Assembly: GCF_001429605.1 (NCBI RefSeq)
Contig: NZ_LMSS01000001.1
Location: 187,415 to 251,414 of the forward strand
DNA: 64,000 nucleotides
Direction of reading: 5' to 3'
Source: Phycicoccus sp. Soil802
Lineage (GTDB): Bacteria; Actinomycetota; Actinomycetes; Actinomycetales; Dermatophilaceae
Shown here: positions 1-64,000 of the stretch, in pieces
Layout: every line of letters begins with the position of its first letter
Position numbering within the stretch: the first letter of the stretch is position 1
Program-made: the position numbers and the translations under genes
The notes under the pieces: generated by a model
The model's input: the letters and a program-made list of their open reading frames with translations, nothing else
Databases searched by the model: none
Told to the model about the DNA's origin: nothing

Positions 1-3
1 AGC

Positions 4-867
4 ATGAAGTACGGCTTCGTGGTCCCGTTCGCCGATTCGCGCGAGTTCGCGGAGGTGGCAGTCCTCGGGGAGCAGCACGGCTGGGACGCCATCTTCACCT
101 GGGAGAGCCTCTACGGCGAGCACGCCTGGGTGACCCTGGCCGCAGCGGCGGTGCAGACCTCCCGCATCCGGCTAGGCACCCTCCTGACCCCGGCCTCACG
201 GCACCGGCCCTGGGACCTCGCCTCGATGGCCGGCTCCGTGGACCGGCTCAGCGGCGGACGCGTCGTGATGTCGGTCGGGCTCGGCGCGCTGCACTCGGGC
301 TGGACCCGGTTCGAGCCCGACGAGGGCCGTGCCGTGCGGGCCCGCAAGCTCGACGAGTCGCTGACGGTCTACCGCGGGTTGCTCTCGGGTGCGCCGTTCA
401 CGTTCGACGGCACCTACTACCCGGTGGGGCCGGAGGGGGCCGACGCCCCACCGACGCCGGCGCCCCCGCCCCAGCGCCCGCACCCACCGGTGTGGGTGGT
501 CGGAGCCTACCTGCCGGGCCGGGAGCGGCAGCCCTCGCTGGAGCGCGCGGCCCGGTGGCAGGGCGTCCTGCCGACGGTCGCGGTGCCCGACGCGAAGCCG
601 GGCAGCCCGCACCTCACCCTCGGCTCGGTCGGCGAGGCGCTGGGCGTCCTGCGCGGCCTGCGCGAGGAGTCGGGTCTGTCCTGGGACGGCTACGACGTCG
701 TCATCGAGGGCGACAGCACCGGTGAGTTCGTGAAGTCGGCGGGCACCCCGGCGCAGTGGGCGGGCATCGGCGCGACCTGGTGGGTCGAGAGCTGGTGGAG
801 CGTGGAGCCGGGCGCCGACGGGCTGGCCGAGATCCGGCGCCGGGTCCAGGCCGGCCCACCGGTCTAG
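4..867 (+). CDS. Luciferase-like (LLM class) flavin-dependent oxidoreductase
   Basis: This 287-residue protein has the bacterial luciferase / F420-dependent monooxygenase TIM-barrel pattern. The N-terminus MKYGFVVPFADSREFAEVA is followed by EQHGWDAIFTWES, then a conserved block with TSRIRLGTLLTPASRHRPWDLA and LSGGRVVMSVGLGA near residues 53-97, and the family-typical FTFDGTYYPV near residue 134. Members use FMN or F420H2 to oxidise or reduce varied small organics, so the substrate cannot be told. The ATG at position 4 opens the whole conserved N-terminus, so the gene looks complete although no upstream region is visible. It converges on the ABC ATPase gene with 6 bp between stops. Family is secure; the reaction is unknown. 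Confidence 0.85.
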   Translation: MKYGFVVPFADSREFAEVAVLGEQHGWDAIFTWESLYGEHAWVTLAAAAVQTSRIRLGTLLTPASRHRPWDLASMAGSVDRLSGGRVVMSVGLGALHSGWTRFEPDEGRAVRARKLDESLTVYRGLLSGAPFTFDGTYYPVGPEGADAPPTPAPPPQRPHPPVWVVGAYLPGRERQPSLERAARWQGVLPTVAVPDAKPGSPHLTLGSVGEALGVLRGLREESGLSWDGYDVVIEGDSTGEFVKSAGTPAQWAGIGATWWVESWWSVEPGADGLAEIRRRVQAGPPV

Positions 868-873
868 GGGCCG

Positions 874-2559
874 TCACCGGGAGGCGTGCGCCTCGACCGC
901 GGCCAGGACGTCGGTGACGCGCAGGAAGGGCAACGGGTGCATCACCTTGGCCACCTGCGGTGCGAACGCGGGGGAGTCGGCCAGCACCTGCCGCGCAGGT
1001 CCGTCCGCGATGACCTCACCCTCGGCGAGGAGCACGACCCGGGTGGCGACCTCGGCCGCGAGCTCCACGTCGTGGGTGGCGACCACCACGGCGCAGCCCG
1101 CGGCGGCCCGCTCGGCGAGGATCGTGGTGAGGCGGTCCTTGGCGGCGTAGTCGAGACCACGGGTGGGCTCGTCGAGCAGGAGCAGCGCGGTGCCGCGGGC
1201 GAGGACCAGGCTCAGGGCGACGGACATCCGCTGCCCCTCCGACAGGTCTGCCGTGCGGTGCCCGCGGAGGCCGTCGAGGCCGGGCGCGAGCCGGTCGAGC
1301 ACGGCGTGGGTCGTCCCGGACGCCAGGCCCTGGGCGGCGTCGTGCGCCGCCAGCTGCTTCGACACGGTCGCGTCGGCCAGGAGGTCCCCTGGGTCCTGGG
1401 GTGCCAGGGCAGCGGGCTCGGTCGCGACCACCCGACCGGACGTCGGCGACAGCGATCCGTCGAGGGTGGCGAGAAGGGTGGACTTGCCGGAGCCGTTGCG
1501 ACCCATCAGCGCGACGACCTCGCCGGGCGCGACGCGCAGGTCGACCGTGCGCAGCGCGATGACGGTGTCGCGCACGACGCTGAGCCGCCGCGCGTCGACG
1601 AGTGGGGCGGGGGTGGCTGCGGTGGTGGTGCGAGCGGAGGGGGTTGAGGACGCGGTCGTCGCCGCGCCGGTCGCCGCGGGGAGGGCCGAGCCGGCCACCG
1701 CGCGGGTCGCCGCGCCGGTGTGGGGGGCCGGTGCCGCAGCGGAGAGGTCGAGCGTGGACCTGAGGGTGCGGGCCGACCGCCGGGCCTCGCGCACGGACAG
1801 GGCAAGCCGGTGCCAGCCCAGCCGGAGCCCGAGCTCGACCACGGGCGGGCGGAGGGGCGAGTCCGCCATGGCCGCAGCCGGGTCGAGCGGTCCGCGCACC
1901 CGCCCGGACTCCACCAGCAGCACGGCATCGGCGTGGTGCACGACGCGCTCGAGCCGGTGCTCGGCCACCACCACGGTGGTGCCGACGTCGTGCACCAGGC
2001 GGTGCAGGATCGCCAGCACGTCCTCCGCGGCGACCGGGTCCAGGGCCGAGGTGGGCTCGTCGAGCACCAGCACCCGCGGTCCCGCGACGAGGGCCACTGC
2101 GATCGCCACCCGCTGCTGCTGGCCCCCGGACAGGTCGGCGACCGGTCGCGACCTCAGGTCGGCGATGCCGAGCAGGTCGAGGGTCTCCTCCACCTGGCGC
2201 TGACCGGCGTGAGCATCGGCGTCCCGAGCGCGCACTCCCGCGGCGATGACGGACTCCACCGTCCCGGCGCCGAGGGCGCCGGCGGGGTCCTGGGGCACCA
2301 GGCCGACGAGCGGCCGAGGACCGACCGGGTCGGCGGCGTGCAGGTCGGCCCCGTCGACCAGCACCCGGCCGGCGAGGCGGGCGGACGACTGGTCGGGGTC
2401 GCGGGCCAGGCCGGCGTCGAGGCACCGCAGGAGTGAGGACTTGCCCGACCCGGTCGGGCCGACGACGAGCAGCAGCTCACCCTCGGGGACCCCGAAGGTG
2501 ACGTCGCGCAGGACCGGCCGCGCGGCATACGCGAGGGTCACGCCCTCGAACTCGATCAC
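874..2559 (-). CDS. ECF/CbiO-type ABC transporter ATPase with two fused ATP-binding domains
   Basis: The 561-residue protein carries two complete ABC ATPase domains, the arrangement of fused EcfA1-EcfA2 ATPases of energy-coupling-factor vitamin or metal importers. Domain 1 has Walker A GPTGSGKSS (residues 34-42), signature LSGGQQQR and Walker B LVLDEPTSALDP. An Ala/Thr/Ser-rich linker of about 50 residues follows. Domain 2 has Walker A GRNGSGKST, a variant signature LSEGQRMS and Walker B LLLDEPTRGLD. No EcfT or S component is adjacent on either side, so the partner subunits must be elsewhere and the substrate is unknown. The GTG start at 2559 is chosen because a TAGGGT hexamer lies 7 nt upstream, which fits a leaderless transcript. 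Confidence 0.85.
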   Translation of the reverse strand: MIEFEGVTLAYAARPVLRDVTFGVPEGELLLVVGPTGSGKSSLLRCLDAGLARDPDQSSARLAGRVLVDGADLHAADPVGPRPLVGLVPQDPAGALGAGTVESVIAAGVRARDADAHAGQRQVEETLDLLGIADLRSRPVADLSGGQQQRVAIAVALVAGPRVLVLDEPTSALDPVAAEDVLAILHRLVHDVGTTVVVAEHRLERVVHHADAVLLVESGRVRGPLDPAAAMADSPLRPPVVELGLRLGWHRLALSVREARRSARTLRSTLDLSAAAPAPHTGAATRAVAGSALPAATGAATTASSTPSARTTTAATPAPLVDARRLSVVRDTVIALRTVDLRVAPGEVVALMGRNGSGKSTLLATLDGSLSPTSGRVVATEPAALAPQDPGDLLADATVSKQLAAHDAAQGLASGTTHAVLDRLAPGLDGLRGHRTADLSEGQRMSVALSLVLARGTALLLLDEPTRGLDYAAKDRLTTILAERAAAGCAVVVATHDVELAAEVATRVVLLAEGEVIADGPARQVLADSPAFAPQVAKVMHPLPFLRVTDVLAAVEAHASR

Positions 2560-2566
2560 GGTGCGA

Positions 2567-2576
2567 ACCCTAGAGT
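2567..2576. promoter_or_regulatory. Overlapping divergent -10 elements (TAGGGT minus, TAGAGT plus)
   Basis: The 10-bp core ACCCTAGAGT contains TAGGGT on the minus strand (2567-2572, 7 nt before the GTG at 2559) and TAGAGT on the plus strand (2571-2576, 6 nt before the ATG at 2583). The whole divergent intergenic space is only 23 bp, so both genes would be transcribed leaderless from interlocked promoters. Confidence 0.6.
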
Positions 2577-2582
2577 GGGGGG

Positions 2583-2798
2583 ATGAGCGATGCGTGGACG
2601 TGGACCTACCTCGACGCCGACGGTGCGGAGCTGAGCGGCGAAGGGCTGGTGACGACGGCGTTCCCGTCGCAGTCCGACGCCGAGAACTGGTTCGGCGAGT
2701 CGTGGCACGACCTGACCGAGCTCGGGGTTGACGCCGTCACGCTGTTCCACGAGGGTCGCCAGGTCTATGGACCGATGAGCCTGCGGGCGGCGGAGTAG
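2583..2798 (+). CDS. Small conserved-type hypothetical protein, 71 aa
   Basis: I do not recognise a named family. The 71-residue acidic product begins MSDAWTWTYLDADGAEL and continues with an SQSDAENWFGESWHDL segment, with no Cys, no membrane helix and no signal peptide. It looks like a compact alpha/beta cytosolic protein. Support for its reality is the TAGAGT hexamer 6 nt before the ATG, actinobacterial codon usage with G/C third positions, and clean packing between two neighbours. It is divergent from the ECF-type ATPase and converges on the DUF3043 gene, so the context does not fix a role. Confidence 0.7.
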   Translation: MSDAWTWTYLDADGAELSGEGLVTTAFPSQSDAENWFGESWHDLTELGVDAVTLFHEGRQVYGPMSLRAAE

Positions 2799-2817
2799 CC
2801 GACCCACCAGCCGGCCG

Positions 2818-3399
2818 TCAGGAGGGGAAGTCGCCGCGCTTGACGAGCGGGCGCGGCATCCGCGAGCGACGCAGCTGGAAGCCGCGCATCGCCGCGTACA
2901 TCGCGAGCCCGCGGCCGACCTTGTCCTCGCCGAACTTGGCGACGAGCTTGGCCTTGAGCCGCCGCCACATCAGGAAGCCGTCGACCGCGGCGGCCAGCAG
3001 GAGGCCGTAGACGCCGATCGACACGGCCGCGAACACGGCCGGGACGCGGATGAACGACAGGGCCAGCACGACGATCATCACCGGCAGCATGAACTCGCCG
3101 AGGTTCCAGCGGGCATCCACGTAGTCGCGGATGTAACGCCGCACCGGTCCCTTGTCGCGAGCCGGCAGGTGGGCGTCGTCGCCGGTCACCATGGCCGCTC
3201 GCTGCTTCAGCTGGGCCTCACGACGCTTGTCGCGGTCGACGCCGCGAGCCGCCTTGCGGTCGGTCACGACCAGGGGACGACGGTTCGCGGCCTCCTGGTC
3301 CTTGCGCTTGGGCGTGGGCCGGTTCTTGGCGCCCTCACGGGGGGCAGTCGCGACCGTCTCGGCCTGCTGCTCGTTCAGGGTCTTGTTGCGTCCAAACAC
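2818..3399 (-). CDS. DUF3043 family membrane protein
   Basis: From the GTG at 3399 the 193-residue product begins VFGRNKTLNEQQAE, the usual N-terminus of DUF3043 proteins, followed by a highly basic stretch (KNRPTPKRKDQEAANRRPL), a conserved PARDKGPVRRYIRDYVDARW block, and two hydrophobic segments (LPVMIVVLALSFIRV and VFAAVSIGVYGLLLAAAVDGF). A basic amphipathic C-terminus follows. A longer reading frame up to 3507 exists but lacks family similarity. The start at 3399 is also backed by a TACAGT hexamer 6 nt upstream. It is predicted to be an inner-membrane protein with both termini cytoplasmic. Its biochemical function is not known. Confidence 0.85.
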   Translation of the reverse strand: MFGRNKTLNEQQAETVATAPREGAKNRPTPKRKDQEAANRRPLVVTDRKAARGVDRDKRREAQLKQRAAMVTGDDAHLPARDKGPVRRYIRDYVDARWNLGEFMLPVMIVVLALSFIRVPAVFAAVSIGVYGLLLAAAVDGFLMWRRLKAKLVAKFGEDKVGRGLAMYAAMRGFQLRRSRMPRPLVKRGDFPS

Positions 3400-3405
3400 A
3401 GGCTC

Positions 3406-3411
3406 ACTGTA
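3406..3411 (-). promoter_or_regulatory. -10 element TACAGT for the DUF3043 gene
   Basis: On the minus strand TACAGT ends 6 nt before the GTG start at 3399, the spacing expected of a leaderless transcript. The hexamer is embedded in a GGCATAC word. Confidence 0.55.
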
Positions 3412-3515
3412 TGCCGTCGGAGCAGGTTCCCTTGAATCCGTGCCAGCGGGGGGCTCAGGGCACCCAGCGCAAGGTCGCACCGTCGGCCACGTGAATCCAC
3501 TCGCCACCCAGGCCT

Positions 3516-3606
3516 CAGCTTTATCGGGTCTGGCAGGAACCTTGAGCTTCGCTCGACTTCGGTACCCGTGCGAGGGTCAACCTTCTTGCTAGACCCGATA
3601 AAGCTG
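3516..3606. repeat. 91-bp intergenic element bounded by 16-bp perfect inverted repeats
   Basis: CAGCTTTATCGGGTCT at 3516-3531 is exactly complementary to 3591-3606. The similarity continues inward imperfectly (GGCAGGAACCTT against AGCAAGAAGGTT). A small GAGC-TTC-GCTC hairpin lies inside. The element lies between divergent genes, so it is not an ordinary terminator. Its inner word TGGCAGGAACCTT (3531-3543) recurs at 62217-62229 beside another palindrome. Confidence 0.7.
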
Positions 3607-3636
3607 CACGGGGGAGGGCGGGTCGGAGCCACCCGT

Positions 3637-3642
3637 TAGGCT
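3637..3642 (+). promoter_or_regulatory. -10 element TAGGCT for the M20 peptidase gene
   Basis: TAGGCT ends 7 nt before the GTG at 3650, consistent with leaderless transcription. It lies just downstream of the inverted-repeat element. Confidence 0.6.
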
Positions 3643-3649
3643 CCCGACC

Positions 3650-5014
3650 GTGACTGACGACGTGCTGACCGACGACCAGATCTCCACCCTCAGGGACACC
3701 GTTGCCGGCCTCATGCCGGGCCTGCGCACAGACCTCGAAGACCTCACCCGCATCCCGAGCGTGAGCCTCGACGCGTTCGACCAGGCCCATGTGGAGGCCA
3801 GCGCCGAGGCGACCGCCGCGCTGCTGCGGGCCGAGGGGCTCGACGTCGAGATCGTCCGCGAGGGGGGCCGCCCCGCCGTCATCGGGCACGTCGACGGACC
3901 CGAGGGTGCGCCGACCGTGCTGCTCTACGCCCACCACGACGTGCAGCCGCCCGGCGACGACCAGGACTGGGACAGCCCGCCCTTCGAGCCGACCGAGCGC
4001 GACGGCCGGCTCTACGGCCGGGGCGCCGCCGACGACAAGGCCGGGATCATGGCCCACCTCGCCGCGCTGCGGGCCCACGCCGGGGCCCTGCCGGTCGGCG
4101 TCACCGTCTTCGTCGAGGGCGAGGAGGAGATCGGCTCCGACTCGCTGCCGACCCTGCTGGAGAAGCACGGCGAGAAGCTGCGCGCCGATGCCATCGTGCT
4201 GGCCGACTCGACCAACTGGGCCATCGGCGAGCCCGCGCTCACGACCACCCTGCGTGGCCTGATCCGCGTCGTCGTGACCGTGACGACCCTCGACCACGGG
4301 GTGCACTCGGGCATGTTCGGCGGCGCCGTCCCCGATGCCCTGACCCCTCTGGTGCGGATCCTCGCCAGCCTCCACGACGACGCCGGCGACGTCGCCATCG
4401 CCGGGCTGAAGTCGGGCACGGCGAGCGACCTCGACTTCGACGAGGCCCGCCTGCGTGCGGAGTCGGGGCTGCTCGACGGTGTCGAGGTCATCGGCACCGG
4501 CAGCCTGCTCGACCGGATCTGGGCGAAGCCGACCGCCACCGTCATCGGCATCGACGCGCCGTCCGTCGCGAAGTCGTCGAACACCCTGGTGCCGAGTGCC
4601 AGCGCGAAGGTCTCCATCCGCCTTGCGCCCGACGAGGTCCCCCTCGAGGCGTATGCCGCGGTGCAGCGCCACATCGAGGCGAACACCCCGTGGGGCGCCC
4701 GGGTCGAGGTGCACCTCGACGACCAGGGCGCGGGGTTCGACGCGCACGCCGACGGCCCGGTCTACGACCAGGCGCGGGCCGCCTTCACCGACGCCTGGGG
4801 CGTCGTGCCCGTCGACATCGGCGTCGGCGGGTCGATCCCGTTCGTCGCCTCGTTCGCAGCGAAGTTCCCCGACGCGGCGATCCTCGTGACCGGCGTCGAG
4901 GATCCCGACACGCGGGCCCACGGCGCCAACGAGTCGCTGCACCTCGGGGAGTTCGAGAAGGTCTGTGTGGCCGAGGCCGTCCTCCTGGCCCGGCTCGGGG
5001 CCATGCCCCGGTGA
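3650..5014 (+). CDS. M20 family dipeptidase / metallopeptidase
   Basis: The 454-residue protein is an M20/M28-type di-zinc peptidase that would hydrolyse dipeptides or N-acyl amino acids in the cytosol. Metal-site motifs are visible in order: LLYAHHDVQPP (first His, Asp), GRGAADDKAG (bridging Asp), EGEEEIGSDS (catalytic and metal Glu), a LADSTN segment, and a C-terminal HGANESLHLGEF supplying the last His. The lid or dimerisation domain starts near LRVVVTVTTLDHGVHSG-like sequence at about residue 205. Length is normal. The GTG start follows TAGGCT by 7 nt. Its stop overlaps the GTG of the next gene (GTGA), so peptidase, glucosidase and the enoyl-reductase-like gene form one translationally coupled operon. 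Confidence 0.9.
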   Translation: MTDDVLTDDQISTLRDTVAGLMPGLRTDLEDLTRIPSVSLDAFDQAHVEASAEATAALLRAEGLDVEIVREGGRPAVIGHVDGPEGAPTVLLYAHHDVQPPGDDQDWDSPPFEPTERDGRLYGRGAADDKAGIMAHLAALRAHAGALPVGVTVFVEGEEEIGSDSLPTLLEKHGEKLRADAIVLADSTNWAIGEPALTTTLRGLIRVVVTVTTLDHGVHSGMFGGAVPDALTPLVRILASLHDDAGDVAIAGLKSGTASDLDFDEARLRAESGLLDGVEVIGTGSLLDRIWAKPTATVIGIDAPSVAKSSNTLVPSASAKVSIRLAPDEVPLEAYAAVQRHIEANTPWGARVEVHLDDQGAGFDAHADGPVYDQARAAFTDAWGVVPVDIGVGGSIPFVASFAAKFPDAAILVTGVEDPDTRAHGANESLHLGEFEKVCVAEAVLLARLGAMPR

Positions 5015-6393
5015 CCGAGTTCCCCGTCCTGCCCCGGGACTTCACCTTCGGGGTCGCCTCCGCGGCCTACCAGGTCGAGGGCGCCGTCAACGAGGACGGC
5101 CGCGGTCGCTCGGTCTGGGACACCTTCTGCGACAAGCCCGGAGCGATCGCGGGTGGGGAGAGCGGAGCCGTCGCCTGCGACCACTACCACCACTACCGCG
5201 AGGACGTGGCGCTGCTCAAGGTCCTCGGCGTCGACAGCTACCGGTTCTCGATCTCGTGGCCGCGCATCCTGCCCACCGGTGCCGGTGCGGTGAACGCCGC
5301 CGGGCTGGACTTCTACGACCGCTTGGTCGACGAGCTGCTCGACGCCGGCATCGAGCCGACGGCCACGCTCTTCCACTGGGACACCCCGCAGTCCCTCGAG
5401 GACCGCGGGGGATGGACCGGTCGCGAGATCACCGAGCACTTCGCGGCATACGCAGGGATCGTCGGTGAGCGGCTCGGTGACCGGGTGGCGCGGTGGATGC
5501 CGCTCAACGAGCCCAACGTCGTCACCATGCTGGGCTACGCGATCGGCAACCACGCGCCGGGCCGCTCGCTCGGGTTCGAGGCGCTGCCGGTCGTGCACCA
5601 CCTGCTCCTCGGGCACGGGCTCGCGACGCAGGCGCTGCGCGCGGCCGGCTGCCGCGAGATCGGCATCGCGAGCAACCACGCCCCCGTGTGGCCGGCCTCG
5701 CCGGAGCCGCAGGACGTGGAGGCGGCCCAGTTCTACGACAACCTCTGGAACTGGATGTTCGCCGACCCGGTGCTGCTCGGCCGCTACCCCGTCGAGGGCA
5801 CCGAGCAGGGCTTCCCGACCTACCGCGACGGCGACCTCCCCACCATCGCCCAGCCCCTCGACTGGTTCGGGATCAACTACTACAACCCCGCGCGCATCGG
5901 TGCGCCCGGGCTGGCGCCCGACAGCTCCCAGCTCGACGGCGCCGAGCTGCCGCCGGGGCTGCCGTTCGAGGCCCGCCGCATCGAGGGCTACGAGCGCACC
6001 GACTTCGACTGGCCGATCGTCCCGGACGGCCTGGCCCAGATCGTGCGTACCTTCCGCGACCGGTATGCCGCGCAGCTGCCGCCGCTGTACGTGACCGAGA
6101 GCGGCTGCTCGTTCCACGACGACCCCGTCGACGGTCGGGTGCGCGACCCGCGACGGATCGCCTACCACGACGCCCACCTGCGGGCACTGGCCGACGAGAT
6201 CCGCGACGGCGCCGACGTGCGCGGCTACTTCGCCTGGTCGGCGACCGACAACTTCGAGTGGGCGGCGGGCTACGCCGAGCGGTTCGGGCTGGTCCACGTC
6301 GACTACCGGACCCAGGTCCGCACCCCCAAGGACTCCTACCACTGGTACCGCGACCTCATCGCGCACACCCGAGCGAACGGAACGCAGTCATGA
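5011..6393 (+). CDS. Family GH1 beta-glucosidase
   Basis: The 460-residue product starts VTEFPVLPRDFTFGVASAAYQ and shows the GH1 signatures in order. These are FTFGVASAAYQVEGA, DHYHHYREDVALLK, YRFSISWPRI, LFHWDTPQSLE, WMPLNEPNVV with the acid/base Glu near residue 166, FGINYYNP, and YVTESGC with the nucleophile Glu near residue 364. A final WSATDNFEWAAGY block completes the barrel. It would hydrolyse beta-linked glucosides or galactosides in the cytosol, as no signal peptide is present. The GTG start overlaps the M20 peptidase stop. An in-frame upstream extension exists but is only read-through of the peptidase gene. The stop overlaps the ATG of the next gene. Confidence 0.95.
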   Translation: MTEFPVLPRDFTFGVASAAYQVEGAVNEDGRGRSVWDTFCDKPGAIAGGESGAVACDHYHHYREDVALLKVLGVDSYRFSISWPRILPTGAGAVNAAGLDFYDRLVDELLDAGIEPTATLFHWDTPQSLEDRGGWTGREITEHFAAYAGIVGERLGDRVARWMPLNEPNVVTMLGYAIGNHAPGRSLGFEALPVVHHLLLGHGLATQALRAAGCREIGIASNHAPVWPASPEPQDVEAAQFYDNLWNWMFADPVLLGRYPVEGTEQGFPTYRDGDLPTIAQPLDWFGINYYNPARIGAPGLAPDSSQLDGAELPPGLPFEARRIEGYERTDFDWPIVPDGLAQIVRTFRDRYAAQLPPLYVTESGCSFHDDPVDGRVRDPRRIAYHDAHLRALADEIRDGADVRGYFAWSATDNFEWAAGYAERFGLVHVDYRTQVRTPKDSYHWYRDLIAHTRANGTQS

Positions 6394-7640
6394 GCCCCAG
6401 CACCACCACCCGCACCCACGACGTCGTCGTCTTCGGGGCCACCGGCTTCGTCGGGCGCCTGGTCGCCGCCTACCTCGCGGAGCACGCACCCGCGGGCACC
6501 CGCATCGCCCTGGCCGGGCGCTCCGAGCGCCGGCTCGAGGAGGTGCGGTCGGGGCTGCCGGCCGCGGCCCGCGACTGGCCACTGGTCGTGGCTGACGCCG
6601 CTGACCCCGCCTCGCTGCGCGCCATGGCGGAGTCGACGACCGCGGTCGCGTCGACCGTCGGCCCCTACCTGCGCTACGGCCTGCCGCTGGTCGAGGCGTG
6701 CGCCGACGCAGGCACCCACTACGCCGACCTCACCGGTGAGGTGCTGTTCGTCCGCCGCGCGATCGACGCCGTCGACGCCCGCGCGCAGGAGACCGGCGCG
6801 CGCATCGTCACGGCCTGTGGCTACGACTCGATCCCGTCCGACCTCGGGGTGCACCTGCTGCACCAGCGTGCGGTCGCCGATGGCGCTGGCGCCCTGCTCG
6901 ACACGACCCTGCACGCCAAGTCGAAGGGCGGCCTGAGCGGCGGCACGATCGACTCCTCCCGGGCCCAGCTCGAGGCGGTGGCGGCCGACAGGTCGCTGCG
7001 CAAGGTCATCTTCGACGCCTACGCCCTCAGCCCCGACCGGGCCGCCGAGCCCGACCTGGGCAAGGAGCGCGACGCGAGCGCGGTCTTCGTGGACGCAGAG
7101 ACGGGCGACTGGGTCGGGCCGTTCATCATGGCCGGCTTCAACACCCGGATCGTGCGTCGTAGCAACGCCCTTCGCGACCACGCCTACGGCCGTCGGTTCC
7201 GCTACCGCGAGGTGAGCGCGTACGGCAAGGGGTTGCGTGGCCGCCGCCGGGCCACCGTCTTCACGGGGCTGCTGGGCCTGGCCTACGCCGGTCTGGCCCA
7301 CCCCCGCACCCGGCCGATCGTCGACCGCCTCGCCCCTTCGCCCGGCGAGGGACCGAGCGAGCAGGCCCGGTCGTCGGGGTGGTTCGCGATGAAGATCCGG
7401 ACCACCACGGAGACCGGCCGCCGCTACCTCGCCACCGTGGCCGCCCAGGGCGACCCCGGGTATGCCGCCACAGCCGTCATGCTCGGTGAGTCCGCGCTGT
7501 GCCTGGCCCTCGACGGTCCGTCGCTGCCAGCCGCCGCGGGCGTGCTCACCCCGTCGACCGCCATGGGTGACGCGCTGGTCGACCGGCTCCGCGCGCGGGA
7601 CTTCACGATGACCGTGGACGAGCTGCCCGACCGCCCCTGA
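6390..7640 (+). CDS. Trans-acting enoyl reductase / saccharopine dehydrogenase-like protein
   Basis: The 416-residue protein has an N-terminal Rossmann NAD(P) site (DVVVFGATGFVGRLVAAYL, residues about 10-28) followed by LAGRSERRLEEV and STVGPYLRYGLPLVEACADAGTHYADLTGE motifs. This pattern is typical of the saccharopine-dehydrogenase-like family that includes mycobacterial trans-acting enoyl reductases (Rv2449c/Rv2953 type). TACGYDSIPSDLG and SKGGLSGGTIDS follow. A moderately hydrophobic stretch near VFTGLLGLAYAGLA could bind membrane or lipid. No polyketide synthase is nearby, so the physiological substrate is open. ATG overlaps the GH1 stop (ATGA), marking it as the last gene of the M20-GH1 operon. 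Confidence 0.85.
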   Translation: MSPSTTTRTHDVVVFGATGFVGRLVAAYLAEHAPAGTRIALAGRSERRLEEVRSGLPAAARDWPLVVADAADPASLRAMAESTTAVASTVGPYLRYGLPLVEACADAGTHYADLTGEVLFVRRAIDAVDARAQETGARIVTACGYDSIPSDLGVHLLHQRAVADGAGALLDTTLHAKSKGGLSGGTIDSSRAQLEAVAADRSLRKVIFDAYALSPDRAAEPDLGKERDASAVFVDAETGDWVGPFIMAGFNTRIVRRSNALRDHAYGRRFRYREVSAYGKGLRGRRRATVFTGLLGLAYAGLAHPRTRPIVDRLAPSPGEGPSEQARSSGWFAMKIRTTTETGRRYLATVAAQGDPGYAATAVMLGESALCLALDGPSLPAAAGVLTPSTAMGDALVDRLRARDFTMTVDELPDRP

Positions 7641-7655
7641 ACTCGGTCGGGTCAG

Positions 7656-7670
7656 CCCGCCCACGGCGGG
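7656..7670. terminator. Short GC hairpin between convergent genes
   Basis: CCCGCC-CAC-GGCGGG forms a 6-bp stem with a 3-nt loop between the enoyl-reductase-like stop (7640) and the stop of the minus-strand small gene (7680). It has no U tract. Probable bidirectional terminator. Confidence 0.4.
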
Positions 7671-7679
7671 TGCGGCTGC

Positions 7680-7829
7680 CTACAGCGAGACCCGCCACAC
7701 CTCTCCGCCGCTCGGACAGACCGAGCACGTCGGGATGCAGGCATCGCGACCGCGGATCGCCACACCATACGGTGCGATGGCGTCGCAGACGACGACCCCG
7801 GGGGAGTCGCTGCGTGACATCGTGAGCAT
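7680..7829 (-). CDS. 49-residue Cys-rich small protein, family not recognised
   Basis: A short reading frame on the minus strand has a near-perfect ribosome site, AGGAGG 7 nt before the ATG at 7829. The product starts MLTMSRSDSPGVVVCDAIAP and ends ACIPTCSVCPSGGEVWRVSL, with four Cys spaced C-x17-C-x3-C-x2-C. There is no signal peptide or membrane segment. It could be a small metal-binding protein or a modified-peptide precursor, but no maturation enzyme is adjacent. A second in-frame ATG lies at 7820. It is divergent from the SigE-family sigma gene with 207 bp between. Reality is supported by the ribosome site and tidy placement; function is unknown. Confidence 0.55.
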   Translation of the reverse strand: MLTMSRSDSPGVVVCDAIAPYGVAIRGRDACIPTCSVCPSGGEVWRVSL

Positions 7830-7879
7830 GGCCGATCCTCCTGCGTGGGGCGCGGATCCCTGCAGATCACCCAGTATGG

Positions 7880-7923
7880 GCAGGCTCGCCTGCGTTTGGA
7901 CTCCCTCAGGAGGACTAGTCCTC
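7880..7923. promoter_or_regulatory. Two palindromes in the divergent sigma-factor control region
   Basis: GCAGGC-TC-GCCTGC (7880-7893) and GAGGACTAGTCCTC (7910-7923, perfect 14-bp palindrome) lie 17 bp apart between the divergent small peptide gene and the sigma factor gene. They are candidate operators. No regulator is known. Confidence 0.45.
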
Positions 7924-8036
7924 GCCGGGGCGTGCCGGCCACCACCCTGGGCAGCCGGGCCACCGGGTTCGCAGTCCCTGAAAATCAGCCGGGCGAAGGT
8001 GTCAACCATTCCGCCGCTCGGTGCGACTCTCAGGGT

Positions 8037-8603
8037 GTGACCCCAATCCTGCGCGACGCCGGCCCGGGGGAGATCCTTCCCTCGGGGTCGAACGCGTCCG
8101 CCGTCGGGCGCGACGTCGCGGTGCCGCTGCTGTTCCGGGCCCACGGAGTGAGCCTGGTCCGGTTGGGCTACTGCCTCACCGGTGACCGGGGCGCGGCGGA
8201 GGAGGCCGTCCAGGACGCCTTCGTCTCGCTGTACCGCAACTGGGACACCCTGCGGGACCGGTCGGTCGCGCTGCCCTACCTGCGGGTCGCGCTGGTCAAC
8301 CGGTGCCGGTCGGTGCACCGCAGCCGGGCCCGCACCGTCCGCGCGACCGAGCCGCTGACCCCCGAGGTCGCCACGTTGCCGGGCGCGGACGGGGCAGCCA
8401 TCGCCCACGACGAGTCGGTGCGACTCGCTGCCGTGGTGCGCGAGCTCCCGCAGCGCCAACGCGAGGTGGTGGTCTGCCGCTACTACCTCGACCTGACCGA
8501 ACGCCAGACCGCCGACCTGCTCGAGGTGTCCGTGGGCTCGGTCAAGAAGCACGCCAGCCGGGCGCTGGCCACCCTGCACGACCGCTTGGAGGTGGCGCCG
8601 TGA
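8037..8603 (+). CDS. SigE-family RNA polymerase sigma-70 factor
   Basis: From the GTG at 8037 this is a 188-residue extracytoplasmic-type sigma factor. Region 2 is visible as LFRAHGVSLVRLGYCLTGDR then GAAEEAVQDAFVSLYRNWDTL. Region 4 is LAAVVRELPQRQREVVVCRYY followed by the helix-turn-helix LTERQTADLLEVSVGSVKKH. This is the SigE-like subgroup common in Actinomycetota. The reading frame stays open to 7845 but the upstream extension has no sigma similarity. The stop overlaps the GTG of the following membrane-protein gene (GTGA), so the two are co-translated, suggesting that the neighbour controls the sigma factor. Confidence 0.85.
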   Translation: MTPILRDAGPGEILPSGSNASAVGRDVAVPLLFRAHGVSLVRLGYCLTGDRGAAEEAVQDAFVSLYRNWDTLRDRSVALPYLRVALVNRCRSVHRSRARTVRATEPLTPEVATLPGADGAAIAHDESVRLAAVVRELPQRQREVVVCRYYLDLTERQTADLLEVSVGSVKKHASRALATLHDRLEVAP

Positions 8604-9604
8604 GCGACGTGGACGACGTGACCGCGATGGAGGCAAGGACCCGTTCGGCGCTGCACCGTGCGACCGACGGACTGCTGGTGACCGAGGACGACATGGACCG
8701 ACTGGAGGGCGAGCTCATGACACTGTTGGAGACGAGGCCGTCGGAGGGCAAGGTTGCCCGCCGAGGTCGCTGGGAATGGGGAGTGGCTGCGGCAGCCGTG
8801 GCGGCGCTGGTCCTGGGTGGGGCGGCGCTGTGGCAGGTCAACCACGAGCAGACGGCCCCGGCGGTGCCGGCACCCGCACCGGCGCCGACCTGGCCGCTGG
8901 TCCCGCCCGAGCTGGTCGGGCTCTGGCAGAACCAGCCGGACAGCGAGTGGCTCTGGGAGTTCAGCGCGGATGGCCGGGTCTTCAACACCGACACACCGGT
9001 TGCCTACCTGCGTGGCGCACAGACCGCGCGAGGCGACGGCGCTCCCAGGACCCTCGGCACCCGAGAGGGCGACCTCTACACCTGGGCCCAGACCACCAAG
9101 GCCGGCTCGCAGGACGAGTGCGACAAGCTACGCATCCACGTCGACGGTCCGGACGCTGCCACTCTCACCCCCGGGTGTACGACCGGAGAGCAATGGGTCC
9201 TGCACCTGGAGCGGGTGTCGCCGCGCTCTGCGGCGGCTGGCGCCCTCGAGCCGAGGTTCCCCACCGAGGCCGCCCGCACCGTGACGGTCACGTCGCAGCT
9301 CGAGGGCACCTGGGTCAACGAGGCGACCGAGCAGGTGCTGGCCGTGGGGCAGGTGGAGTCGGGCGCCGCGCTCACCTACGTCCTCGACGACGACGGCGAC
9401 GGCGCGGTCGACCCCGACCTGCGTGGTCTGCTCACGGTCGGCTCGGACGGCTCGGTGCGACCGGTTCCCGGATCGGGCACCGGCGACGGGTGTGCGCCCG
9501 TCTTCACGAAGGTGGTGTCCAGGACCGCGACGCTCACGACGACGAGCGGACCGGACGGCTGCTTCCCGACCGGGAGCACGCAGACCTGGCTGCGGCTCAA
9601 CTGA
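8600..9604 (+). CDS. Membrane-anchored protein coupled to the sigma factor, possible anti-sigma factor
   Basis: The 334-residue product has an acidic cytosolic head of about 60 residues (VSDVDDVTAMEARTRSALHR), one membrane helix (WGVAAAAVAALVLGGAALWQV), a Pro/Ala linker (PAVPAPAPAPTWPLVPPEL) and a large extracytoplasmic domain beginning GLWQNQPDSEWLWEFSADG. The outer part contains two repeats of a lipocalin-like pattern (GLWQNQPDSEWLWEF and GTWVNEATEQVLAVG) and four Cys. It has no zinc-binding anti-sigma motif (HxxxCxxC), so an anti-sigma role rests on the stop-start overlap with the sigma gene, the single helix and the topology. The outer domain might sense a ligand. Confidence 0.65.
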   Translation: MSDVDDVTAMEARTRSALHRATDGLLVTEDDMDRLEGELMTLLETRPSEGKVARRGRWEWGVAAAAVAALVLGGAALWQVNHEQTAPAVPAPAPAPTWPLVPPELVGLWQNQPDSEWLWEFSADGRVFNTDTPVAYLRGAQTARGDGAPRTLGTREGDLYTWAQTTKAGSQDECDKLRIHVDGPDAATLTPGCTTGEQWVLHLERVSPRSAAAGALEPRFPTEAARTVTVTSQLEGTWVNEATEQVLAVGQVESGAALTYVLDDDGDGAVDPDLRGLLTVGSDGSVRPVPGSGTGDGCAPVFTKVVSRTATLTTTSGPDGCFPTGSTQTWLRLN

Positions 9605-9613
9605 CCCGGACCG

Positions 9614-10816
9614 CTAGTCCCGGTGGGTCTCCCCGGGGAGGGCGAGCATCTGGTCGAGGGCGACCCGGGCGTGGTGAGCCACGTCCGGGTCGACCCGGAT
9701 CGGGTTGACGACGCGGCCGGCCACGAGTGACTCGAGGGTCCACACGAGGTGGGGCAGGTCGATCCGGTTCATCGTCGAGCAGTAGCAGACGTTCTTCTCG
9801 AGGAACGAGATCTGCTGCTCGGGGAACTGCGCGGCGAGACGCCGCACGAGGTTGAGCTCGGTGCCGACGACCCACTTGGTGCCCGCCGGGGCGGCTGCGA
9901 TGGTCTTGATGATCTTCTCGGTCGAGCCGACCTCGTCAGCGGCTTCCACGACCTCGTGCTGGCACTCCGGGTGGACGATCACCTTGACGTCGGGGATCTC
10001 GCGCCGGGCCTGCTCGACCGCGGCGAGGCTGAACCGCCCGTGCACCGAGCAGTGGCCGCGCCACAGGATCATCGTGGCGTCCTCGAGCTCCTGCCGGGTC
10101 AGGCCACCCATCGGCTTGTGCGGGTCGAAGACGACGCACCCGTCGAGCTCGCCGCCGAGGTCGCGGACGTAGGTGTTGCGGCCCAGGTGCTGGTCGGGCA
10201 GGAAGAGCACCTTGCCGCCCTCGCCGGCCTGGTCGAGGGCCCAGGTGAGGGCCGTGCGCGCGTTGGAGGAGGTGCAGATGGTGCCACCGTGGCGGCCGGT
10301 GAAGGCCTTGATCGCCGCGGAGGAGTTCATGTAGGTGACCGGGATGGTCCGGTCCGCCACCCCGGCCTCGACCAGGTCGTCCCAGGCGTCCTCGACCTGC
10401 CGGATCGCGGCCATGTCGGCCATCGAGCACCCCGCGGCCAGGTCGGGCAGGATCACGGTCTGCTCGTCGCTGGTGAGGATGTCGGCCGACTCGGCCATGA
10501 AGTGGACCCCGCAGAAGACGATGTACGGCGCGTCCGGCCGCGCGGCTGCGTCCTTGGCCAGCTTGAAGGAGTCACCGGTGACGTCGGCGAACTCGATGAC
10601 CTCGTCGCGCTGGTAGTGGTGCCCGAGCACGAACACCTGGTCGCCGAGGGCCGCCTTGGCCGCGCGGGCGCGCTCGACGAGCCCCGGGTCGGAGGGGGCA
10701 GGCAGGTCGCCCGGGCACTCGACGCCGCGCTCGGTGTGCAGGTCGGTACCCCGACCGAGGACCAGCAGCGGGAGAGGGGAGGGACGGGAGTCCGACTGCG
10801 TCACAGGAGTGCTCAC
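9614..10816 (-). CDS. nadA: Quinolinate synthase NadA
   Basis: This 400-residue enzyme condenses iminoaspartate with dihydroxyacetone phosphate to quinolinate in de novo NAD synthesis. Visible family features include VFVLGHHYQRDEVIEFAD, VFCGVHFMAESADIL, PDLAAGCSMAD, PVTYMNSSAAIKAF, TICTSSNA, HPECQHEV and FLEKNVCYCSTMNRI. The Cys in the VFCGVHF, HPECQHEV and CYCSTM segments supply the [4Fe-4S] ligands. It is a long-form NadA of normal size. nadB and nadC are not in the window, so the pathway is split. The GTG at 10816 follows a TACGAT hexamer by 6 nt. It is divergent from the mycothiol-type gene at 10879. Confidence 0.97.
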   Translation of the reverse strand: MSTPVTQSDSRPSPLPLLVLGRGTDLHTERGVECPGDLPAPSDPGLVERARAAKAALGDQVFVLGHHYQRDEVIEFADVTGDSFKLAKDAAARPDAPYIVFCGVHFMAESADILTSDEQTVILPDLAAGCSMADMAAIRQVEDAWDDLVEAGVADRTIPVTYMNSSAAIKAFTGRHGGTICTSSNARTALTWALDQAGEGGKVLFLPDQHLGRNTYVRDLGGELDGCVVFDPHKPMGGLTRQELEDATMILWRGHCSVHGRFSLAAVEQARREIPDVKVIVHPECQHEVVEAADEVGSTEKIIKTIAAAPAGTKWVVGTELNLVRRLAAQFPEQQISFLEKNVCYCSTMNRIDLPHLVWTLESLVAGRVVNPIRVDPDVAHHARVALDQMLALPGETHRD

Positions 10817-10822
10817 GCACCG

Positions 10823-10828
10823 ATCGTA
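10823..10828 (-). promoter_or_regulatory. nadA: -10 element TACGAT for nadA
   Basis: On the minus strand TACGAT ends 6 nt before the GTG at 10816. It is preceded by CGGCA, so it overlaps a GGCATAC word, as the DUF3043 promoter does. Confidence 0.6.
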
Positions 10829-10865
10829 TGCCGTGTGGTCTCGTGCCCGGCGCCGGCCGCCGGGC

Positions 10866-10871
10866 TAGGGT
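10866..10871 (+). promoter_or_regulatory. -10 element TAGGGT for the mycothiol-type gene
   Basis: TAGGGT ends 7 nt before the ATG at 10879, a leaderless spacing. It selects this start over an upstream in-frame ATG at 10828 that overlaps the nadA promoter. Confidence 0.6.
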
Positions 10872-10878
10872 CGCGCCC

Positions 10879-11658
10879 ATGGACGACGACCACGCGCTGG
10901 CCGCCCTGGGGACGGCGACCTCGGCGATGCTCGCCACGGTGCGCGCCGCTGACCTGGCAGCGGCGGTGCCGTCCTGCCCCGGCTGGTCCGTGACCGACCT
11001 CGTCGACCACCTCGGCCGGGTCCACCTCTGGGCCGCCCACAGCGCGCGCGAGGGCGCCCCTCCCGACCCCTACCCGCGGCGCGACCGCGACCAGCCACTC
11101 GCGGACTGGTATGCCGCGTGCGCCGAATCGATCGTGTCCACCCTGGCCGGGCTGCCTCCGGACCACCCCTCGTGGAGCTTCTCGGCGGACCCGGCCCACG
11201 GGACGGCGGGGTTCTGGCGTCGCCGCCAGTTCCACGAGACCACGGTGCACCACGTCGACGCGTTGCAGGCCGCTGGTCGCGTGCCGGTGTCCGGTCCGGT
11301 GGGGCAGGTCCCCGGCCTCACTCCACAGGAGGCGGCCGATGGCGTGGCGGAGGTGTTCGAGGTGATGGCTCCTCGCAGCCTGGTCCGTCACGCGGACCGC
11401 GCGCCCCTGGAGGTGATCCCCGCGCCTGAGCCGATCGCCTTGTGTTGCACCGACATCGAGGCGTCGTGGACCGTTCGGGTGGTCGAGGGAGCCGTCGTGC
11501 TCGTCGACGGGGTGGCGGAGGGAGCGGTCGCCCGGGTCAGTGGACCCGCGACCCAGCTCTACCTCTCGCTCTGGCACCGCGCCGATGCTGCCGAGCTCTC
11601 GGCGGACGGCGACGAGGCAGCCGCCCGCCGGCTGCTCGCTGCCGCCCTGGTGCCGTAG
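10879..11658 (+). CDS. Maleylpyruvate isomerase-family, mycothiol-dependent type protein
   Basis: The 259-residue product has the MDMPI/DinB-like helical N-terminal domain, with PSCPGWSVTDLVDHLGRVH near residues 36-54 and WRRRQFHETTVHHVDA near residue 117. The conserved His (in DHLGRVH) and the Glu/His pair (HETTVHH) are the expected divalent-metal ligands. The C-terminal part carries the sterol-carrier-like MDMPI C-terminal domain. Family members act as thiol-dependent isomerases or transferases with mycothiol, the main actinobacterial low-molecular-weight thiol. The substrate is unknown. Confidence 0.85.
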   Translation: MDDDHALAALGTATSAMLATVRAADLAAAVPSCPGWSVTDLVDHLGRVHLWAAHSAREGAPPDPYPRRDRDQPLADWYAACAESIVSTLAGLPPDHPSWSFSADPAHGTAGFWRRRQFHETTVHHVDALQAAGRVPVSGPVGQVPGLTPQEAADGVAEVFEVMAPRSLVRHADRAPLEVIPAPEPIALCCTDIEASWTVRVVEGAVVLVDGVAEGAVARVSGPATQLYLSLWHRADAAELSADGDEAAARRLLAAALVP

Positions 11659-11668
11659 GTGGGCTGAC

Positions 11669-11890
11669 CTAGAGCGGGTGGATCTTGCTGCTGGACATCG
11701 CGACGCTGACGGTGTTCTCACCGAAGCGCACGTGGATCCGGTCGCCGGTCACCCGCACGACCGAGCCGAGTCCGTGCCGGTCGTGGGTGACCCGGTCGTT
11801 GACGGCGAAGTCCGGGATGACGGGGACCTCTGCGGCGCGGAAGGGGCTGTTGGGCAGGTGGGGCTTCTTGGCGGGCTGACGGGGGCGCAT
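11669..11890 (-). CDS. Small basic protein with a Tudor/CarD-like C-terminal fold
   Basis: From ATG at 11890 the product is 73 residues: a Pro/Lys-rich N-terminus (MRPRQPAKKPHLPNSPFRAA) and a compact domain starting VNDRVTHDRHGLGSVVRV. The latter resembles the small SH3/Tudor-like module seen in CarD N-termini and at the C-termini of UvrD/PcrA helicases, which contact RNA polymerase or nucleic acids. This is fold-level resemblance only. A longer frame reaches 11941 but adds low-complexity residues. It converges on the mycothiol-type gene with 10 bp between and is divergent from glycerate kinase. A hypothetical nucleic-acid or polymerase-binding protein. Confidence 0.6.
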   Translation of the reverse strand: MRPRQPAKKPHLPNSPFRAAEVPVIPDFAVNDRVTHDRHGLGSVVRVTGDRIHVRFGENTVSVAMSSSKIHPL

Positions 11891-12018
11891 CTGTCTAGTG
11901 TGGACCTGTTTGCCGCCAGCCGCCTCCACCGCGCTGGGCATTTGCGCTCAATCCGTGCTCAACGGGGGCAAATTTGTCCCGCCGCTGTCACCCGCACCCG
12001 GACTGGAAGGATGGGACC

Positions 12019-13185
12019 GTGCACGTCGTCATCGCCCCGGACTGCTTCACCGGCACCCTCACCGCCCAGCAGGCCGCGGAGGCGATGGCCCAGGGGTGGG
12101 CCTCCAGCGCACCGCACGACCTCCTGACGCTGCGGCCACTGTCCGACGGTGGACCGGGGTTCCTCGACGTCCTCGCGGGGGCCCGGCCCGAGGCGCAGAC
12201 CCTCGCGGTGACCGTGACCGACCCGCTCGGCCGTGAGGTGCCCGCAGCGCTGCTGGTGGTCGACGACGGTGGCCGCCGCACGGCATACCTCGAGTCGGCG
12301 CAGGCGGCCGGCCTCCACCTGCTCGCGGCCGACGAACGCAACCCTGCCCTCACGAGCACGTGGGGCGTGGGACGCCTGCTCGAAGCAGCCCTCGCCGAAG
12401 GCGTGAGCCGCATCGTCGTCGGTCTCGGTGGCAGCGCCACCAACGACGCGGGTGCCGGCCTGCTGGCGGCCCTGGGCGCCGGCGCGGCCCACGACCTGGC
12501 GCGCGGTGGGCTGGCGCTCTCGGAGATCTCCGACACGGCCCTGCCGGGGCTGGTCGAGGCCCGCGAGCGGTTCCGCGACGTCGAGCTCGTCCTCGCCACC
12601 GACGTCGAGTCGCCGCTGCTCGGGCTCCAGGGGGCCAGTGCGGTGTTCAGTCCCCAGAAGGGGGCTTCGCCGGAGGTGGCCCAGGCCCTGGAGGGTGCGC
12701 TGGGGCGGTTCGTCGAGGTCGTGCGGCGCACGGTGCCCGAGCAGACCGACCTGCTGACCGGCACGGCCAGGCGGCTGGACAAGACGCCCGGCGCCGGAGC
12801 CGCAGGCGGGCTGGGCTACGCGCTGCTGCTGCTCGGCGGCACCCGGGTCAGTGGCGTGGGGGAGGTCCTCGAGGCGGTCGGGCTGCGCGAGCTGCTGCGG
12901 GCGGCCGACCTCGTGGTCACGGGGGAGGGCTCCTTCGACTGGCAGAGCCTGCAGGGCAAGGTCGTGGCGGGGGTCGCGGGGCTTGCCCTCGAGACGGCCA
13001 CCCCCAGCGTCGTGATCGCCGGCCAGGCGCTCGTGGGTCGCCGGGAGGCCATGACGCTGGGGTTGTCCGGGAGCTATGCGGTGGCCGAGACGCCCGCCCA
13101 GGTGGAGGCGGCCATGACCGATCCGGTCGGCACCCTCGCGGCGCGAACCGCCCGAGTGGCGGCCACCTGGTCCCCTCGCGCCTGA
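12019..13185 (+). CDS. Glycerate 2-kinase family protein
   Basis: The 388-residue protein begins VHVVIAPDCFTGTLTAQQAA, the N-terminus of GlxK-type glycerate kinases. It contains LRPLSDGGPGFLDVL, ESAQAAGLHLL, GLGGSATNDAGAGLLAALG (nucleotide-binding loop near residue 135), KTPGAGAAGGLGYALL and ADLVVTGEGSFDWQSLQGKV. It would phosphorylate glycerate to 2-phosphoglycerate using ATP. The GTG at 12019 has a GAAGGA ribosome site 9 nt upstream. M. tuberculosis keeps a homologue next to the erpA homologue, as here, though the functional link is unclear. Confidence 0.92.
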   Translation: MHVVIAPDCFTGTLTAQQAAEAMAQGWASSAPHDLLTLRPLSDGGPGFLDVLAGARPEAQTLAVTVTDPLGREVPAALLVVDDGGRRTAYLESAQAAGLHLLAADERNPALTSTWGVGRLLEAALAEGVSRIVVGLGGSATNDAGAGLLAALGAGAAHDLARGGLALSEISDTALPGLVEARERFRDVELVLATDVESPLLGLQGASAVFSPQKGASPEVAQALEGALGRFVEVVRRTVPEQTDLLTGTARRLDKTPGAGAAGGLGYALLLLGGTRVSGVGEVLEAVGLRELLRAADLVVTGEGSFDWQSLQGKVVAGVAGLALETATPSVVIAGQALVGRREAMTLGLSGSYAVAETPAQVEAAMTDPVGTLAARTARVAATWSPRA

Positions 13186-13193
13186 GCGCGTCG

Positions 13194-13199
13194 TACAGT
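13194..13199 (+). promoter_or_regulatory. Possible -10 TACAGT upstream of erpA
   Basis: TACAGT lies about 82 nt before the erpA ATG, soon after the glycerate kinase stop. It is followed by a GCGCG-n10-CGCGC hairpin (from about 13206) in the putative leader. erpA therefore probably has its own leadered promoter. Confidence 0.35.
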
Positions 13200-13280
13200 G
13201 GAGTGGCGCGGGGAACATTTCGCGCGAACCGTGGGTTGGCACCAGTGGCCGACCTCCACCGACATGAAGGACGCATCACC

Positions 13281-13673
13281 ATGAGTGTTCAGGACCAGAC
13301 CGCTGCGGCGACCACCGTCGACGCCACCGAGGCGCCCGCCGAGGCCACGCACGGCGTGCTCCTCACTGATGTCGCTGCCGCCAAGGTGAAGTCCCTGCTC
13401 GAGCAGGAGGGTCGTGACGACCTGCGCCTGCGCGTCGGAGTCCAGCCCGGCGGCTGCTCCGGCCTCATCTACCAGCTGTACTTCGACGAGCGCACCCTCG
13501 ACGGTGACCTCGTCCGCGACTTCGACGGTGTCGAGGTCGTCGTCGACCGGATGAGCGCGCCCTACCTCGAGAACGCGAGCATCGACTTCGCCGACACGAT
13601 CGAGAAGCAGGGCTTCACCATCGACAACCCCAACGCCGGCAGCTCCTGCGCCTGCGGCGACTCCTTCAGCTGA
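13281..13673 (+). CDS. erpA: HesB/IscA-type iron-sulfur cluster insertion protein ErpA
   Basis: The 130-residue A-type carrier has the family domain from about residue 26 (VLLTDVAAAKVKSLLEQEG). The three cluster-binding Cys are present, one in GVQPGGCSGLIYQL and two in the C-terminal SSCACGDSF. An N-terminal Ala/Thr-rich extension of about 25 residues is typical of actinobacterial forms. It would carry an Fe-S cluster to apoproteins such as the Rieske protein QcrA or NadA encoded nearby; that pairing is inference. GAAGGA precedes the ATG by 9 nt. Confidence 0.95.
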   Translation: MSVQDQTAAATTVDATEAPAEATHGVLLTDVAAAKVKSLLEQEGRDDLRLRVGVQPGGCSGLIYQLYFDERTLDGDLVRDFDGVEVVVDRMSAPYLENASIDFADTIEKQGFTIDNPNAGSSCACGDSFS

Positions 13674-13713
13674 TCGAGCACAGCAGCTGATCGAGCACTG
13701 CAGCTGAGCAAGC
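13670..13713. repeat. Short degenerate direct repeat covering the erpA stop codon
   Basis: CAGCTGATCGAGCAC occurs at about 13670 (containing the TGA stop) and again at about 13684, with a third shorter copy (GCAGCTGAGCAAGC) after it. It looks like a recent small tandem duplication at the 3' end of erpA. Confidence 0.5.
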
Positions 13714-13729
13714 ATCGGCTGAGCACCGT

Positions 13730-13764
13730 CGAAGGGCCCGTCACCACTGGTGCCGGGCCCTTCG
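13730..13764. terminator. Bidirectional hairpin terminator between erpA and the flavodoxin-like gene
   Basis: CGAAGGGCCCG (13730-13740) pairs perfectly with CGGGCCCTTCG (13754-13764) across a 13-nt loop. It lies between the convergent erpA and minus-strand gene, so it can serve both. Confidence 0.75.
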
Positions 13765-13789
13765 CTCGTCTGTCGGCACCGGACCAGCG

Positions 13790-14515
13790 CTAGCGGTACT
13801 CGGGGTTCGGGTAGTCGAACCGGGCACCCGCGTCCCACTCGGTGCGCTGGTTGCCCCCGACCGGGAAGCCGCCCGCGGCCTTCAGCAGCGCCGCGAGGTG
13901 CATGAGGTTCCAGGTCATGAACGTGGTGTTCCGCTGGGTGAACTCGTTCTCGGGGCCGCCGCTGCCCGGGTCGAGGTACGACGGACCGGGTCCCGCCTCG
14001 CCGATCCACCCGGCGTCCGCAGCCGGTGGGATCGAGTAGCCGATGTGCTGCAGGCTGTAGAGGATGTTGGACGAGCAGTGCTTGATGCCGTCCTCGTTGC
14101 CGGTGATGATCGCGCCGCCGACCTTGCCGTAGTAGACGTACTGACCAGCCGCGTTGGTCATCGACGAGCCGGCGTAGAGGCGCTCGATCACCTGCTTGGT
14201 GATGCTGGAGTTGTCGCCCAGCCAGATCGGCCCGGCGACCACGAGGATGTCGGAGTCGAGGATCCGCGCGAACAGCGTCGGCCACTCGTCGCGGTCCCAC
14301 CCGTGCTCGGTCATGTCGACGTAGACACCCGTGGCGATGTCGTGGTCGACGGCCCGGATCAGCTCGACGTCGACGCCGTGCTTGCGCATGATGCCCGCAC
14401 TGATGTCGACCAGCGCCTGGGTGTTGCTGGTCTCGGGCGAGCGCTTGAGGGTGCAGTTGACGAAGGTGGCGCGCAGGCCGGTGAAGTCGAACGCGGCGAT
14501 CTCGGGCTCGGTCAT
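13790..14515 (-). CDS. Flavodoxin-like NADPH-dependent FMN reductase family protein
   Basis: The 241-residue product begins with a flavodoxin-fold strand and phosphate-binding segment (GLRATFVNCTLKRSPETSNT, residues 13-32), where FMN phosphate would sit. It continues with DSDILVVAGPIWLGDNSSITKQVIERLY and GKVGGAIITGNEDGIKH, the usual isoalloxazine-contacting loops. It is likely a cytosolic NAD(P)H-quinone or FMN reductase. The C-terminal extension (NTTFMTWNLMHLAALLKAAGG) is typical of the actinobacterial subgroup. A weak CACAGT hexamer stands 6 nt before the ATG. It is divergent from the adenosine-kinase-like gene. Confidence 0.85.
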   Translation of the reverse strand: MTEPEIAAFDFTGLRATFVNCTLKRSPETSNTQALVDISAGIMRKHGVDVELIRAVDHDIATGVYVDMTEHGWDRDEWPTLFARILDSDILVVAGPIWLGDNSSITKQVIERLYAGSSMTNAAGQYVYYGKVGGAIITGNEDGIKHCSSNILYSLQHIGYSIPPAADAGWIGEAGPGPSYLDPGSGGPENEFTQRNTTFMTWNLMHLAALLKAAGGFPVGGNQRTEWDAGARFDYPNPEYR

Positions 14516-14591
14516 GGACCGACTGTGCCCCCTGCTGGCCGGTCACGGCAATGCTCAGAGGTCGCTGCGCGCGGTGAACCTCCACAACAGG

Positions 14592-14597
14592 TAGGTT
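14592..14597 (+). promoter_or_regulatory. -10 element TAGGTT for the PfkB-family kinase gene
   Basis: TAGGTT ends 8 nt before the GTG at 14606, a leaderless arrangement. Confidence 0.55.
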
Positions 14598-14605
14598 TTC
14601 GTCCC

Positions 14606-15592
14606 GTGCAGATAGCCATCACGGGTTCCATCGCCACCGACCACCTGATGACCTTCAAGGGCAGGTTCCGCGACAGCCTCGTCGTCGAGCAGCTCGACAA
14701 GGTCTCGCTGTCGTTCCTCGCGGACGACCTCGAGGTCCGCCGGGGCGGGGTGGCCGCGAACATCGCGTTCGGCATGGCCAACCTCGGCCAGCGACCGATC
14801 CTCGTGGGGGCGGTGGGGGAGGACTTCGCCGACTACCGCAGCTGGCTCGAGCGCCACGGCGTCGACTGCCACTCGGTGCACGTGTCCGAGTCCAAGCACA
14901 CCGCCCGCTTCGTCTGCACCACGGACGAGGACATGGCCCAGATCGCCACCTTCTACGCCGGCGCGATGAGCGAGGCACGGGCCATCGAGCTCGACCCCAT
15001 CGCCCACCGCGTGGGCGGGCTCGACCTCGTCCTGGTCGGCGCCAACGACCCCGAGGCGATGCTGCGCCACACGCGCGAGTGCCGGTCCCGCGGCATACCG
15101 TTCGCGGCCGACCCGAGCCAGCAGCTCGCCTTCGCGGACGGCCAGACCATCCGCCAGCTCATCGACGGCGCGGACTTCCTGCTCACCAACGAGTACGAGG
15201 CGGCGTTGACCGAGCAGAAGACCGGCTGGGATGCCGACGAGATCGCCGACCGGGTGCACACCCGGGTCATCACGCGGGGCAAGGACGGCGTGTCCATCGA
15301 GCGCAAGGGCGAGGAGACCATCGAGGTCTCGGTCGCCCGCGAGGTGCGCCGAGCCGACCCGACCGGTGTCGGTGACGCGTTCCGGGCCGGCTTCCTCACC
15401 GGCCTGGCGGCCGACCTGGGGCTGCGGCACTCCGCCGAGCTCGGGTCGATGCTGGCGACGTACGTCATCGAGACCGTGGGCACCCAGGAGTACACGCTGG
15501 GCAAGGCGAGCTTCCTCCAGCGGCTGGCGGACGCCTACGGCCAGGAGTCGGCGGACGCCATCGAACCCCACATCGCCTGCATCGCCCCGTAG
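14606..15592 (+). CDS. adoK: PfkB-family carbohydrate kinase, probable adenosine kinase
   Basis: The 328-residue kinase starts VQIAITGSIATDHLMTFKGR. It has the PfkB substrate motif RRGGVAANIAFGMANLGQRP near residues 45-64, the LTNEYEAALT strand, and the ATP/catalytic motif ADPTGVGDAFRAGFLTGLA near residue 250 with the catalytic Asp in GVGDAF. Similarity in style and position to M. tuberculosis Rv2202c (AdoK), located between the erpA/glycerate kinase pair and ctaC, suggests adenosine kinase. Ribokinase-like sugar kinases cannot be excluded from motifs alone. The stop is 14 nt before aat, so the two are probably cotranscribed. Confidence 0.85.
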   Translation: MQIAITGSIATDHLMTFKGRFRDSLVVEQLDKVSLSFLADDLEVRRGGVAANIAFGMANLGQRPILVGAVGEDFADYRSWLERHGVDCHSVHVSESKHTARFVCTTDEDMAQIATFYAGAMSEARAIELDPIAHRVGGLDLVLVGANDPEAMLRHTRECRSRGIPFAADPSQQLAFADGQTIRQLIDGADFLLTNEYEAALTEQKTGWDADEIADRVHTRVITRGKDGVSIERKGEETIEVSVAREVRRADPTGVGDAFRAGFLTGLAADLGLRHSAELGSMLATYVIETVGTQEYTLGKASFLQRLADAYGQESADAIEPHIACIAP

Positions 15593-15606
15593 GGACCGGT
15601 GCACCG

Positions 15607-16293
15607 GTGGTGACCGCCGAGCCGGTCGAACCCCTGCCCACCAGCTGGGTCTTCGACCTCAGCGAGGTGGACGACGGCGAGGACATGGTCGCCGTCGGGG
15701 GTGACCTGCGGGCGGGGACGCTGATCGAGGCCTACCGCAGCGGCGTCTTCCCGATGGGGCTCGGTGAGCTCGGCGCGCGGCCGCTCGGCTGGTGGTCACC
15801 GGACCCGCGCGGGGTCCTGCTGCCCGGGGGAGTGCACGCCAGCCGATCGCTCCAGAAGTCGTTGCGGCACTTCGAGATGCGGGTCGACACGGCCTTCCGC
15901 GAGGTGGTCGAGGCGTGTGCCGACCCAAATCGCGAGGGCCGCTGGATCACCGACGAGATCATCGACGCCTACACCGAGCTGCACGCGCTCGGCTGGGCCC
16001 ACAGCGTCGAGACCTGGCAGGACGGCCGGCTCGTCGGAGGGCTGTACGGCATCAACGTCGGCGGGCTCTTCGCCGGGGAGTCGATGTTCCACCGCGTCAC
16101 CGATGCGTCCAAGGCCGCGGTCGTGGCCACCGCCGGCTACGTCTTCGCCGACGGCGACCCCCGCCGCCTCATCGACGTGCAGTGGGCGACCGACCACCTG
16201 CGCACCCTCGGCGTGGTCACGGTGTCCCGTCGCGACTACCTCGCGCGACTCCGCGAGGCCGTGGCGCTCGAGCCGCCGGCGTTCTCCGCCTAG
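15607..16293 (+). CDS. aat: Leucyl/phenylalanyl-tRNA--protein transferase
   Basis: This 228-residue enzyme transfers Leu or Phe from tRNA to N-terminal Lys/Arg of proteins, feeding the bacterial N-degron pathway. Motifs include GLVAVGGDL-like DMVAVGGDLRAGTLIEAYRS, GVFPM, WWSPDPRGVL, ITDEIIDAYTELHALGWAHS, GGLYGINVGGLFAGESMFHR and a C-terminal LIDVQWATDHLRTLGV. Two consecutive GTG codons (15607, 15610) could start it. ClpS/ClpA partners are not in the window. It sits 14 nt after the PfkB-family kinase, whose function is unrelated. Confidence 0.96.
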   Translation: MVTAEPVEPLPTSWVFDLSEVDDGEDMVAVGGDLRAGTLIEAYRSGVFPMGLGELGARPLGWWSPDPRGVLLPGGVHASRSLQKSLRHFEMRVDTAFREVVEACADPNREGRWITDEIIDAYTELHALGWAHSVETWQDGRLVGGLYGINVGGLFAGESMFHRVTDASKAAVVATAGYVFADGDPRRLIDVQWATDHLRTLGVVTVSRRDYLARLREAVALEPPAFSA

Positions 16294-16305
16294 GGGTCCC
16301 GGGGC

Positions 16306-16587
16306 TCACCCCACGGTGCGCACCCGGTATGCCGCGTGCTCGCCGTCCGTGGCCACCTCGCCGAGGTAGTCCTGGCCGCGCATCCGGCACCACGCCGGGA
16401 TGTCGGCCCGTGCCGCCGGGTCGGTCGCCCACACCTCGACGACGGTGCCGGCGGGCGAGCCCTGGGCGGCCCGGGCGAGCTCGATGACGGGCAACGGGCA
16501 CCGCAGGCCGCGGGCGTCCACGACGACCTGGGGCTCCGCGGTGGCCGCCGCTTCCTGGTCGCCGGCCGGGCGCTGCGGGCCGGTCAC
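16306..16587 (-). CDS. TusA-family sulfurtransferase
   Basis: The 93-residue protein has the TusA/SirA motif DARGLRCPLPVIELARA near residue 28, with the sulfur-carrying Cys in RCPLP. A second Cys lies in IPAWCRMRGQDYLGE. TusA proteins accept persulfide sulfur from a cysteine desulfurase and relay it to tRNA thiolation or molybdopterin enzymes. The GTG start (16587) overlaps the stop of the desulfurase-like gene (GTGA), so both are translated from one message. Whether the upstream protein really supplies sulfur is questionable because it lacks the usual PLP lysine. Confidence 0.85.
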   Translation of the reverse strand: MTGPQRPAGDQEAAATAEPQVVVDARGLRCPLPVIELARAAQGSPAGTVVEVWATDPAARADIPAWCRMRGQDYLGEVATDGEHAAYRVRTVG

Positions 16588-17801
16588 AGTCGCCTGGCCC
16601 CGAGCTCGGTCCGCACCGACTCGACCACCTCGGCGATGACGGCGCAGAAGGCACCCACCTGGGCCGCCCGGTCGGGTGCCACGGCGGCCAGGGGCAGCGT
16701 GATGCGCACGTTGCCGTGGGTCAGGGCACCCATCGCCGCCAGGACGTGGCTCGGCTCGAGGGTGCTGGCCGTGCAGGCGGAGCCCGAGCCGACCGCGAAG
16801 CCCCGTCGGTCGAACTCGCGCACCAGTGCCTCCCCGTCGGCATAGAGCGCCGAGAAGGTCACGACGTGGGGGAGGCGACCCACCGGGTCGCCCACGACCT
16901 CGACGTCGGCGACCGCTGCGGCGGCGACCCGGATGAGGTCGACGAGCGCGAACGCCTCGGCGTGCTCGGCCTCGGCCTCGGCCGCGGTCTGCTGCCACGC
17001 CTCGGCCGCCGCCAGCGCCAGCGGGACCCACGGCGTGTGGCCCGAGGGCCCGCTGATGGCGGCATCCGGGTCGGCCGGCCCCGGGAGCAACCACCGCGTG
17101 CGCCCCGGCACGAACAGGACCCCGAGGCCGCCAGGGCCACCCCAGGAGGCGGCGTCGCCGGCCAGGACGTCGTAGGCCTCGGGCGACGAGGTCCGCCCCA
17201 GGGACGCCTGCGCGTCGACCCCGAGCGGCACCCCGACGGACTGGCAGGCCGCGCGGGCCGCCTCGAGGGGCTGGACCGTGCCCACCTCGCCGTTGGCGTG
17301 CTGGAGGACGGCGGCCACCGTCCCCGGTGCGGCGACGGCCTGTCGCCACGTGGCGAGGTCCACCCGCCCGGCGTGGTCGACGGCCACCGCGTCGAAGGCC
17401 GCCGGGTCGCCAGCGGCGTCGGCCGCATGGCGGCCCGGCACGAGGACCGCAGAGTGCTCGACGGCGGACGCGACCACGCGCGCTCCGCGGCGCCGCGCGG
17501 CATACCGGAGGCCGTCGGTCATCCAGCGGACCGCGGTCGGGCCGTCGGGCGCGAAGGCGACCTCCGACGGGCTGACCGAGAGCCCGGTGGCGAGCACCTC
17601 GCGGGCCTGGTCGAGCAGCCGTCTCGCGGCCCGTCCTTCGCGGTGCAGGCGGCGCGGATCGGCCCACCCGGCGTCGAGCGCGGCGAGCATCGTCTCCCTG
17701 GCTCGCGGGTGCATCGGCCCGGGTGCCGCGTCAAGGACTGCGCGCCCGGGGAGACGGTCGGATTCGCCGCTGGGAGCGTCGTCCGGGGAGGGGTTCGCCA
17801 C
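16584..17801 (-). CDS. Cysteine desulfurase-like class V aminotransferase lacking the PLP lysine
   Basis: The 405-residue protein aligns by motif with NifS/IscS enzymes: AVEHSAVLVPGRH (His stacking on PLP), HANGEVGTVQPLEA (Asn/Glu), GVDAQASLGRT (Asp and Gln contacting the cofactor) and a catalytic-Cys loop GSGSACTASTLEPSHVL. However, where IscS has S-x-HK-x-x-GPKG, here the sequence is GDAASWGGPGGLGVLFV, so the Schiff-base Lys and preceding His are replaced by Ser-Trp. The N-terminus (LDAAPGPMHPRARETML) is otherwise normal. It may be a structural or sulfur-binding homologue, or use a different lysine. It is coupled to the downstream TusA gene. Confidence 0.8.
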   Translation of the reverse strand: MANPSPDDAPSGESDRLPGRAVLDAAPGPMHPRARETMLAALDAGWADPRRLHREGRAARRLLDQAREVLATGLSVSPSEVAFAPDGPTAVRWMTDGLRYAARRRGARVVASAVEHSAVLVPGRHAADAAGDPAAFDAVAVDHAGRVDLATWRQAVAAPGTVAAVLQHANGEVGTVQPLEAARAACQSVGVPLGVDAQASLGRTSSPEAYDVLAGDAASWGGPGGLGVLFVPGRTRWLLPGPADPDAAISGPSGHTPWVPLALAAAEAWQQTAAEAEAEHAEAFALVDLIRVAAAAVADVEVVGDPVGRLPHVVTFSALYADGEALVREFDRRGFAVGSGSACTASTLEPSHVLAAMGALTHGNVRITLPLAAVAPDRAAQVGAFCAVIAEVVESVRTELGARRL

Positions 17802-17849
17802 ACCCTGACGTTAGCCGCACCCTGACCGGACGGGACGCACCGGCTGGAG

Positions 17850-17855
17850 TAGGGT
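17850..17855 (+). promoter_or_regulatory. -10 element TAGGGT for the ctaCDF operon
   Basis: TAGGGT ends 8 nt before an ATG at 17864 and about 41 nt before a TTG at 17897 that has its own ribosome site. Transcription would begin near 17862. Confidence 0.55.
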
Positions 17856-17896
17856 TTGGCGCGATGGCCCATCACTGTCTCGAAGAAGGTGCACCG

Positions 17897-18799
17897 TTGC
17901 GTCAGCACGACGTCTCTGCGCCGCGCCCACAGCGGCGGCGGACTGCTCAGAGGAGAACGACCACGGCTCTCGGGCTGTCGCTCGTCGCCCTCGCCCTCGC
18001 CCTCTCCGGCTGCGCCGGGCGCGTCCAGGACGGCTTCCTGCCGCGCGCCGTGACCGAGGGTGGCGAACGCGTCACCTCGCTCTGGAACGGCGCCTGGATC
18101 GCGGCGCTGCTCGTGGGCGTCCTCGTCTGGGGCCTGATCGGCTGGTGCGTGGTCGCCTACCGCCGCAAGAAGGACGACACCGCCCTGCCGGTGCAGCTGC
18201 GCTACAACGTGCCGATGGAGATCCTCTACACGATCGTCCCGGTCTTCATGATCGCGGTGCTCTTCTACTACACCGCCCGTGACGAGGCAGCCCTGCTCGA
18301 CACCTCCAAGCACCCCGACGTCGTCGTCAACGTGGTGGGCAAGAAGTGGAGCTGGGACTTCAACTACGTGAACGAGCAGACCTACGAGAGCGGCACCCAG
18401 GCCGAGCTCACGGGGGAGCCCGGCACCGAGGAGAACCTCCCGACCCTCTACCTGCCGGTCGACAAGCGCACCGAGTTCGTCCTGACCTCGCGCGACGTCA
18501 TCCACTCGTTCTGGGTGCCGGCCTTCCTGCAGAAGCTCGACATGATCCCCGGTCGGGTCAACAAGTTCCAGGTCTTCCCGACCGAGACCGGTGACTTCAA
18601 GGGCAAGTGTGCCGAGCTCTGCGGCGCCTACCACTCGCGGATGCTGTTCAACGTCAAGGTCGTCGACCAGGCCACCTACGACGCGCACATCGCCGACCTC
18701 AAGGCCCAGGGCAACACCGGTCAGCTCGACAACAGCCTGAACCCGTCCAAGGTCATGGACGAGGACACGCACCTCATCCCGAGCGCAGGGAGCAACTGA
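17897..18799 (+). CDS. ctaC: Cytochrome c oxidase subunit II (aa3 type) lipoprotein
   Basis: The 300-residue subunit carries the CuA centre that takes electrons from the cytochrome bcc complex. It has an Arg-rich N-terminus and lipoprotein signal ending LALALSGC, two membrane helices ([20 protein letters not shown] and [16 protein letters not shown]), the KKWSWDFNY electron-entry Trp segment, and the CuA site [12 protein letters not shown] with an upstream [11 protein letters not shown] His. The TTG at 17897 is chosen because GAAGG stands 7 nt before it; an in-frame ATG at 17864, 8 nt behind TAGGGT, is the leaderless alternative and adds 11 residues. The stop overlaps the ctaD ATG. Confidence 0.95.
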
Positions 18800-20592
18800 T
18801 GGCAGCGGCAACCGAGTCGACCGCCGGGACCTACTACCGGTCCACCGAGGCCACCGCGACCCGCCGGCTCACCAAGGGCCAGACCGTCGTCAAGTGGGCG
18901 TCGACCACCGACCACAAGGTGATCGGCAACCTCTACTTCATCACCTCGTTCATCTTCTTCATCTTCGGTGGCGTGCTCGCCCTGCTGATCCGGGCCGAGC
19001 TGTTCCAGCCCGGGCTGCAGGTCGTCGACAACCCCGACCAGTTCAACCAGCTGTTCACGATGCACGGCACGATCATGCTGCTGCTGTTCGCGACGCCGCT
19101 GTTCGCCGGGTTCGCCAACGCGCTGATGCCGATCCAGATCGGTGCGCCCGACGTCGCGTTCCCGCGGCTCAACATGTTCGCCTACTGGCTCTACCTCTTC
19201 GGTGGCCTGATCGCCTCCGCGGGCTTCCTCACGCCATCGGGTGCGGCGTCGTTCGGCTGGTTCGCCTACTCGCCGCTGTCGGACGCCTCCAACACCCCCG
19301 GTCTCGGTGGCGACCTGTGGGTCTTCGGCCTCGCGCTCGGTGGTTTCGGCACCATCCTCGGTGCGGTCAACTTCATCACCACGATCATCTGCATGCGCGC
19401 TCCGGGCATGACGATGTTCCGGATGCCGATCTTCACCTGGACGATCCTGGTCACCAGCCTGCTCGTGCTGATGGCGTTCCCGGTGCTGGCCTCCGCCCTG
19501 CTGGCCCTCGGCGCCGACCGCAAGTTCGGGGCGCAGATCTTCGAGGCCGACAACGGCGGCCCGATGCTGTGGCAACACCTGTTCTGGTTCTTCGGCCACC
19601 CCGAGGTCTACATCATCGCGCTGCCGTTCTTCGGGATCATCTCCGAGATCCTCCCGGTGTTCTCGCGCAAGCCGATCTTCGGCTACAAGACCCTGGTCTT
19701 CGCGACCATCGGCATCGCGGCCCTGTCGGTCACCGTCTGGGCGCACCACATGTACGCGACCGGCCAGGTCCTGCTCCCGTTCTTCGCGGTCATGACGATG
19801 CTCATCGCCGTGCCCACCGGCGTGAAGTTCTTCAACTGGATCGGCACGATGTGGGGCGGCAAGCTCTCCTTCGAGACGCCGATGCTCTGGGCGATCGGCT
19901 TCCTCGTCACGTTCCTCTTCGGCGGCCTGACCGGCATCATCCTGTCCAGCCCGGCCCTCGACTTCCACCTGTCCGACAGCTACTTCGTGGTGGCGCACTT
20001 CCACTACGTGGTGTTCGGCACCGTGGTCTTCGCGATGTTCGCCGGCTTCTACTTCTGGTGGCCCAAGTTCACCGGGCGGATGCTCGACGAGACGCTGGGC
20101 AAGATCCACTTCTGGATGCTGTTCATCGGCTTCCACACCACCTTCCTCATCCAGCACGTGCTGGGCGTCGACGGCATGCCGCGTCGCTACGCCGACTACC
20201 TGCCCGAGGACGGCTTCACGTGGATGAACCAGCTGTCCACCTTCGGCGCGTTCCTGCTCGCGGCGTCGACGCTCCCGTTCCTCTACAACGTCTGGAAGAC
20301 CTGGCGCACCGCGCCGCTGGTCGAGACCGACGACCCGTGGGGCTACGGCGCATCGCTGGAGTGGGCCACTTCGTGCCCGCCGCCGCGGCACAACTTCGAC
20401 ACGATCCCGCGGATCCGCTCCGAGCGGCCGGCCTTCGACCTGCACCACCCCGAGGCGGCCCCGCTGTCCGGTGTGCACGCCGACCCCGACACGCTGACCC
20501 GGATCATGGCCGAGACCCGCACGGGCGAGGAGCACGTCACGGGCGAGTACGACCACGACAAGCACCCGCGGTACCACGAGGAGCGTGACTGA
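18799..20592 (+). CDS. ctaD: Cytochrome c oxidase subunit I
   Basis: The 597-residue, roughly 12-helix subunit holds heme a and the heme a3-CuB oxygen-reduction site. Ligand motifs are present: [13 protein letters not shown] (heme a His), [14 protein letters not shown] (CuB His and cross-linked Tyr), [10 protein letters not shown] (two CuB His) and [14 protein letters not shown] (heme a3 and heme a His). The N-terminal [12 protein letters not shown] segment and a long hydrophilic C-terminal tail of about 80 residues rich in His/Asp are typical of actinobacterial CtaD. It is translationally coupled to ctaC (ATGA-type overlap) and followed 3 nt later by ctaF. Confidence 0.98.
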
Positions 20593-20595
20593 CCC

Positions 20596-20997
20596 GTGAA
20601 GATCGAGTACAAGCTCTTCATCGTCCTGGCGGCCTTCTTCGCCCCCGTCGGCCTCGCCTACGGCATCTTCACCGACTGGAAGGAGCCGGTCGGACCGGCC
20701 GGTCTGTTCCTGTCCGCGGGGCTGGGCGCGATGATCGCGTTCTACCTGTGGGCCACCGCCCGCCGGCTCCCCGAGCGCCCCGAGGACAACCCCGGTGGGG
20801 AGATCGCCGAGCACGAGGGTGAGTACGGCTTCTTCAGCCCGCACTCCTGGTGGCCGCTGCCCCTGGCCGGCGCGGCGGCGATCTGCTTCCTGGGTCTGGC
20901 GGTCGGCTGGTGGCTGTTCATCATCGGAGCCACCTTCGGCGTGGTCGCCCTGGTGGGCTGGACCTTCGAGTACTTCAAGGGCCCGCACGCCGTCTGA
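20596..20997 (+). CDS. ctaF: Cytochrome c oxidase subunit IV
   Basis: The 133-residue protein is the actinobacterial aa3 oxidase polypeptide IV. It begins VKIEYKLFIVLAAFFAPVGL and has about four membrane helices, with GPAGLFLSAGLGAMIAFYLW as the second and WWPLPLAGAAAICFLGLAVG followed by WWLFIIGATFGVVALVGW at the end. The central loop RRLPERPEDNPGGEIAEHEGEYGFFSPHSWWP is the family hallmark. It starts with GTG 3 nt after ctaD stops, in the same operon, and stabilises the bcc-aa3 supercomplex. Confidence 0.95.
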   Translation: MKIEYKLFIVLAAFFAPVGLAYGIFTDWKEPVGPAGLFLSAGLGAMIAFYLWATARRLPERPEDNPGGEIAEHEGEYGFFSPHSWWPLPLAGAAAICFLGLAVGWWLFIIGATFGVVALVGWTFEYFKGPHAV

Positions 20998-21017
20998 GCA
21001 CGCTTGCGTGGCCGATC

Positions 21018-21051
21018 GGCCGGGTGTGACCCGCAGGGGTCACCCCCGGCC
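21018..21051 (+). terminator. Hairpin terminator after ctaF
   Basis: GGCCGGG-t-GTGACCC pairs with GGGTCAC-c-CCCGGCC across GCAG, giving a 14-bp stem with one mismatch, starting about 20 nt after the ctaF stop. It is followed by GTTCT rather than a long U tract. Confidence 0.7.
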
Positions 21052-21162
21052 GTTCTCGTGCCCACTCCGAGGGGCCGGTTGCGCGGTAGTGCAGGCGGTT
21101 GCCTGTAGTTGCCATGGATGAGGGGCATCGTCGTGGTGTCAGGGGCATCGCCGTCGAGCAGG

Positions 21163-21168
21163 TAGACT
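21163..21168 (+). promoter_or_regulatory. Extended -10 (GGTAGACT) with a roughly 240-nt leader before the L,D-transpeptidase gene
   Basis: TAGACT at 21163-21168 preceded by GG is the best promoter in the 416-bp gap 20998-21413. Two copies of AGGGGCATCG (21121-21130 and 21141-21150, 20-bp period) lie just upstream. The implied leader to the GTG at 21414 is about 240 nt with several possible stems, for example GGCC-t-GGCG paired with CGCC-c-GGCC near 21218-21254. I could not match it to a known riboswitch. Confidence 0.45.
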
Positions 21169-21413
21169 GACCTCCGGTCCGCGCAGGGGCGGGCCGTCGG
21201 TCTCTCCGGGGGCTGGGGCTCAGGGGGCCTGGCGCGAACTCGTGATCGCCCGGCCAGACACAGTTGCATAGCCAACCATTCAGGCCTGTCCGGCGTCTGT
21301 CGGGATGACGGCCATCGTCGGGCGGGTCCTGCGGCTGTGGCCGAGGACGCGACACGACACGCTGTTCAGATCACGCACAGGGCGCCACGACGGCGCAGAG
21401 CACAGGAGTACAC

Positions 21414-22640
21414 GTGGTGGGTAGGACTCGAGGGGCACGACTGGCCGTGGCCGCGACCATGGTCGCGGGGCTGGCCCTGGTCGCTGGGTGTTCGGGCGGC
21501 GTCGACAGCCCGGCGACCGACGACGTGGCCGGCTCCAGCTCCTCGTCGTCCTCCTCCTCGTCGTCGGCGACTGCCACGCCGGCCGAGCTGACCATCACGC
21601 CGGCCAAGGGCGCCACGGGCGTGCTCCCGACCGAGCCCGTGGTGGTCACGGCCACCAGCGGCACCCTCGGTGAGGTCACCGTCACCGACGCCACGGGCCG
21701 CAAGGTCGCGGGCGAGCTGGGCGACGACGGCACGTGGACCTCCAGCGGGCTGCTGGCTCCCAGCGCGGCATACACGGTCAGCGCGACCGCCACCGGCGAG
21801 GACGGCACGCCGTCCACCACGACCTCGACCTTCAAGACCCTGAAGCCCAAGGTCACCGCGACCTACGGCATCCTCAACTCCGGTGAGACCGTCGGCGTCG
21901 GTATGCCGGCCAGCATCCAGTTCGACTCGGCCGTCACCACCGCGAAGATGCGCGCCGAGGTCGAGAAGCGGGTCACGGTCACCACCTCGCCCAAGCAGGC
22001 CGGGGCGTGGGGCTGGCTCGACAACCGCCAGCTGATGTGGCGTCCGGCGTACTACTGGAAGCCCGGCACCAAGGTCACCATCACCGCACCGCTGACCGGC
22101 GTCCAGACGGGCGAGGGCAAGTGGGTCGGCAACGACGACAGCGCCAGCTTCACGGTGGGCTCGTCGATGGTCTCCACGGTCGACATCAAGGGTCACCACA
22201 TGACGGTCCGTCGTGGCGGCCAGGTCATCAAGGTGATCCCGGTCAGCACCGGTCGCCCCGGCGCCACCACCGAGACCCGGTCGGGGACCAAGGTGATCAT
22301 CCGCAAGGAGGGTCACGTCACGATGGACTCGACGACCATCGGCATCCCCAAGGGCAAGCCCGGCTACTACAAGGAGGAGACGGACTGGAATCTGCGGGTC
22401 ACCTGGACCGGTGAGTACCTCCACTCCGCCCCGTGGTCGGTGGGTGCCCAGGGCAACGCCAACGTCAGCCACGGCTGCGTGAACATGTCGCCGGCCAACG
22501 CCAAGTGGATGTTCGAGAACTCCAAGGTCGGTGACGTGGTGACCTTCAAGGGGTCCAACCGCCCGTTCCTGCCGACCGAGGGCATCGGTGTCTGGCAGTA
22601 CTCGTTCGCGAAGTGGAAGGCGCAGAGCGCCCTCGCCTGA
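21414..22640 (+). CDS. L,D-transpeptidase lipoprotein with Ig-like domains
   Basis: The 408-residue precursor has a lipoprotein signal ending ALVAGC near residue 26 and a run of about 11 Ser. Two bacterial Ig-like domains follow (starting near ELTITPAKGATGVLPTEP and near KVTATYGILNSGETVGVGMP). The YkuD catalytic domain ends with SHGCVNMSPANAKWMF, where His, Gly, Cys and Asn form the L,D-transpeptidase active site, and an upstream GEYLHSAPWS supplies the second conserved His. It would make 3-3 peptidoglycan cross-links outside the membrane, as mycobacterial LdtMt2 does. GTG at 21414 or 21417 follows CAGGAG. Confidence 0.95.
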   Translation: MVGRTRGARLAVAATMVAGLALVAGCSGGVDSPATDDVAGSSSSSSSSSSSATATPAELTITPAKGATGVLPTEPVVVTATSGTLGEVTVTDATGRKVAGELGDDGTWTSSGLLAPSAAYTVSATATGEDGTPSTTTSTFKTLKPKVTATYGILNSGETVGVGMPASIQFDSAVTTAKMRAEVEKRVTVTTSPKQAGAWGWLDNRQLMWRPAYYWKPGTKVTITAPLTGVQTGEGKWVGNDDSASFTVGSSMVSTVDIKGHHMTVRRGGQVIKVIPVSTGRPGATTETRSGTKVIIRKEGHVTMDSTTIGIPKGKPGYYKEETDWNLRVTWTGEYLHSAPWSVGAQGNANVSHGCVNMSPANAKWMFENSKVGDVVTFKGSNRPFLPTEGIGVWQYSFAKWKAQSALA

Positions 22641-22680
22641 GCCTTGCCCGCCGAGGGCGCGAGGGGAGCCCGGGGCGCTG

Positions 22681-22734
22681 CGAGTCATCGCCCGGTGAGG
22701 CGGCGACCCTCGAGTGTCGCCCGGTGAGTCGGCG
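22681..22734. repeat. Imperfect direct repeat of about 24 bp in front of the phosphoesterase gene
   Basis: TCGCCCGGTGAGGCGGCG at 22688-22705 recurs with one change at 22717-22734, and the preceding CGAGT is also repeated. The period is about 29-30 bp. It occupies most of the 116-bp gap between two lipoprotein genes and could be an operator array or a local duplication. Confidence 0.6.
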
Positions 22735-22756
22735 CCGGGTGTGTCATGGTTCAAGG

Positions 22757-23725
22757 GTGCACCGGACCCGCCTGCTCGTGACCTGCTCGGTGCTGGCCGT
22801 GCTCGGGCTCGCCGGGTGTGCCGACTCGTCGGGCGCCGACGCGGTCGGCAGCGCCGCCACCACCACGACGAGCCCGACCAGCGCCCGCACCACGACGACG
22901 ACCACCACGACCACCGTGTCCGCGGCCTCGTCCGCGACTGCGGTCGTCCCGGTCAGCAAGCTGATCGTCTTCGTCGTCGAGAACCACTCGCTCGCGCAGA
23001 TGCGCGCGCAGATGCCCTACACCTACAAGCTCGCGCAGACCTACGGCTACGCGACCAGCTACTTCGGGGTGCGCCACCCGTCCCTGCCCAACTACATCGC
23101 CATCGCGTCGGGCAGCACCCACCTCGTCACCACGAACAAGGCCCCGGCCGACAACGTCCCCGTGCACGGACCCTCGGTCTTCGGCCGGACGATCTCGGCG
23201 GGGCTCAAGGCCGCGGTCTACGTGGACGCCATGCCCGGCAACTGCGCCCTGGTGTCCAGCGGGCGGTACGCCGTGAAGCACAACCCGTGGCCCTACTTCG
23301 TCGACGAGCGGGCGCTCTGCCGCAAGTACGACCTGCCGGTCTCGGCGCTCGGGCCCGCCGTCGACGGAGGCTCCCTGCCGAACGCCGCGATGGTCGTCCC
23401 CGACCTGTGCCACGACGCGCACGACTGCAGCCTCGCCACGGCCGACCGGTGGTTCCAGGGGTGGATGACCAGGATCCAGGCCGGCCCGGACTGGAAGGCC
23501 GGTCGGCTCGCCGTCGTGCTCACCGCCGACGAGGACGACAAGACCGCCGGCAACCGGGTGCTCACGGTCGTGGCGCACCCCAGCCAACGACACCGGGTGG
23601 TGACGGCCCGGCTCGACCACTACTCGCTGGCCCGGCTCTACGCCGAGGTCACCGGCACCGAGCCGCTCGGCCGCGCGAAGACCGCCACCTCGATGGCCAC
23701 GAGCTTCCACCTGCCGCTGCGCTGA
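22757..23725 (+). CDS. Phosphoesterase-family (acid phosphatase-like) lipoprotein
   Basis: From the GTG at 22757 the product is 322 residues with a lipoprotein signal ending VLGLAGC and a Thr-rich linker. The catalytic domain opens KLIVFVVENHSLAQM and has FGVRHPSLPNYIAIASGST, the core pattern of the phosphoesterase family that includes acid phosphatases and phospholipase C. Further family-like blocks are YVDAMPGNCAL and LAVVLTADEDDKTAGNRV. It would act on the outer face of the membrane on a phosphate ester not identifiable from sequence. It is on the same strand as the L,D-transpeptidase gene but separated by a 116-bp gap with direct repeats. Confidence 0.85.
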   Translation: MHRTRLLVTCSVLAVLGLAGCADSSGADAVGSAATTTTSPTSARTTTTTTTTTVSAASSATAVVPVSKLIVFVVENHSLAQMRAQMPYTYKLAQTYGYATSYFGVRHPSLPNYIAIASGSTHLVTTNKAPADNVPVHGPSVFGRTISAGLKAAVYVDAMPGNCALVSSGRYAVKHNPWPYFVDERALCRKYDLPVSALGPAVDGGSLPNAAMVVPDLCHDAHDCSLATADRWFQGWMTRIQAGPDWKAGRLAVVLTADEDDKTAGNRVLTVVAHPSQRHRVVTARLDHYSLARLYAEVTGTEPLGRAKTATSMATSFHLPLR

Positions 23726-23748
23726 CGGGCGGCACGCCGCGTCGATGC

Positions 23749-24099
23749 TCAGTCCCAGCCGAGGGCGTGGAGCCGCTCGTCGTCGATGCCGAAGTGGTGG
23801 GCGATCTCGTGCACCACGGTCACGGCGATCTCGTCGAGCAGGTCGTCACGGTCCTCGCACATCCGGGTCAGCGGCCCGCGAAAGATGGTGATCCGGTCGG
23901 GGAGTGCGCCCGCCCACGCGTCGCCGCGCTCGGTCAGGGGTGTCCCGTCGTAGACGCCGAGCAGGTCCGGGTCGTCGGCGGGCGGCTCGTCCTCGACGAA
24001 GAAGACCACGTTGTCGAGCAGCCGCATCAGCTCCGGCGGCACCGCGTCCAACGCATCCCCGACCGCCAGCTCGAACTCCGCCGCGTCCATCTCGACCAC
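23749..24099 (-). CDS. Minimal zincin-type metallopeptidase family protein
   Basis: The 116-residue cytosolic protein belongs to the small zincin-like metallopeptidase group. It carries VTVVHEIAHHFGIDDERLHALGW near its C-terminus, with the HExxH zinc motif and the following Gly-Ile-Asp/Glu region. The N-terminal part (FELAVGDALDAVPPELMRLL) and RITIFRGPLTRMCEDRDDL are conserved in the family, which is widespread in actinobacteria and has no settled substrate. The GTG start at 24099 is behind a CAGGCT hexamer at 6 nt. It is downstream of qcrB but isolated from it by a strong hairpin. Confidence 0.85.
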   Translation of the reverse strand: MVEMDAAEFELAVGDALDAVPPELMRLLDNVVFFVEDEPPADDPDLLGVYDGTPLTERGDAWAGALPDRITIFRGPLTRMCEDRDDLLDEIAVTVVHEIAHHFGIDDERLHALGWD

Positions 24100-24139
24100 G
24101 GACCCAGCCTGCCACGAGCGGGCCGCACCGCAGACAGCG

Positions 24140-24174
24140 GTATGCCGCCCGCTCGAGCTGAGCGGGCGGCATAC
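24140..24174 (-). terminator. 15-bp perfect hairpin terminating the qcr operon
   Basis: GTATGCCGCCCGCTC (24140-24154) pairs perfectly with GAGCGGGCGGCATAC (24160-24174) across a 5-nt loop, just after the qcrB stop. Both arms start with the GTATGCC word that is over-abundant in this window. Confidence 0.75.
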
Positions 24175-24188
24175 GGCGTCGTGAGCGG

Positions 24189-25958
24189 TCAGGGGCGCTT
24201 GGGGGGCTCCCTGCGGGCGCTCTCGAGGGCGGGGCGGGTCTCGTCGTCGCTGGCCTCGATGGCACCGATCGACTCGTGGCCGTGGCCGTCGTGGTGGGCG
24301 GCGGCGAGCTCAGCCGGCGTGACCGGGTTGATCGAGTCGCTGAAGTAGAACCGGGACAGTGCCGAGCGGGCCTTGTCCTTGCGCGCGGTGGGCGAGACCA
24401 CGCCGTGCTCGTCGGTCGCCCGCTCCAGGGTGAGGACCTCGTGGGGGTCGTGCTGCACGAGGTTCCAGCGGGTGAACTCGTCGAGCGGCTCGTGCTGCTC
24501 GAAGAACTTCCCGTCGGCGGTGCGGATGATGCGACCGGTCTCGCGGCCGTGCAGGACCAGGTCGCGGTCCTTGCGCTGCAGCGACAGGCAGATCCGCTTG
24601 GTCACCCAGAACACCAGTGGGGGAGCGATGAAGAACGCCGCCCGCAGGATGTGGGTGATGTCGTTGATGGACAGGTGCAGCTTGATCGCCATCAGGTCGT
24701 TGCCGGCGGCGAACATGAGCACGCCGTAGGCCGTCAGCGCTGCCATGCCCAGCCCCGTGCGGGTGGGGTTGTTGCGCGGCCGGTCGAGCAGGTGGTGCTC
24801 GCGGGTGTCGCCGGTCACCCACCGCTCGAGGAACGGGTAGACGGCCATCAGCCCGTACATCACGGGGATCAGCAGGATCGCGCCGATCATGACGTTGAAC
24901 GAGAAGGTGAACCCGAACGCGGTGAACTCCAGCCAGCCCGGCAGCAGGCGCAGCGCTCCGTCGGCGAAGCCCATGTACCAGTCCGGTTGGGACCCCGCCG
25001 TCACGGGCGACGGGTCGTACGGCCCGTAGGCCCAGATCGGGTTGATCGTGACCAGGCCCGAGATGAGCGAGATGACACCGAAGACGATGAAGAAGAAGCC
25101 ACCGGCCTTAGCCGCGTAGACCGGCATCACCGGGAAGCCGACGACGTTGTCGTTGGTGCGACCCGGCCCGGGGAACTGGGTGTGCTTGTGCACGAACACC
25201 AGCCCGATGTGCGCCGTGAACAGGCCGACCAGGATCGCCGGGAGCAGCAGCACGTGGATCGAGAACAGGCGGGGGATGATCGCCTCGCCCGGGAACGGGC
25301 CGTCGAACAGCGCGAACGACAGGTAGGAGCCGAGCACGGGCACCGAGCGCATGAAGCCCTCGGCGGCGCGCAGGCCGGTGCCGGACAGCAGGTCGTCGGG
25401 GAGCGAGTAGCCCGCGAAGCCCTCGACCAGGGCCAGCATCGACAGGATGCAGCCGATCACCCAGTTGATCTCGCGCGGCTTGCGGAACGCGCCGGTGAAG
25501 AAGACGCGGAGCATGTGGACCGACAGCGCCACGATGAACATCAGCGCGGCCCAGTGGTGGATCTGGCGGATCAGCAGGCCACCGCGGATGTCGAACGAGA
25601 TGTCGACGGTGGAGCGGAACGCCTCGGACATCGTGATGCCACGCAACGGCAGGTAGGAGCCGTCGTAGACGACCTGACCGGCGCTCGGGACGAACCAGAA
25701 GGTGAGGAAGGTGCCCGACAGCAGGCAGATGATCATGGAGTACATGGCGACTTCGCCGAGCATGAACGACCAGTGCTCGGGGAAGACCTTCTTCATGAGG
25801 TAGCCCACGGGCTTGGCGGCGCCGGTGCGGTCGTCGAGCCAGCCGGCCACTCCACCGACGGCCTTCAGGGCGGGGGCGGTGGGTGCCTCGGGCGTGGCGT
25901 CGTCCTTGCGCAGGCGATCGATGGGGTCGGCCGACCCGCTGCGTCCGTTGCTGCTCAT
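24189..25958 (-). CDS. qcrB: Cytochrome bc complex cytochrome b subunit
   Basis: The 589-residue membrane subunit oxidises menaquinol and holds two b hemes. The paired heme His are visible in RQIHHWAALMFIVALSVHML and FSIHVLLLPAILVGLFTAHI. The Qo-site loop is QPDWYMGFADG, the PDWY variant of the PEWY motif also used in mycobacteria. The protein has about eight helices plus a long C-terminal cytosolic extension (from roughly residue 430) typical of Actinomycetota. ATG at 25958 overlaps the qcrA stop. It is the target site of anti-mycobacterial bcc inhibitors in relatives. Confidence 0.97.
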   Translation of the reverse strand: MSSNGRSGSADPIDRLRKDDATPEAPTAPALKAVGGVAGWLDDRTGAAKPVGYLMKKVFPEHWSFMLGEVAMYSMIICLLSGTFLTFWFVPSAGQVVYDGSYLPLRGITMSEAFRSTVDISFDIRGGLLIRQIHHWAALMFIVALSVHMLRVFFTGAFRKPREINWVIGCILSMLALVEGFAGYSLPDDLLSGTGLRAAEGFMRSVPVLGSYLSFALFDGPFPGEAIIPRLFSIHVLLLPAILVGLFTAHIGLVFVHKHTQFPGPGRTNDNVVGFPVMPVYAAKAGGFFFIVFGVISLISGLVTINPIWAYGPYDPSPVTAGSQPDWYMGFADGALRLLPGWLEFTAFGFTFSFNVMIGAILLIPVMYGLMAVYPFLERWVTGDTREHHLLDRPRNNPTRTGLGMAALTAYGVLMFAAGNDLMAIKLHLSINDITHILRAAFFIAPPLVFWVTKRICLSLQRKDRDLVLHGRETGRIIRTADGKFFEQHEPLDEFTRWNLVQHDPHEVLTLERATDEHGVVSPTARKDKARSALSRFYFSDSINPVTPAELAAAHHDGHGHESIGAIEASDDETRPALESARREPPKRP

Positions 25959-27046
25959 GCGGAACCACGCTCCCAGAAACTCGGACCGACAGCCTCACGG
26001 AACGGGGCGTCGGCCACCAGGTAACCCTCGGAATCGACGGTGATCTTCAGCTGCGGCAAGGGGCGCTTGGCCGGGCCGAAGATGACCTTGCAGTCCTGCG
26101 TCACGTCGAACGTCGACTGGTGGCAGGGGCAGAGCAGGTGGTGCGTCTGCTGCTCGTACAGACCCACGGGGCAACCGACGTGGGTGCAGATCTTGGAGTA
26201 GGCGACGATGCCCTCGTGGCCCCAGTCGCGTTCCTTCTGGGGCTTGATGTCCTCGGGGTTGAGGCGCATCAGGAGCACTGCCGCCTTGGCCTTGTCCTCG
26301 AGGACGTGCTCGGAGTCCTTGATCGACTCGGGGAGCACGTGGAAGACCGAGCCGATGGTGACCTGGTCGGCGCGGATCGGCGTGCGCTCGGGGTCGCGGA
26401 CGAGCCGGTCGCCCTTCTTCCACATGGTCGTGGACAGCTGGTCCTTCGGGAGCGGGCCCAGTCCACCGACCAGCGGCAGCAGGATCGCGAGCGGCGGCAG
26501 TGCCAGCGCGCCGGCGAGTGAGAACTTGATGAGGGGGCGGCGCCCGAGCTGGGCCTTCTCGCCCCCGTCCATGAGGTTGGTGACGACCCGCTGGCGGTCC
26601 TCGTCACTCGCTCGCTGGGTGTGGCGGTACTCGACCGACTCGGAGTCGGGCATCAGGGTCTTGGCCCAGTGCACGGCGCCGACGCCGCACCCGAGCAGGG
26701 CCAGCGCCATGGTGATCCCGAGGACCACGTTGTAGATGCTGGCGTTGCCAATGCCGGGGATGAAGCCCGACTTCTCGGGGTCGATGGCGAAGTAGGCCAC
26801 GATGAAGAGGATGGTGCCGAGGCTGGAGAGCCCGAAGAGCGCCGCGACCTGCTTCTCGGCGCGCTTGGCGCCCTTCTCGTCCAGGTCGGCCATCCGCGCG
26901 ACGTGCGGGGGAAGGCCCGGGTCCTCGAAGCGGGCCGGCAGACCGCCGGTGCCCTCGACGTGGCCCTGGTCGAGGCGGACCGCCGTCGAGCCGTAGCCGT
27001 CGCCAGTGCCGACGACCTCGCCGTGCGGCGTGTCGTGTTCGCTCAT
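25955..27046 (-). CDS. qcrA: Rieske iron-sulfur subunit of the bcc complex
   Basis: The 363-residue subunit has a long cytosolic N-terminus and three predicted membrane helices (ALFGLSSLGTILFIVAYFAI, IYNVVLGITMALALLGCGVG and KFSLAGALALPPLAILLPLV), the actinobacterial arrangement. A C-terminal Rieske domain follows. The [2Fe-2S] ligands are in CTHVGCPVGL and LLCPCHQSTFD. It relays electrons from menaquinol at QcrB to QcrC. The order qcrC-qcrA-qcrB on the minus strand with a stop-start overlap into qcrB indicates one operon; an 85-bp gap separates it from qcrC. Confidence 0.97.
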   Translation of the reverse strand: MSEHDTPHGEVVGTGDGYGSTAVRLDQGHVEGTGGLPARFEDPGLPPHVARMADLDEKGAKRAEKQVAALFGLSSLGTILFIVAYFAIDPEKSGFIPGIGNASIYNVVLGITMALALLGCGVGAVHWAKTLMPDSESVEYRHTQRASDEDRQRVVTNLMDGGEKAQLGRRPLIKFSLAGALALPPLAILLPLVGGLGPLPKDQLSTTMWKKGDRLVRDPERTPIRADQVTIGSVFHVLPESIKDSEHVLEDKAKAAVLLMRLNPEDIKPQKERDWGHEGIVAYSKICTHVGCPVGLYEQQTHHLLCPCHQSTFDVTQDCKVIFGPAKRPLPQLKITVDSEGYLVADAPFREAVGPSFWERGSA

Positions 27047-27131
27047 CGTGTCGTCGATCCTGTCGAGTCGCGGTGGTCAGTTCCAGTGTCGCCGCACGGG
27101 GCGGATGTGGCCAGACATGGTGACGCAGTCA

Positions 27132-27917
27132 TCACGCGGCCTTCCGGCCGAGCCAGACGGCGAAGCCGACCATGATGCCGAGCCCGAAGATCCAGACGAA
27201 CAGGCCCTCGGAGACGGGGCCGAGGTTGCCCAGGGCCATGCCGCCGACGTTCTCCTGCTTGTCGACCTCGTGGAGGTAGGCGACGATGTCGTTCTTGGCC
27301 TCGGGGGAGATGTTGTCGTCGTTGAAGACGGGCATCGACTGCGGGCCGGTCACCATCGCCTCGTAGATGTGCTTGCCCTCGATGTCGCGCAGGGCCGGGG
27401 CGTACTTGCCCCGGGTGAGCGCGCCACCCGAGCCGGCGAAGTTGTGGCACATGGCGCAGTTGACGCGGAACAGCTCGGCGCCGAGGGCGACGTCGCCACC
27501 CTCACCAGTGGTGTACTCCGCGTCGGGCACGGCGGGGCCGGGGGCCAGCGAGGCGATGTAGGCGGCGACGGCCGAGATCTGTTCCTGGGTGAACCGGACC
27601 TCGTCGGCGCGGGGCGCCTGGACGTTCGGGGCTGCCATCGGCATCCGTCCGGTGCCCATCTGGAAGTCCACGGCCGCGGCGCCGACGCCCGGGAGGGCGG
27701 GGCCGGCCTTCGTGCCCTGGGCCTGCAGGCCGTGGCAGGTCGCGCAGTTGGCCAGGAAGAGCTTCTTGCCCTCCTCGACCGAGCTGGCCGCGGCAGTGGC
27801 GGCGTCGGCCTGCTTGGGGGCGAAGGTCGAGTACGCGACCCCGGTGAGGATCAGACCCAGGAGCAGGAGCAGGGCGATCGCGGCCGGGTGTCGGCGGCGG
27901 GCGGCCAAGGCGTTCAC
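27132..27917 (-). CDS. qcrC: Diheme cytochrome c subunit of the bcc complex
   Basis: The 261-residue protein has an N-terminal signal anchor (IALLLLLGLILTGVAYSTFA), two heme c sites (NCATCHGLQAQGT and NCAMCHNFAGSGG) and a C-terminal membrane helix (GLFVWIFGLGIMVGFAVWLG). The diheme form replaces a soluble cytochrome c and hands electrons straight to CuA of CtaC in the bcc-aa3 supercomplex. Methionine ligands are plausible in GTGRMPMAAP and TGPQSMPVF. It follows ctaE on the minus strand with 64 bp between. Confidence 0.97.
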   Translation of the reverse strand: MNALAARRRHPAAIALLLLLGLILTGVAYSTFAPKQADAATAAASSVEEGKKLFLANCATCHGLQAQGTKAGPALPGVGAAAVDFQMGTGRMPMAAPNVQAPRADEVRFTQEQISAVAAYIASLAPGPAVPDAEYTTGEGGDVALGAELFRVNCAMCHNFAGSGGALTRGKYAPALRDIEGKHIYEAMVTGPQSMPVFNDDNISPEAKNDIVAYLHEVDKQENVGGMALGNLGPVSEGLFVWIFGLGIMVGFAVWLGRKAA

Positions 27918-27981
27918 GGTGCGGTCCTGTCGACGGAGGTGGGCAGGGCTGGCTGGGGGTGCGGGTGGAGCATCGTGCCGG

Positions 27982-28647
27982 TCACTTCAACAGGTAGATC
28001 GTCGCGAACAGCGCGATCCACACGACGTCGACGAAGTGCCAGTAGTAGGAGGTCACGACAGCACCCGCGGCCTGCGCATGGCTGTAGTGCCGGGTCGTGA
28101 AGGTGCGGCCGATGATGAGCAGGAAGGCGAGGAGGCCGCCGGTCACGTGCATGGCATGGAAGCCGGTCGTCAGGTAGAAGACCGAGCCGTACGCGGTGGA
28201 CGAGAGGGTGATGCCCTCGTGGACCAGCTCGGAGTACTCGAGCACCTGCCCGGACACGAAGATCGCGCCGAAGATGTAGGTCAGCACGTACCACTCGCGC
28301 ATGCCCCAGTTCTTGACCGCGAGGAGGCTGGCGTCGCCGCGATGCGGCTTGCCGTGCTCCGCCGCGTGGACGCCGAGCTGGCACCACACCGAGGACACCA
28401 CGAGGACGATCGTGTTGATGGTGGCGAAGGGCACGTTGAGCACCTCGGTCGAGGTGTGCCACAGGTCCGGCTCGACCGAGCGGATCGTGAAGTACATCGC
28501 GAACAGGCCAGCGAAGAACATCAGCTCGCTGGAGAGCCAGACGATGGTGCCGACCGACACCATGTTGGGTCGGGACACCGGCCCGTGGCCGGGGATGCTG
28601 CCGGCCGAGCGAGCGGGTTCAGAGGTCACTGGAGATGCGGTCGCCAC
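27982..28647 (-). CDS. ctaE: Cytochrome c oxidase subunit III
   Basis: The 221-residue subunit III starts [20 protein letters not shown] and has five predicted helices, as usual for actinobacteria. Conserved blocks are [60 protein letters not shown] and [20 protein letters not shown]. An in-frame extension to 28758 overlaps the divergent gene and lacks similarity. The GTG at 28647 is backed by TAATCT 7 nt upstream. It heads the ctaE-qcrCAB operon, the same order as in mycobacteria. Confidence 0.96.
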
Positions 28648-28654
28648 GTGCGCC

Positions 28655-28660
28655 AGATTA
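28655..28660 (-). promoter_or_regulatory. -10 element TAATCT for ctaE-qcrCAB
   Basis: On the minus strand TAATCT ends 7 nt before the GTG start of ctaE, so the respiratory operon probably begins with a leaderless message. Confidence 0.6.
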
Positions 28661-28730
28661 GCCACATTCCCAGTCCGGCACACCGTCGACCCCCCGATGG
28701 GCGCGTGACCGCGCCGAAACGCCGCACCGG

Positions 28731-28736
28731 TAGCAT
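28731..28736 (+). promoter_or_regulatory. -10 element TAGCAT for the receiver-like gene
   Basis: TAGCAT ends 7 nt before the ATG at 28744. It is back to back with the ctaE promoter, 70 bp away. Confidence 0.6.
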
Positions 28737-28743
28737 CAGCGCC

Positions 28744-29208
28744 ATGACCGCTTCGCACGCGACCGCCGCTGACGTCCCGACCTCGTCGGGGTCACCAGCA
28801 GCGGCTCAGACCCGTCAGATCTCGGTGCTCTTGTACAGCGACGACAAGACCACCCGGGACGCTGTCCGCGTCACCGTGGGCCGTCGGCCGGCCCGCGACG
28901 TCGAGGTCTCCTCGTGGCGGGAGTGTGCCACCGCGGCGGCGGTGATCGAGGCCGTCGAGAACGCCTCGTTCGACGTCCTCATCCTCGACGGCGAGGCGGC
29001 CCCGACCGGTGGGCTCGGCCTCTGCCGGCAGCTCAAGAGCGAGATCTTCGCCTGCCCCCCGGTGCTGGTGCTGACCGGTCGCCCGCAGGACGGCTGGCTG
29101 GCCACCTGGTCGCTCGCCGACCTGGCCGTCCCGCACCCGCTCGACCCGATCGCCCTGGCCTCGGCCGTGGCCGAGCTGGGTCGCCGCGGGCGTCCCAGCG
29201 CCTCCTGA
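28744..29208 (+). CDS. Receiver-domain-like protein without output domain
   Basis: The 154-residue product consists of a Ala/Ser-rich head and one receiver-like domain beginning [39 protein letters not shown] segment carries the Asp at the phosphorylation position, and [12 protein letters not shown] holds a Thr switch residue. The usual C-terminal Lys-Pro is replaced by His-Pro ([12 protein letters not shown]), so phosphotransfer chemistry may be impaired. There is no DNA-binding domain. It lies between the divergent ctaE operon and trpD, 4 nt before the trpD start, and is probably cotranscribed with trpD. It may be a protein-protein signalling module. Confidence 0.75.
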
Positions 29209-29212
29209 GCCG

Positions 29213-30310
29213 GTGACCGCACGCGAGCCGGCCGGTCACACCTGGCCGGACCTGCTCACCCTGCTCATCGCCGGTGAGCACCTGAGCACCGACCAGGCCG
29301 CCTGGGCGATGAACGAGATCATGGGCGGCGAGGCCTCACCGGTCCGGGTCGCCGGCTTCCTCGTCGCGCTGCGGTCCAAGGGCGAGACGGTCGAGGAGCT
29401 CCGCGGGCTGGCCGACGTCATGCTCGCCCACGCCAACCAGATCGAGGTGCCGGGGCCGAGCCTCGACATCGTCGGCACCGGTGCGGACCGCTCGAACACG
29501 GTCAACATCTCCACGATGGCCTCGGTCGTCATCGCGGCCAGTGGGGTCAAGGTGGTCAAGCACGGCAACCGCGCCGCGTCGTCTGCCTCGGGCTCGGCCG
29601 ACGTCCTCGAGGCGCTCGGCGTCAACCTCACGCTCACCCCGGCCCAGGTGGCCGAGGTGGCCGCCGAGGCCGGCATCACCTTCTGCTTCGCCCAGGCGTT
29701 CCACCCGGCCATGCGGCACGCCGCCGCGGCCCGCAGCGGGCTCGGCGTCGGCACCGCCTTCAACGTCCTCGGTCCGCTGACCAACCCGGCCCGTCCCACC
29801 TACGCCGCCGTGGGGGTGGCCGACCCGCGGATGGCGCCCCTCATCGCTGGCGTCTTCGCGGGGCGCGGCTCCGCGGCCGCCGTCTTCCGCGGCGACGACG
29901 GGCTCGACGAGCTGACACTCAGCACGACGTCGACCGTGTGGTGGGTGCGCGACGGCGTGGTCAGCCAGCGCGTCTTCGACCCGCTCCACGTCGGCCTCGA
30001 GCGGCAGCCCGTGGAGGCCCTGCGCGGCGCGGACGCCGCGCACAACGCCCAGGTGGCCCGCGACCTCTTCGGCGGCCAGCGTGGCGCAGTGCGTGACGCG
30101 GTGGTGCTCAACGCCGGGATGGCGCTCGCCCTCGCCGGTCGGGACCTCGAGGGCGGTGCGGAGCCGGCCACGCACGACGCCACCGACGAGGCGTTCGCCG
30201 CCAGCGTGCGCCTCGGCATGGACCGCGCCGAGGCCACCCTCGACTCGGGCGCCGCCGCTGCCCGGCTCGAGCAGTGGGCCGCTGCGACGCAGCGCCTCAC
30301 CTCCGCCTGA
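29213..30310 (+). CDS. trpD: Anthranilate phosphoribosyltransferase
   Basis: The 365-residue enzyme joins anthranilate to PRPP in tryptophan synthesis. Signatures are [20 protein letters not shown] (PRPP binding, around residue 84), [20 protein letters not shown], and [20 protein letters not shown] (anthranilate site). The usual TGGD is GTGADR here, as in part of the family. GTG at 29213 immediately follows the receiver-like gene. No other trp genes are present, which matches the isolated trpD of the mycobacterial locus (Rv2192c). Confidence 0.96.
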
Positions 30311-30324
30311 CCCCCACCGGCGGC

Positions 30325-31710
30325 TCAGCCGTCGACCTCCTCGGCGGCCACCCGCAGGATGGCGGCGACCGAGCGGTCGACGTCCTGCTCGGTGGTCGAC
30401 CAGTTCGAGACCGAGACCCGCATCAGCCGGCGCCCGTGCCAGGTCGTCGCGCCGAGCCAGCAGGTCCCCTCGCGCTGGACGCCCTCGACGATCCGGTCGG
30501 TGCGCTCGTCGCTGCCGAAGCCGACCAGCACCTGGTTGAGGACGACGTCGTTGACCACGTCGGCCCCACCGGCTTCGAGGCCGTCGGCGAAGCGCTGGGC
30601 CAGGGTGCAGCAGCGCTCGACCAGGTCGGCGACGCCGTCGCGTCCCAGCTCGCGCAGGGCAGCCCACACGGCGAAACCCCTGGCCCGCCGTGAGGACTCG
30701 GGCACCAGGTCGCCCAGGGCCGGCATCGGGCCGCCCTGTCCGGTGAGGTACGCCGCGGTGTAGGACAACGACCCGGCGTGCACCTGGGGGTGCGCGCAGA
30801 TGGCGAAGCCGCAGTCGTAGGGCACGTTGAGCCACTTGTGTGCGTCGCACGACCACGAGTCCGCGAGGTCGACCCCGTCGACCAGGTGTGCCCTCGCGGG
30901 GCTGGCCCCCGCCCAGAGGCCGAACGCGCCGTCGACGTGCACCCACGCTCCGTGCCGCCGCGCCACCGCGCTCGCCGCCCGCAGGTCGTCGCAGGCGCCG
31001 GTGTTGACGTTGCCGGACTGGAGGCACACGATCGTCGGTCCGGGTTCGGAGCGCGCCAGGACGGCCGCCAGGTCGGCCACCTCGATGGCGCCGTTGGCGT
31101 CCGTCGCCACCTCCTCGACGACGGCCGTCCCGAACCCGATCAGCCGCAGCGCCCGGTCGATCGTCGCGTGGCGCTCGGCGCTCGCCACCACGCGCACCCG
31201 GGGCGCTCCGAGGAGGCCGTCCTTCTCGACGTCCCAACCCACCGACCCGAGGACGTGGTGGCGGGCGGTGGCGAGGCTGACGGTGTTGGCCCCCTGGGCC
31301 CCGGTGACGAACCCCACGGTGGCTCCGGCCGGCAGCCCGAGCAGGTCCTTGAGCCAGCCGCCCGCGAGGTCCTCGGCCACGGCCGCGGCGGGGGAGAGGG
31401 TCGCGTTGAACGCGCACTGGTCCCACCCCACCGCGACCAGGTCGGCCGCGCTCGCCGCGGGCAGCGCTCCGCCGATGACGAAGCCGAAGAAGCGGGGACC
31501 CGGGGTGCCGACCAAGCCCGGCCCGAAGGTCTCGACCAGCTCGTCCAGGACCTCCCCGGCGGGGGTCGGCCGGTCACGCAGGGCCACGTCCGCGGACCCA
31601 CGCAGCGCCTGCGCGGACAGCCGGGCCGCAACCGGGGCAGCGGCCACCGCCGCGCGGTGGTCGGCTGCCACGCGGGCAGCCCGGTCGAACAAGGTGGTGA
31701 GGTCGTCCAT
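30325..31710 (-). CDS. PLP-dependent group II decarboxylase family protein
   Basis: The 461-residue fold-type I enzyme resembles aromatic-amino-acid / diaminobutyrate / glutamate decarboxylases. Visible features are GFVTGAQGANTVSLATARHH (cofactor phosphate loop), SAERHATIDRALRLIG with the His stacking on PLP, WVHVDGAFGLWA with the pyridine-binding Asp, and SWSCDAHKWLNVPYDCG with the Schiff-base Lys. Substrate specificity cannot be assigned; some homologues are annotated as aspartate aminotransferase-family proteins. ATG at 31710 follows TACCTT by 6 nt. A longer frame to 32118 overlaps the next gene and is rejected. It converges on trpD with 14 bp between. Confidence 0.88.
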   Translation of the reverse strand: MDDLTTLFDRAARVAADHRAAVAAAPVAARLSAQALRGSADVALRDRPTPAGEVLDELVETFGPGLVGTPGPRFFGFVIGGALPAASAADLVAVGWDQCAFNATLSPAAAVAEDLAGGWLKDLLGLPAGATVGFVTGAQGANTVSLATARHHVLGSVGWDVEKDGLLGAPRVRVVASAERHATIDRALRLIGFGTAVVEEVATDANGAIEVADLAAVLARSEPGPTIVCLQSGNVNTGACDDLRAASAVARRHGAWVHVDGAFGLWAGASPARAHLVDGVDLADSWSCDAHKWLNVPYDCGFAICAHPQVHAGSLSYTAAYLTGQGGPMPALGDLVPESSRRARGFAVWAALRELGRDGVADLVERCCTLAQRFADGLEAGGADVVNDVVLNQVLVGFGSDERTDRIVEGVQREGTCWLGATTWHGRRLMRVSVSNWSTTEQDVDRSVAAILRVAAEEVDG

Positions 31711-31716
31711 GACGCG

Positions 31717-31722
31717 AAGGTA
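31717..31722 (-). promoter_or_regulatory. -10 element TACCTT for the PLP decarboxylase gene
   Basis: On the minus strand TACCTT ends 6 nt before the ATG at 31710, a leaderless spacing. Confidence 0.5.
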
Positions 31723-31771
31723 CGCCCGCCTCCCGGCCCAACGCCCGCACCTGATGCACGAGCGCGCCGGG

Positions 31772-34270
31772 TCAGGACATGGAGGCCAGCCAGCTGACGG
31801 CTTGCCGGGCGTCGGCCCGGCGCTGCTCGTACCGCGCCCCGACGGCCAGGAGCAGGACCCCGAGCGCCCCGAGGGTGAGGTAGCGGGGCAGCAGCACGGC
31901 ATACGGAAGCAGCTGGGTGAGGGTGACCACGACGGCCGAGGCGGCACCCAGCACGACGAGCGCCTGCCAGCGGCGCAGCGCGCCGAGCACCAGGACGGCG
32001 ACGGCAGCGACGACCGTGACGAGCGGGCGGGCGAGACCGTCGTCGACCGTGGTGAAGAGGGTCGAGGGCAGGAGCGCGACGGCCAGACCCGGTCCAGCGG
32101 TGAGCCACGAGTGGTCACCGAGCTCGCGGTGCGACCACAACCCGGCGGCGAGCAGGAAGGCAGCCAGCGGCAGCGTCCACGCCTCCAGGGTCGTCACGTC
32201 GCCGTCCCAGAGCTCCACCCACACCGCCGCCGTCAGTGCGACCACGGCGACGGTGACCACGGCGCGACGGTGCGGCAGGGCGGCATACCCAACGGCGACA
32301 AGCCCGTATGCAGCGGCAGCCAGTGCGGCGGCGTGCGGCCAGGAGCGGTCGACCGCGACGACCACAGCGGTGACCGCGACGAGGACGGCCAGGCCACCGA
32401 GGACCAGCTCCTCGGTGCGGTGGCGACGCCACTGCGCCAGCCCGGCGAGGCCGAGCGCCGCCGCGGCCAGCAGCACCCACTGGGAGCGCGGGCCGACCAG
32501 GCCACCGCCCAACCAGAGCGCCGAGACCGACGCGAGGGTCGTCGTCGCGGTGGCGAGGGGGCGCAGGTGCGGGCGCAGCACGGCGGTGGCGGCTCCGGTG
32601 AGCGCGATGACCGCGAGGACGGCGATCACCACCCCGTCACCGAGAGCTGCCCCCAGGGCTGCGCCCAGCGCGCCGAACACGGCGAGGTGGCCGACGACGG
32701 CCAGGGGCGCTTCCTCGGGTTCGGCGCGACGCAGCAGGGCGACGGCGACGAAGGCCGCACCCGCAGTGGCGGCCGCGAGCACCGAGGCGGTGTCGGAGAA
32801 CATCGAGCCGGTGAGGGCGGCGGCGCCCACGGAGGCGACCGCGCCGACGGCACTCGCGGCCGCGCGCCAGGTCGGCCGGTGCACTGCGGCCGTGGCGGCC
32901 ACGAGCGCGGTCGCGGTCAGGGCGATGGTCGTCGCCGGCCGGGAGGCCTCGACCGCGCAGACGACCACGAGGACACCCAGCGTCGCGCCGGCCTGGGCCT
33001 CGACCCACGCGACCCCGAGCGAGGTGGTGCGTGAGCGGGCGACCACGAGAGCGGTGCCTGCCACGGCGGCGACGACCGCGAGCACCGCGGCCCAGAAGGC
33101 ACCGAGCTGCAGGGCGAGGCCCAGCACCGCGGTGGGGCCGGCCACCGAGGCGACGACGGCGACCACCCCGAGCGCGCGCCAGTCACCGGTCAACGCCCGC
33201 GCAGTCCAGTCGGCGCGGACGGCGGCCCGGGTGCCGAGGCGCGCGGCGCGGACCGCGACGACGCGTCGCACGACGACGGCACCCGCCACTGCGAGGGTCG
33301 ACAGGATCGCCACGCTGACCAGGCCGTCGGCGGTGAGCCCGTGGACCACGGGGCCGGCGAGGTCCGCAGTGGTCGAGGAGGACAGCGCATCGAGCCCGGC
33401 GCCCAGCGCGCCGACGGCGGCGGTGACGGCTGAGAACGCGGTCCACCCGGCCGCCGGCCCCGTGGCGGCGCGCCGGGTCAGCCCGAACGACGCGGGGACG
33501 ACCAGGTGCAGGGTGCCGAACAGCACCGCGCCGCCCAGGGCGAGGGCGGCGACCCCGGAGGCGTGGTCGGCGAAGGCCACGACGCCGGCCCACCCGAGCG
33601 AGGCGGCGGTCAGCGAGAGGAGGGCGAAGCCGGCGATCCTGCGGTCGCTGCGGTGCAGGGCGGCGAGGACGATGGCGGCGAGCAGTCCGGTGACCGCGCC
33701 GTAGCTGCGTCCGTCGAAGGAGTCGAGGCCGGCCAGCCCGAACCGCCGAGCGGCTGCCACGTCGAGGAGGAGCAGGCCGCCCGCCACCAGGGACAGGGCC
33801 TCGGCGCTGCTGGGCAGCCGGCGCCGGGACAGGACCAGCGAGGCCACTGTCGCGGCGGCGGTGAAACCACCCATGACCAGCAGCTGACCGACGATGCCGA
33901 TGCGGAACCAGGCGATCGCCAGCGCGATCGACCCGGCCACCAGGACCAGGAGCACGCCGATGGCGAGCAGGGTCTGCTGGGTGGTCCAGGTGCGGCGAGC
34001 GGCTGTCGTTGCGCCGGGGAAGGGCTCGCCGGCGGGCGCGATGGTCTGCTCAGCCTCGTCGGCGGGGGCGGGAACCGATGGTGCGCTGACGCCCTGCGCT
34101 CGCAGCGCCGCGATCAGCTCGGTGCGTTCGCGCTGGAGCGCCGCCAGGCTCTGGTCGACCCGCCAGAGGCGCAGGGCGTCCGGGCCGGTCAGGGGGAGGT
34201 GGCAGCCCGGGCACGACGTGGGCGAATCGGGCAGGAAGCGGCTGCAGGCGGGGCAGGGGATGGGCGACAT
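31772..34270 (-). CDS. Large polytopic membrane protein with N-terminal zinc ribbon (SCO7613 C-terminal type)
   Basis: The 832-residue protein begins with a double CxxC zinc ribbon (CPACSRFLPDSPTSCPGCHL), a short coiled-coil-like segment (DQSLAALQRERTELIAALRAQ) and an Ala/Pro/Thr linker. About 20 or more membrane helices rich in Ala, Val and Leu follow, beginning TLLAIGVLLVLVAGSIALAI. This is the architecture of the actinobacterial SCO7613-like membrane proteins, whose function is unknown. GGAGG lies 5 nt before the ATG. Composition is extremely Ala/Val rich. It may be a large integral scaffold or transporter, but no transport motif is visible. Confidence 0.75.
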   Translation of the reverse strand: MSPIPCPACSRFLPDSPTSCPGCHLPLTGPDALRLWRVDQSLAALQRERTELIAALRAQGVSAPSVPAPADEAEQTIAPAGEPFPGATTAARRTWTTQQTLLAIGVLLVLVAGSIALAIAWFRIGIVGQLLVMGGFTAAATVASLVLSRRRLPSSAEALSLVAGGLLLLDVAAARRFGLAGLDSFDGRSYGAVTGLLAAIVLAALHRSDRRIAGFALLSLTAASLGWAGVVAFADHASGVAALALGGAVLFGTLHLVVPASFGLTRRAATGPAAGWTAFSAVTAAVGALGAGLDALSSSTTADLAGPVVHGLTADGLVSVAILSTLAVAGAVVVRRVVAVRAARLGTRAAVRADWTARALTGDWRALGVVAVVASVAGPTAVLGLALQLGAFWAAVLAVVAAVAGTALVVARSRTTSLGVAWVEAQAGATLGVLVVVCAVEASRPATTIALTATALVAATAAVHRPTWRAAASAVGAVASVGAAALTGSMFSDTASVLAAATAGAAFVAVALLRRAEPEEAPLAVVGHLAVFGALGAALGAALGDGVVIAVLAVIALTGAATAVLRPHLRPLATATTTLASVSALWLGGGLVGPRSQWVLLAAAALGLAGLAQWRRHRTEELVLGGLAVLVAVTAVVVAVDRSWPHAAALAAAAYGLVAVGYAALPHRRAVVTVAVVALTAAVWVELWDGDVTTLEAWTLPLAAFLLAAGLWSHRELGDHSWLTAGPGLAVALLPSTLFTTVDDGLARPLVTVVAAVAVLVLGALRRWQALVVLGAASAVVVTLTQLLPYAVLLPRYLTLGALGVLLLAVGARYEQRRADARQAVSWLASMS

Positions 34271-34361
34271 CGGTCCTCCGGGGGGTGCAGGAGCTCAGCG
34301 CTCGATGGCCCGAGTCTGCAGGTCAGGAGGGTTGCGCGGATGCGTGTTGCTACTCAGATCG

Positions 34362-34378
34362 GCCGTGCGGCCGAGGCA
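34362..34378 (-). terminator. Small GC hairpin after the RAM-domain gene
   Basis: A TCGGCCG-tg-CGGCCGA-like stem lies in the 130-bp gap between the RAM-domain gene stop and the start of the large membrane protein. There is no U tract. Weak candidate. Confidence 0.3.
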
Positions 34379-34400
34379 GTGGTGATCCGGGGTCGCCGGG

Positions 34401-34685
34401 TCAGTCGCCGTCGAGGCCGAGGCTGAAGGCGGCCTCGAGGTCGTGCGTGGAGTAGGTGCGGAACGCGATGTGGGTGTTGGTGCCCGTGACGCCCTCCACC
34501 TTGTTGAGGCGGTCGGCGATGACGTCGTTGAGCTGCTCGTGCTCGCGGACCCGGATCATCGCGATGAGGTCGGCATCGCCGGCGACCGAGTAGACCTCGG
34601 ACACGCCCTCGAGCTCGGCGATGGCCTGGGCCACCTCGGGGATGCGGTCGACCTTGGCGTTGATGAGCACGATGGCGGAGATCAC
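34401..34685 (-). CDS. Stand-alone Lrp/AsnC ligand-binding (RAM) domain protein
   Basis: The 94-residue protein is the alpha-beta sandwich of Lrp/AsnC regulators without their DNA-binding head. The sequence runs ISAIVLINAKVDRIPEVAQA, then VSEVYSVAGDADLIAMIRVR, ending in HIAFRTYSTHDLEAAFSLGL. The Gly-Asp pair in VAGDADL marks the effector-binding face. Such stand-alone RAM proteins bind amino acids and may modulate full-length Lrp proteins. GTG at 34685 follows TAGAGT by 6 nt. No Lrp regulator is in the window. Confidence 0.88.
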   Translation of the reverse strand: MISAIVLINAKVDRIPEVAQAIAELEGVSEVYSVAGDADLIAMIRVREHEQLNDVIADRLNKVEGVTGTNTHIAFRTYSTHDLEAAFSLGLDGD

Positions 34686-34691
34686 GAGCCC

Positions 34692-34697
34692 ACTCTA
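34692..34697 (-). promoter_or_regulatory. -10 element TAGAGT for the RAM-domain gene
   Basis: On the minus strand TAGAGT ends 6 nt before the GTG at 34685. Confidence 0.6.
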
Positions 34698-34735
34698 TCC
34701 GCGCCCCCGGCGTTTGCGGGCGGGTCCCCGGAGGG

Positions 34736-36469
34736 CTAGGACGCTGCGACGAAACCGGCCACCGCGTGGCGGGCCACCACCTGCGGCTCGAGCTCGGCCC
34801 GCGCCCCGCCGGCGCCGCCGACCGGGCAGGTCCACTCGCCGTCGAGGTCGACGATCCGGACGCCGGGGGTCTCCAGCCAGCGCAGGATCTTCTCGGTCTC
34901 CTCGGGGATCGCCGCGGGCGAAGGCCACGGCGCGGGGAGCACCACCTCGGCGCTGGTGCGGACCGCGTCGACGTAGGGCATCGGGTCGGCGCCGCGCGGC
35001 GAGACGGTGCTGGCAGCGAGCCGCCCGTGCCGGACGACGATGACCTCCCAGCCTCCGGCCGGGGCAGACCGGGCCGCCACGATCTCGCGGCTGGCTGCCA
35101 GTGGGGCGATGCGCTGGGCCCGCGCCATGCCGCGCACCAGCGCGAGCATCCGGTCGCGCAGGGTGCCGGCGTCCTCGAACCGCTCCTGGTCGGCCAGCGA
35201 CCCCATCCGGGTGCGCAGGGCGGTCACCACGTCGCGCGAGTCGCCCGCGAGGGCGTGTACGGCGTCCTGCACGACCGCGGCATACTCCTCGACGCTCTGG
35301 GCGCCGGTGCACGGCGCGCCACACCGGCCCATGTCGGCGAGCGCGCACGACCCCACCCGTCGCGTGGGCGACAACCGCTGCACGCACTGGCGCAGCGGGA
35401 TCACCTCGTGGACCGCAGCCACGGCGGCCTCGGCCGAGCCGCGGCTGCCGAACGGACCGATGTAGCGGGCCCCGTCGCCCCGGACCTCGCGGACGATCGA
35501 CAAGCGGGGGAAGGCCTCGACCGTGAGCTTGACCCAGGTGGCCCGCTCAGGGGTCTTGGACCGCCGGTTGTAGCGCGGCTTGTGCTCGGCGATCAGGCGC
35601 AGCTCGCGCACCTCGGCCTCCAGGGTGGTGGCGCACACGACCGGGGTGACGGACTCGGCCAACCGCACCATCTCGGCCATCCGGGTGCGCTGCTCGGAGG
35701 CCGTGAAGTAGCTGCGGACCCGCGTGCGGATGTTGATCGAGGTGCCGACGTAGAGGACCCGGCCGTCGCCGTCCTTGAAGAGGTAGACCCCCGGCAGCTC
35801 GGGCAGGCCGTCGGCGAGCCAGCGCTTGCGGCGCTGGGCTGGGCTGACCCGCGAGGTGTAGCTGGAGAGCTCCTCGAGTGTGTGGACGCCGAGGCTGCCC
35901 ACCCGCCCGATGAGGGCGTGCAGCACGTCGACGGTCGCCTGCGCGTCGTGCAGGGCGCGGTGGTCGGGCGTCGTGGTGGCCCCGAAGAGAGCGGCCAGGG
36001 TGGAGAGCTTGTGGTTGCGGGCCTCGTCGCGGCTGACCAGCTGGCGGGCCAGGTGGACCGTGTCGAGCACCGCGTGGCGCGGCCACTCGATGCCCTGCTG
36101 GCGGGCCGCCATCTTGAGGAAGCCGATGTCGAAGCCAGCGTTGTGGGCGACCAGCACCGCGCCCCGGGCGAACTCGAGGAACGCGGGGAGAGCAGCCTCG
36201 ATCCGCGGGGCGTCGGCGACCATGGCGGTGGTGATGCCGGTGAGCGACTGGATGAACGGCGGGATCGGCAGGTGGGGGTTGACCAGGGTCTGGAACTCGC
36301 CGAGGACCTCGCCGGCCCGGACCTTGACGGCGCCGATCTCGGTGATGGCCGAGTCGGCCGGGCTGCCGCCGGTGGTCTCGAGGTCGACGACGACGAACGT
36401 GACCTCGGCCAGTGCCGTGCCCAGGTCGTCGAAGGTGCCTTGCACCATCTGGTCGCCGGCCGTCTGCAT
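34736..36469 (-). CDS. DEDD exonuclease fused to a GIY-YIG / UvrC-like nuclease domain
   Basis: The 577-residue protein starts MQTAGDQMVQGTFDDLGTAL. Its N-terminal DnaQ-like domain has VTFVVVDLETTGGSPADSAI (Exo I), VLVAHNAGFDIGFLK (Exo II) and HRALHDAQATVDVLHAL (Exo III, with His and Asp), so it should be an active 3'-5' exonuclease. The middle has a GIY-YIG domain (PGVYLFKDGDGRVLYVGTS, then RVRSYFT) followed by UvrC-like blocks with a Cys-rich LRQCVQRLSPTRRVGSCALA and MGRCGAPCTG. It resembles M. tuberculosis Rv2191 and the E. coli Cho family and probably acts in nucleotide excision or cross-link repair. The ATG at 36469 follows TACCGT by 7 nt. Confidence 0.9.
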   Translation of the reverse strand: MQTAGDQMVQGTFDDLGTALAEVTFVVVDLETTGGSPADSAITEIGAVKVRAGEVLGEFQTLVNPHLPIPPFIQSLTGITTAMVADAPRIEAALPAFLEFARGAVLVAHNAGFDIGFLKMAARQQGIEWPRHAVLDTVHLARQLVSRDEARNHKLSTLAALFGATTTPDHRALHDAQATVDVLHALIGRVGSLGVHTLEELSSYTSRVSPAQRRKRWLADGLPELPGVYLFKDGDGRVLYVGTSINIRTRVRSYFTASEQRTRMAEMVRLAESVTPVVCATTLEAEVRELRLIAEHKPRYNRRSKTPERATWVKLTVEAFPRLSIVREVRGDGARYIGPFGSRGSAEAAVAAVHEVIPLRQCVQRLSPTRRVGSCALADMGRCGAPCTGAQSVEEYAAVVQDAVHALAGDSRDVVTALRTRMGSLADQERFEDAGTLRDRMLALVRGMARAQRIAPLAASREIVAARSAPAGGWEVIVVRHGRLAASTVSPRGADPMPYVDAVRTSAEVVLPAPWPSPAAIPEETEKILRWLETPGVRIVDLDGEWTCPVGGAGGARAELEPQVVARHAVAGFVAAS

Positions 36470-36476
36470 GGTCCTG

Positions 36477-36482
36477 ACGGTA
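36477..36482 (-). promoter_or_regulatory. -10 element TACCGT for the exonuclease/GIY-YIG gene
   Basis: On the minus strand TACCGT ends 7 nt before the ATG at 36469 and helps to reject an in-frame extension to 36877. Confidence 0.55.
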
Positions 36483-36673
36483 GGCCGCGGGTGTGACAGC
36501 CCGTGGCAGGCGCGCCTGTCCCGCACCGGGTTCCGTGGTCGGCAGCCCGCGCGGGTGGGCCGTCGCCGACGTCCCGGGTATGCCGTGGCGCCGGCGTTGT
36601 CAGTGCCCTCACCTAGCGTCGTGGACAGGTCACACGACAGAAGGACTCCCCGACAGAGAGCGAGGTGATCGCG

Positions 36674-36895
36674 ATGATCATCGACTGCCAGAGCTGCCCC
36701 GTGCGCGACCTGCACTGCGCCGACTGCATGGTGACGGCCATGCTCGTGCCCCAGGGCGCCGAGCTGCCCCTCGACGCCGTCGAGCGTTCCGCCGTGGCGC
36801 GGTTCGCCGAGGCCGGGCTGGTCAGCGCGCACGAGGCCTCCTCGGCCAGGGCGCGCCGCGAGCCGTGGGCCGCCCACGTCCGCGCCGTCGGCTGA
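36674..36895 (+). CDS. Small Cys-rich actinobacterial protein, 73 aa
   Basis: The product starts MIIDCQSCPVRDLHCADCMV, with Cys spaced C-x2-C-x5-C-x2-C, a likely zinc or redox site. A helical C-terminus (VERSAVARFAEAGLVSAHEA) follows. The ATG at 36674 has GAGG 8 nt upstream; a GTG at 36665 lies inside that ribosome site and is less likely. Homologues in other actinobacteria are small hypothetical proteins. It is divergent from the exonuclease/GIY-YIG gene (204-bp gap) and 20 bp upstream of the lipoprotein gene. Function unknown. Confidence 0.7.
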   Translation: MIIDCQSCPVRDLHCADCMVTAMLVPQGAELPLDAVERSAVARFAEAGLVSAHEASSARARREPWAAHVRAVG

Positions 36896-36903
36896 GCCGT
36901 CCC

Positions 36904-36909
36904 TACGAT
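36904..36909 (+). promoter_or_regulatory. -10 element TACGAT for the gluzincin-like lipoprotein gene
   Basis: TACGAT ends 6 nt before the ATG at 36916 and lies 8 nt after the preceding stop codon. Confidence 0.55.
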
Positions 36910-36915
36910 GGCCGG

Positions 36916-38262
36916 ATGACCCGGGCCACCCCTCGACGACGCGGCGTCCGGCCGGCCCGGGTCGCGGTCGCGGCGACGACCGTCCTGGTCGTCGGGCTGC
37001 TGGCGGGGTGCTCCGACGACGGGACCGGGACCGGGCGCTCGTCGGGCACCGCCCGCGCGTCGCAGACGGCCACCACCCAGCAGAACGCCCCCGATCCCGC
37101 CACGGCCCGCGAGGACGCCCTCACCGCGTTGCTGTCCGCGCGGGCCGCCGCCGTGCGGGACCACGACCGGGCCGCCTTCGCCGGAACCCTCGACGACCCG
37201 AAGTCGGGGTTCGGGCTGCGCCAGCTGGCGCAGTACGACGCCCTCGCCAAGCTCCCCCTGGGCAGCTTCGGCTACGGCACCCCCGAGCCCGCCCCGGAGC
37301 TCGGGGCCGACCGCGTCGCCCAGCTCGGCCCGCAGGCGTGGGTCTCCCGCGTCGCCGGGCACTACAGCCTGGCCGGCTACGACACGGCGTCCCGGGAGTT
37401 CGAGTCGTACTTCACCGTGGTGCGTCGCGACGCCGGGTGGCGGCTGGTCGACGACACCGACGGGGGCACCCAGGTGCAGGCCTGGGACCTGCCCTCGTTC
37501 ACGGTCGTGCGGAGCTCGACGACGCTGGTCATGGGGTCCGGTCCGGCGCGCCGGCTGCGCCCCTACCTCGCCCTCGGCAACCTCGCCGTCAAACGGGTCG
37601 ACGCGGTCTGGACCGCCCCCTGGAACAGCCGCCTGGTGCTCGTCGTGCCACGCACGGCGGCCCAGATGGCCGAGCAGGTCGGCCAGGACAAGGACTCCGT
37701 GGCCCAGGTCGCCGCCGTCACCGACGGGCCGTTCGACACCACGGGCCGGGCCGGGGCCGACCGGGTCGTGGTGAACCCCGGGGCGTTCGCCACCCTGGAG
37801 AGCCGGGGGCAGCAGGTCGTCGTGACCCACGAGGCGACCCACGTCGCCATCCGGGCCACGACCGACCGACCGGTCCCGCTGTGGCTGTCCGAGGGGATGG
37901 CCGACTACGTCGGCTACCGCGACGTCGGGGCCACTCGCCGGCAGGTGGCGGCGGCGCTGCTGGCGAAGGTCCGCGCCGGCAACGGTCCGAAGTCGCTGCC
38001 CACCGCGGGCGACTTCGACCCCTCCCGGACGACGATCGCGCCGAGCTACAACGCCGCGTGGCTGGCCGTGACCCGCATCGTCGACCGCTACGGCCGCAAG
38101 GCCCTGGTGCGCTACTACCTGACCGTCGCCACGAAGCCCTCCGGGTCGTCCTCGGCGACCCCCGACCAGGCAGCGGCGGCCGCCTTCCGGACCGTGCTGG
38201 GCACCAGCCAGGGCGCGTTCACCAAGGAGTGGCTCGGCTACCTGCGGGGCCTGGCCGGATGA
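36916..38262 (+). CDS. Lipoprotein with gluzincin-like peptidase domain
   Basis: The 448-residue precursor has an Arg-rich N-terminus and a lipoprotein signal ending LVVGLLAGC. An NTF2-like region (LTALLSARAAAVRDHDRAAF) follows, then a peptidase-like domain with VVVTHEATHVAIRATTDRPV and WLSEGMADYVGYRD. HEATH is an HExxH zinc motif and the Glu of LSEG about 20 residues later is the third ligand expected of gluzincins (MA clan). It would act outside the membrane; substrate unknown. Its stop overlaps the ATG of the Nudix gene (ATGA). TACGAT 6 nt upstream supports the chosen ATG. Confidence 0.82.
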   Translation: MTRATPRRRGVRPARVAVAATTVLVVGLLAGCSDDGTGTGRSSGTARASQTATTQQNAPDPATAREDALTALLSARAAAVRDHDRAAFAGTLDDPKSGFGLRQLAQYDALAKLPLGSFGYGTPEPAPELGADRVAQLGPQAWVSRVAGHYSLAGYDTASREFESYFTVVRRDAGWRLVDDTDGGTQVQAWDLPSFTVVRSSTTLVMGSGPARRLRPYLALGNLAVKRVDAVWTAPWNSRLVLVVPRTAAQMAEQVGQDKDSVAQVAAVTDGPFDTTGRAGADRVVVNPGAFATLESRGQQVVVTHEATHVAIRATTDRPVPLWLSEGMADYVGYRDVGATRRQVAAALLAKVRAGNGPKSLPTAGDFDPSRTTIAPSYNAAWLAVTRIVDRYGRKALVRYYLTVATKPSGSSSATPDQAAAAAFRTVLGTSQGAFTKEWLGYLRGLAG

Positions 38263-38822
38263 CCGACCGTGCGTCGGTCCCGGACCCTGCCCCGAAGACG
38301 GACGCTGCCCCGATGACGGACGAGGAGCCGCTGCGCCGCCGGGCCGCGCGGGTGGTCGTGGTCGACCCCGACGGCCACGTCCTGATGATCGAGGGTTTCG
38401 ACCCGCACCACCCGGACGACCCCTACTGGTACACGATCGGCGGCGGTGTCGAGCCGGGGGAGACCGACCCCGAGGCGGCGGTCCGCGAGGTCTGGGAGGA
38501 GACCGGTCGCACCGTCACCGTCGACGAGCTCGTCGGGCCGGTCCACCACGACGAGGACGCCTTCTCCTTCGAGGGGCGCACGATCGTCCAGCAGCAGGTG
38601 TTCTACGGCTGGGTCACCGAGCGCTTCGACGCCGACCCCGCCGGCTTCGCCGAGCTGGAGGTCCGCTCCACCATCCGGATGGCGTGGATCGACCCGGCCG
38701 AGCACCGCGCCCGCGGCGAAGCGGTCTACCCGGTGCTGCTCGAGGAGCTCGTCCGGGCCGTCCGAGGGGCGAGGGCCAGCGAGACGACGACCAGCGACCC
38801 GACCAGCCAGAACTGGTTGTAG
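38259..38822 (+). CDS. Nudix hydrolase
   Basis: The 187-residue protein contains a canonical Nudix box, GGGVEPGETDPEAAVREVWE followed by ETG, near residues 67-89, where the REVWEE glutamates bind Mg2+. RRAARVVVVDPDGHVLMIEG precedes it as the first strand. It hydrolyses a nucleoside diphosphate derivative of unknown identity. The ATG overlaps the lipoprotein stop; a second start at MTDEEPL (residue 19) is possible. The last 97 bp overlap the 3' end of the convergent membrane-protein gene, so the Thr/Ser-rich C-terminus is encoded opposite that gene's last helix. Confidence 0.9.
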   Translation: MTDRASVPDPAPKTDAAPMTDEEPLRRRAARVVVVDPDGHVLMIEGFDPHHPDDPYWYTIGGGVEPGETDPEAAVREVWEETGRTVTVDELVGPVHHDEDAFSFEGRTIVQQQVFYGWVTERFDADPAGFAELEVRSTIRMAWIDPAEHRARGEAVYPVLLEELVRAVRGARASETTTSDPTSQNWL

Positions 38823-40066
38823 AAGGCCTGCTTGTTGACGAGGTTGGCCACCAGCAGCACCAGCGCCAGCCAGCGCAGTACCTCGGCGAGGGTGGGCTGG
38901 CGGCGCCAGACGGTCCAGCACACGGCGGCGAGGGTGCCCAGCACCGCGACACCGGTCACGGCGAACGGCAAGGTCACCCCGAAGGTGTTGAGTGCCAGCA
39001 GGTAGAGCGTGTTCGCGAACTTGATGGGGTGGAACCCGACCAGCAGGCTGATCGTGTCGTGGACGAAGTCCGGCGGGCTCGCGAGGAACCACGGGGCGAT
39101 CAGCACCCCGGTCAGCGCACCGGTCGCCACGGCCCGGCGCCACCCGAACGGTCGCCACAGCAGCAGCACGGGCAGCAGCAGGGCCAGGTGCTGCTTGCTG
39201 GCGCAGGCGAGCGCGAGCGGGATGACCGACCACCACGCCCGGTCGCGCTGGACCAGGACGGCCCACCAGACCAGGCCAGCGAGCAGCAGCGGCTCGGTCC
39301 AGGCCTGGTCGAGCTGGGTGAGGGTGCCGGGGGCGAGGACGAGCAGGCCGGTGACCGCCGCAGCGGTCCAGACCCAGCCCGCCCCGGTATGCCGCACGGC
39401 CGCGCCGCGGGCGAGCATCCAGACCCCCGCGACCGCGACCAGCGTCCAGAACGCCAGCGCCCAGCGCACGTCGCCGAACAGCCAGCGCCCCGGGGCGAGC
39501 AGCACCGCGGTCCAGGGCAGGTAGGTGAACGCGTCCTGGATGCCGGGGGAACCGGTCCAGTTCATCGCGTAGAAGTTCTCGCCCCGGCCGAGGCCGTCGG
39601 CGGCCTGCTGCAGGGTGACCCAGACGTCGATGCGCGGCCGCGGTGACGACGTGATCGCGATCGCCGCACACGCGGCATACCCGGTCACGGCCACCACGCC
39701 GGCAGCCCAATGGGCGCGCACGGTGGTGGCGCACAACAGGATTGCGCAGGCCAGCGGCACCACGACGAAGAGGGTGGTCGCGACCGCCAGACCGGTCGGG
39801 GCGAGGTAGCTGAACAGCGGCACCGCGAGGGTCGCCAGGGCCGAGCCGGCCAGCATCACCACCACCGCGGGTCGGTGGAGGGTGACCCGCCAGCCGGCCC
39901 ACTGCCAGAGCGCCAACGCCAGCGTGGCCGCCGTGAGGGCGGCCACGATGGGAATGCGGTAGCGCACGACGCTCCACTGCAGCGCGGTGAAGAAGACCAG
40001 CCACGCCAGCGGCAGGGCGACCGACCCCACCACGGACCGGGCGGAGGGTCCGGGGGCGGCGCGCAT
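38726..40066 (-). CDS. Polytopic membrane protein, GT-C/GT87-like glycosyltransferase candidate
   Basis: The 446-residue protein has about 11-12 membrane helices. The first extracytoplasmic loop carries SPRPRIDVWVTLQQAADGLG then RGENFYAMNW, the acidic-residue loop and tyrosine-rich segment seen in polyprenyl-phosphate-dependent GT-C mannosyltransferases (GT87/DUF2029). A second loop holds SPGIQDAFTYLPWTAVLL. It probably transfers a sugar outside the membrane for glycolipid or protein glycosylation; acceptor and donor are unknown. ATG at 40066 follows TAGGGT by 6 nt. Its 3' end overlaps the Nudix gene by 97 bp. Confidence 0.75.
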   Translation of the reverse strand: MRAAPGPSARSVVGSVALPLAWLVFFTALQWSVVRYRIPIVAALTAATLALALWQWAGWRVTLHRPAVVVMLAGSALATLAVPLFSYLAPTGLAVATTLFVVVPLACAILLCATTVRAHWAAGVVAVTGYAACAAIAITSSPRPRIDVWVTLQQAADGLGRGENFYAMNWTGSPGIQDAFTYLPWTAVLLAPGRWLFGDVRWALAFWTLVAVAGVWMLARGAAVRHTGAGWVWTAAAVTGLLVLAPGTLTQLDQAWTEPLLLAGLVWWAVLVQRDRAWWSVIPLALACASKQHLALLLPVLLLWRPFGWRRAVATGALTGVLIAPWFLASPPDFVHDTISLLVGFHPIKFANTLYLLALNTFGVTLPFAVTGVAVLGTLAAVCWTVWRRQPTLAEVLRWLALVLLVANLVNKQAFYNQFWLVGSLVVVSLALAPRTARTSSSSSTG

Positions 40067-40072
40067 GGCTAG

Positions 40073-40078
40073 ACCCTA
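40073..40078 (-). promoter_or_regulatory. -10 element TAGGGT for the GT-C-like gene
   Basis: On the minus strand TAGGGT ends 6 nt before the ATG at 40066. Confidence 0.6.
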
Positions 40079-40115
40079 CGGGCCGGTGCTCGCCGGGAGC
40101 CTCCGGGTCAGCGGG

Positions 40116-41915
40116 TCACTCCTTGGCACCGGAGTAGAGCGCCTCGACCTCGTCGTGGAAGTCCTTCATGACGATGTTCCGCTTGAGCTTCAGGCTCGGC
40201 GTCAGGTAGCCGTTCTCCTCGGTGAAGTCACCCGGCAGCACCGCGAACTTGCGGATCGACTCGGCCTTGGACACCGACTTGTTGGCGTCGTCGACGGCCT
40301 TCTGGAGCTCGGCGAGGACGGTCTCGTTGGTGCGGGCCTGGTCGAAGCTGACTCCGGAGAGGCCGTTGTTCTTGGCCCAGCCCGGGTACATCTCGTCGTC
40401 GAGGGTGAGCAGGGCGCCGATGAACGGCTTCTGGTCACCGACGACGATGCACTGGGAGATCAGGGGGTGGGCCCGGAGCCGGTCCTCCAGACCCGCCGGG
40501 GCGACGTTCTTGCCACCCGCGGTGACCAGGAGCTCCTTCTTGCGCCCGGTGATCCTGAGGTAGCCGTCCTCGTCGAGCTCGCCGATGTCGCCGGTGTGGA
40601 ACCACCCGTCGAGCACCGCGCCCGAGGTGGCCTCGGCGTTGTTGTGGTAGGCGGCGAAGACGTTGTTGCCCTGGATGAGGATCTCGCCGTCGTCGGCGAT
40701 GCGGATGCCCACCCCGGGGAGCGGGGCGCCGACGGTGCCGATCTTCACGCGGTCGGGCACGTTGACCGTGGCCGGGGCGGTGGTCTCGGTCAGGCCGTAG
40801 CCCTCGAGCACCGTCACGCCGATGCCGCGGAAGAAGTGGCCCAGCCGGGTGCCCAGCGGCGCGCCACCGGACACGGCGTACATCACCCGGCCGCCCATGG
40901 CGGCACGCAGCTTGGCGTAGACCAGCTTGTCGAAGATGCCGTGCCGGACCTTGAGGCCGAGCCCGGCCCCGCCGGTGTCCTGGGCGGTGGACCAGGCGAT
41001 GGCGGTGTCGGCGGCGGCCGCGAAGATCTTGCCCTTGCCCTCGGCCGTGGCCTTGGCCTCGGCGGAGTTGTAGATCTTCTCGAAGACGCGCGGCACCGAG
41101 AGGATGAAGGTGGGCTTGAACTCGGCGAAGTCGGCGAGCAGGTTCTTGATGTCGGCGCTGTGGCCCATCTTGGCCTCGCCGGTGACGCAGAGGACCTGGA
41201 TGAACCGCGCGAAGACGTGGGCCAGCGGGAGGAAGAGCAGCGTCGAGGCGCCGTCGGCCTTGACGACCGACTTGAGCTTGGTGATGGCGTTCTCGGACAG
41301 GGCGAGGAAGTTGTCGTGGGTCAGCTGGACGCCCTTGGGGCGGCCGGTCGTGCCCGAGGTGTAGATGATGGTGGCGATGCTCGCGCGGTCGAGCCCACCC
41401 TTGGCGGCCTCGAGGTCGGCGTCGCTCACCTCGGCCCCGGCGCTCTTGAGCTCGGCGATGGCCCCGGCGTCGACCTGCCAGGCGTGCTCGAGGCCGGGCA
41501 GCTGGTCGCGCACCTCGGCGAGGGTCGCCGCGTGCGACGGGGTCTCGAGCATGATGCCCTTGGCACCGGAGTCGGTGAGGATCCAGGCGACCTGCTCGGC
41601 CGACGAGGTCTCGTAGATCGGGACCGTCACGGCACCCGCGGTCCAGATCGCGAAGTCGGTGAGGGTCCACTCGTAGCGCGTCTTGCACATGATGGCCACG
41701 CGGTCGCCGGGCGCGATCCCGGCGGCGATGAGGCCCTTGGCGACGGCCCGCACGTCCTCGTCGAACTCGGCCGCGGTCACGTCGACCCAGCCGCTGCCCT
41801 CCTTGCGGGAGAACGCCACCCGCGTGGGGTCGGAGGCGGCGTTGCGGCCCGGCAGGTCGGCCAGGCTCCCCTTGGTCGTGGGTGGCACGAGTGGGGGTGC
41901 GACGTGTTCCTGCAC
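40116..41915 (-). CDS. Long-chain fatty acid--CoA ligase (FadD15-like)
   Basis: The 599-residue adenylate-forming enzyme activates fatty acids to acyl-CoA via acyl-AMP. Motifs in order are IATIIYTSGTTGRPKGVQLT (phosphate loop), LPLAHVFARF, VLEGYGLTETTAPATVN, GWFHTGDIGELDEDGYLRIT with the ribose-binding Asp, and GRKKELLVTAGGKNVAP. The last catalytic Lys is in LTPSLKLKRNIV. The GTG at 41915 is preferred to an in-frame ATG at 41957 because AGGAG lies about 6 nt before it. Position and sequence match the FadD15 neighbourhood of mycobacteria. No signal peptide; probably membrane associated. Confidence 0.95.
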   Translation of the reverse strand: MQEHVAPPLVPPTTKGSLADLPGRNAASDPTRVAFSRKEGSGWVDVTAAEFDEDVRAVAKGLIAAGIAPGDRVAIMCKTRYEWTLTDFAIWTAGAVTVPIYETSSAEQVAWILTDSGAKGIMLETPSHAATLAEVRDQLPGLEHAWQVDAGAIAELKSAGAEVSDADLEAAKGGLDRASIATIIYTSGTTGRPKGVQLTHDNFLALSENAITKLKSVVKADGASTLLFLPLAHVFARFIQVLCVTGEAKMGHSADIKNLLADFAEFKPTFILSVPRVFEKIYNSAEAKATAEGKGKIFAAAADTAIAWSTAQDTGGAGLGLKVRHGIFDKLVYAKLRAAMGGRVMYAVSGGAPLGTRLGHFFRGIGVTVLEGYGLTETTAPATVNVPDRVKIGTVGAPLPGVGIRIADDGEILIQGNNVFAAYHNNAEATSGAVLDGWFHTGDIGELDEDGYLRITGRKKELLVTAGGKNVAPAGLEDRLRAHPLISQCIVVGDQKPFIGALLTLDDEMYPGWAKNNGLSGVSFDQARTNETVLAELQKAVDDANKSVSKAESIRKFAVLPGDFTEENGYLTPSLKLKRNIVMKDFHDEVEALYSGAKE

Positions 41916-42030
41916 GGAGTCTCCTTTGACGGCGGCGCTCTCTAGCCTGTTTCGCACAGCCTACCCGTGGGTAAGCAGGTGGGGGCAGGGTCCATCCACA
42001 TGGCGACGTGACGTGCGGAACACTGACCCG

Positions 42031-42399
42031 GTGCGCGACCACAGGATCGACATCGTCGACGAGACCTTCATCCGGGCCTCGCCCGAGGTCGTGCGCGCGA
42101 GCCTGGACGACCAGGCCTGGGTCGCGCAGGTCTGGCCGCACCTGACCCCCACGGTGACCCGCGACCGTGGGGTCAAGGGCGTGCGCTGGGCCGTGACCGG
42201 CCAGGTCGTCGGCGAGATGGAGGTCTGGCTCGAGCCGTTCCGCGACGGGGTGGTCGTGCACCACTACGTCCGGGGCCACCGGGGCCCGCGGGCGCCCCGG
42301 AACGTGGCCACGCGGCATACCCTGCGCTGGAAGCGGGCGGTGCACGGTCTCAAGGACCGTCTCGAAGGCGGTCCGGCGTCCGACACCTCGGCGTTGTAG
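42031..42399 (+). CDS. SRPBCC-like small protein, first of the pair
   Basis: The 122-residue product (from GTG at 42031; a GTG at 42013 is the alternative) runs VRDHRIDIVDETFIRASPEV then WPHLTPTVTRDRGVKGVRWA and GEMEVWLEPFRDGVVVHHYV. This resembles a START/SRPBCC lipid- or polyketide-binding fold. Its stop codon TAG is part of the TAGCCT hexamer of the next gene. The order ligase - this gene - SRPBCC protein - ArsA-like ATPase is that of Rv2187-Rv2184c, where its counterpart would be Rv2186c. The function is unknown. Confidence 0.75.
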   Translation: MRDHRIDIVDETFIRASPEVVRASLDDQAWVAQVWPHLTPTVTRDRGVKGVRWAVTGQVVGEMEVWLEPFRDGVVVHHYVRGHRGPRAPRNVATRHTLRWKRAVHGLKDRLEGGPASDTSAL

Positions 42400-42402
42400 C
42401 CT
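42397..42402 (+). promoter_or_regulatory. -10 element TAGCCT overlapping the upstream stop codon
   Basis: TAGCCT ends 7 nt before the ATG at 42410, and its TAG is the stop of the preceding gene. The downstream operon can therefore start its own leaderless transcript. Confidence 0.6.
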
Positions 42403-42409
42403 TCGGCGC

Positions 42410-42856
42410 ATGGCCGACCGCACCGAATCCAGCATCGACATCGACGCAAAGCCGGGTGAAGTCCTCGACGTCATCGCCGACTTCGAGAGCTATCCCGAGT
42501 GGGCCACCGAGGTCAAGGCGGTCAGCATCCTCACGGAGGAGGGCGACGGCTGGGCCGACCAGGTGCAGTTCACCCTCGACGCCGGGGCGATCAAGGACAC
42601 CTACACGCTCGACTACGAGTGGGACGTCGCGAGGAACGGCACCGGGGTCGTCTCCTGGAGCCTCGTCGAGGCCACCGTGCTCAAGGCGATGAACGGCTCC
42701 TACACGCTCGTCGCCAAGGGCAAGGACGCCACGACCGTCACCTACCGCCTCGCCGTCGACGTCAAGATCCCGATGCTCGGGATGCTGAAGCGCAAGGCCG
42801 AGAAGGTCATCATCGACACCGCGCTCAAGTCGCTGAAGAAGCGGGTGGAGGGTTGA
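42410..42856 (+). CDS. SRPBCC family (polyketide cyclase/dehydrase-like) protein
   Basis: The 148-residue protein begins MADRTESSIDIDAKPGEVLD and continues DVIADFESYPEWATEVKAVS, the classic N-terminus of the coenzyme Q-binding / START-like SRPBCC family. A YEWDVARNGTGVVSWSLVEA strand region and a long C-terminal helix (LGMLKRKAEKVIIDTALKSL) follow. It forms a hydrophobic pocket for a lipid-like ligand. It matches Rv2185c in position. It lies 48 bp upstream of the ArsA-like gene and probably leads the five-gene operon that ends at 46488. Confidence 0.88.
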   Translation: MADRTESSIDIDAKPGEVLDVIADFESYPEWATEVKAVSILTEEGDGWADQVQFTLDAGAIKDTYTLDYEWDVARNGTGVVSWSLVEATVLKAMNGSYTLVAKGKDATTVTYRLAVDVKIPMLGMLKRKAEKVIIDTALKSLKKRVEG

Positions 42857-42904
42857 GGCAGCTCGCCGCCGCGGACCCTCGATAGCCAAGGGGCGTCGAC
42901 AGCC

Positions 42905-44113
42905 ATGCGCGTCATCCTCTTCACCGGCAAGGGCGGGGTCGGCAAGACCACCACGGCAGCCGCCACGGCCGTCAAGGCGGCTCGGGCCGGCGTCAAGACC
43001 CTGGTCATGTCGACCGACGCCGCCCACTCGCTGGGTGACGCGCTCGGGGTCGCCCTGGGCGGGTCGCGCAGCGGGTCACCGGTCGACGTCGAGCCCGGCC
43101 TCTCCGCCCTGCAGATCAGCCCGCCCCACCTGCTGGGCGAGTCGTGGCGCGTGGTCCAGGACTACCTGCTCGCCGTCCTCGACACCGTCGGCGTCGACCC
43201 GGTCGTCGCCGAGGAGCTGACCCGCCTCCCCGGCGCGGAGGAGGTCGCGGCCCTCCTCGAGCTGCGGTCGCAGGTCGAGTCGGGCCCGTGGGACCTCGTC
43301 GTCGTCGACTGCGCCCCGACCGCCGAGACCCTGCGCTTGCTGGCCCTGCCCGAGGCGCTCGCCTGGCACCTCGAGCGCCTGCTCCCCGCGCAGCGCGGCC
43401 TGATCCGCACCCTGCGTCCTGCTGCGGCCGCGGCTGCCGGGGTGCCGCTGCCCGACCCCGCGGTGGTCGAGGCGGTCACCGGGTGGCACCGGCAGATGCG
43501 CGAGGTCCACCGCATCCTGACCGGTGACCAGACCTCCGTGCGGCTGGTCCTGACGCCCGAACGCGTCGTGATCGCCGAGTCGCGGCGCACCTGGACGTCC
43601 TTGTCGCTCTACGGCTTCGTCGTCGACGCGGTCGTCGTCAACCGGGTGTTCCCGGACGCCACCGCCGAGGAGGGCCGGACCGATGCCTGGCGCGCGTCGT
43701 GGAACACGGCCCAGCGGGGTGGCCTGGTCGAGGTGCGCGAGTCGTTCGCCGGGCTGCCGGTGGTCGTGACTCCGTATCTCCCGTCGGAGCCGATCGGTGC
43801 CGACGCGCTCGCCGCGCTCGCCGAGGCGCAGGAAGGCGGCAGCGACGTCCTCGCCCCCGTCACCCACCGCGGACTGGCGGTCGAACGCACCGACGAGGGG
43901 TTCCTCCTGGTCCTGCCGCTCCCGCTGGCCCACGCGGCCGACCTGGGCCTGCAACGCCGCGACGACGAGCTGGTCGTGACGGTGGGGGAGCACCGCCGGG
44001 TGCTCACCCTGCCGTCGGCTCTGCAACGATGCGTGGTCGAGGGTGCTTCCGTGCGCGACGGACTGCTGCGGGTGCGCTTCGTCCCCGACGAGGAGGTCTG
44101 GCCGCGTGGCTGA
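42905..44113 (+). CDS. ArsA/Get3-family ATPase
   Basis: The 402-residue ATPase starts MRVILFTGKGGVGKTTTAAA with the deviant Walker A (KGGVGKT), then VKTLVMSTDAAHSLGDALGV (switch I). It also has DLVVVDCAPTAETLRLLALP (switch II) and LVLTPERVVIAESRRTWTSL in the helical part. A C-terminal beta domain (GFLLVLPLPLAHAADLGLQR) is found in the actinobacterial Rv2184c-type group. No arsenic genes are near, so it is more likely a Get3-like chaperone or regulator than an arsenite pump. AAGGGG 11 nt upstream of the ATG supports leadered translation. Stop overlaps the next start by 8 nt. Confidence 0.92.
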   Translation: MRVILFTGKGGVGKTTTAAATAVKAARAGVKTLVMSTDAAHSLGDALGVALGGSRSGSPVDVEPGLSALQISPPHLLGESWRVVQDYLLAVLDTVGVDPVVAEELTRLPGAEEVAALLELRSQVESGPWDLVVVDCAPTAETLRLLALPEALAWHLERLLPAQRGLIRTLRPAAAAAAGVPLPDPAVVEAVTGWHRQMREVHRILTGDQTSVRLVLTPERVVIAESRRTWTSLSLYGFVVDAVVVNRVFPDATAEEGRTDAWRASWNTAQRGGLVEVRESFAGLPVVVTPYLPSEPIGADALAALAEAQEGGSDVLAPVTHRGLAVERTDEGFLLVLPLPLAHAADLGLQRRDDELVVTVGEHRRVLTLPSALQRCVVEGASVRDGLLRVRFVPDEEVWPRG

Positions 44114-44702
44114 CGACGAACGCCCTGCCGTGGGCACGGTGGCGGAGGAGGCTGCCCGCCTCCTGGACGCGCTCGGTGGCTGGGCCACCAGTGCGCAGGC
44201 CGGGTATGCCGCGGGGCCGGGTCACGCGGCGACCGCACCTGGCGCCGACCGGTCCGGCGCCGACGCGCCGGCCTCCGACCGATCCGGCTCCGACGAGTCC
44301 GGCTCCGACGAGTCCGGCTCCGACGGGTCCGGCTCCGACCGGTCCGGGACCGACGGGTCCGGGACCGACGAGCCCGGCACCCACGCGGGGGGCGCCGACT
44401 CGACCACCTCGCGCTGCTCGTCGTGCGGCGCGGAGAACGGCGTCGGGCAGGCGGTGGCCTGCCAGCTGTGCCCGGTCTGCCAGGGCATCGGGCTGCTGCG
44501 GTCGGTGCGACCCGAGACCGTCGACCGGTTGGCCGACCTCGCGGGTGCGCTCGCCGCGACGCTGCGCGACATCGCCGGCCAGCGCCGCGCCGACCCGGGG
44601 AGCTCCGGGTCGGCCTCGCCCCGCCGGTCGCAGCCCCACTCCTCGCGGGTCCAGGACATCACGGTCGACGACGAGGACGCCCCGGGGAGCGCGACCTCAT
44701 GA
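44106..44702 (+). CDS. Zinc-ribbon protein with a 5-residue tandem-repeat linker
   Basis: The 198-residue protein begins VADDERPAVGTVAEEAARLL, then has nine imperfect pentapeptide repeats of the type S-G-S-D-E/R. A zinc ribbon with CSSCGAENG and CQLCPVCQGIG follows, then a helical segment ETVDRLADLAGALAATLRDI. The ribbon and helix are the conserved part and correspond in position to Rv2183c. The acidic repeat is probably a disordered spacer. Coupled to the ArsA-like gene (8-nt overlap) and to the ROK gene (4-nt overlap), it is probably a partner of the ATPase; this is inference. Confidence 0.8.
   Translation: MADDERPAVGTVAEEAARLLDALGGWATSAQAGYAAGPGHAATAPGADRSGADAPASDRSGSDESGSDESGSDGSGSDRSGTDGSGTDEPGTHAGGADSTTSRCSSCGAENGVGQAVACQLCPVCQGIGLLRSVRPETVDRLADLAGALAATLRDIAGQRRADPGSSGSASPRRSQPHSSRVQDITVDDEDAPGSATS
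44238..44372 (+). repeat. Nine 15-bp tandem repeats inside the zinc-ribbon gene
   Basis: Units of TCCGGCTCCGACGAG type run in frame from 44238 to 44372, with the middle copies nearly identical. Each encodes five residues, so copy-number change keeps the frame. Outer copies are more diverged. Confidence 0.85.
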
Positions 44703-45691
44703 GCGGCGGACTGGCGGTCGGGATCGACATCGGTGGCACCAAGGTCGCCGGGGGGGTCGTGGACCCCGACGGCGTGGTCGTGGCCCGCGCCCGTCGCGAC
44801 ACGCCGCACCGCTCGACCAACCCCAGCGTCGTCGAGGACACCATCGTCGACGTGGTCGCCGAGCTGATCGACGGCGCGGGTGACGACGTCGTCGCGGTCG
44901 GCATCGGCGCAGCGGGGTTCGTGGCCGCCGACCGCGCGACCGTGGTCTTCGCCCCCCACCTGTCCTGGCGCGACGAGCCCCTCGAGGCCAACCTGCAGCG
45001 CCGGGTGCCGGTGCCGATCTCGGTCGACAACGACGCCAACGCGGCGGCGTGGGCCGAGTGGAGATTCGGTGCGGCGCAAGGCGACTCGCACGTCGTGATG
45101 GTCAACCTCGGCACCGGGATCGGGGGCGCGATGATCCTCGACGGACAGATCATGCGCGGCCGGTACGGGATCGCGGGGGAGTTCGGCCACATGCAGGTGG
45201 TCCCCGGTGGCCAACGCTGCGAGTGTGGCAACAAGGGCTGTTGGGAGCAGTACGCGTCGGGCAACGCGCTCGTGCGCGAGGCCCGGGCGATGATGACGGC
45301 GGGCAGCCCGATGGCGACCGACCTGCTCAACCTCGTGGGTGGTGACCCGTCGTCGCTGACCGGCCCGATGATCACCGAGGCGGCCCGCGACGGCGACGCG
45401 ACGGCCACCGAGCTGTTGGGCGAGATCGGCCAGTGGCTGGGGATCGGGATCGCCAACCTGGCCGCGGCCCTCGACCCGGGGGTGTTCGTCATCGGCGGTG
45501 GGGTCAGTGCCGCGGGAGACCTGCTGCTCGAACCGGCCCGCACGACCTTCCGACGGCACCTCACGGGGCGCGGCTACCGGCCCGAGGCCCGGATCGTCGC
45601 TGCAGCCCTGGGCAACGAGGCGGGGTTGATCGGCGCAGCGGACCTGGCTCGCCGCGACGCCATGGAACGGGCCGCGGCCGAGGGCGCATGA
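44699..45691 (+). CDS. ROK-family glucokinase
   Basis: The 330-residue sugar kinase begins MSGGLAVGIDIGGTKVAGGV with the ATP phosphate-binding DIGGTK motif. It has SVDNDANAAAWAEWRFGAAQ with the catalytic Asp, GTGIGGAMILDG, GEFGHMQVVPGG with sugar-binding Glu/His, and the ROK zinc site CECGNKGCWEQYASG. It fits polyphosphate/ATP glucokinases of actinobacteria that phosphorylate glucose for glycolysis. The ATG overlaps the zinc-ribbon gene stop. A GH1 glucosidase elsewhere in the window could feed it, but no operon link exists. Confidence 0.94.
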   Translation: MSGGLAVGIDIGGTKVAGGVVDPDGVVVARARRDTPHRSTNPSVVEDTIVDVVAELIDGAGDDVVAVGIGAAGFVAADRATVVFAPHLSWRDEPLEANLQRRVPVPISVDNDANAAAWAEWRFGAAQGDSHVVMVNLGTGIGGAMILDGQIMRGRYGIAGEFGHMQVVPGGQRCECGNKGCWEQYASGNALVREARAMMTAGSPMATDLLNLVGGDPSSLTGPMITEAARDGDATATELLGEIGQWLGIGIANLAAALDPGVFVIGGGVSAAGDLLLEPARTTFRRHLTGRGYRPEARIVAAALGNEAGLIGAADLARRDAMERAAAEGA

Positions 45692-46488
45692 GCACGATGC
45701 GGGTGGCGTCCTACAACCTCAAGGACTTCACCCTCGACCGGCACGCGGCTGCGCGGGTCATCCGCGCCATCGACCCCGACGTGCTCTGCCTGCAGGAGGT
45801 GCCTCGACGGCTGCTCTCGACCTGGCGGGTGTCCGACTTCGCGGCCGAGTGCGGCCTGTTCTGGTCCGGACGGCACCGCGGCAGCGGCGGCACGACGATC
45901 TTCACCTCCCTGCGCGTGCAGGTGAGCGAGTCGCGTCACCACCGGCTCCGGGTGGCTGCGCTGCAGCGCACCCGGGGGTATGCCGTGATCCGGGTCGGTC
46001 CCGCCGGTCACCAGCCGCTGGTGGTGGCGTCGGTGCACCTGAGCCTCGACGCCGACGAGCGCGAGCGGCACGCAGGCCAGATCCTGCGGACCGTCTCCGG
46101 GGGCGGTCCGGTGCTGCTGGCCGGCGACCTGAACGAGGGCGAGACCGGCCGGGCCTGGCGGCTGTTCGCCTCGCCACTGCGGCTCATCTCACCGCCGGTG
46201 CCGACCTACCCGTCGAGCGCCCCGCACAGGGTGCTCGACGTCATCTTCGCCTCACCCGACCTCACGGTGCTCCCGCACCGGGCGGTCGAGCTCGAGGTCG
46301 CCGACCTCGTCGCCGCCAGCGACCACCGCCCCACGTGGGTCGACGTCGACCTCGACCCGCAGGCGGTGCCGACCGCGGAGACCGAGACCGAGGGCGAGCC
46401 CGTGGTCCCCGCGTCCACCGTCGAGCGCGTCGAGGAGGTCGCTGCCGATGCGGCGGCGAGCAGCTCGCAGGACGACCCAGCGGGCTAG
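45688..46488 (+). CDS. Endonuclease/exonuclease/phosphatase family protein
   Basis: The 266-residue protein begins MSTMRVASYNLKDFTLDRHA, with the Asn of the first EEP metal motif, then DPDVLCLQEVPRRLL with the metal-binding Glu. VVASVHLSLDADERERHAGQ, VLLAGDLNEGETGRAWRLF (Asp and Asn) and a terminal VAASDHRPTWVDVDL with the catalytic Asp-His complete the set. It would be a Mg2+-dependent nuclease or phosphatase. An acidic Glu/Thr-rich tail of about 40 residues follows the domain. ATG overlaps the ROK kinase stop, and it ends the five-gene operon. Confidence 0.9.
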   Translation: MSTMRVASYNLKDFTLDRHAAARVIRAIDPDVLCLQEVPRRLLSTWRVSDFAAECGLFWSGRHRGSGGTTIFTSLRVQVSESRHHRLRVAALQRTRGYAVIRVGPAGHQPLVVASVHLSLDADERERHAGQILRTVSGGGPVLLAGDLNEGETGRAWRLFASPLRLISPPVPTYPSSAPHRVLDVIFASPDLTVLPHRAVELEVADLVAASDHRPTWVDVDLDPQAVPTAETETEGEPVVPASTVERVEEVAADAAASSSQDDPAG

Positions 46489-46583
46489 GCAGGTGACGCA
46501 GGCACTGGACGGGTTGCCCGCGCGCTGCGCGAGCGTCGACCGGTCAGCCGGGATCGGCGTGCACCGTGGTCACCGGAGAGGGC

Positions 46584-47228
46584 TCAGATCCGGGCGCCGT
46601 TGTCGGGGTCGTCCTCGTCGCGGGCGTGCGGCTGGCGCATCACCAGCAGGACGAAGCCCATGACGGTCAGCCCCAGCGCGCCGAGGGTCCACCAGTCGCT
46701 GACGTCCGGTCGGAACATGACGATCCAGAGCAGCAGCAGGGGGCCGGCCACCAGGCCGACGATGATCCCCCAGAACTGCAGGTCCTCCTGCGGCGGCAGG
46801 GGAGCGGTCGGCCCGGGCTCGAAGTGGTCGTCGTCGAGGTCCGAGAGGTCGCGGAGCTCCACCGGGTCGGGGGACTCCTCGCCGGGCTCGGGCTCGGGGA
46901 TCTCGGCGCCGCGCCAGACGACGAAGGGCCGGGTCGGCGGCGGGTTGGTGTTGGACCGCAGCGGAGGGTTCACGCCGGGGCCGAGACCCCGGGGGGAGTC
47001 GCCGGGTGCGGTCGGGCCGTCGACGGTCCTCGGGTCGGGCCCGGCGTCCAGCCCGGTGTCCAGCCCTGCGTCGGTCCCTGCGTCGGTCCCCGCGCCGGTC
47101 CCGTCGCCGGTCGCCGCAGTGGTCGCCGCAGTCGTGGCAGCGCCGTCCGCGGCGTCGGGCAGCGACTGGACCTCGTCCCAGCGCGCGATGATGTCCGCGA
47201 ACTCGGCGTCGACGTCGCGGTCGCTCAT
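46584..47228 (-). CDS. Hypothetical membrane protein with Gly/Thr/Asp repeat region
   Basis: The 214-residue product starts MSDRDVDAEFADIIARWDEV. Residues about 30-65 are a low-complexity repeat (GTDAGTDAGLDTGLDAG), then a Pro-rich and acidic segment (VVWRGAEIPEPEPGEESPD), and two C-terminal helices (FWGIIVGLVAGPLLLLWIVM and WWTLGALGLTVMGFVLLVM). The soluble N-terminus should be cytoplasmic. I do not recognise a named family, but the FADIIARWDEV start and the final helices look like those of small conserved actinobacterial membrane proteins. AAGGGG 6 nt upstream supports the ATG. Confidence 0.7.
   Translation of the reverse strand: MSDRDVDAEFADIIARWDEVQSLPDAADGAATTAATTAATGDGTGAGTDAGTDAGLDTGLDAGPDPRTVDGPTAPGDSPRGLGPGVNPPLRSNTNPPPTRPFVVWRGAEIPEPEPGEESPDPVELRDLSDLDDDHFEPGPTAPLPPQEDLQFWGIIVGLVAGPLLLLWIVMFRPDVSDWWTLGALGLTVMGFVLLVMRQPHARDEDDPDNGARI
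47042..47113 (-). repeat. Six 12-bp tandem repeats in the membrane-protein gene
   Basis: Units such as CTGCGTCGGTCC (plus-strand reading) repeat from 47042 to 47113 and encode the GTDA/GLDT four-residue repeats. Two central units are identical. Confidence 0.75.
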
Positions 47229-47261
47229 GGATGCCCCTTGGTCTGGATCGGACGACTGGCC

Positions 47262-47280
47262 GGCCGGTGTGGGACCGGCC
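47262..47280 (-). terminator. Hairpin after the esterase gene
   Basis: GGCCGGT (47262-47268) pairs with ACCGGCC (47274-47280) over a 5-nt loop, 4 nt after the esterase stop codon on the minus strand. Confidence 0.5.
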
Positions 47281-47283
47281 CGA

Positions 47284-48027
47284 TCAGGTCAGCCGCTCGA
47301 TGAACTGCACCGACTCGTCAAAGATACGTGGCGCGTCGTGGTCGAGGGTAGCCACGTGGTAGCTGTCGCGGAGCAGGATCTCGGTGGAGTCCTCGCTGGA
47401 GATCCGGGCGAGCACCAGCTCGGAGCTCGCGGCCGGCACGACGTGGTCCTCCGCGGAGTGCAGGAGGAGCACCGGCTGCGTGACCTCCGGCAGGTCGCGG
47501 ATCACGTTCTTCCACGCCGTGAACTGCGAGTGGGCGGCCTGCACCGGCGACCGCTCGTAGGCCAGCTCGACCACCCCCGGCTTCTTGATGTCGCTGCCGA
47601 TGGGGGCCACGCTCGGCACGACGTGGCGCAGCACCGGCACCAGCCGCACCCGCCAGTCGTCGAACTTCACCGCGGGGTTGACCAGGACCAGGCCGGACAC
47701 CCGCGGCCCGTGCTCCTGGGCGAGCGCGAGCGCCAACGCACCGCCCATCGAGAGACCCCCGACGAAGACCCGGCCACAGCGTTCGTGGAGCTCGCGGAAC
47801 GAGGCGTCGGCGACGGCATACCAGTCCTGCCACCGGGTGCGGTTGAGCTCCTGCCACGTCGTGCCGTGTCCCGGGAGTCGCGGGACGCGGACGGTCAGGC
47901 CGCGCTCGGAGAGGTGCTCGGCCCACGGCCGCACGGCCTGGGGTGTGCCGGTGAAACCATGGAGCAGGAGGACCCCCGTGTCGGTTCCGTCGTGGGAGTA
48001 CGGCTCGGCGCCGGGAAGCACGGACAA
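47284..48027 (-). CDS. Alpha/beta hydrolase, carboxylesterase / monoacylglycerol lipase type
   Basis: The 247-residue serine hydrolase shows the Est30-type pattern: TGVLLLHGFTGTPQAVRPWA (oxyanion HGFTG), RVPRLPGHGTTWQELNRTRW, the nucleophile elbow VFVGGLSMGGALALALAQEH, and acid VLLLHSAEDHVVPAASSELV. The catalytic His is in DSYHVATLDHD. It is cytosolic and likely cleaves short acyl esters. The start is uncertain: a TTG at 48027 has AGGAG 5 nt upstream, a GTG follows at 48021, and an ATG at 48090 lacks a ribosome site and adds low-complexity sequence. It is divergent from plsC. Confidence 0.88.
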   Translation of the reverse strand: MSVLPGAEPYSHDGTDTGVLLLHGFTGTPQAVRPWAEHLSERGLTVRVPRLPGHGTTWQELNRTRWQDWYAVADASFRELHERCGRVFVGGLSMGGALALALAQEHGPRVSGLVLVNPAVKFDDWRVRLVPVLRHVVPSVAPIGSDIKKPGVVELAYERSPVQAAHSQFTAWKNVIRDLPEVTQPVLLLHSAEDHVVPAASSELVLARISSEDSTEILLRDSYHVATLDHDAPRIFDESVQFIERLT

Positions 48028-48112
48028 CGGGGCTCCTGGGGGACTCCGGGGTCGGACGGGGGGATCCGACGATGGCGCGCATTCTCGCACGGTGCCGCGA
48101 GGTCGCCCTCGG

Positions 48113-48118
48113 TACCGT
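48113..48118 (+). promoter_or_regulatory. -10 element TACCGT for plsC, with short leader and ribosome site
   Basis: TACCGT is 32 bp before the preferred GTG (48151). GGAGG at 48139-48143 lies 7 nt before that GTG, so this promoter makes a leadered message of about 25 nt. Confidence 0.45.
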
Positions 48119-48150
48119 AGAGTTCACGGCGTCACTTCGGAGGTGTGCTG

Positions 48151-49092
48151 GTGTTCTACTGGGTGCTCAAGACGGTCGTTCTTGGCCCGATCCTCAAGTT
48201 GCTCTTTCGCCCGTGGGTCGAGGGCGAGGAGAACATTCCCGACGACGGCGCCGCCATCTTCGCGAGCAACCACCTGTCCTTCTCCGACTCGATCTTCCTG
48301 CCGCTGGTGGTCCCTCGTCGCATGACGTTCCTGGCGAAGTCCGACTACTTCACGGGTCGGGGCCTCAAGGGTCGCGCGACGGCAGCGTTCTTCCGCGGCG
48401 TGGGCCAGCTGCCCGTCGACCGCTCCGGCGGTCGGGCCGGCGAGGCGGCCCTGCGCTCGGGGCTGAAGGTGCTGCGTCGCGGCGAGCTGCTCGGCATCTA
48501 CCCCGAGGGCACCCGCAGCCCCGACGGCCGGCTCTACCGTGGCCGCACCGGTGTCGCGCGGATGGCCCTCGAGGGCAAGGTCAAGGTGCTCCCGGTCGCG
48601 ATGATCGGCACCGACAAGGCCCAGCCCACCGGCACCAAGATCCCCAAGCTGATCCGGATCGGCGTCAAGATCGGCAAGCCGCTCGACTTCTCCCGCTACG
48701 AGGGCATGGAGGACGACCGGTTCGTCCTGCGGTCGATCACCGACGAGATCATGTACGAGCTGATGCTCCTGTCCGACCAGGAGTACGTCGACATGTACGC
48801 CACGTCGATGAAGGACCGCATCCTCGCCGCCGCGAAGACCAAGGCCCGCGAGCTCCAGGAGGCTGCCCTCCCGGGCACCGCCGCCAAGGAGCTCGAGGAG
48901 GCGCTCGACGCCCAGGACGACGAGTCGTCGCGCAAGGTCCGCCCCAGCGTCGACGACGCCGTCGGTGACATCGACGAGCTGACCGCCCGCGACGACGTGC
49001 GGACCGAGGCCGGGGCCGACCCGCTCCCCGCCGAGGGGGCGGGCGACGCGGCCTCCGACGAGGTGCCCCCGGGCGCCCGCGCGGCGAGCTGA
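48151..49092 (+). CDS. 1-acyl-sn-glycerol-3-phosphate acyltransferase (PlsC family)
   Basis: The 313-residue acyltransferase has the catalytic NHLSFSD motif (HxxxxD) near residue 40, FRGVGQLPVDRSGG, and the substrate-binding YPEGTRSPDGRLYRG. VLPVAMIGTDKAQPTGTKIP follows. An N-terminal hydrophobic segment (VFYWVLKTVVLGPILKLLFR) associates it with the membrane. A C-terminal acidic, Ala/Glu/Asp-rich tail of about 80 residues is unusual. It would make phosphatidic acid and corresponds to Rv2182c. The GTG at 48151 is preferred to 48145 because of ribosome-site spacing. MacS-like kinase and regulator genes follow on the same strand. Confidence 0.9.
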   Translation: MFYWVLKTVVLGPILKLLFRPWVEGEENIPDDGAAIFASNHLSFSDSIFLPLVVPRRMTFLAKSDYFTGRGLKGRATAAFFRGVGQLPVDRSGGRAGEAALRSGLKVLRRGELLGIYPEGTRSPDGRLYRGRTGVARMALEGKVKVLPVAMIGTDKAQPTGTKIPKLIRIGVKIGKPLDFSRYEGMEDDRFVLRSITDEIMYELMLLSDQEYVDMYATSMKDRILAAAKTKARELQEAALPGTAAKELEEALDAQDDESSRKVRPSVDDAVGDIDELTARDDVRTEAGADPLPAEGAGDAASDEVPPGARAAS

Positions 49093-49105
49093 GGACACCA
49101 TCGCC

Positions 49106-50290
49106 GTGGCGCGGCACCTGAGCCTGTCCGCGCGCCAGGACGTCGCCGCGCCGGGGTCGCAACCCGAGGTGGTGTCGGCGTTCTGGAAGGGCATCGACGT
49201 CTTCCGGCCCCTCGCGCTGGCCTATGCCGCGTACTCGCTCTGGGACCGCCCGCACGACCTGGTCCGGCCGACCCTCGCCTGGTTGGTGCTGGCGGTGCTC
49301 GGCGTCTGGACCGTCTTCCTCGTGTTCTACCGCCGTCGCAGGCTGTGGCTGGTGGTCGTCGAGCTGCTCCTGGCCGCCGGGGCGATCCTCGCGACCAGGC
49401 TGGTCGACACGGCCGAGGCGATCGAGGCCGGGAGCCGCACGCTGCCCACGTTCTGGCCCGCGGCGGGGGTGGTCTCGGCGGCCGTGCTGCGCGGTCGCAA
49501 CGGCGGTCTCGCGGCGGCCGTCTTCATCGGGGTCGTCGACGTGGTCGAGGTCGGCCGGGCAACGCCCAACACCATCAACAACATCGTCCTGCTCCTGCTG
49601 ATCGGGACGCTCATCGGCTATGCCTGCGACCTGGCCCGCGAGGGCCACGCCAAGCTGCGCGAGGCGCTCGCCCTCGAGGCCAGCGTGCGCGAGCGCGAGC
49701 GGTTGGCCCGCACCGTGCACGACGGCGTCCTGCAGACCCTCGCCTTCATCAACCGGCGTGGCACCCAGCTCGGCGGGGAGTCGGCGCAGCTCGGCGCCAT
49801 GGCAGCCGACCAGGAACGCCTGCTGCGCGCCCTCGTCAGCGGCACGTCGCCGGCCGACACCGAGGCGACCGTCTCGGGGGATGTCGACCTGCGCCAGCTG
49901 CTCGGGCGCTACGCCGGCGGCCGGGTGCACCTCGTCGCGCCCGCCGACCCCGTGCTCGTGCCTCCGCGCGTGGCGGGTGAGCTGGTCGCGGCCGTCGGTG
50001 CGGCCCTCGACAACGTGCGCGTGCACGCGGGCGAGGAGGCCCAGGCCTGGGTGCTCGTGGAGGACGACGGCGACGAGGTCGGCCTGACCGTGCGCGACAA
50101 CGGCGTGGGTATGCCGGCGGGTCGCCTCGACGAGGCGGCCGCGGCCGGGAGGATGGGTGCGTCGTCGAGCATCCGGGGTCGGCTCACCGACCTGGGTGGG
50201 ACGGCCGAGTACGCGGGACGCGAAGGAGCTGGGGTGACCGTGCGGATGCGGGCGCCGAAGGACGGCGGACGAGACGGAGGAGCGCGATGA
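49106..50290 (+). CDS. MacS-family sensor histidine kinase
   Basis: The 394-residue kinase has an N-terminal block of about five to six helices (RPLALAYAAYSLW onward to TINNIVLLLLIGTLIGYACD). The HisKA_3 region RERERLARTVHDGVLQTLAF has the phospho-acceptor His in VHDGVLQ. An HATPase domain follows with ALDNVRVHAGEEAQAWVLVE (N box, Asn present), VRDNGVGMPAGRLDEAA (G1) and a C-terminal GVTVRMRAPKD. The family is known from Actinomycetota and is named for a Micrococcales-type kinase; the signal is unknown. The stop overlaps the regulator ATG (ATGA), forming a two-component pair downstream of plsC. Confidence 0.88.
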   Translation: MARHLSLSARQDVAAPGSQPEVVSAFWKGIDVFRPLALAYAAYSLWDRPHDLVRPTLAWLVLAVLGVWTVFLVFYRRRRLWLVVVELLLAAGAILATRLVDTAEAIEAGSRTLPTFWPAAGVVSAAVLRGRNGGLAAAVFIGVVDVVEVGRATPNTINNIVLLLLIGTLIGYACDLAREGHAKLREALALEASVRERERLARTVHDGVLQTLAFINRRGTQLGGESAQLGAMAADQERLLRALVSGTSPADTEATVSGDVDLRQLLGRYAGGRVHLVAPADPVLVPPRVAGELVAAVGAALDNVRVHAGEEAQAWVLVEDDGDEVGLTVRDNGVGMPAGRLDEAAAAGRMGASSSIRGRLTDLGGTAEYAGREGAGVTVRMRAPKDGGRDGGAR

Positions 50291-50988
50291 GCGAGCAGGA
50301 GCGGCCCAGCGGCGACGCGGGGACGGAGCCCCCGCGGCAGCCGAGCGTGGTGGTCGCCGACGACCACCCGTTGTGGCGCGACGCCGTGGCCCGCGACCTG
50401 GCCGAGGCAGGCATGGCGGTGCTGGCCACGGCCGACGACGGACCGTCTGCGGTCAACCGCACCAAGGCCACCCGGCCGGACGTGCTCGTCCTCGACCTCA
50501 ACCTGCCCGGGATGCGCGGCCACGAGGTGTGCGCTGCCCTGGGTTCACTGGAGACCCGGGTGCTCGTGCTGTCGGCCTCCGGCGAGCAGCAGGACGTCCT
50601 CGAGGCGGTCAAGGCCGGTGCGACCGGCTACCTGGTGAAGTCCGCGTCCCGGGAGCAGATCGTCGAGGCGGTCCGGGCGACGGCGCGTGGTGAGGCCGTC
50701 TTCACGCCGGGTCTGGCCGGGCTGGTGCTGGGGGAGTTCCGCAAGCTGTCGACGCAGCCGCAGACCGACCCGTCGCGGCCGATCCCCGAGCTGACCGAGC
50801 GGGAGACCGAGGTGCTCAAGCTGGTCGCGACCGGCATGTCCTACAAGGAGATCGCGTCCGACCTGTTCATCTCGCACCGCACCGTGCAGAACCACGTGCA
50901 GAACACGCTGGGCAAGCTGCAGCTGCACAACCGGATCGAGCTGGTGCGGTTTGCGATCGCGAAGGGTCTCGACACCCCGGAAGCCTGA
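50287..50988 (+). CDS. NarL/FixJ-type response regulator
   Basis: The 233-residue regulator has a receiver domain (PSVVVADDHPLWRDAVARDL) with phospho-acceptor Asp in DVLVLDLNLPGMRG, Ser/Thr switch in VLVLSASGEQQDVL and Lys in YLVKSASREQ. A C-terminal LuxR-type HTH (ELTERETEVLKLVATGMSYK then HRTVQNHVQNTLGKLQLHN) binds DNA. It is the partner of the MacS-like kinase, with which it overlaps by 4 nt. The target genes are unknown; adjacent plsC is an obvious candidate only by position. Confidence 0.95.
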   Translation: MSEQERPSGDAGTEPPRQPSVVVADDHPLWRDAVARDLAEAGMAVLATADDGPSAVNRTKATRPDVLVLDLNLPGMRGHEVCAALGSLETRVLVLSASGEQQDVLEAVKAGATGYLVKSASREQIVEAVRATARGEAVFTPGLAGLVLGEFRKLSTQPQTDPSRPIPELTERETEVLKLVATGMSYKEIASDLFISHRTVQNHVQNTLGKLQLHNRIELVRFAIAKGLDTPEA

Positions 50989-51055
50989 GCGGGCCCGGCG
51001 ACGGGGCCCGGCGGACGCCGGTGCCGAGCCGCTGCGGACCGGGTGCGGAGCCCGG

Positions 51056-51634
51056 TCAGTCGGAGTCGGCGGCGTCGCTGGAGTCACTGGCCCGCCGGTA
51101 GCGCTCGTAGACGACGCCGCCACCGAAGGTCCGGGTCTCGGTGAGCGCGAACCTGACGCGGTCGCTGACCGGCGGCAGGTGGGGGGTGCCGCCGCCGACG
51201 ACGAGCGGGTAGCGGAACACCCGCAGCTCGTCGACGAGCCCGAGCTCGAACGCCTGGCCCGCCAGGTCCGCCCCGCCGATGGAGACGTCGCGGTCGGTCT
51301 CGTCGGCGGCGCGGGCCACCTCCTCGGCCACCGTGCCCCGGGCGATGCGTGCGTTGCCCTGCACGGTCTGGAGGGTGCGGCTGAAGACCACCTTCGGCAA
51401 CGCGCACCAGACGTCCGCGAACGCCGCACGGTCCTCGGTGGCACGCAAGGACTGGTCGGTCTCCCAGACGAGCATCTCCTCGTACAGTCGGCGGCCGCAG
51501 AGGTAGGCGCCGAGCGAGCCGACCTCGGCGAGGTGGGCCCGGAACTGTTCGTCGTCGGGGCCGCCCCAGTCGAACCGGCCCTCCCGGTCCTTGATGAAGC
51601 CATCGACCGTGACGCCTATCGAGTACATCAGCAT
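51056..51634 (-). CDS. Dihydrofolate reductase-family (RibD C-terminal-like) protein
   Basis: The 192-residue protein begins MLMYSIGVTVDGFIKDREGR, with the DHFR-like SxxVDGF motif. It has YLCGRRLYEEMLVWETDQSL, LPKVVFSRTLQTVQGNARIA and SIGGADLAGQAFELGLVDEL with the NADPH-binding Gly-Gly. These match the RibD C-terminal / DHFR-like oxidoreductases common in actinobacteria, whose substrates are usually unknown. It is monocistronic, with its stop 67 bp from the regulator stop and its start 18 bp from the kinase stop on the same strand. Confidence 0.9.
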   Translation of the reverse strand: MLMYSIGVTVDGFIKDREGRFDWGGPDDEQFRAHLAEVGSLGAYLCGRRLYEEMLVWETDQSLRATEDRAAFADVWCALPKVVFSRTLQTVQGNARIARGTVAEEVARAADETDRDVSIGGADLAGQAFELGLVDELRVFRYPLVVGGGTPHLPPVSDRVRFALTETRTFGGGVVYERYRRASDSSDAADSD

Positions 51635-51651
51635 GGCTACCGGCTCCTTGC

Positions 51652-52722
51652 TCAGGTGGGCAGCTCCACGGTAGTGCGCAGCCCGCCGTCGGGTCGCGGG
51701 GTCAGCGTGAGGATCCCGTCGTGCGCTCGCACGATGCTGTCGACGATGGCCAGGCCCAGGCCGACGCCCGCGTGGTCGCTGCGCGCCCGCCCGACGCCGC
51801 GCTGGAAGGGCTCGACGAGGGTGGCGACCAGCGCCGGGGTCAGGTGGGCGCCGGTGTTCTCGACCGTCAGCAGGGCGCCGTCGGGTCGGCCGACGGTGGT
51901 GACCCAGACGTGGCCGTCGCGGGTCAGGTTGTGCACGATCGCGTTGTGCACGAGGTTGGTCGTCACCTGTTGCAGGAGCGTGGGCGACCCGGTGGCCGGG
52001 GCGGCAGCCCCCGACGTCTCGATCGTCACCCCGCGCTGCTCCGCAGTGGGCAGGAGCGTCTCGGCGGCCTCCTCCGCGAGGAGCGACAGGTCGACGTCCT
52101 CCCGCGTGAAGGACCGCTGGTCGGCGCGGCTGAGGACGAGCAGCGCCTCGGTGAGGTCGATCGCGCGAGCGTTCACGGACTGCAGCCGGTTCACCAGCTC
52201 GCGGTGGTCGACGCCGGGATCCTGGCGCGCCACGTCGAGGAGGGTCTGGGTGACCGCGAGCGGCGTGCGCAGCTCGTGCGAGGCGTTCGCCGCGAACCTC
52301 TGCTGTTCAGCGACCCGGGCCTCGACCTTGGCCAGCATGGCGTCGAAGGCGTCGGCCAGCTCGCGGAACTCGTCGCGGCGCCCCTCGAGCCGGATCCGGT
52401 GGGACACCGAGCCCGTGCCGGCCAGCCGGGCCGCGTCGGCGATCCGGGTCAGCGGTGCGAGCATCTGCCCCGCGAGGAACCACCCGCCGACCAGGCCGAA
52501 CACGAGCAGGAACGCCATCGCCTGGCCGGCTCTGGGGGCGAAGGCGTCGAGGAGGTCGCGGCGGCTCGGGCTGAAGGCCGGGCCGAAGTTCGACTCGGTG
52601 GGCACGTAACGCAGGAGGAACACCCACACCGTGGCCATCAGCAGGCCGCCGGCGACGATGAGGAAGGCGGCATAGCTGAGGGTCAGCTTCAGGCGGACGC
52701 TCAGGCCGGGCGCCCTATCCAC
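51652..52722 (-). CDS. VanS-like sensor histidine kinase
   Basis: The 356-residue kinase has two helices (LKLTLSYAAFLIVAGGLLMA and GQAMAFLLVFGLVGGWFLAG) around a short outer loop of about 35 residues, and a HAMP domain (MLAPLTRIADAARLAGTGSV). The H box FAANASHELRTPLAVTQTLL carries the phospho-His. An HATPase has TNLVHNAIVHN and GVGLGLAIVDSIVRAHDGIL. The short sensor loop and small size are like VanS kinases. GTG at 52722 has GGAG 6 nt upstream and overlaps the regulator stop by 8 nt; an upstream GTG at 52737 is an alternative. Divergent VanY- and VanZ-like genes suggest a cell-wall signal. Confidence 0.85.
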   Translation of the reverse strand: MDRAPGLSVRLKLTLSYAAFLIVAGGLLMATVWVFLLRYVPTESNFGPAFSPSRRDLLDAFAPRAGQAMAFLLVFGLVGGWFLAGQMLAPLTRIADAARLAGTGSVSHRIRLEGRRDEFRELADAFDAMLAKVEARVAEQQRFAANASHELRTPLAVTQTLLDVARQDPGVDHRELVNRLQSVNARAIDLTEALLVLSRADQRSFTREDVDLSLLAEEAAETLLPTAEQRGVTIETSGAAAPATGSPTLLQQVTTNLVHNAIVHNLTRDGHVWVTTVGRPDGALLTVENTGAHLTPALVATLVEPFQRGVGRARSDHAGVGLGLAIVDSIVRAHDGILTLTPRPDGGLRTTVELPT

Positions 52723-53422
52723 GGCCGGCTCCGGCACCGGCGACCGTGGGTTCCTCGTCGGGTCCCGCGTCGATGCGGTAGCCGACGCCGGGCACGGTGA
52801 CGATGACCCACGGCTCACCGAGCCGCTTGCGCAGCGCGGAGACGGTGATGCGCACCGCGTTGGTGAACGGGTCGGCGTTCTCGTCCCACGCGCGCTCGAG
52901 CAGCTCCTCGGCGCTGACGACCCCGCCCTGTGCCGCGACCAGCACCTCGAGGACGGCGAACTGCTTGCGGGTGAGGGCGACGTAGCGACCGTCCCGGTGC
53001 ACCTCACGGCGGAACGGGTCGAGCCGCACCCCAGCCGCTTCCAGCACGGGTGGCCGGTTCAGCCCGCGCCGCCGGTCCAGCGCCCTCAGCCTGAGCACGA
53101 GCTCGCGCAGCTCGAACGGCTTGGTGAGGTAGTCGTCGGCGCCGAGCCCGAACCCCGAGGCCAGGTCGTCTAGCCGGTCCGCGGCGGTGAGCATGAGGAT
53201 CGGTGTGCCGGTGCCGGAGGCCACGATGTGCCTCGCCACCTCGTCGCCGGACGGGCCGGGGATGTCGCGGTCGAGGACCGCGATGTCGTAGGTGTTGGTG
53301 TCCAGGAGCTCCAGCGCGGTGTGCCCGTTGCCGGCGAGGTCGGCGGCGATGGCTTCCAGTCGGAGGCCGTCGCGGATCGCCTCAGCCATGAACGGCTCGT
53401 CCTCGACCACCAGCACCCGCAT
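52715..53422 (-). CDS. OmpR/VanR-like response regulator
   Basis: The 235-residue regulator begins MRVLVVEDEPFMAEAIRDGL with the acidic pocket, phospho-Asp in DIAVLDRDIPGPSGDE, Thr in ILMLTAADRLDDL and Lys in DYLTKPFELREL. The winged-helix output domain ends in NAVRITVSALRKRLGEPWVI and VPGVGYRIDA. A long upstream in-frame extension to 53644 is non-homologous. ATG at 53422 follows TAGCAT by 7 nt. It forms a translationally coupled pair with the kinase and is divergent from the VanY-like gene, separated by 88 bp that must contain its likely operator. Confidence 0.93.
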   Translation of the reverse strand: MRVLVVEDEPFMAEAIRDGLRLEAIAADLAGNGHTALELLDTNTYDIAVLDRDIPGPSGDEVARHIVASGTGTPILMLTAADRLDDLASGFGLGADDYLTKPFELRELVLRLRALDRRRGLNRPPVLEAAGVRLDPFRREVHRDGRYVALTRKQFAVLEVLVAAQGGVVSAEELLERAWDENADPFTNAVRITVSALRKRLGEPWVIVTVPGVGYRIDAGPDEEPTVAGAGAGRG

Positions 53423-53429
53423 ACCCGGG

Positions 53430-53435
53430 ATGCTA
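53430..53435 (-). promoter_or_regulatory. -10 element TAGCAT for the VanR-like regulator
   Basis: On the minus strand TAGCAT ends 7 nt before the ATG at 53422. The 88-bp divergent region 53423-53510 also contains AT-richer GGCATATCGCC and GTATGCAAAACC words that could be operator half sites. Confidence 0.5.
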
Positions 53436-53510
53436 ACGACCGCCGGCATATCGCCGACGTATGCAAAACCGGATACGCCCCGGCAACAGCGCGCTGGCTT
53501 GGGTAGCACC

Positions 53511-54212
53511 ATGATCCCCAACCAGCCGACACCCACCACAGCGCGACCCCCGAAGTCGCGCGTGCTCCTCGTCGTCCTCCTCGCCGCGGTCGCCGCCGGA
53601 GTCGTGGCCCTCTCGCCGGTCGAGCTGCGCCACGAGGTCCACACCGTGCCCCGCCCCGGGGTTGCGTCGCAGACCTCGCTGACGCCGCCTCGCGCCGCGA
53701 TGGTCCCGGCCGCTGACGACGGTCAGGCGGGTCGGGACCCGCGGAGCGTGCCGACCTCGGTGCCCGGCGAGGGCTCCGTGGGCCCGGGCGGCGCGGTCTT
53801 CGACGACAGCAGTGCGACGGTGGCCAACCTCGACCCCGCGCTGCTGGACGCCCTCCGGACCGCCGCGACGGCGGCCCTCGACGACGGCGTCGAGCTGCAC
53901 GTCAACAGCGGCTGGCGCTCGGCGGCCGAGCAGGAGCGGCTGCTCGAGCAGGCGGTGGCGGAGTACGGGTCGGTGAAGGAGGCCAGACGCTGGGTGGCCA
54001 CCCCGAAGACGTCGGCGCACGTGTCCGGCGATGCCGTCGACCTCGGCCCGTCGGAGGCTGCGCGCTGGCTCGCGCGGCACGGCGCGGCCTACGGGCTGTG
54101 CCAGATCTACCGGAACGAGCCCTGGCACTTCGAGCTGCGACAGGGTGCCGCGCTCGACGGCTGTCCATCGATGTATGCCGACCCCACCCAGGACCCACGG
54201 ATGACGCGATGA
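53511..54212 (+). CDS. VanY-like D-Ala-D-Ala carboxypeptidase
   Basis: The 233-residue protein has a Sec-type signal anchor (SRVLLVVLLAAVAAGVVALS) and a spacer. A M15-family zinc peptidase domain follows: ELHVNSGWRSAAEQERLLEQ, TSAHVSGDAVDLGPSEAARW (zinc His and Asp) and RNEPWHFELRQG (catalytic Glu not adjacent, zinc His). It removes the terminal D-Ala from peptidoglycan precursors outside the membrane. The ATG overlaps nothing upstream and is 88 bp from the regulator. Its stop overlaps the VanZ-like ATG, so both are produced together. The VanY domain is close to the minimal length. Confidence 0.9.
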   Translation: MIPNQPTPTTARPPKSRVLLVVLLAAVAAGVVALSPVELRHEVHTVPRPGVASQTSLTPPRAAMVPAADDGQAGRDPRSVPTSVPGEGSVGPGGAVFDDSSATVANLDPALLDALRTAATAALDDGVELHVNSGWRSAAEQERLLEQAVAEYGSVKEARRWVATPKTSAHVSGDAVDLGPSEAARWLARHGAAYGLCQIYRNEPWHFELRQGAALDGCPSMYADPTQDPRMTR

Positions 54213-54772
54213 GCACGGCGCGGTGGCACGACGTCCTGGGCTCCTACACCGGTGTCGTCGTCCTCACGGTGGCCGCCCTCCCGCTGGTGCTGCAGACGGT
54301 CTGGTCGTTGGTCCGCAGGCGGACCGTTCGCGGCAGCAGGTCGGTGGACGCCTGGCGGACCTCGGTCGCCGACGTCGGCATCGTCTACGGGACCGTGCCC
54401 TGGGTCTGGCTGACCATGCTCCCGGGCAGCCGGGCGGGTGAGGTCACTGGGGCGGTGAGCCTCGTGCCGCTGCGGGACCTCGAGACCATGTCGACGGTGC
54501 AGGTCGTCGGCAACCTGCTCATCTTCGCGGCGCTGGGGTTCCTCACCCCGTTGCGGTTCCCGGCCCTGGCCTCGGTGCCGCGGGTCACCGCACTGGCAGC
54601 CGGCTGTTCGGCCCTGATCGAGACGGCGCAGTACGTCCTGCGCCTGGACCGGGTGTCGTCGGTCGACGACGTCCTCCTCAACGCGGCGGGGGCCGGCCTG
54701 GCCGCCGTCGTCTCGCTGGCGTCGCGCAGGTCGTACCGGTTCGCCGTCCAGCTCCGTCAGCGCCACCCGTGA
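54209..54772 (+). CDS. VanZ-family membrane protein
   Basis: The 187-residue protein has about four helices and the VanZ pattern: SLVPLRDLETMSTVQVVGNL then LIFAALGFLTPLRFPALASV. The signature GCSALIETAQYVLRLDRVSS then VDDVLLNAAGAGLAAVVSLA carries conserved Glu, Gln and Asp residues. VanZ of enterococci gives low-level teicoplanin resistance, mechanism unclear. ATG overlaps the VanY-like stop (ATGA). With divergent VanR- and VanS-like genes it forms a compact RS/YZ module. Confidence 0.88.
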   Translation: MSTARWHDVLGSYTGVVVLTVAALPLVLQTVWSLVRRRTVRGSRSVDAWRTSVADVGIVYGTVPWVWLTMLPGSRAGEVTGAVSLVPLRDLETMSTVQVVGNLLIFAALGFLTPLRFPALASVPRVTALAAGCSALIETAQYVLRLDRVSSVDDVLLNAAGAGLAAVVSLASRRSYRFAVQLRQRHP

Positions 54773-54813
54773 CCGCGATCCGAGCCGCCTGCCCACCCGC
54801 TGGGATGCGCACC

Positions 54814-54819
54814 TATCCT
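54814..54819 (+). promoter_or_regulatory. -10 element TATCCT for aroG
   Basis: TATCCT ends 6 nt before the GTG at 54826, a leaderless spacing. Confidence 0.55.
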
Positions 54820-54825
54820 TGACCG

Positions 54826-56178
54826 GTGAGCACCACGCAGCACCATGACGCCCTGGCCAGCCTCGCGGCCGGCGCAGCCCTCCCGGCCGCCCAGCAGCCG
54901 GAGTGGCCCGACGCCGCCCGCCTCTCCAGCGCCGTCGCCGAGCTCGCGTCCTATCCGCCGCTGGTGTTCGCGGGGGAGTGCGACGTCCTCAAGTCCCGGA
55001 TGGCCGCCGCCGCGCGCGGTGAGGCCTTCGTGCTCCAGGGCGGCGACTGTGCCGAGACCTTCGCCTCGGCGACGGCCGACAACATCCGCGACCGGGTCAA
55101 GACGATCCTCCAGATGGCGGCGGTCCTCACCTACGGTGCGTCCGTCCCGGTGGTCAAGGTCGGCCGGATGGCCGGGCAGTACGCCAAGCCGCGCAGCAGC
55201 GGTGCCGAGACGCGCGAGGGAGTGAGCCTCCCGGCCTACCGCGGCGACATGGTCAACGACTTCGAGTTCACGCTCGAGTCGCGCACGCCCGACCCGCAGC
55301 GGCTGGTCAAGGCGTACCACGCGAGCACGGCCACCCTGAACCTCGTCCGCGCCTTCACGCAGGGTGGTTTCGCCGACCTGCGTCACGTGCACGACTGGAA
55401 CCGCGGCTTCGTCGCCAACGCCGCCAACAGCCGTTACGAGCGGCTGGCCAAGGACATCGACAAGGCGATGAAGTTCATGCAGGCCTGTGGCGCCGACTTC
55501 GACGCCATGCGCACGACGGAGTTCTTCTCGTCCCACGAGGCCCTCCTCCTCGACTACGAGCGGCCGCTGACGCGGGTCGACAGCCGCACCGGTGAGCTCT
55601 ACGACACCAGTGGACACTTCATCTGGGTGGGGGAGCGCACCCGCGACATCGACGGGGCGCACATCGACTTCGTGTCGAAGGTGCTCAACCCGATCGGCGT
55701 CAAGCTGTCGGCCAAGGCAGAGGTCGACGACGTGTTGCGCCTGATCGACAAGGTCGACCCCGACCGCGAGCCCGGCCGGCTGACCTTCATCACCCGCATG
55801 GGTGCCAAGACGGTGCGTGACGCCCTGCCCACCCTGGTCGACAAGATCACCGGCAGCGGCGCCCAGGTCACCTGGATCTGTGACCCGATGCACGGCAACA
55901 CGTTCGAGTCCGCCAGCGGCTACAAGACGCGCGACTTCGACGACGTCGTGGAGGAGGTGCGCGGGTTCTTCGAGGTGCACCAGGGGCTCGGCACGGTGCC
56001 CGGCGGCATCCACGTCGAGCTCACCGGCAACGACGTCACCGAGTGCCTCGGTGGCGCGGAGAAGATCCTCGACGCCGACCTCAACAAGCGCTACGAGACG
56101 GTCTGCGACCCGCGGTTGAACCACCAGCAGAGCCTCGAGCTCGCGTTCCTCGTCGCCGAGATGCTGGCCAAGGACTGA
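54826..56178 (+). CDS. aroG: Class II DAHP synthase
   Basis: The 450-residue enzyme condenses phosphoenolpyruvate and erythrose 4-phosphate, the first step of the shikimate pathway. Class II features are YPPLVFAGECDVLKSRMAAA, AFVLQGGDCAETFASATADN, VPVVKVGRMAGQYAKPRSSG and a TWICDPMHGNTFESASGYKT metal-site block. A final HVELTGNDVTECLGGAEKIL follows. It matches M. tuberculosis AroG (Rv2178c) in type and position. Aromatic amino acid feedback is likely but not visible. The threonine aldolase gene follows 4 nt after the stop. Confidence 0.97.
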   Translation: MSTTQHHDALASLAAGAALPAAQQPEWPDAARLSSAVAELASYPPLVFAGECDVLKSRMAAAARGEAFVLQGGDCAETFASATADNIRDRVKTILQMAAVLTYGASVPVVKVGRMAGQYAKPRSSGAETREGVSLPAYRGDMVNDFEFTLESRTPDPQRLVKAYHASTATLNLVRAFTQGGFADLRHVHDWNRGFVANAANSRYERLAKDIDKAMKFMQACGADFDAMRTTEFFSSHEALLLDYERPLTRVDSRTGELYDTSGHFIWVGERTRDIDGAHIDFVSKVLNPIGVKLSAKAEVDDVLRLIDKVDPDREPGRLTFITRMGAKTVRDALPTLVDKITGSGAQVTWICDPMHGNTFESASGYKTRDFDDVVEEVRGFFEVHQGLGTVPGGIHVELTGNDVTECLGGAEKILDADLNKRYETVCDPRLNHQQSLELAFLVAEMLAKD

Positions 56179-56182
56179 CCGG

Positions 56183-57250
56183 ATGCCGCCCAGCGCACCA
56201 CCCGTGCACGTCGACCTGCTCTCCGACACCCTCACCAAGCCCACCGACGCGATGCGACGCGCGATGGCCGGTGCGCCGGTCGGCGACGACGTCTTCGGCG
56301 AGGACCCGACGGTCCGGCGGCTCGAGGAGCGGGTGGCCGAGCTGCTCGGCCACGAGGACGCCCTCTTCGCACCGACCGGGTCGATGGCCAACCAGCTCTG
56401 CCTACGACTGCACGTCGGCCACGGCGAGGAACTGGTCGCTGACTCGCTCGCGCACGTCCTGCGCGCCGAGATGGGCGCTGCCGCAGTGCTCTCCGGCATC
56501 TCGTCGCGGTCGTGGGTGGCCGAGCACGGCCTGCTCGACGCTGCGCAGCCGCTGGCCCTGATGATCCCCGACGGCGGCACCTACCAGGTCAACACCCGGC
56601 TGGTCGTGGTCGAGAACACCCACAACTTCGGCGGCGGCACGGTCCAGCCGCTCGACCAGATCGAGGCCCTGCGCGCCGGCACCCGCGACCGGGGAGTCGC
56701 GATGCACCTCGACGGCGCCCGCCTCTGGAACGCCCACGTCGCCACCGGTGTCCCGCTCGACACCTACGGCCGGCTGTTCGACACGGTGAGCGTCTGCCTG
56801 TCCAAGGGCCTCGGCGCCCCCGTCGGGTCCGTGCTGGCCGGGTCGCGCGAGCTGATGGCCAGCGCCCGGATCTGGCGCAAGCGGTTCGGCGGCGGCATGC
56901 GCCAGGTCGGCATCCTCGCGGCGGCCGGCCTGCACGCCCTCGACCACCACCTCGAGCGACTGGCCGACGACCACGCCCGGGCCCGCCGGTTCGCCGAGGC
57001 GGCAGCAGCGGCGGCTCCCGGGTCGATCGACCCGCAGCGGGTGCAGACCAACATCGTCGTCCTCGACGTGGCCGGAGCCGGGTGGACTCCCGCGGCCTTC
57101 GTCGAGGAGGCGGGCCGACGCGGCATACGCCTCTATCCCGTGAGCACGACTGCGGTGCGGCTGGTCTGGCACCTCGACGTCGACGACGTTGGCACCGACC
57201 TCGCCATCACCGAGCTGGTCCCGCTGCTGGCCGACGGTCCGACGAGCTGA
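56183..57250 (+). CDS. Low-specificity L-threonine aldolase family protein
   Basis: The 355-residue PLP enzyme begins with the family motif VHVDLLSDTLTKPTDAMRRA, then APVGDDVFGEDPTVRRLEER, LFAPTGSMANQLCLRLHV, VVVENTHNFGGGTVQPLDQI, and MHLDGARLWNAHVATGVPLD with the PLP Asp. DTVSVCLSKGLGAPVGSVLA supplies the Schiff-base Lys. It cleaves L-threonine or L-allo-threonine to glycine and acetaldehyde. It starts 4 nt after aroG and is probably cotranscribed, and it converges on the EamA transporter gene. Confidence 0.95.
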   Translation: MPPSAPPVHVDLLSDTLTKPTDAMRRAMAGAPVGDDVFGEDPTVRRLEERVAELLGHEDALFAPTGSMANQLCLRLHVGHGEELVADSLAHVLRAEMGAAAVLSGISSRSWVAEHGLLDAAQPLALMIPDGGTYQVNTRLVVVENTHNFGGGTVQPLDQIEALRAGTRDRGVAMHLDGARLWNAHVATGVPLDTYGRLFDTVSVCLSKGLGAPVGSVLAGSRELMASARIWRKRFGGGMRQVGILAAAGLHALDHHLERLADDHARARRFAEAAAAAAPGSIDPQRVQTNIVVLDVAGAGWTPAAFVEEAGRRGIRLYPVSTTAVRLVWHLDVDDVGTDLAITELVPLLADGPTS

Positions 57251-57255
57251 CGCCC

Positions 57256-58179
57256 TCAGACGTCGTGGTGCAGCAGCTCGGCCGGCCGGTCCTCGGCCGC
57301 AGTGGCACCCGCCGGCCCTGAGCGCCGTCCCAGCAGCTCCACCACGTACATCGCGGTCAGCACCATCGCGCCGCCCACCACCATCCGGGTGGTCAGCGAC
57401 TCGCCCCCGAGGAGCACGGCGAAGAACGTCGCGAAGACCGGCTCCATGGTCATCACGATCGCCGCGCGGGTCGCAGGCAGGTGCGACTGGGCCCAGGTCT
57501 GGGCCCACAGCGCCACGGCACCGGCGATCAGCGCCATGTAGAGCAACGAGGTCCATTGCCCGCCCGTCGCGGGGAGGGTGATCCCGCCGGGCAGGGCCGC
57601 CACGAACGTGACTGCCGCGATGACGAAGGCCTGCACGGTCGCCAGCCCGGTGGCCGACTCCGCGGTCGAGTAGCGGCCCAGGCCCACGATGTGCAGGGCG
57701 TAGAGCGCCGCGGAGGCCAGGGTCACGGCTTCGCCGTACCCCACCGTGAGTCCGCGCAGCGACAGCACCGCGAGCCCGGCCGTCGCGAGCAGCACCGCCA
57801 GCCAGGTCGTGCGGTTGACCCGGTCGCGCAGCAGCAGTGCCCCGAAGACGGGGGTCAGCACGACGTAGGTGCCCGTGACGAAACCCGACACCGAGGCCGG
57901 GGTGTGCTCCAGGCCGATGGTCTGGAGCAGCTGGGCGAGACCGTAGAGGACGCCGAGCACCACCCCGATGAGGACCTCGCGACGGCTCAGCGCGAGCGTC
58001 TGGCGCCGGAAGACCACGGCCATGACGACCGCGGCGATCGCGAACCGCACGGTGAGGAAGTCGGCCGATGGGACGTGCGCCACGAGGTCGTGGATGAGGA
58101 AGAAGGTCGAGCCCCAGACCGCGGTGACCGAGACGAGCAGCAGCGTCGCGAGACGGCTGGCGGGAAGGCGGCTGGACAC
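57256..58179 (-). CDS. EamA (DMT) family exporter
   Basis: The 307-residue membrane protein has the ten-helix duplicated EamA architecture, starting SRLPASRLATLLLVSVTAVW with GSTFFLIHD. A second repeat begins TLASAALYALHIVGLGRY, and ATRAAIVMTMEPVFATFFAV is the conserved last segment. It would export a metabolite, often an amino acid, purine or drug. The start is uncertain: GTG at 58179 or TTG at 58194, neither with a good ribosome site. The frame runs back to 58437 but overlaps the kinase gene. The TTG would lie directly after the kinase stop (58196), suggesting cotranscription. Confidence 0.85.
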   Translation of the reverse strand: MSSRLPASRLATLLLVSVTAVWGSTFFLIHDLVAHVPSADFLTVRFAIAAVVMAVVFRRQTLALSRREVLIGVVLGVLYGLAQLLQTIGLEHTPASVSGFVTGTYVVLTPVFGALLLRDRVNRTTWLAVLLATAGLAVLSLRGLTVGYGEAVTLASAALYALHIVGLGRYSTAESATGLATVQAFVIAAVTFVAALPGGITLPATGGQWTSLLYMALIAGAVALWAQTWAQSHLPATRAAIVMTMEPVFATFFAVLLGGESLTTRMVVGGAMVLTAMYVVELLGRRSGPAGATAAEDRPAELLHHDV

Positions 58180-58195
58180 CTCGCGGTCAGACAAC

Positions 58196-60154
58196 TCAGA
58201 CGACGACGAGCTTGATGGTGCTGCCCTTGGGCTGTTCGGTGTTGGCGCCGGGCTCCTGGCTGCGGACGGTGCCGAAGATGCCGCCCATGAAGCGCTCCAC
58301 GACGACCTTGAACCCCGCGCCCTCGAGGATCGCCTTGGCCTCGGCCTCCTGCTTGCCCTGCACGTCGGGCACCTTGACCAGGACCGGGCCCTTGGAGACC
58401 ACGAGCTTGACCGGGTCGCCCTTGAAGAGGGTGCCACCGGCCGGCGACTGGGAGATCACGTTGCCCTTGGCCACGGTGTCGCTGTTGGCCTGCTCGGTGG
58501 CGTCGACCTCGAGCCCGGCCTTGGACAGCGCGTCGACCGCCTCGCTGGCGGGCTTGTTGGTGAAGTCGGTGACCTGGATCGGCTGACGGCCCTTCGAGAC
58601 CACGAGGTTGACCTTGGTGCCGCGCTTGAGCTGCGTGCCGACCTTCGGGTCGACGCCCACCACGAGACCGGCGGCGATGCTGTCGTCGAAGGCCTCCTTG
58701 GTGGTGCCGACGGTGAGCTTGGCCGCGGTGATCTGGTCCCGCGCCTCGGCTGCGGACTTCTTGACGACGTTCGGCACGGCATACCGCTCCGGGCCCTTGG
58801 ACACGGTGACCTTGACGTCGGTGCCGCGGCGGACCTCCTGGCCGGCGCCCGGGTCGGTCGACATGACGATGCCCTTGGGCACCGACTCGTCGAAGCTCTC
58901 CACCTGCTCGGCGCCGAGGTGCGCGCGCTCGAGGGCGGTCTGCGCCTGCGCGAAGGTGAGCTTGGTCGTCTGCGGCACCACGGTGGGCGAGCCCGGGCCG
59001 GCCAGGAACCACCACGCGGCGAGGCCGGCGACCAGGGCGACCCCGAGGGCGGCCCAGATCCACCGCCAGGGTCCGCGGCGCTCGTCCTCGTCGTAGGTGT
59101 CGACGACGCGGCCGTGCAGCACCGGGGGAGTGGTCGGGGTGCGGTCGATCGGGAGCGCCACCGGGGGGAGCGGTCGGGCGCCCTGCGCGACGTGCCGCGG
59201 CTCGTGCTGCACCGGCAGCGCGCTGGTCCGCTCGACGGCCACCGTGCTCGCGCCACCACCCAGGGCGGCCGGGCCCTCGGGGCGACGGTCCAGCTCGGTG
59301 GCGGTCAGCATCGCGCGCGACTTGCGGACCTCGGCGAGGAAGTCCTCGGCGTCGTGGGGCCGCTGGTCGGGGTCGCGGGAGGTGGCCAGCGCCACCAGGG
59401 CGTCGAGCTCGCTCGGCACCGAGCTCACCCGCGAGGAGGGAGCCGGGATCGAGCCGTGCACGTGCTGGTAGGCGATGTGGATCGGCGTGTCGCCGGTGAA
59501 CGCCTTGGTGCCGGTCAGCATCTCGAACAGGATCAAGCCGGCGGCGTAGACGTCGCTGCGGGCGTCGGCGATGCCGCGCTCGACCTGTTCGGGGGACAGG
59601 TAGGCCACCGTGCCGAGCAGGACGCCGGTCTGGGAGTGCGAGGTCTGGTTGGAGACCGCCCGGGCGAGCCCGAAGTCGGCCACCTTCACGGTGCCGTCGC
59701 CCTCACGCAGGATGATGTTCTCGGGCTTGACGTCGCGGTGGATGATGCCGCCCCGGTGCGCGGCGCCGAGCGCCTGTAGCACCGGACCCATGATGTCGAG
59801 GGTGGCTCGCGGGGTGAGCGGGCCCTCGGCCTTCATCACCTCACGCAGCGTCTGGCCGGGCACGTACTCCATGGCCAGGAACATGTGCCCGTCGTCCTCG
59901 CCCTGGTCGAAGACCGACACGACGTTGGGGTGCGAGAGCCGGGCGGCGGAGCGCGCCTCGCGCTTGAACCGGCTGACGAAGGCGTCGTCCTGGGCCAGGT
60001 CGTGACGCAGCACCTTGAGGGCCACGTCGCGGTCGAGCCGGGTGTCGAGGGCAAGGTAGACCGACGCCATTCCACCGTCGGCAATGTGCGACAGGACGCG
60101 GTAACGCCCGTCGAACACACGACCGAGCAACGACTCGGTGACACCTGAAGACAC
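58196..60154 (-). CDS. pknL: PASTA-domain serine/threonine protein kinase at the pknL locus
   Basis: The 652-residue kinase has a cytosolic kinase domain: IADGGMASVYLALDTRLDRD (Gly loop), DVALKVLRHDLAQDD with the ATP Lys, HRDVKPENIILREGDGTVKV with catalytic Asp, and DFGLARAVSNQTSHSQTGVL with activation-loop Ser/Thr. A linker, one helix (WRWIWAALGVALVAGLAAWW) and four extracytoplasmic PASTA repeats follow, which sense peptidoglycan or lipid II. M. tuberculosis PknL lacks PASTA repeats as I recall, whereas corynebacterial PknL has them. GTG at 60154 follows TACACT by 6 nt; an ATG at 60184 is the longer alternative. Confidence 0.93.
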   Translation of the reverse strand: MSSGVTESLLGRVFDGRYRVLSHIADGGMASVYLALDTRLDRDVALKVLRHDLAQDDAFVSRFKREARSAARLSHPNVVSVFDQGEDDGHMFLAMEYVPGQTLREVMKAEGPLTPRATLDIMGPVLQALGAAHRGGIIHRDVKPENIILREGDGTVKVADFGLARAVSNQTSHSQTGVLLGTVAYLSPEQVERGIADARSDVYAAGLILFEMLTGTKAFTGDTPIHIAYQHVHGSIPAPSSRVSSVPSELDALVALATSRDPDQRPHDAEDFLAEVRKSRAMLTATELDRRPEGPAALGGGASTVAVERTSALPVQHEPRHVAQGARPLPPVALPIDRTPTTPPVLHGRVVDTYDEDERRGPWRWIWAALGVALVAGLAAWWFLAGPGSPTVVPQTTKLTFAQAQTALERAHLGAEQVESFDESVPKGIVMSTDPGAGQEVRRGTDVKVTVSKGPERYAVPNVVKKSAAEARDQITAAKLTVGTTKEAFDDSIAAGLVVGVDPKVGTQLKRGTKVNLVVSKGRQPIQVTDFTNKPASEAVDALSKAGLEVDATEQANSDTVAKGNVISQSPAGGTLFKGDPVKLVVSKGPVLVKVPDVQGKQEAEAKAILEGAGFKVVVERFMGGIFGTVRSQEPGANTEQPKGSTIKLVVV

Positions 60155-60160
60155 CCGCAA

Positions 60161-60166
60161 AGTGTA
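60161..60166 (-). promoter_or_regulatory. pknL: -10 element TACACT for pknL
   Basis: On the minus strand TACACT ends 6 nt before the GTG at 60154, the base of the kinase start choice. Confidence 0.6.
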
Positions 60167-60249
60167 GGAGGTCTCGCTGGTCATCTCGCGCAGGCGGGTC
60201 CGTGGGTGGTGTCCGGGCTCACATCAGGTCCGTGGCACGCGGGGTGCCA

Positions 60250-60267
60250 GCCGGGCGCAGGCCCGGC
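60250..60267 (-). terminator. Hairpin directly after the LysM gene
   Basis: GCCGGGC (60250-60256) pairs with GCCCGGC (60261-60267) across 4 nt and starts 1 nt from the LysM gene stop codon on the minus strand. Confidence 0.6.
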
Positions 60268-60268
60268 C

Positions 60269-61588
60269 TCACATGCGGGCGCGGTGCGCCTTGATGCTGG
60301 CCACGTAGACCTTGGTGTCGGCGTACATGCCGTGCGTCTGCACCGAGTAGAGGCCCTGGTAGTACCCGGCGATCGCCTGGTCGAGGTTCTTCGCCGAGCG
60401 GGTCAGGGAGCGCAGGATGACGACACCGGCAGTGATGTTGTCCTGGGTGCGCAGCAGGTTGAGCGGGCGACCGGCCATGTCCGAGGCCCACTGCCCCGAG
60501 GAGGGGATGACCTGCATGACGCCGATGGCGTTGGCGACCGAGACCTGCCGCTGGTTCCAGCCGGACTCCTGCCACCCGACGGCGAGCGCCAGCTTGGGGT
60601 CCACACCGTGCCGACGGGCCGTCGCGATGATCATGGCCTTCGTCTGGCTGCGGCTCGGCACGGAGGTCCTGGCCAGCGCGGCACGGTTGCGGTTGGCCGC
60701 GTTGACCGTCGAGCGGGGGTAGGTGCGTCCCGCGAAGGTGTTGGAGCTCGCCGCGCTCTTGGCCGGCTTGGCGGGCACCCGGAGCCGCTGGCCCGGGTGG
60801 ATGACCGAGCGTGCCGACAGGTGGTTGGTCTTGAGCAGGGCCGCGAGGGTGGTGCCGTGCTTCACGGCGATGCCGCTCAGGGTGTCGCCCGGGCGGACCG
60901 TGTATGCCGCGGAGCCGGCCCGCCGGGTCGCCGCCGGAGTCGTCCCGCGCACCTTGATGAGCTGGCCCGGGTGGATGACGCTGCGGGCGCTCAGGTGGTT
61001 CAGGGAGTAGACGGTCGCGAGGGACGTCCTGGTGCGGGCGGCGATGGCGCTGAGGGTGTCGCCGCTGCGCACCCGGTAGGTGGTGGTCGACACCGTCCGG
61101 GCGGTGGGTCGGCTCGCATGGGCGGCGCCGGCACCGGGGATCCGGATCTTCTGGCCGACCTGCAGGACCGAACGGGTCGACAGCCGGTTGGCCTTGAGCA
61201 GGGCCGCGAGCGAGACGCCCTTGCGGACCGCGATGTGGCTGAGGGTGTCCCCGGAGCGCACGACGTAGGTGGCCCGCTTGATCGCGGCGGCACGCGCTGC
61301 TGCTGCTGCCCTCGCCCGGGCGGCCTCGGCCCGCGCCTGGGCGGCGGTCTTCGGCACGGAGAGGCGCTGGCCGATGGAGAGGTGGTTGCCGCCACCCCTG
61401 AGGTGGTTGCGCGACGCGAGCACGCCGGTGGTGGTGCCCGTCCGGTCGGCGATGGCGGCGAGGGTGTCGCCACTGCGCACCGTGTAGGTGGTCCAGCCGT
61501 GCGGGGCGGGCTTGGCCCTCTGCACGACTGCGACCGGCGCCTGGAGGGTGGCCGAAGGGAGCGCTGCGGGAGCGATCACTGGAGACAT
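60269..61588 (-). CDS. LysM-repeat protein with lytic transglycosylase domain
   Basis: The 439-residue protein has four LysM repeats (TYTVRSGDTLAAIADRTGTT, TYVVRSGDTLSHIAVRKGVS, TYRVRSGDTLSAIAARTRTS, AYTVRPGDTLSGIAVKHGTT) separated by Ala/Thr-rich linkers. A C-terminal SLT/lysozyme-like domain follows with LALAVGWQESGWNQRQVSVA, where the catalytic Glu is in QES, and AIGVMQVIPSSGQW. It should bind and cleave peptidoglycan. The chosen ATG at 61588 gives a weak, uncharged N-terminus (MSPVIAPAALPSATLQAPVA) with no clear signal peptide. That is odd for a secreted enzyme, and the true start may differ. It is divergent from the Rv2175c-like gene and lies upstream of pknL on the same strand. Confidence 0.88.
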   Translation of the reverse strand: MSPVIAPAALPSATLQAPVAVVQRAKPAPHGWTTYTVRSGDTLAAIADRTGTTTGVLASRNHLRGGGNHLSIGQRLSVPKTAAQARAEAARARAAAAARAAAIKRATYVVRSGDTLSHIAVRKGVSLAALLKANRLSTRSVLQVGQKIRIPGAGAAHASRPTARTVSTTTYRVRSGDTLSAIAARTRTSLATVYSLNHLSARSVIHPGQLIKVRGTTPAATRRAGSAAYTVRPGDTLSGIAVKHGTTLAALLKTNHLSARSVIHPGQRLRVPAKPAKSAASSNTFAGRTYPRSTVNAANRNRAALARTSVPSRSQTKAMIIATARRHGVDPKLALAVGWQESGWNQRQVSVANAIGVMQVIPSSGQWASDMAGRPLNLLRTQDNITAGVVILRSLTRSAKNLDQAIAGYYQGLYSVQTHGMYADTKVYVASIKAHRARM

Positions 61589-61610
61589 CGGGGGCGGCTG
61601 CCTTTCCGGG

Positions 61611-61632
61611 CGATCTGTGGGCGATCTGTGGG
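61611..61632. repeat. Two 11-bp tandem repeats upstream of the LysM gene
   Basis: CGATCTGTGGG is repeated at 61611-61621 and 61622-61632, 23-44 bp upstream of the LysM gene start. Function is unknown. Confidence 0.5.
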
Positions 61633-61706
61633 CGAACGGTGGGCGTTCCTGGGTCGCGGCGTGCGGGCCGCGGGGCTGGTGCATCAGTCGGTGCTGGAGT
61701 GGACAG

Positions 61707-61730
61707 TGTGACGACTGTGACGAATGTGAA
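61707..61730 (-). promoter_or_regulatory. Three TCACA direct repeats, MtrA-box-like
   Basis: On the minus strand TTCACA, GTCACA and GTCACA follow one another at a 9-bp period (plus-strand TGTGA at 61707, 61716 and 61725). Direct GTCACA-type 9-mers are, from memory, the binding pattern of the cell-wall regulator MtrA in mycobacteria. They lie about 120-140 bp upstream of the LysM/transglycosylase gene. Confidence 0.45.
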
Positions 61731-61761
61731 AGGTACACCATTCGGGCACTCCCATATCGAC

Positions 61762-61775
61762 TTACATCGATGTAA
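61762..61775. promoter_or_regulatory. 14-bp perfect palindrome TTACATCGATGTAA
   Basis: TTACATCGATGTAA is AT-rich in a very GC-rich region, lies 53 bp upstream of the winged-helix gene start and between it and the divergent LysM gene. A candidate operator, possibly for the product of the neighbouring gene itself. Confidence 0.5.
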
Positions 61776-61827
61776 TTCACTTTCGCGAGCGATTTGCTTT
61801 GCCTGCTCCGGCTGGCACTCTTGTCCC

Positions 61828-62211
61828 GTGACCGAACAGCCCCCGGCGGATGCCGAGCCCTCGCTGGAAGCCCTCGTCGGCTCCTGGCTGACCGTCCCCG
61901 ACGTCGCCGAGCGGATGGGCATCGCCCTGTCGGCCGTCCGGCGGCTGATCGAGGAGCGCGAGCTGCTGAGTGCCCGCATCGGTGAGCGCAGGGTCGTGGC
62001 CGTGCCCGAGCAGTTCCTCCACGAGGACGTCTTCCGGCACCTGCGGGGCACCTTCACGGTGCTCGGTGACGGTGGGCTCGACGACGAGGAGATCCTGCGC
62101 TGGCTGTTCACCCCCGACCCGACGCTGCGGGTCCCGGGCACGCCAGTCGACAACCTCGCGGCCGGGTTCAAGACCGAGGTGCGGCGCCGGGCCATGGAGC
62201 AGGCCTTCTAA
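61828..62211 (+). CDS. Rv2175c-like DNA-binding protein
   Basis: The 127-residue protein begins VTEQPPADAEPSLEALVGSW, then an HTH region LTVPDVAERMGIALSAVRRL and RELLSARIGERRVVAVPEQF, a MerR/excisionase-like winged helix, and a C-terminal helical part HLRGTFTVLGDGGLDDEEIL. In M. tuberculosis Rv2175c is a DNA-binding substrate of PknL, with phosphorylation near the N-terminus. Here an N-terminal Ser in EPSLEAL is available, but the phospho-site cannot be assigned by reading. Its synteny with pknL and idsA-type genes is conserved. GTG at 61828 lacks a clear ribosome site. Confidence 0.85.
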   Translation: MTEQPPADAEPSLEALVGSWLTVPDVAERMGIALSAVRRLIEERELLSARIGERRVVAVPEQFLHEDVFRHLRGTFTVLGDGGLDDEEILRWLFTPDPTLRVPGTPVDNLAAGFKTEVRRRAMEQAF

Positions 62212-62216
62212 GCCCC

Positions 62217-62310
62217 TGGCAGGAACCTTTGCTAGCAAGGCATCCGCGTTGACGGACAGGTTGCAAGCTGTCCATCAACGAGTTTCCTTTGCTAGCAAAG
62301 GAAACTCGTC
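62217..62310. terminator. Nested hairpins including a 32-bp perfect palindrome
   Basis: CGTTGAcGGACAG pairs with CTGTCCaTCAACG (about 62247-62280). ACGAGTTTCCTTTGCT/AGCAAAGGAAACTCGT is a perfect 32-bp palindrome (62278-62309) centred on GCTAGC. The 110-bp gap between convergent genes also holds a partial copy of the CCTTTGCTAGCAAGG motif. It is a likely bidirectional terminator, but with a cruciform-capable, AT-rich core. It shares TGGCAGGAACCTT with the 3531-3543 element. Confidence 0.7.
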
Positions 62311-62321
62311 GGGGCGAGGGG

Positions 62322-63410
62322 TCAGTTGGCTCGGCTGGTCGCGCTGTCGATCAGCTGGTCGAGCACGCCGGTCGCCTCGGGCGACAGGTCACGCGTCGAC
62401 TTCAGGGCCATCCGTGCCGACCCCGCGAGGCGGGCGATGTCGGCCTCCACGGCGTCGACGGCCCCGGCCGCGGTGATGGCGTCGCGCAGCCGCTGGACGA
62501 CCTCGTCGTCGAGGGTCGGGTCGCCGAGCCGGCTCTCGATGAGCTCGCGCCCTGCGTCGTCCGCCCCGGCCAGGGCGTGGGCGACCAGCACGGTGCGCTT
62601 GCCCTCGCGCAGGTCGTCGCCCGCGGGCTTGCCGGTGGCCGCCGGGTCGCCGAAGACGCCCAGCAGGTCGTCGCGCAGCTGGAAGGCCTGCCCGAGGTCG
62701 AGCCCGTAGCGCGACAGCGCGGCGAGGTCGTCGTCCGAGGCGCCGCCGGCGGTCGCGCCGATGAGGAGGGGGTGCTCGACCGTGTACTTGGCGCTCTTGA
62801 ACCGGATCACGTGCTCAGCCCGCTCGACCCGCTCGCTGGTGGGCACGCCGTCCCAGGACCGGGCGGACTCCACGACGTCGAGGAACTGGCCACCCATCAG
62901 CTGGGTGCGCATCCGGTCGAAGACGCCACGCCCGCGCTCGAGGTGGTCCGGATCGAGGCCGGACGTCGCGTAGATCTCCTCGGTCCAGTTGAGGCACAGG
63001 TTGCCGGCCAGGATCGCCCCGGCCACCCCGAACCGGGTGGCGTCGCCCGACCAGGACTCGCGCTCGTGTCGCGCCGCGAGCGAACGGTGCGCAGCCGGCA
63101 TACCCCGTCGGGTGTCGCTGTCGTCCATGACGTCGTCGTGGATCAACGCGGCCGCCTGGAAGAACTCCATCGCGGTCGCGACGCGGACCACGGCGTCGGA
63201 GTCGGGCTGGCCCGCGGCGCGGTAGCCCCAGTAGAGGAAGGCGGCCCGGAGCCGCTTGCCGCCGGTGAGCAGGCGGGCGACGGCGCCGAGCAGCTCCTGG
63301 GCGTCGGGGCCCACCTCGGCGAGGACGGTCGCCTGGTGGGCGAGGACGTCGTCGACCGTGGCCTGGACCCGCTCACGCAGGGAGGCGGCGTCGAGCGGGC
63401 TGGTCACCAC
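62322..63410 (-). CDS. Polyprenyl (geranylgeranyl-type) diphosphate synthase
   Basis: The 362-residue prenyltransferase has the two Asp-rich motifs: ALIHDDVMDDSDTRRGMPAA (first, DDxxxD form) and FQLRDDLLGVFGDPAATGKP (second, DDxxxD-like). GGKRLRAAFLYWG near residue 54 contributes Lys/Arg for the isopentenyl diphosphate. It extends allylic diphosphates, making C15-C20 or longer chains for carotenoids, quinones or carriers. It matches Rv2173 (IdsA2) in position. Start ATG or GTG at 63410; no -10 hexamer is obvious nearby. Confidence 0.93.
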   Translation of the reverse strand: MVTSPLDAASLRERVQATVDDVLAHQATVLAEVGPDAQELLGAVARLLTGGKRLRAAFLYWGYRAAGQPDSDAVVRVATAMEFFQAAALIHDDVMDDSDTRRGMPAAHRSLAARHERESWSGDATRFGVAGAILAGNLCLNWTEEIYATSGLDPDHLERGRGVFDRMRTQLMGGQFLDVVESARSWDGVPTSERVERAEHVIRFKSAKYTVEHPLLIGATAGGASDDDLAALSRYGLDLGQAFQLRDDLLGVFGDPAATGKPAGDDLREGKRTVLVAHALAGADDAGRELIESRLGDPTLDDEVVQRLRDAITAAGAVDAVEADIARLAGSARMALKSTRDLSPEATGVLDQLIDSATSRAN

Positions 63411-63488
63411 GCGTTCCTCCCAGGCGGCTGTCGGTCCGAGGATGTCTCATCCTGTGCTGGCCCCGAGCCTACGGCGTGACGCCTCGAC

Positions 63489-63494
63489 TAGTCT
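63489..63494 (+). promoter_or_regulatory. -10 element TAGTCT for the MetF-like gene
   Basis: TAGTCT ends 7 nt before the ATG at 63502, a leaderless spacing. Confidence 0.6.
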
Positions 63495-63501
63495 CACCGC
63501 C

Positions 63502-64000
63502 ATGGCTTTGGTGCACACGTCACGCGACGGGCGACCGGGGAGGGAGCCGCAGTCGATCCCCGGCATGCTGGCCGCCGACCACCCGTCGATCAGCTTCGAG
63601 TTCTTCCCGCCGAAGGACGACGCGGGGGAGTCGGTGCTCTGGGACGCCATCCGGCGGCTGGAGTCGGTCCGGCCCGACTTCGTGTCGGTCACCTACGGCG
63701 CCGGCGGCTCGAACCAGGACCGCACCGTGCGGGTCACCGAGCGGATCGCCCGCGAGACCACGCTGACCCCGCTGGCCCACCTCACCTGCGTGGGCGCGTC
63801 GGTCGCCGCGCTGCGCCAGGTGGTCGGGCTGTATGCCGCGAGCGGCGTCCGCAACATCCTCGCCCTGCGCGGTGACCCGCCGGGCGACCCCGGCGGCGAG
63901 TGGACCGCGCACCCCGAGGGCCTCAACCACGCGACCGACCTGGTCGAGCTCGTGCGGACCCTGGGCGACTTCACCATCGGCGTCGCGGCGTTCCCGGACG
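63502..64000 (+). CDS. 5,10-methylenetetrahydrofolate reductase (MetF-like), 5' part
   Basis: Only the first 166 codons are in the window. The start MALVHTSRDGRPGREPQSIP leads into SISFEFFPPKDDAGESVLWD (the catalytic Glu in FEFFPPK), then FVSVTYGAGGSNQDRTVRVT and LAHLTCVGASVAALRQVV. VRNILALRGDPPGDPGGEWT follows, the FAD and folate-binding loops of MTHFR. It would supply 5-methyl-THF for methionine synthesis. It occupies the Rv2172c position of the mycobacterial order. ATG at 63502 follows TAGTCT by 7 nt. Confidence 0.9.
   Translation, partial: MALVHTSRDGRPGREPQSIPGMLAADHPSISFEFFPPKDDAGESVLWDAIRRLESVRPDFVSVTYGAGGSNQDRTVRVTERIARETTLTPLAHLTCVGASVAALRQVVGLYAASGVRNILALRGDPPGDPGGEWTAHPEGLNHATDLVELVRTLGDFTIGVAAFPD

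Follow-up and report, generated by a model that had tools for sequence, protein, structure and literature searches.

A probable DNA-uptake-sequence-like octamer in Gram-positive bacteria of an actinobacterial family

Uptake sequences are named in a review for two bacterial families, the Neisseriaceae and the Pasteurellaceae (PMC5031613). Even spacing has been reported for such sequences (PMC1939737), and the receptor for the Pasteurellaceae uptake signal sequence (USS) is itself just a prediction, ComN (PMC12616744). In Veillonella, screening for a DNA uptake sequence (DUS) revealed no sequence at least 10 bp long that recurred 100 times (PMC5397411). Transformation of Micrococcus luteus requires both of its pilus clusters, tad-1 and tad-2, and the main text of that study does not use "uptake sequence," "uptake signal," or "sequence-specific" (PMC4322843). 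Among the matches listed from the open-access literature, we found no uptake sequences in actinobacteria or Gram-positive bacteria and no natural-transformation study in the family of our host, and among the titles listed for the exact word GTATGCCG there was no bacterial genome motif.

Here we describe the octamer GTATGCCG in Phycicoccus sp. Soil802, starting from a window of 64,000 nt (the whole stretch of DNA analysed). We consider it a probable new DUS-like self-recognition signal in Gram-positive bacteria of this actinobacterial family, with a probability of about 0.68.

An octamer in large excess

The original prediction that GTATGCC/GGCATAC greatly outnumbers GTACGCC/GGCGTAC describes a real effect, and one that is larger than was noted. 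Its count of 33 T-form copies is exact (17 on the plus and 16 on the minus strand), and the places it quoted are right within 1 to 3 bases; the C-form is indeed scarcer, but its copies number 10 (at 22046, 23266, 27399, 30748, 31720, 40875, 48795, 55179, 55311, and 60320) and not about seven. The C-form is followed by G in 5/10 cases, and because G is the next base in all 33 T-form copies, we take the octamer GTATGCCG to be the unit. This eighth base had been overlooked. The copies in the window are as follows (coordinates, strand, context).

2523..2530, minus, coding
3409..3416, plus, intergenic
4651..4658, plus, coding, Tyr-Ala frame
5444..5451, minus, coding, antisense, GCA-TAC frame
6063..6070, plus, coding
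7460..7467, plus, coding
10826..10833, plus, intergenic
11109..11116, plus, coding
12281..12288, minus, coding, antisense
15091..15098, minus, coding, antisense
16327..16334, plus, coding, antisense
17498..17505, minus, coding
21766..21773, minus, coding, antisense
21901..21908, plus, coding, Met-Pro frame
24140..24174, no strand, intergenic, inverted pair of copies with perfectly matching arms of 15 bases
24140..24147, plus, left arm of the inverted pair
24167..24174, minus, right arm of the inverted pair
31897..31904, minus, coding
32281..32288, minus, coding
35278..35285, minus, coding
36578..36585, plus, intergenic
39387..39394, plus, coding, antisense
39673..39680, minus, coding
42313..42320, minus, coding, antisense
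44204..44211, plus, coding
45978..45985, plus, coding
47814..47821, minus, coding
50109..50116, plus, coding
54173..54180, plus, coding
57121..57128, minus, coding, antisense
58777..58784, minus, coding
60902..60909, plus, coding, antisense
63096..63103, minus, coding
63831..63838, plus, coding

The minus-strand gene at 24189-25958 has its stop 14 bp from the inverted pair at 24140..24174, which forms a terminator-like stem-loop.

Under a second-order Markov model, 0.7 copies of GTATGCCG would be expected in the window, where 33 are observed, and 6.2 in 464 kb of the host genome, where 249 are observed, an excess of about 40 times. A whole-genome count, of the kind proposed as a check, gives 1,143 + 1,098 = 2,241 copies of GTATGCCG versus 51 of a reversed control. 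Shuffling synonymous codons within the 63 genes called in the window leaves 3.2 ± 1.9 coding copies (maximum of 9 in 100 shuffles) versus 28 observed, and in the coding part of the 464 kb it leaves 16.4 ± 3.7 versus 188, an 11-fold excess, the genes having been called by a purpose-made codon-score script trained on the same sample to which it was applied. CTATGCC shows no equal excess, with 4 copies in the window versus 2.6 by codon shuffle.

The effect on rare codons was borne out for TAT, since 16 of 26 such codons in the window (102/203 in the 464 kb) fall inside the motif, and more weakly for GCA, of which the motif holds 5/115 and 48/1,027 codons, respectively. A restriction to two reading frames did not hold: coding copies occupy five frames in the window (16, 5, 3, 2, and 2 copies) and six in the 464-kb sample, the commonest being Tyr-Ala.

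Distribution, conservation, and dialects

Distribution statistics for the host were computed on the 464 kb of its 4.29 Mb, window included. The strands are nearly equally used (129:120), and strand correlates with GC skew at r = -0.28 (n = 20). Spacing is more even than random, with a gap coefficient of variation of 0.744 versus 0.965 ± 0.060 (209 gaps, pairs within 60 bp collapsed), and density is 1.206 per kb between genes versus 0.458 per kb within them. A 20-kb defense island (BREX, Tn7-like, GmrSD, and AbiV) carries no copy versus about 10.7 expected at the mean density of the sample, in what is a single island. Inverted pairs within 60 bp are oriented plus-minus in 14 cases and minus-plus in 2, and they are frequent only in the host, since each of 12 other genomes, sampled at 26 to 130 copies of its own word, has 0 to 4.

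The sites are conserved between species. In alignments of the host with six relatives (G001-G006, species about 80% identical), 71/89 sites are intact versus 24 to 35% for control octamers, and among seven motif-rich congeners, sites are kept in 462/651 ordered pairs, compared with 0 to 34% for 12 of the 13 octamers used for comparison. Two genomes with fewer copies, G007 and G008, show scattered changes at the sites. Single mismatches at homologous sites in congeners fall at position 4 in 98/202 cases and elsewhere in 104, spanning positions 1 to 7 rather than position 4 alone. Private gains could be polarised in only two instances within a 40-kb region, too few for use.

The octamer or one of two one-base dialects, GGATGCCG and GTACGCCG, is borne by 35 of the 50 genera searched in the family, by presence thresholds that were chosen after the counts were known; the groups with and without GTATGCCG are well separated (≤81 versus ≥156 per Mb), and two genomes lie near the cut-offs for the dialects (G029, with 209 GTACGCCG per Mb, and G011, with 382 GGATGCCG per Mb). 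None of the three words is enriched in the other 15. Each of the 50 genera is represented by one genome, except for that of the host, and five genomes are 58 to 84% complete. The words were counted in whole genomes, and the dialects also surfaced in k-mer lists, made from 20- to 100-kb samples of the dialect genomes, that were built without naming them. Two dialects occur together in three genomes (G009, G010, and G053), and GTACGCCG is the abundant form in G033, G057, and G049, with 2,216, 2,618, and 3,903 copies. A candidate further dialect, GTATGCGG, occurs 9 times in 20 kb of G030 versus 0.5 expected.

Named carriers, with 1,971 to 3,986 copies, are five Terrabacter genomes, Terracoccus sp., Knoellia koreensis, K. 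aerolata, and Pedococcus bigeumensis, while Janibacter indicus and J. anophelis, with 18 and 22 copies, are at background. Pedococcus bigeumensis is also the nearest named relative of the host. No excess of GTATGCCG was found in the sampled genomes from other families. Dialects and absences follow the host phylogeny, as judged by eye on a tree of 46 of 53 sequences (seven had no LeuS in the piece used) that covers part of the family genomes, with one outgroup and no support values.

Exchange of one dialect for another at the same site gives a weaker signal. A swap from GTATGCCG to GTACGCCG is seen at 16/86 aligned sites between G014 and four GTACGCCG-type genomes and at 1/45 sites in four comparisons with motif-less genomes, but we regard these swaps as weak because genomes with other dialects also have GTACGCCG at some of the homologous sites (2/8, 2/14, and 2/12). 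The sites of GGATGCCG are mostly at new places.

Alternatives to an uptake signal

A genome-wide, evenly spaced, conserved, and family-specific word could also be a chromosomal signal read inside the cell, either a recombination site akin to Chi or a motif for chromosome architecture or segregation, and a DNA-binding protein coevolving with it could yield dialects. Chi and KOPS are polar. The two strands, in contrast, carry GTATGCCG almost equally in both the window and the 464 kb, with the correlation to GC skew given above, and identity with Chi or KOPS was rejected for want of polarity along the replichore. The 15 genera without the motif are also hard to reconcile with a core chromosome function, and we judge this explanation to be unlikely.

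A single octamer at very high abundance also recalls cyanobacterial HIP1 (PMC4390886), and GTATGCCG might similarly owe its maintenance to DNA methylation or to some other process that does not involve uptake. In the search that had been suggested for an m5C methyltransferase gene, the PF00145 family matches the host at two places, but this survey of the m5C family gives no match in 16 of 39 genomes that bear the motif. Moreover, HIP1 is palindromic with methyltransferase sites within it, while GTATGCCG is not palindromic, and an origin of this kind seems to us improbable as well.

Of the three causes offered in the original prediction, a positive signal is supported by our results, while decay of a methylated C to T in GTACGCCG and avoidance of GTACGCC as a restriction site do not stand as the main cause. 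In their favor, GTACGCCG is present in the coding part of the 464 kb at about half of its expectation (32 versus 68.7 by codon shuffle), C-forms are few in several T-form-rich genomes (25 to 32 per Mb in G014, G021, G052, and G056), and single differences between congeners fall most often at position 4. Yet T- and C-forms together amount to 188 + 32 = 220 versus 85 expected by codon shuffle, and decay cannot supply the T-form excess of about 172 because only about 37 C-forms are missing. The C-form is not low under the Markov model (34 versus 30.0), GTACGCC without a following G is about as low as with it (37 versus 64 by codon shuffle), and the T-form excess requires the eighth base G. Single differences spread over positions 1 to 7, sister dialects enrich GTACGCCG or GGATGCCG, with GTACGCCG itself the abundant form in three genomes, and avoidance of GTACGCC would not build an octamer that is this far over both the Markov model and the codon shuffles. 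The comparison of T-form with C-form counts thus refutes deamination or restriction avoidance as the whole explanation, and we give this reading very little weight. An artefact of codon usage, codon pairs, or composition, to which the prevalence of the Tyr-Ala frame might point, has next to no probability, being refuted by the synonymous shuffle, and is further opposed by the spread over five and six frames and by the highest density lying between genes.

A putative uptake signal and its known counterparts

In its genomic pattern, GTATGCCG looks like a DNA uptake sequence. The host encodes comEA-comEC and dprA, along with two tad clusters whose build is like that of tad-1 and tad-2 in M. luteus. 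M. luteus belongs to a different family from the host. The comEC gene and the pilus ATPases (T2SSE) are present in genomes with and without the motif, and tad clusters were found in both motif-less genomes whose loci were read (G018 and G020), so that no gene among comEC, T2SSE ATPases, PilM, and the tad clusters tracks the presence of the motif. We found neither a receptor nor a residue that changes with dialect; genera without the motif have comEC and Tad genes too, so these genes do not single one out. PilM of type IVa pili (PilM_2) matches in only 2/60 family genomes, the host being without a match.

Our results lead us to propose that DNA released by lysed kin might be bound, through the octamer, by a receptor on the cell surface. 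The receptor would probably be a minor pilin of the Tad/Flp competence pilus or else one of its partners, for instance ComEA, and the bound DNA would pass through ComEA/ComEC and recombine via DprA/RecA. Fragments bearing the octamer would enter more often, and octamer-bearing alleles would then be copied in and maintained by uptake-driven biased conversion, perhaps with selection. If receptor specificity moved by one base, the genome would gradually follow, which may have produced the dialects GTATGCCG, GGATGCCG, and GTACGCCG, and copies would decay wherever the system was lost, with absence from a genus possibly reflecting such a loss. We lean somewhat toward a fuller reading, in which sequence-specific uptake of self-DNA arose independently for a third time, here in high-GC Gram-positive bacteria with a single membrane. 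A Tad/Flp competence pilus or its partner would read the word, and its one-base dialects, three or more in number, would divide the whole family into DNA-exchange groups.

If true, this third case, in the Actinomycetota, would show that DNA exchange guarded by a password arose anew in bacteria whose envelope and pilus are of another kind. The family, with its dialects, mixed genomes, and losses, would then offer a natural experiment on the purpose of uptake specificity, and many of these genera might be open to natural transformation, which would be of practical use for their genetics.

Comparison with the known systems shows both likeness and difference. The DUS of the Neisseriaceae, just as GTATGCCG, occurs in hundreds to thousands of genic and intergenic copies, has dialects that follow the phylogeny, with one genome carrying two, and forms inverted pairs tied to terminators, resembling the terminator-like pairing in our host (PMC3630211). 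GTATGCCG is nevertheless an unrelated 8-bp sequence in an actinobacterial host, its inverted pairs are rare in the other sampled genomes, and another pilus would be needed than in Neisseria, where ComP sits on a type IVa pilus, given the 2/60 genomes with PilM. The USS of the Pasteurellaceae shares with GTATGCCG a short word and a high density, while the sequence is unrelated and the envelope and pilus differ; the words measure 12 bases for DUS and 9 for USS (PMC5031613), compared with 8 here. HIP1 (GCGATCGC) is likewise a strongly over-represented octamer whose role is unsettled, but unlike GTATGCCG this palindrome is linked to two orphan methyltransferases (PMC4390886). In its machinery, the host resembles M. 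luteus, whose transformation by a Flp/Tad pilus is likewise accompanied by comEA/comEC and two tad clusters of similar build.

An over-represented octamer in the host genome

The heptamer GTATGCC/GGCATAC occurs exactly 33 times in the window (17 copies on the plus strand, 16 on the minus strand), just as the original prediction had counted, while its C-form GTACGCC/GGCGTAC occurs 10 times rather than the roughly seven given there. Since G is the next base after GTATGCC in all 33 copies, the repeated unit is in fact GTATGCCG, the top-ranking octamer of the window, with 33 copies against 0.7 expected under a second-order Markov model. Shuffling synonymous codons within genes gave 3.2 ± 1.9 expected versus 28 observed coding copies in the window and 16.4 ± 3.7 versus 188 in a 464-kb sample of the host genome; in that sample, CTATGCC stood at expectation (15 versus 15.8) and 102 of 203 TAT codons, about half, lay within the motif. 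The predicted excess also holds across the whole 4.29-Mb host genome (G000; the window is G000:C1:187415-251414), with 2,241 copies of GTATGCCG against 51 of the pattern read backwards.

In the 464-kb sample, 190 copies are coding and 59 intergenic (0.458 per kb in genes versus 1.206 between them), the strands are used 129:120, with a correlation between motif strand and GC skew of r = -0.28 over 20 regions, and spacing is more even than random (gap coefficient of variation 0.744 versus 0.965 ± 0.060). Neighbors at most 60 bp apart comprise 14 '+-', 2 '-+', 3 '--', and 1 '++' pairs. Of the '+-' pairs, 11 are intergenic. By our own gene calls, 10 of these 11 form hairpins 4 to 30 bp from a neighboring gene's stop codon; few such inverted pairs were seen in the other sampled genomes. 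One host example is as follows:

Window 24140-24174: hairpin of an inverted GTATGCCG pair

A 29-base near-perfect palindrome, GTATGCCGCGTGGTNACCACGCGGCATAC, carries the octamer at both ends (for example, G000:C1:69448-69476) and is found 8 times in the host, 7 times in its congener G002, and 0 to 5 times in 13 other genomes. The host copies in the sample are mostly intergenic and close to stop codons, and the element is REP- or terminator-like.

One island at the contig end, of 65% versus 71% GC, contains zero copies of GTATGCCG, where about 10.7 would be expected at the mean density of the sample. It is a defence island, with the following genes:

G000:C1:1-20000: BREX genes, PglX-like (in two open reading frames) and BrxL
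G000:C1:1-20000: TnsB-like transposase and AAA ATPase
G000:C1:1-20000: GmrSD
G000:C1:1-20000: AbiV-type nuclease (REase-AbiV fusion)

Upkeep of sites among congeners

In a 40-kb region around comEC aligned among congeners, comparison of host sites with G001 to G006 (nucleotide identity 78 to 83%) found 71 of 89 intact, versus 24 to 35% for other octamers with three A/T. Among the seven congeners rich in the motif, the octamer was kept in 462 of 651 ordered comparisons and GTACGCCG in 6 of 79; of 12 other comparison octamers, 11 were kept in 0 to 34%, the exception being CTACGTCG (98/182). In the poorer congeners G007 to G010, 22 of 66 host sites were intact, and the changes were scattered. Single-mismatch homologues are spread over positions 1 to 7; 98 of 202 fall at position 4, at which a C/T change is silent in the main reading frame. 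This pattern is one of upkeep of the whole word rather than of change at one base.

The original prediction offered three causes: decay of GTACGCC, methylated at its C, to GTATGCC; avoidance of GTACGCC; or a positive role of GTATGCC as a signal. The first fails as the main cause on the T-form and C-form counts, on the spread of mismatches, on the enrichment elsewhere of the one-base dialects GGATGCCG and GTACGCCG, and on the distribution of the m5C methyltransferase family PF00145, which is without a match in 16 of the 39 genomes that bear the motif, although the host has matches at two places.

Relatives, dialects, and absences

The best named match of host ComEA is from Pedococcus bigeumensis and the next from Knoellia koreensis; G006 and G002 belong to the host's genus. 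All 10 congeners are rich in GTATGCCG (625 to 3,986 copies). The host is thus a Pedococcus-like member of the Intrasporangiaceae (Dermatophilaceae in GTDB). Across this family, density is bimodal, with 37 of 60 genomes at 156 to 1,125 per Mb and the remaining 23 at 81 per Mb or less. No excess was found in 38 genomes from other families of the order (highest count 167, control 184), and the highest count in a class sample of 143 genomes outside the family was 386 in 7.5 Mb (control 176).

The sister words surfaced in k-mer lists of genomes poor in GTATGCCG and were borne out by whole-genome counts: GGATGCCG has 3,949 copies in G036, 3,816 in G026, 2,195 in G053, and 1,336 in G011, and GTACGCCG has 3,903 in G049, 2,618 in G057, 2,216 in G033, and 1,359 in G034. 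GTATGCCG and GTACGCCG occur together in the congeners G009 and G010, and GTATGCCG and GGATGCCG in G053. Taking the three words together, 35 of 50 genera have one or more and 15 have none. On a tree of 46 taxa built from LeuS and ComEC and read by eye, GTATGCCG is present from the family base, GTACGCCG lies mainly in one clade, GGATGCCG occurs in at least two places, and the motif is absent in about seven.

Other repeated words were also seen. GTATGCGG, possibly a fourth dialect, has 9 copies versus 0.5 expected in G030:C11:1-20000, and CGAAGGGGG has 41 versus 2.4 in 80 kb of G046, from a genus without GTATGCCG. A sample of G034 holds GTATCGAGA (11 versus 0.2) and CGTATCGAG (12 versus 0.7) beside GTACGCCG/GTACGCCC, and one of G006 holds a local repeat with GGGTCAGTCCGG, whose 8- to 9-mers occur 13 to 16 times in 34 kb.

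Competence genes and likeness to known uptake sequences

Because its genomic traits match those of the DNA uptake sequence (DUS) of Neisseriaceae, an uptake signal is taken as the best explanation of GTATGCCG, with a probability that we put at roughly two in three. In the host, comEA (SLBB plus helix-hairpin-helix) directly precedes comEC, dprA is present, and there are three pilus clusters; the proteins of the first two were in part checked against Pfam and otherwise named from position and size:

L150: tadA, tadB, tadC, a 69-aa pilin-like protein, two TadE-like proteins, and one Tad/TadG-like protein
L151: TadZ-like protein, tadA, tadB, and tadC candidates, DUF4244 Flp-like pilin, and TadE-like and TadF-like proteins
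L149: third cluster, Flp-type

The first two are similar to the Micrococcus luteus clusters tad-1 and tad-2, which are both required for transformation of that species (PMC4322843). This machinery is compatible with uptake; since comEC and T2SSE ATPases were found irrespective of the motif (in 90 of 96 and 58 of 58 genomes, respectively), and tad clusters also occur in the motif-less G018 and G020, it does not account for which genera bear the word. In G005, which has 2,537 copies of GTATGCCG, the comEC match is split in two pieces (G005:C1:1517076-1517881), reflecting either a recent loss or a sequencing error.

Two families with uptake sequences are named in a review (PMC5031613). None in Actinomycetota was found among the open-access matches listed, which is weak evidence of absence because only open-access literature was covered.

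The host differs from Neisseria in that the pilus type of the DUS receptor is apparently absent: a search for the type IVa pilus protein PilM found it in 2 of the family's 60 genomes, the host not among them. On genomic evidence, GTATGCCG nevertheless appears to work like a DUS, with putative preferential uptake: it is non-palindromic, strand-neutral, evenly spread, and conserved, its dialects differ by one base, some genomes mix two dialects, and some genera lack all of them. Matching traits are described for the DUS of Neisseriaceae (PMC3630211), and similar spacing is described for uptake sequences generally (PMC1939737).
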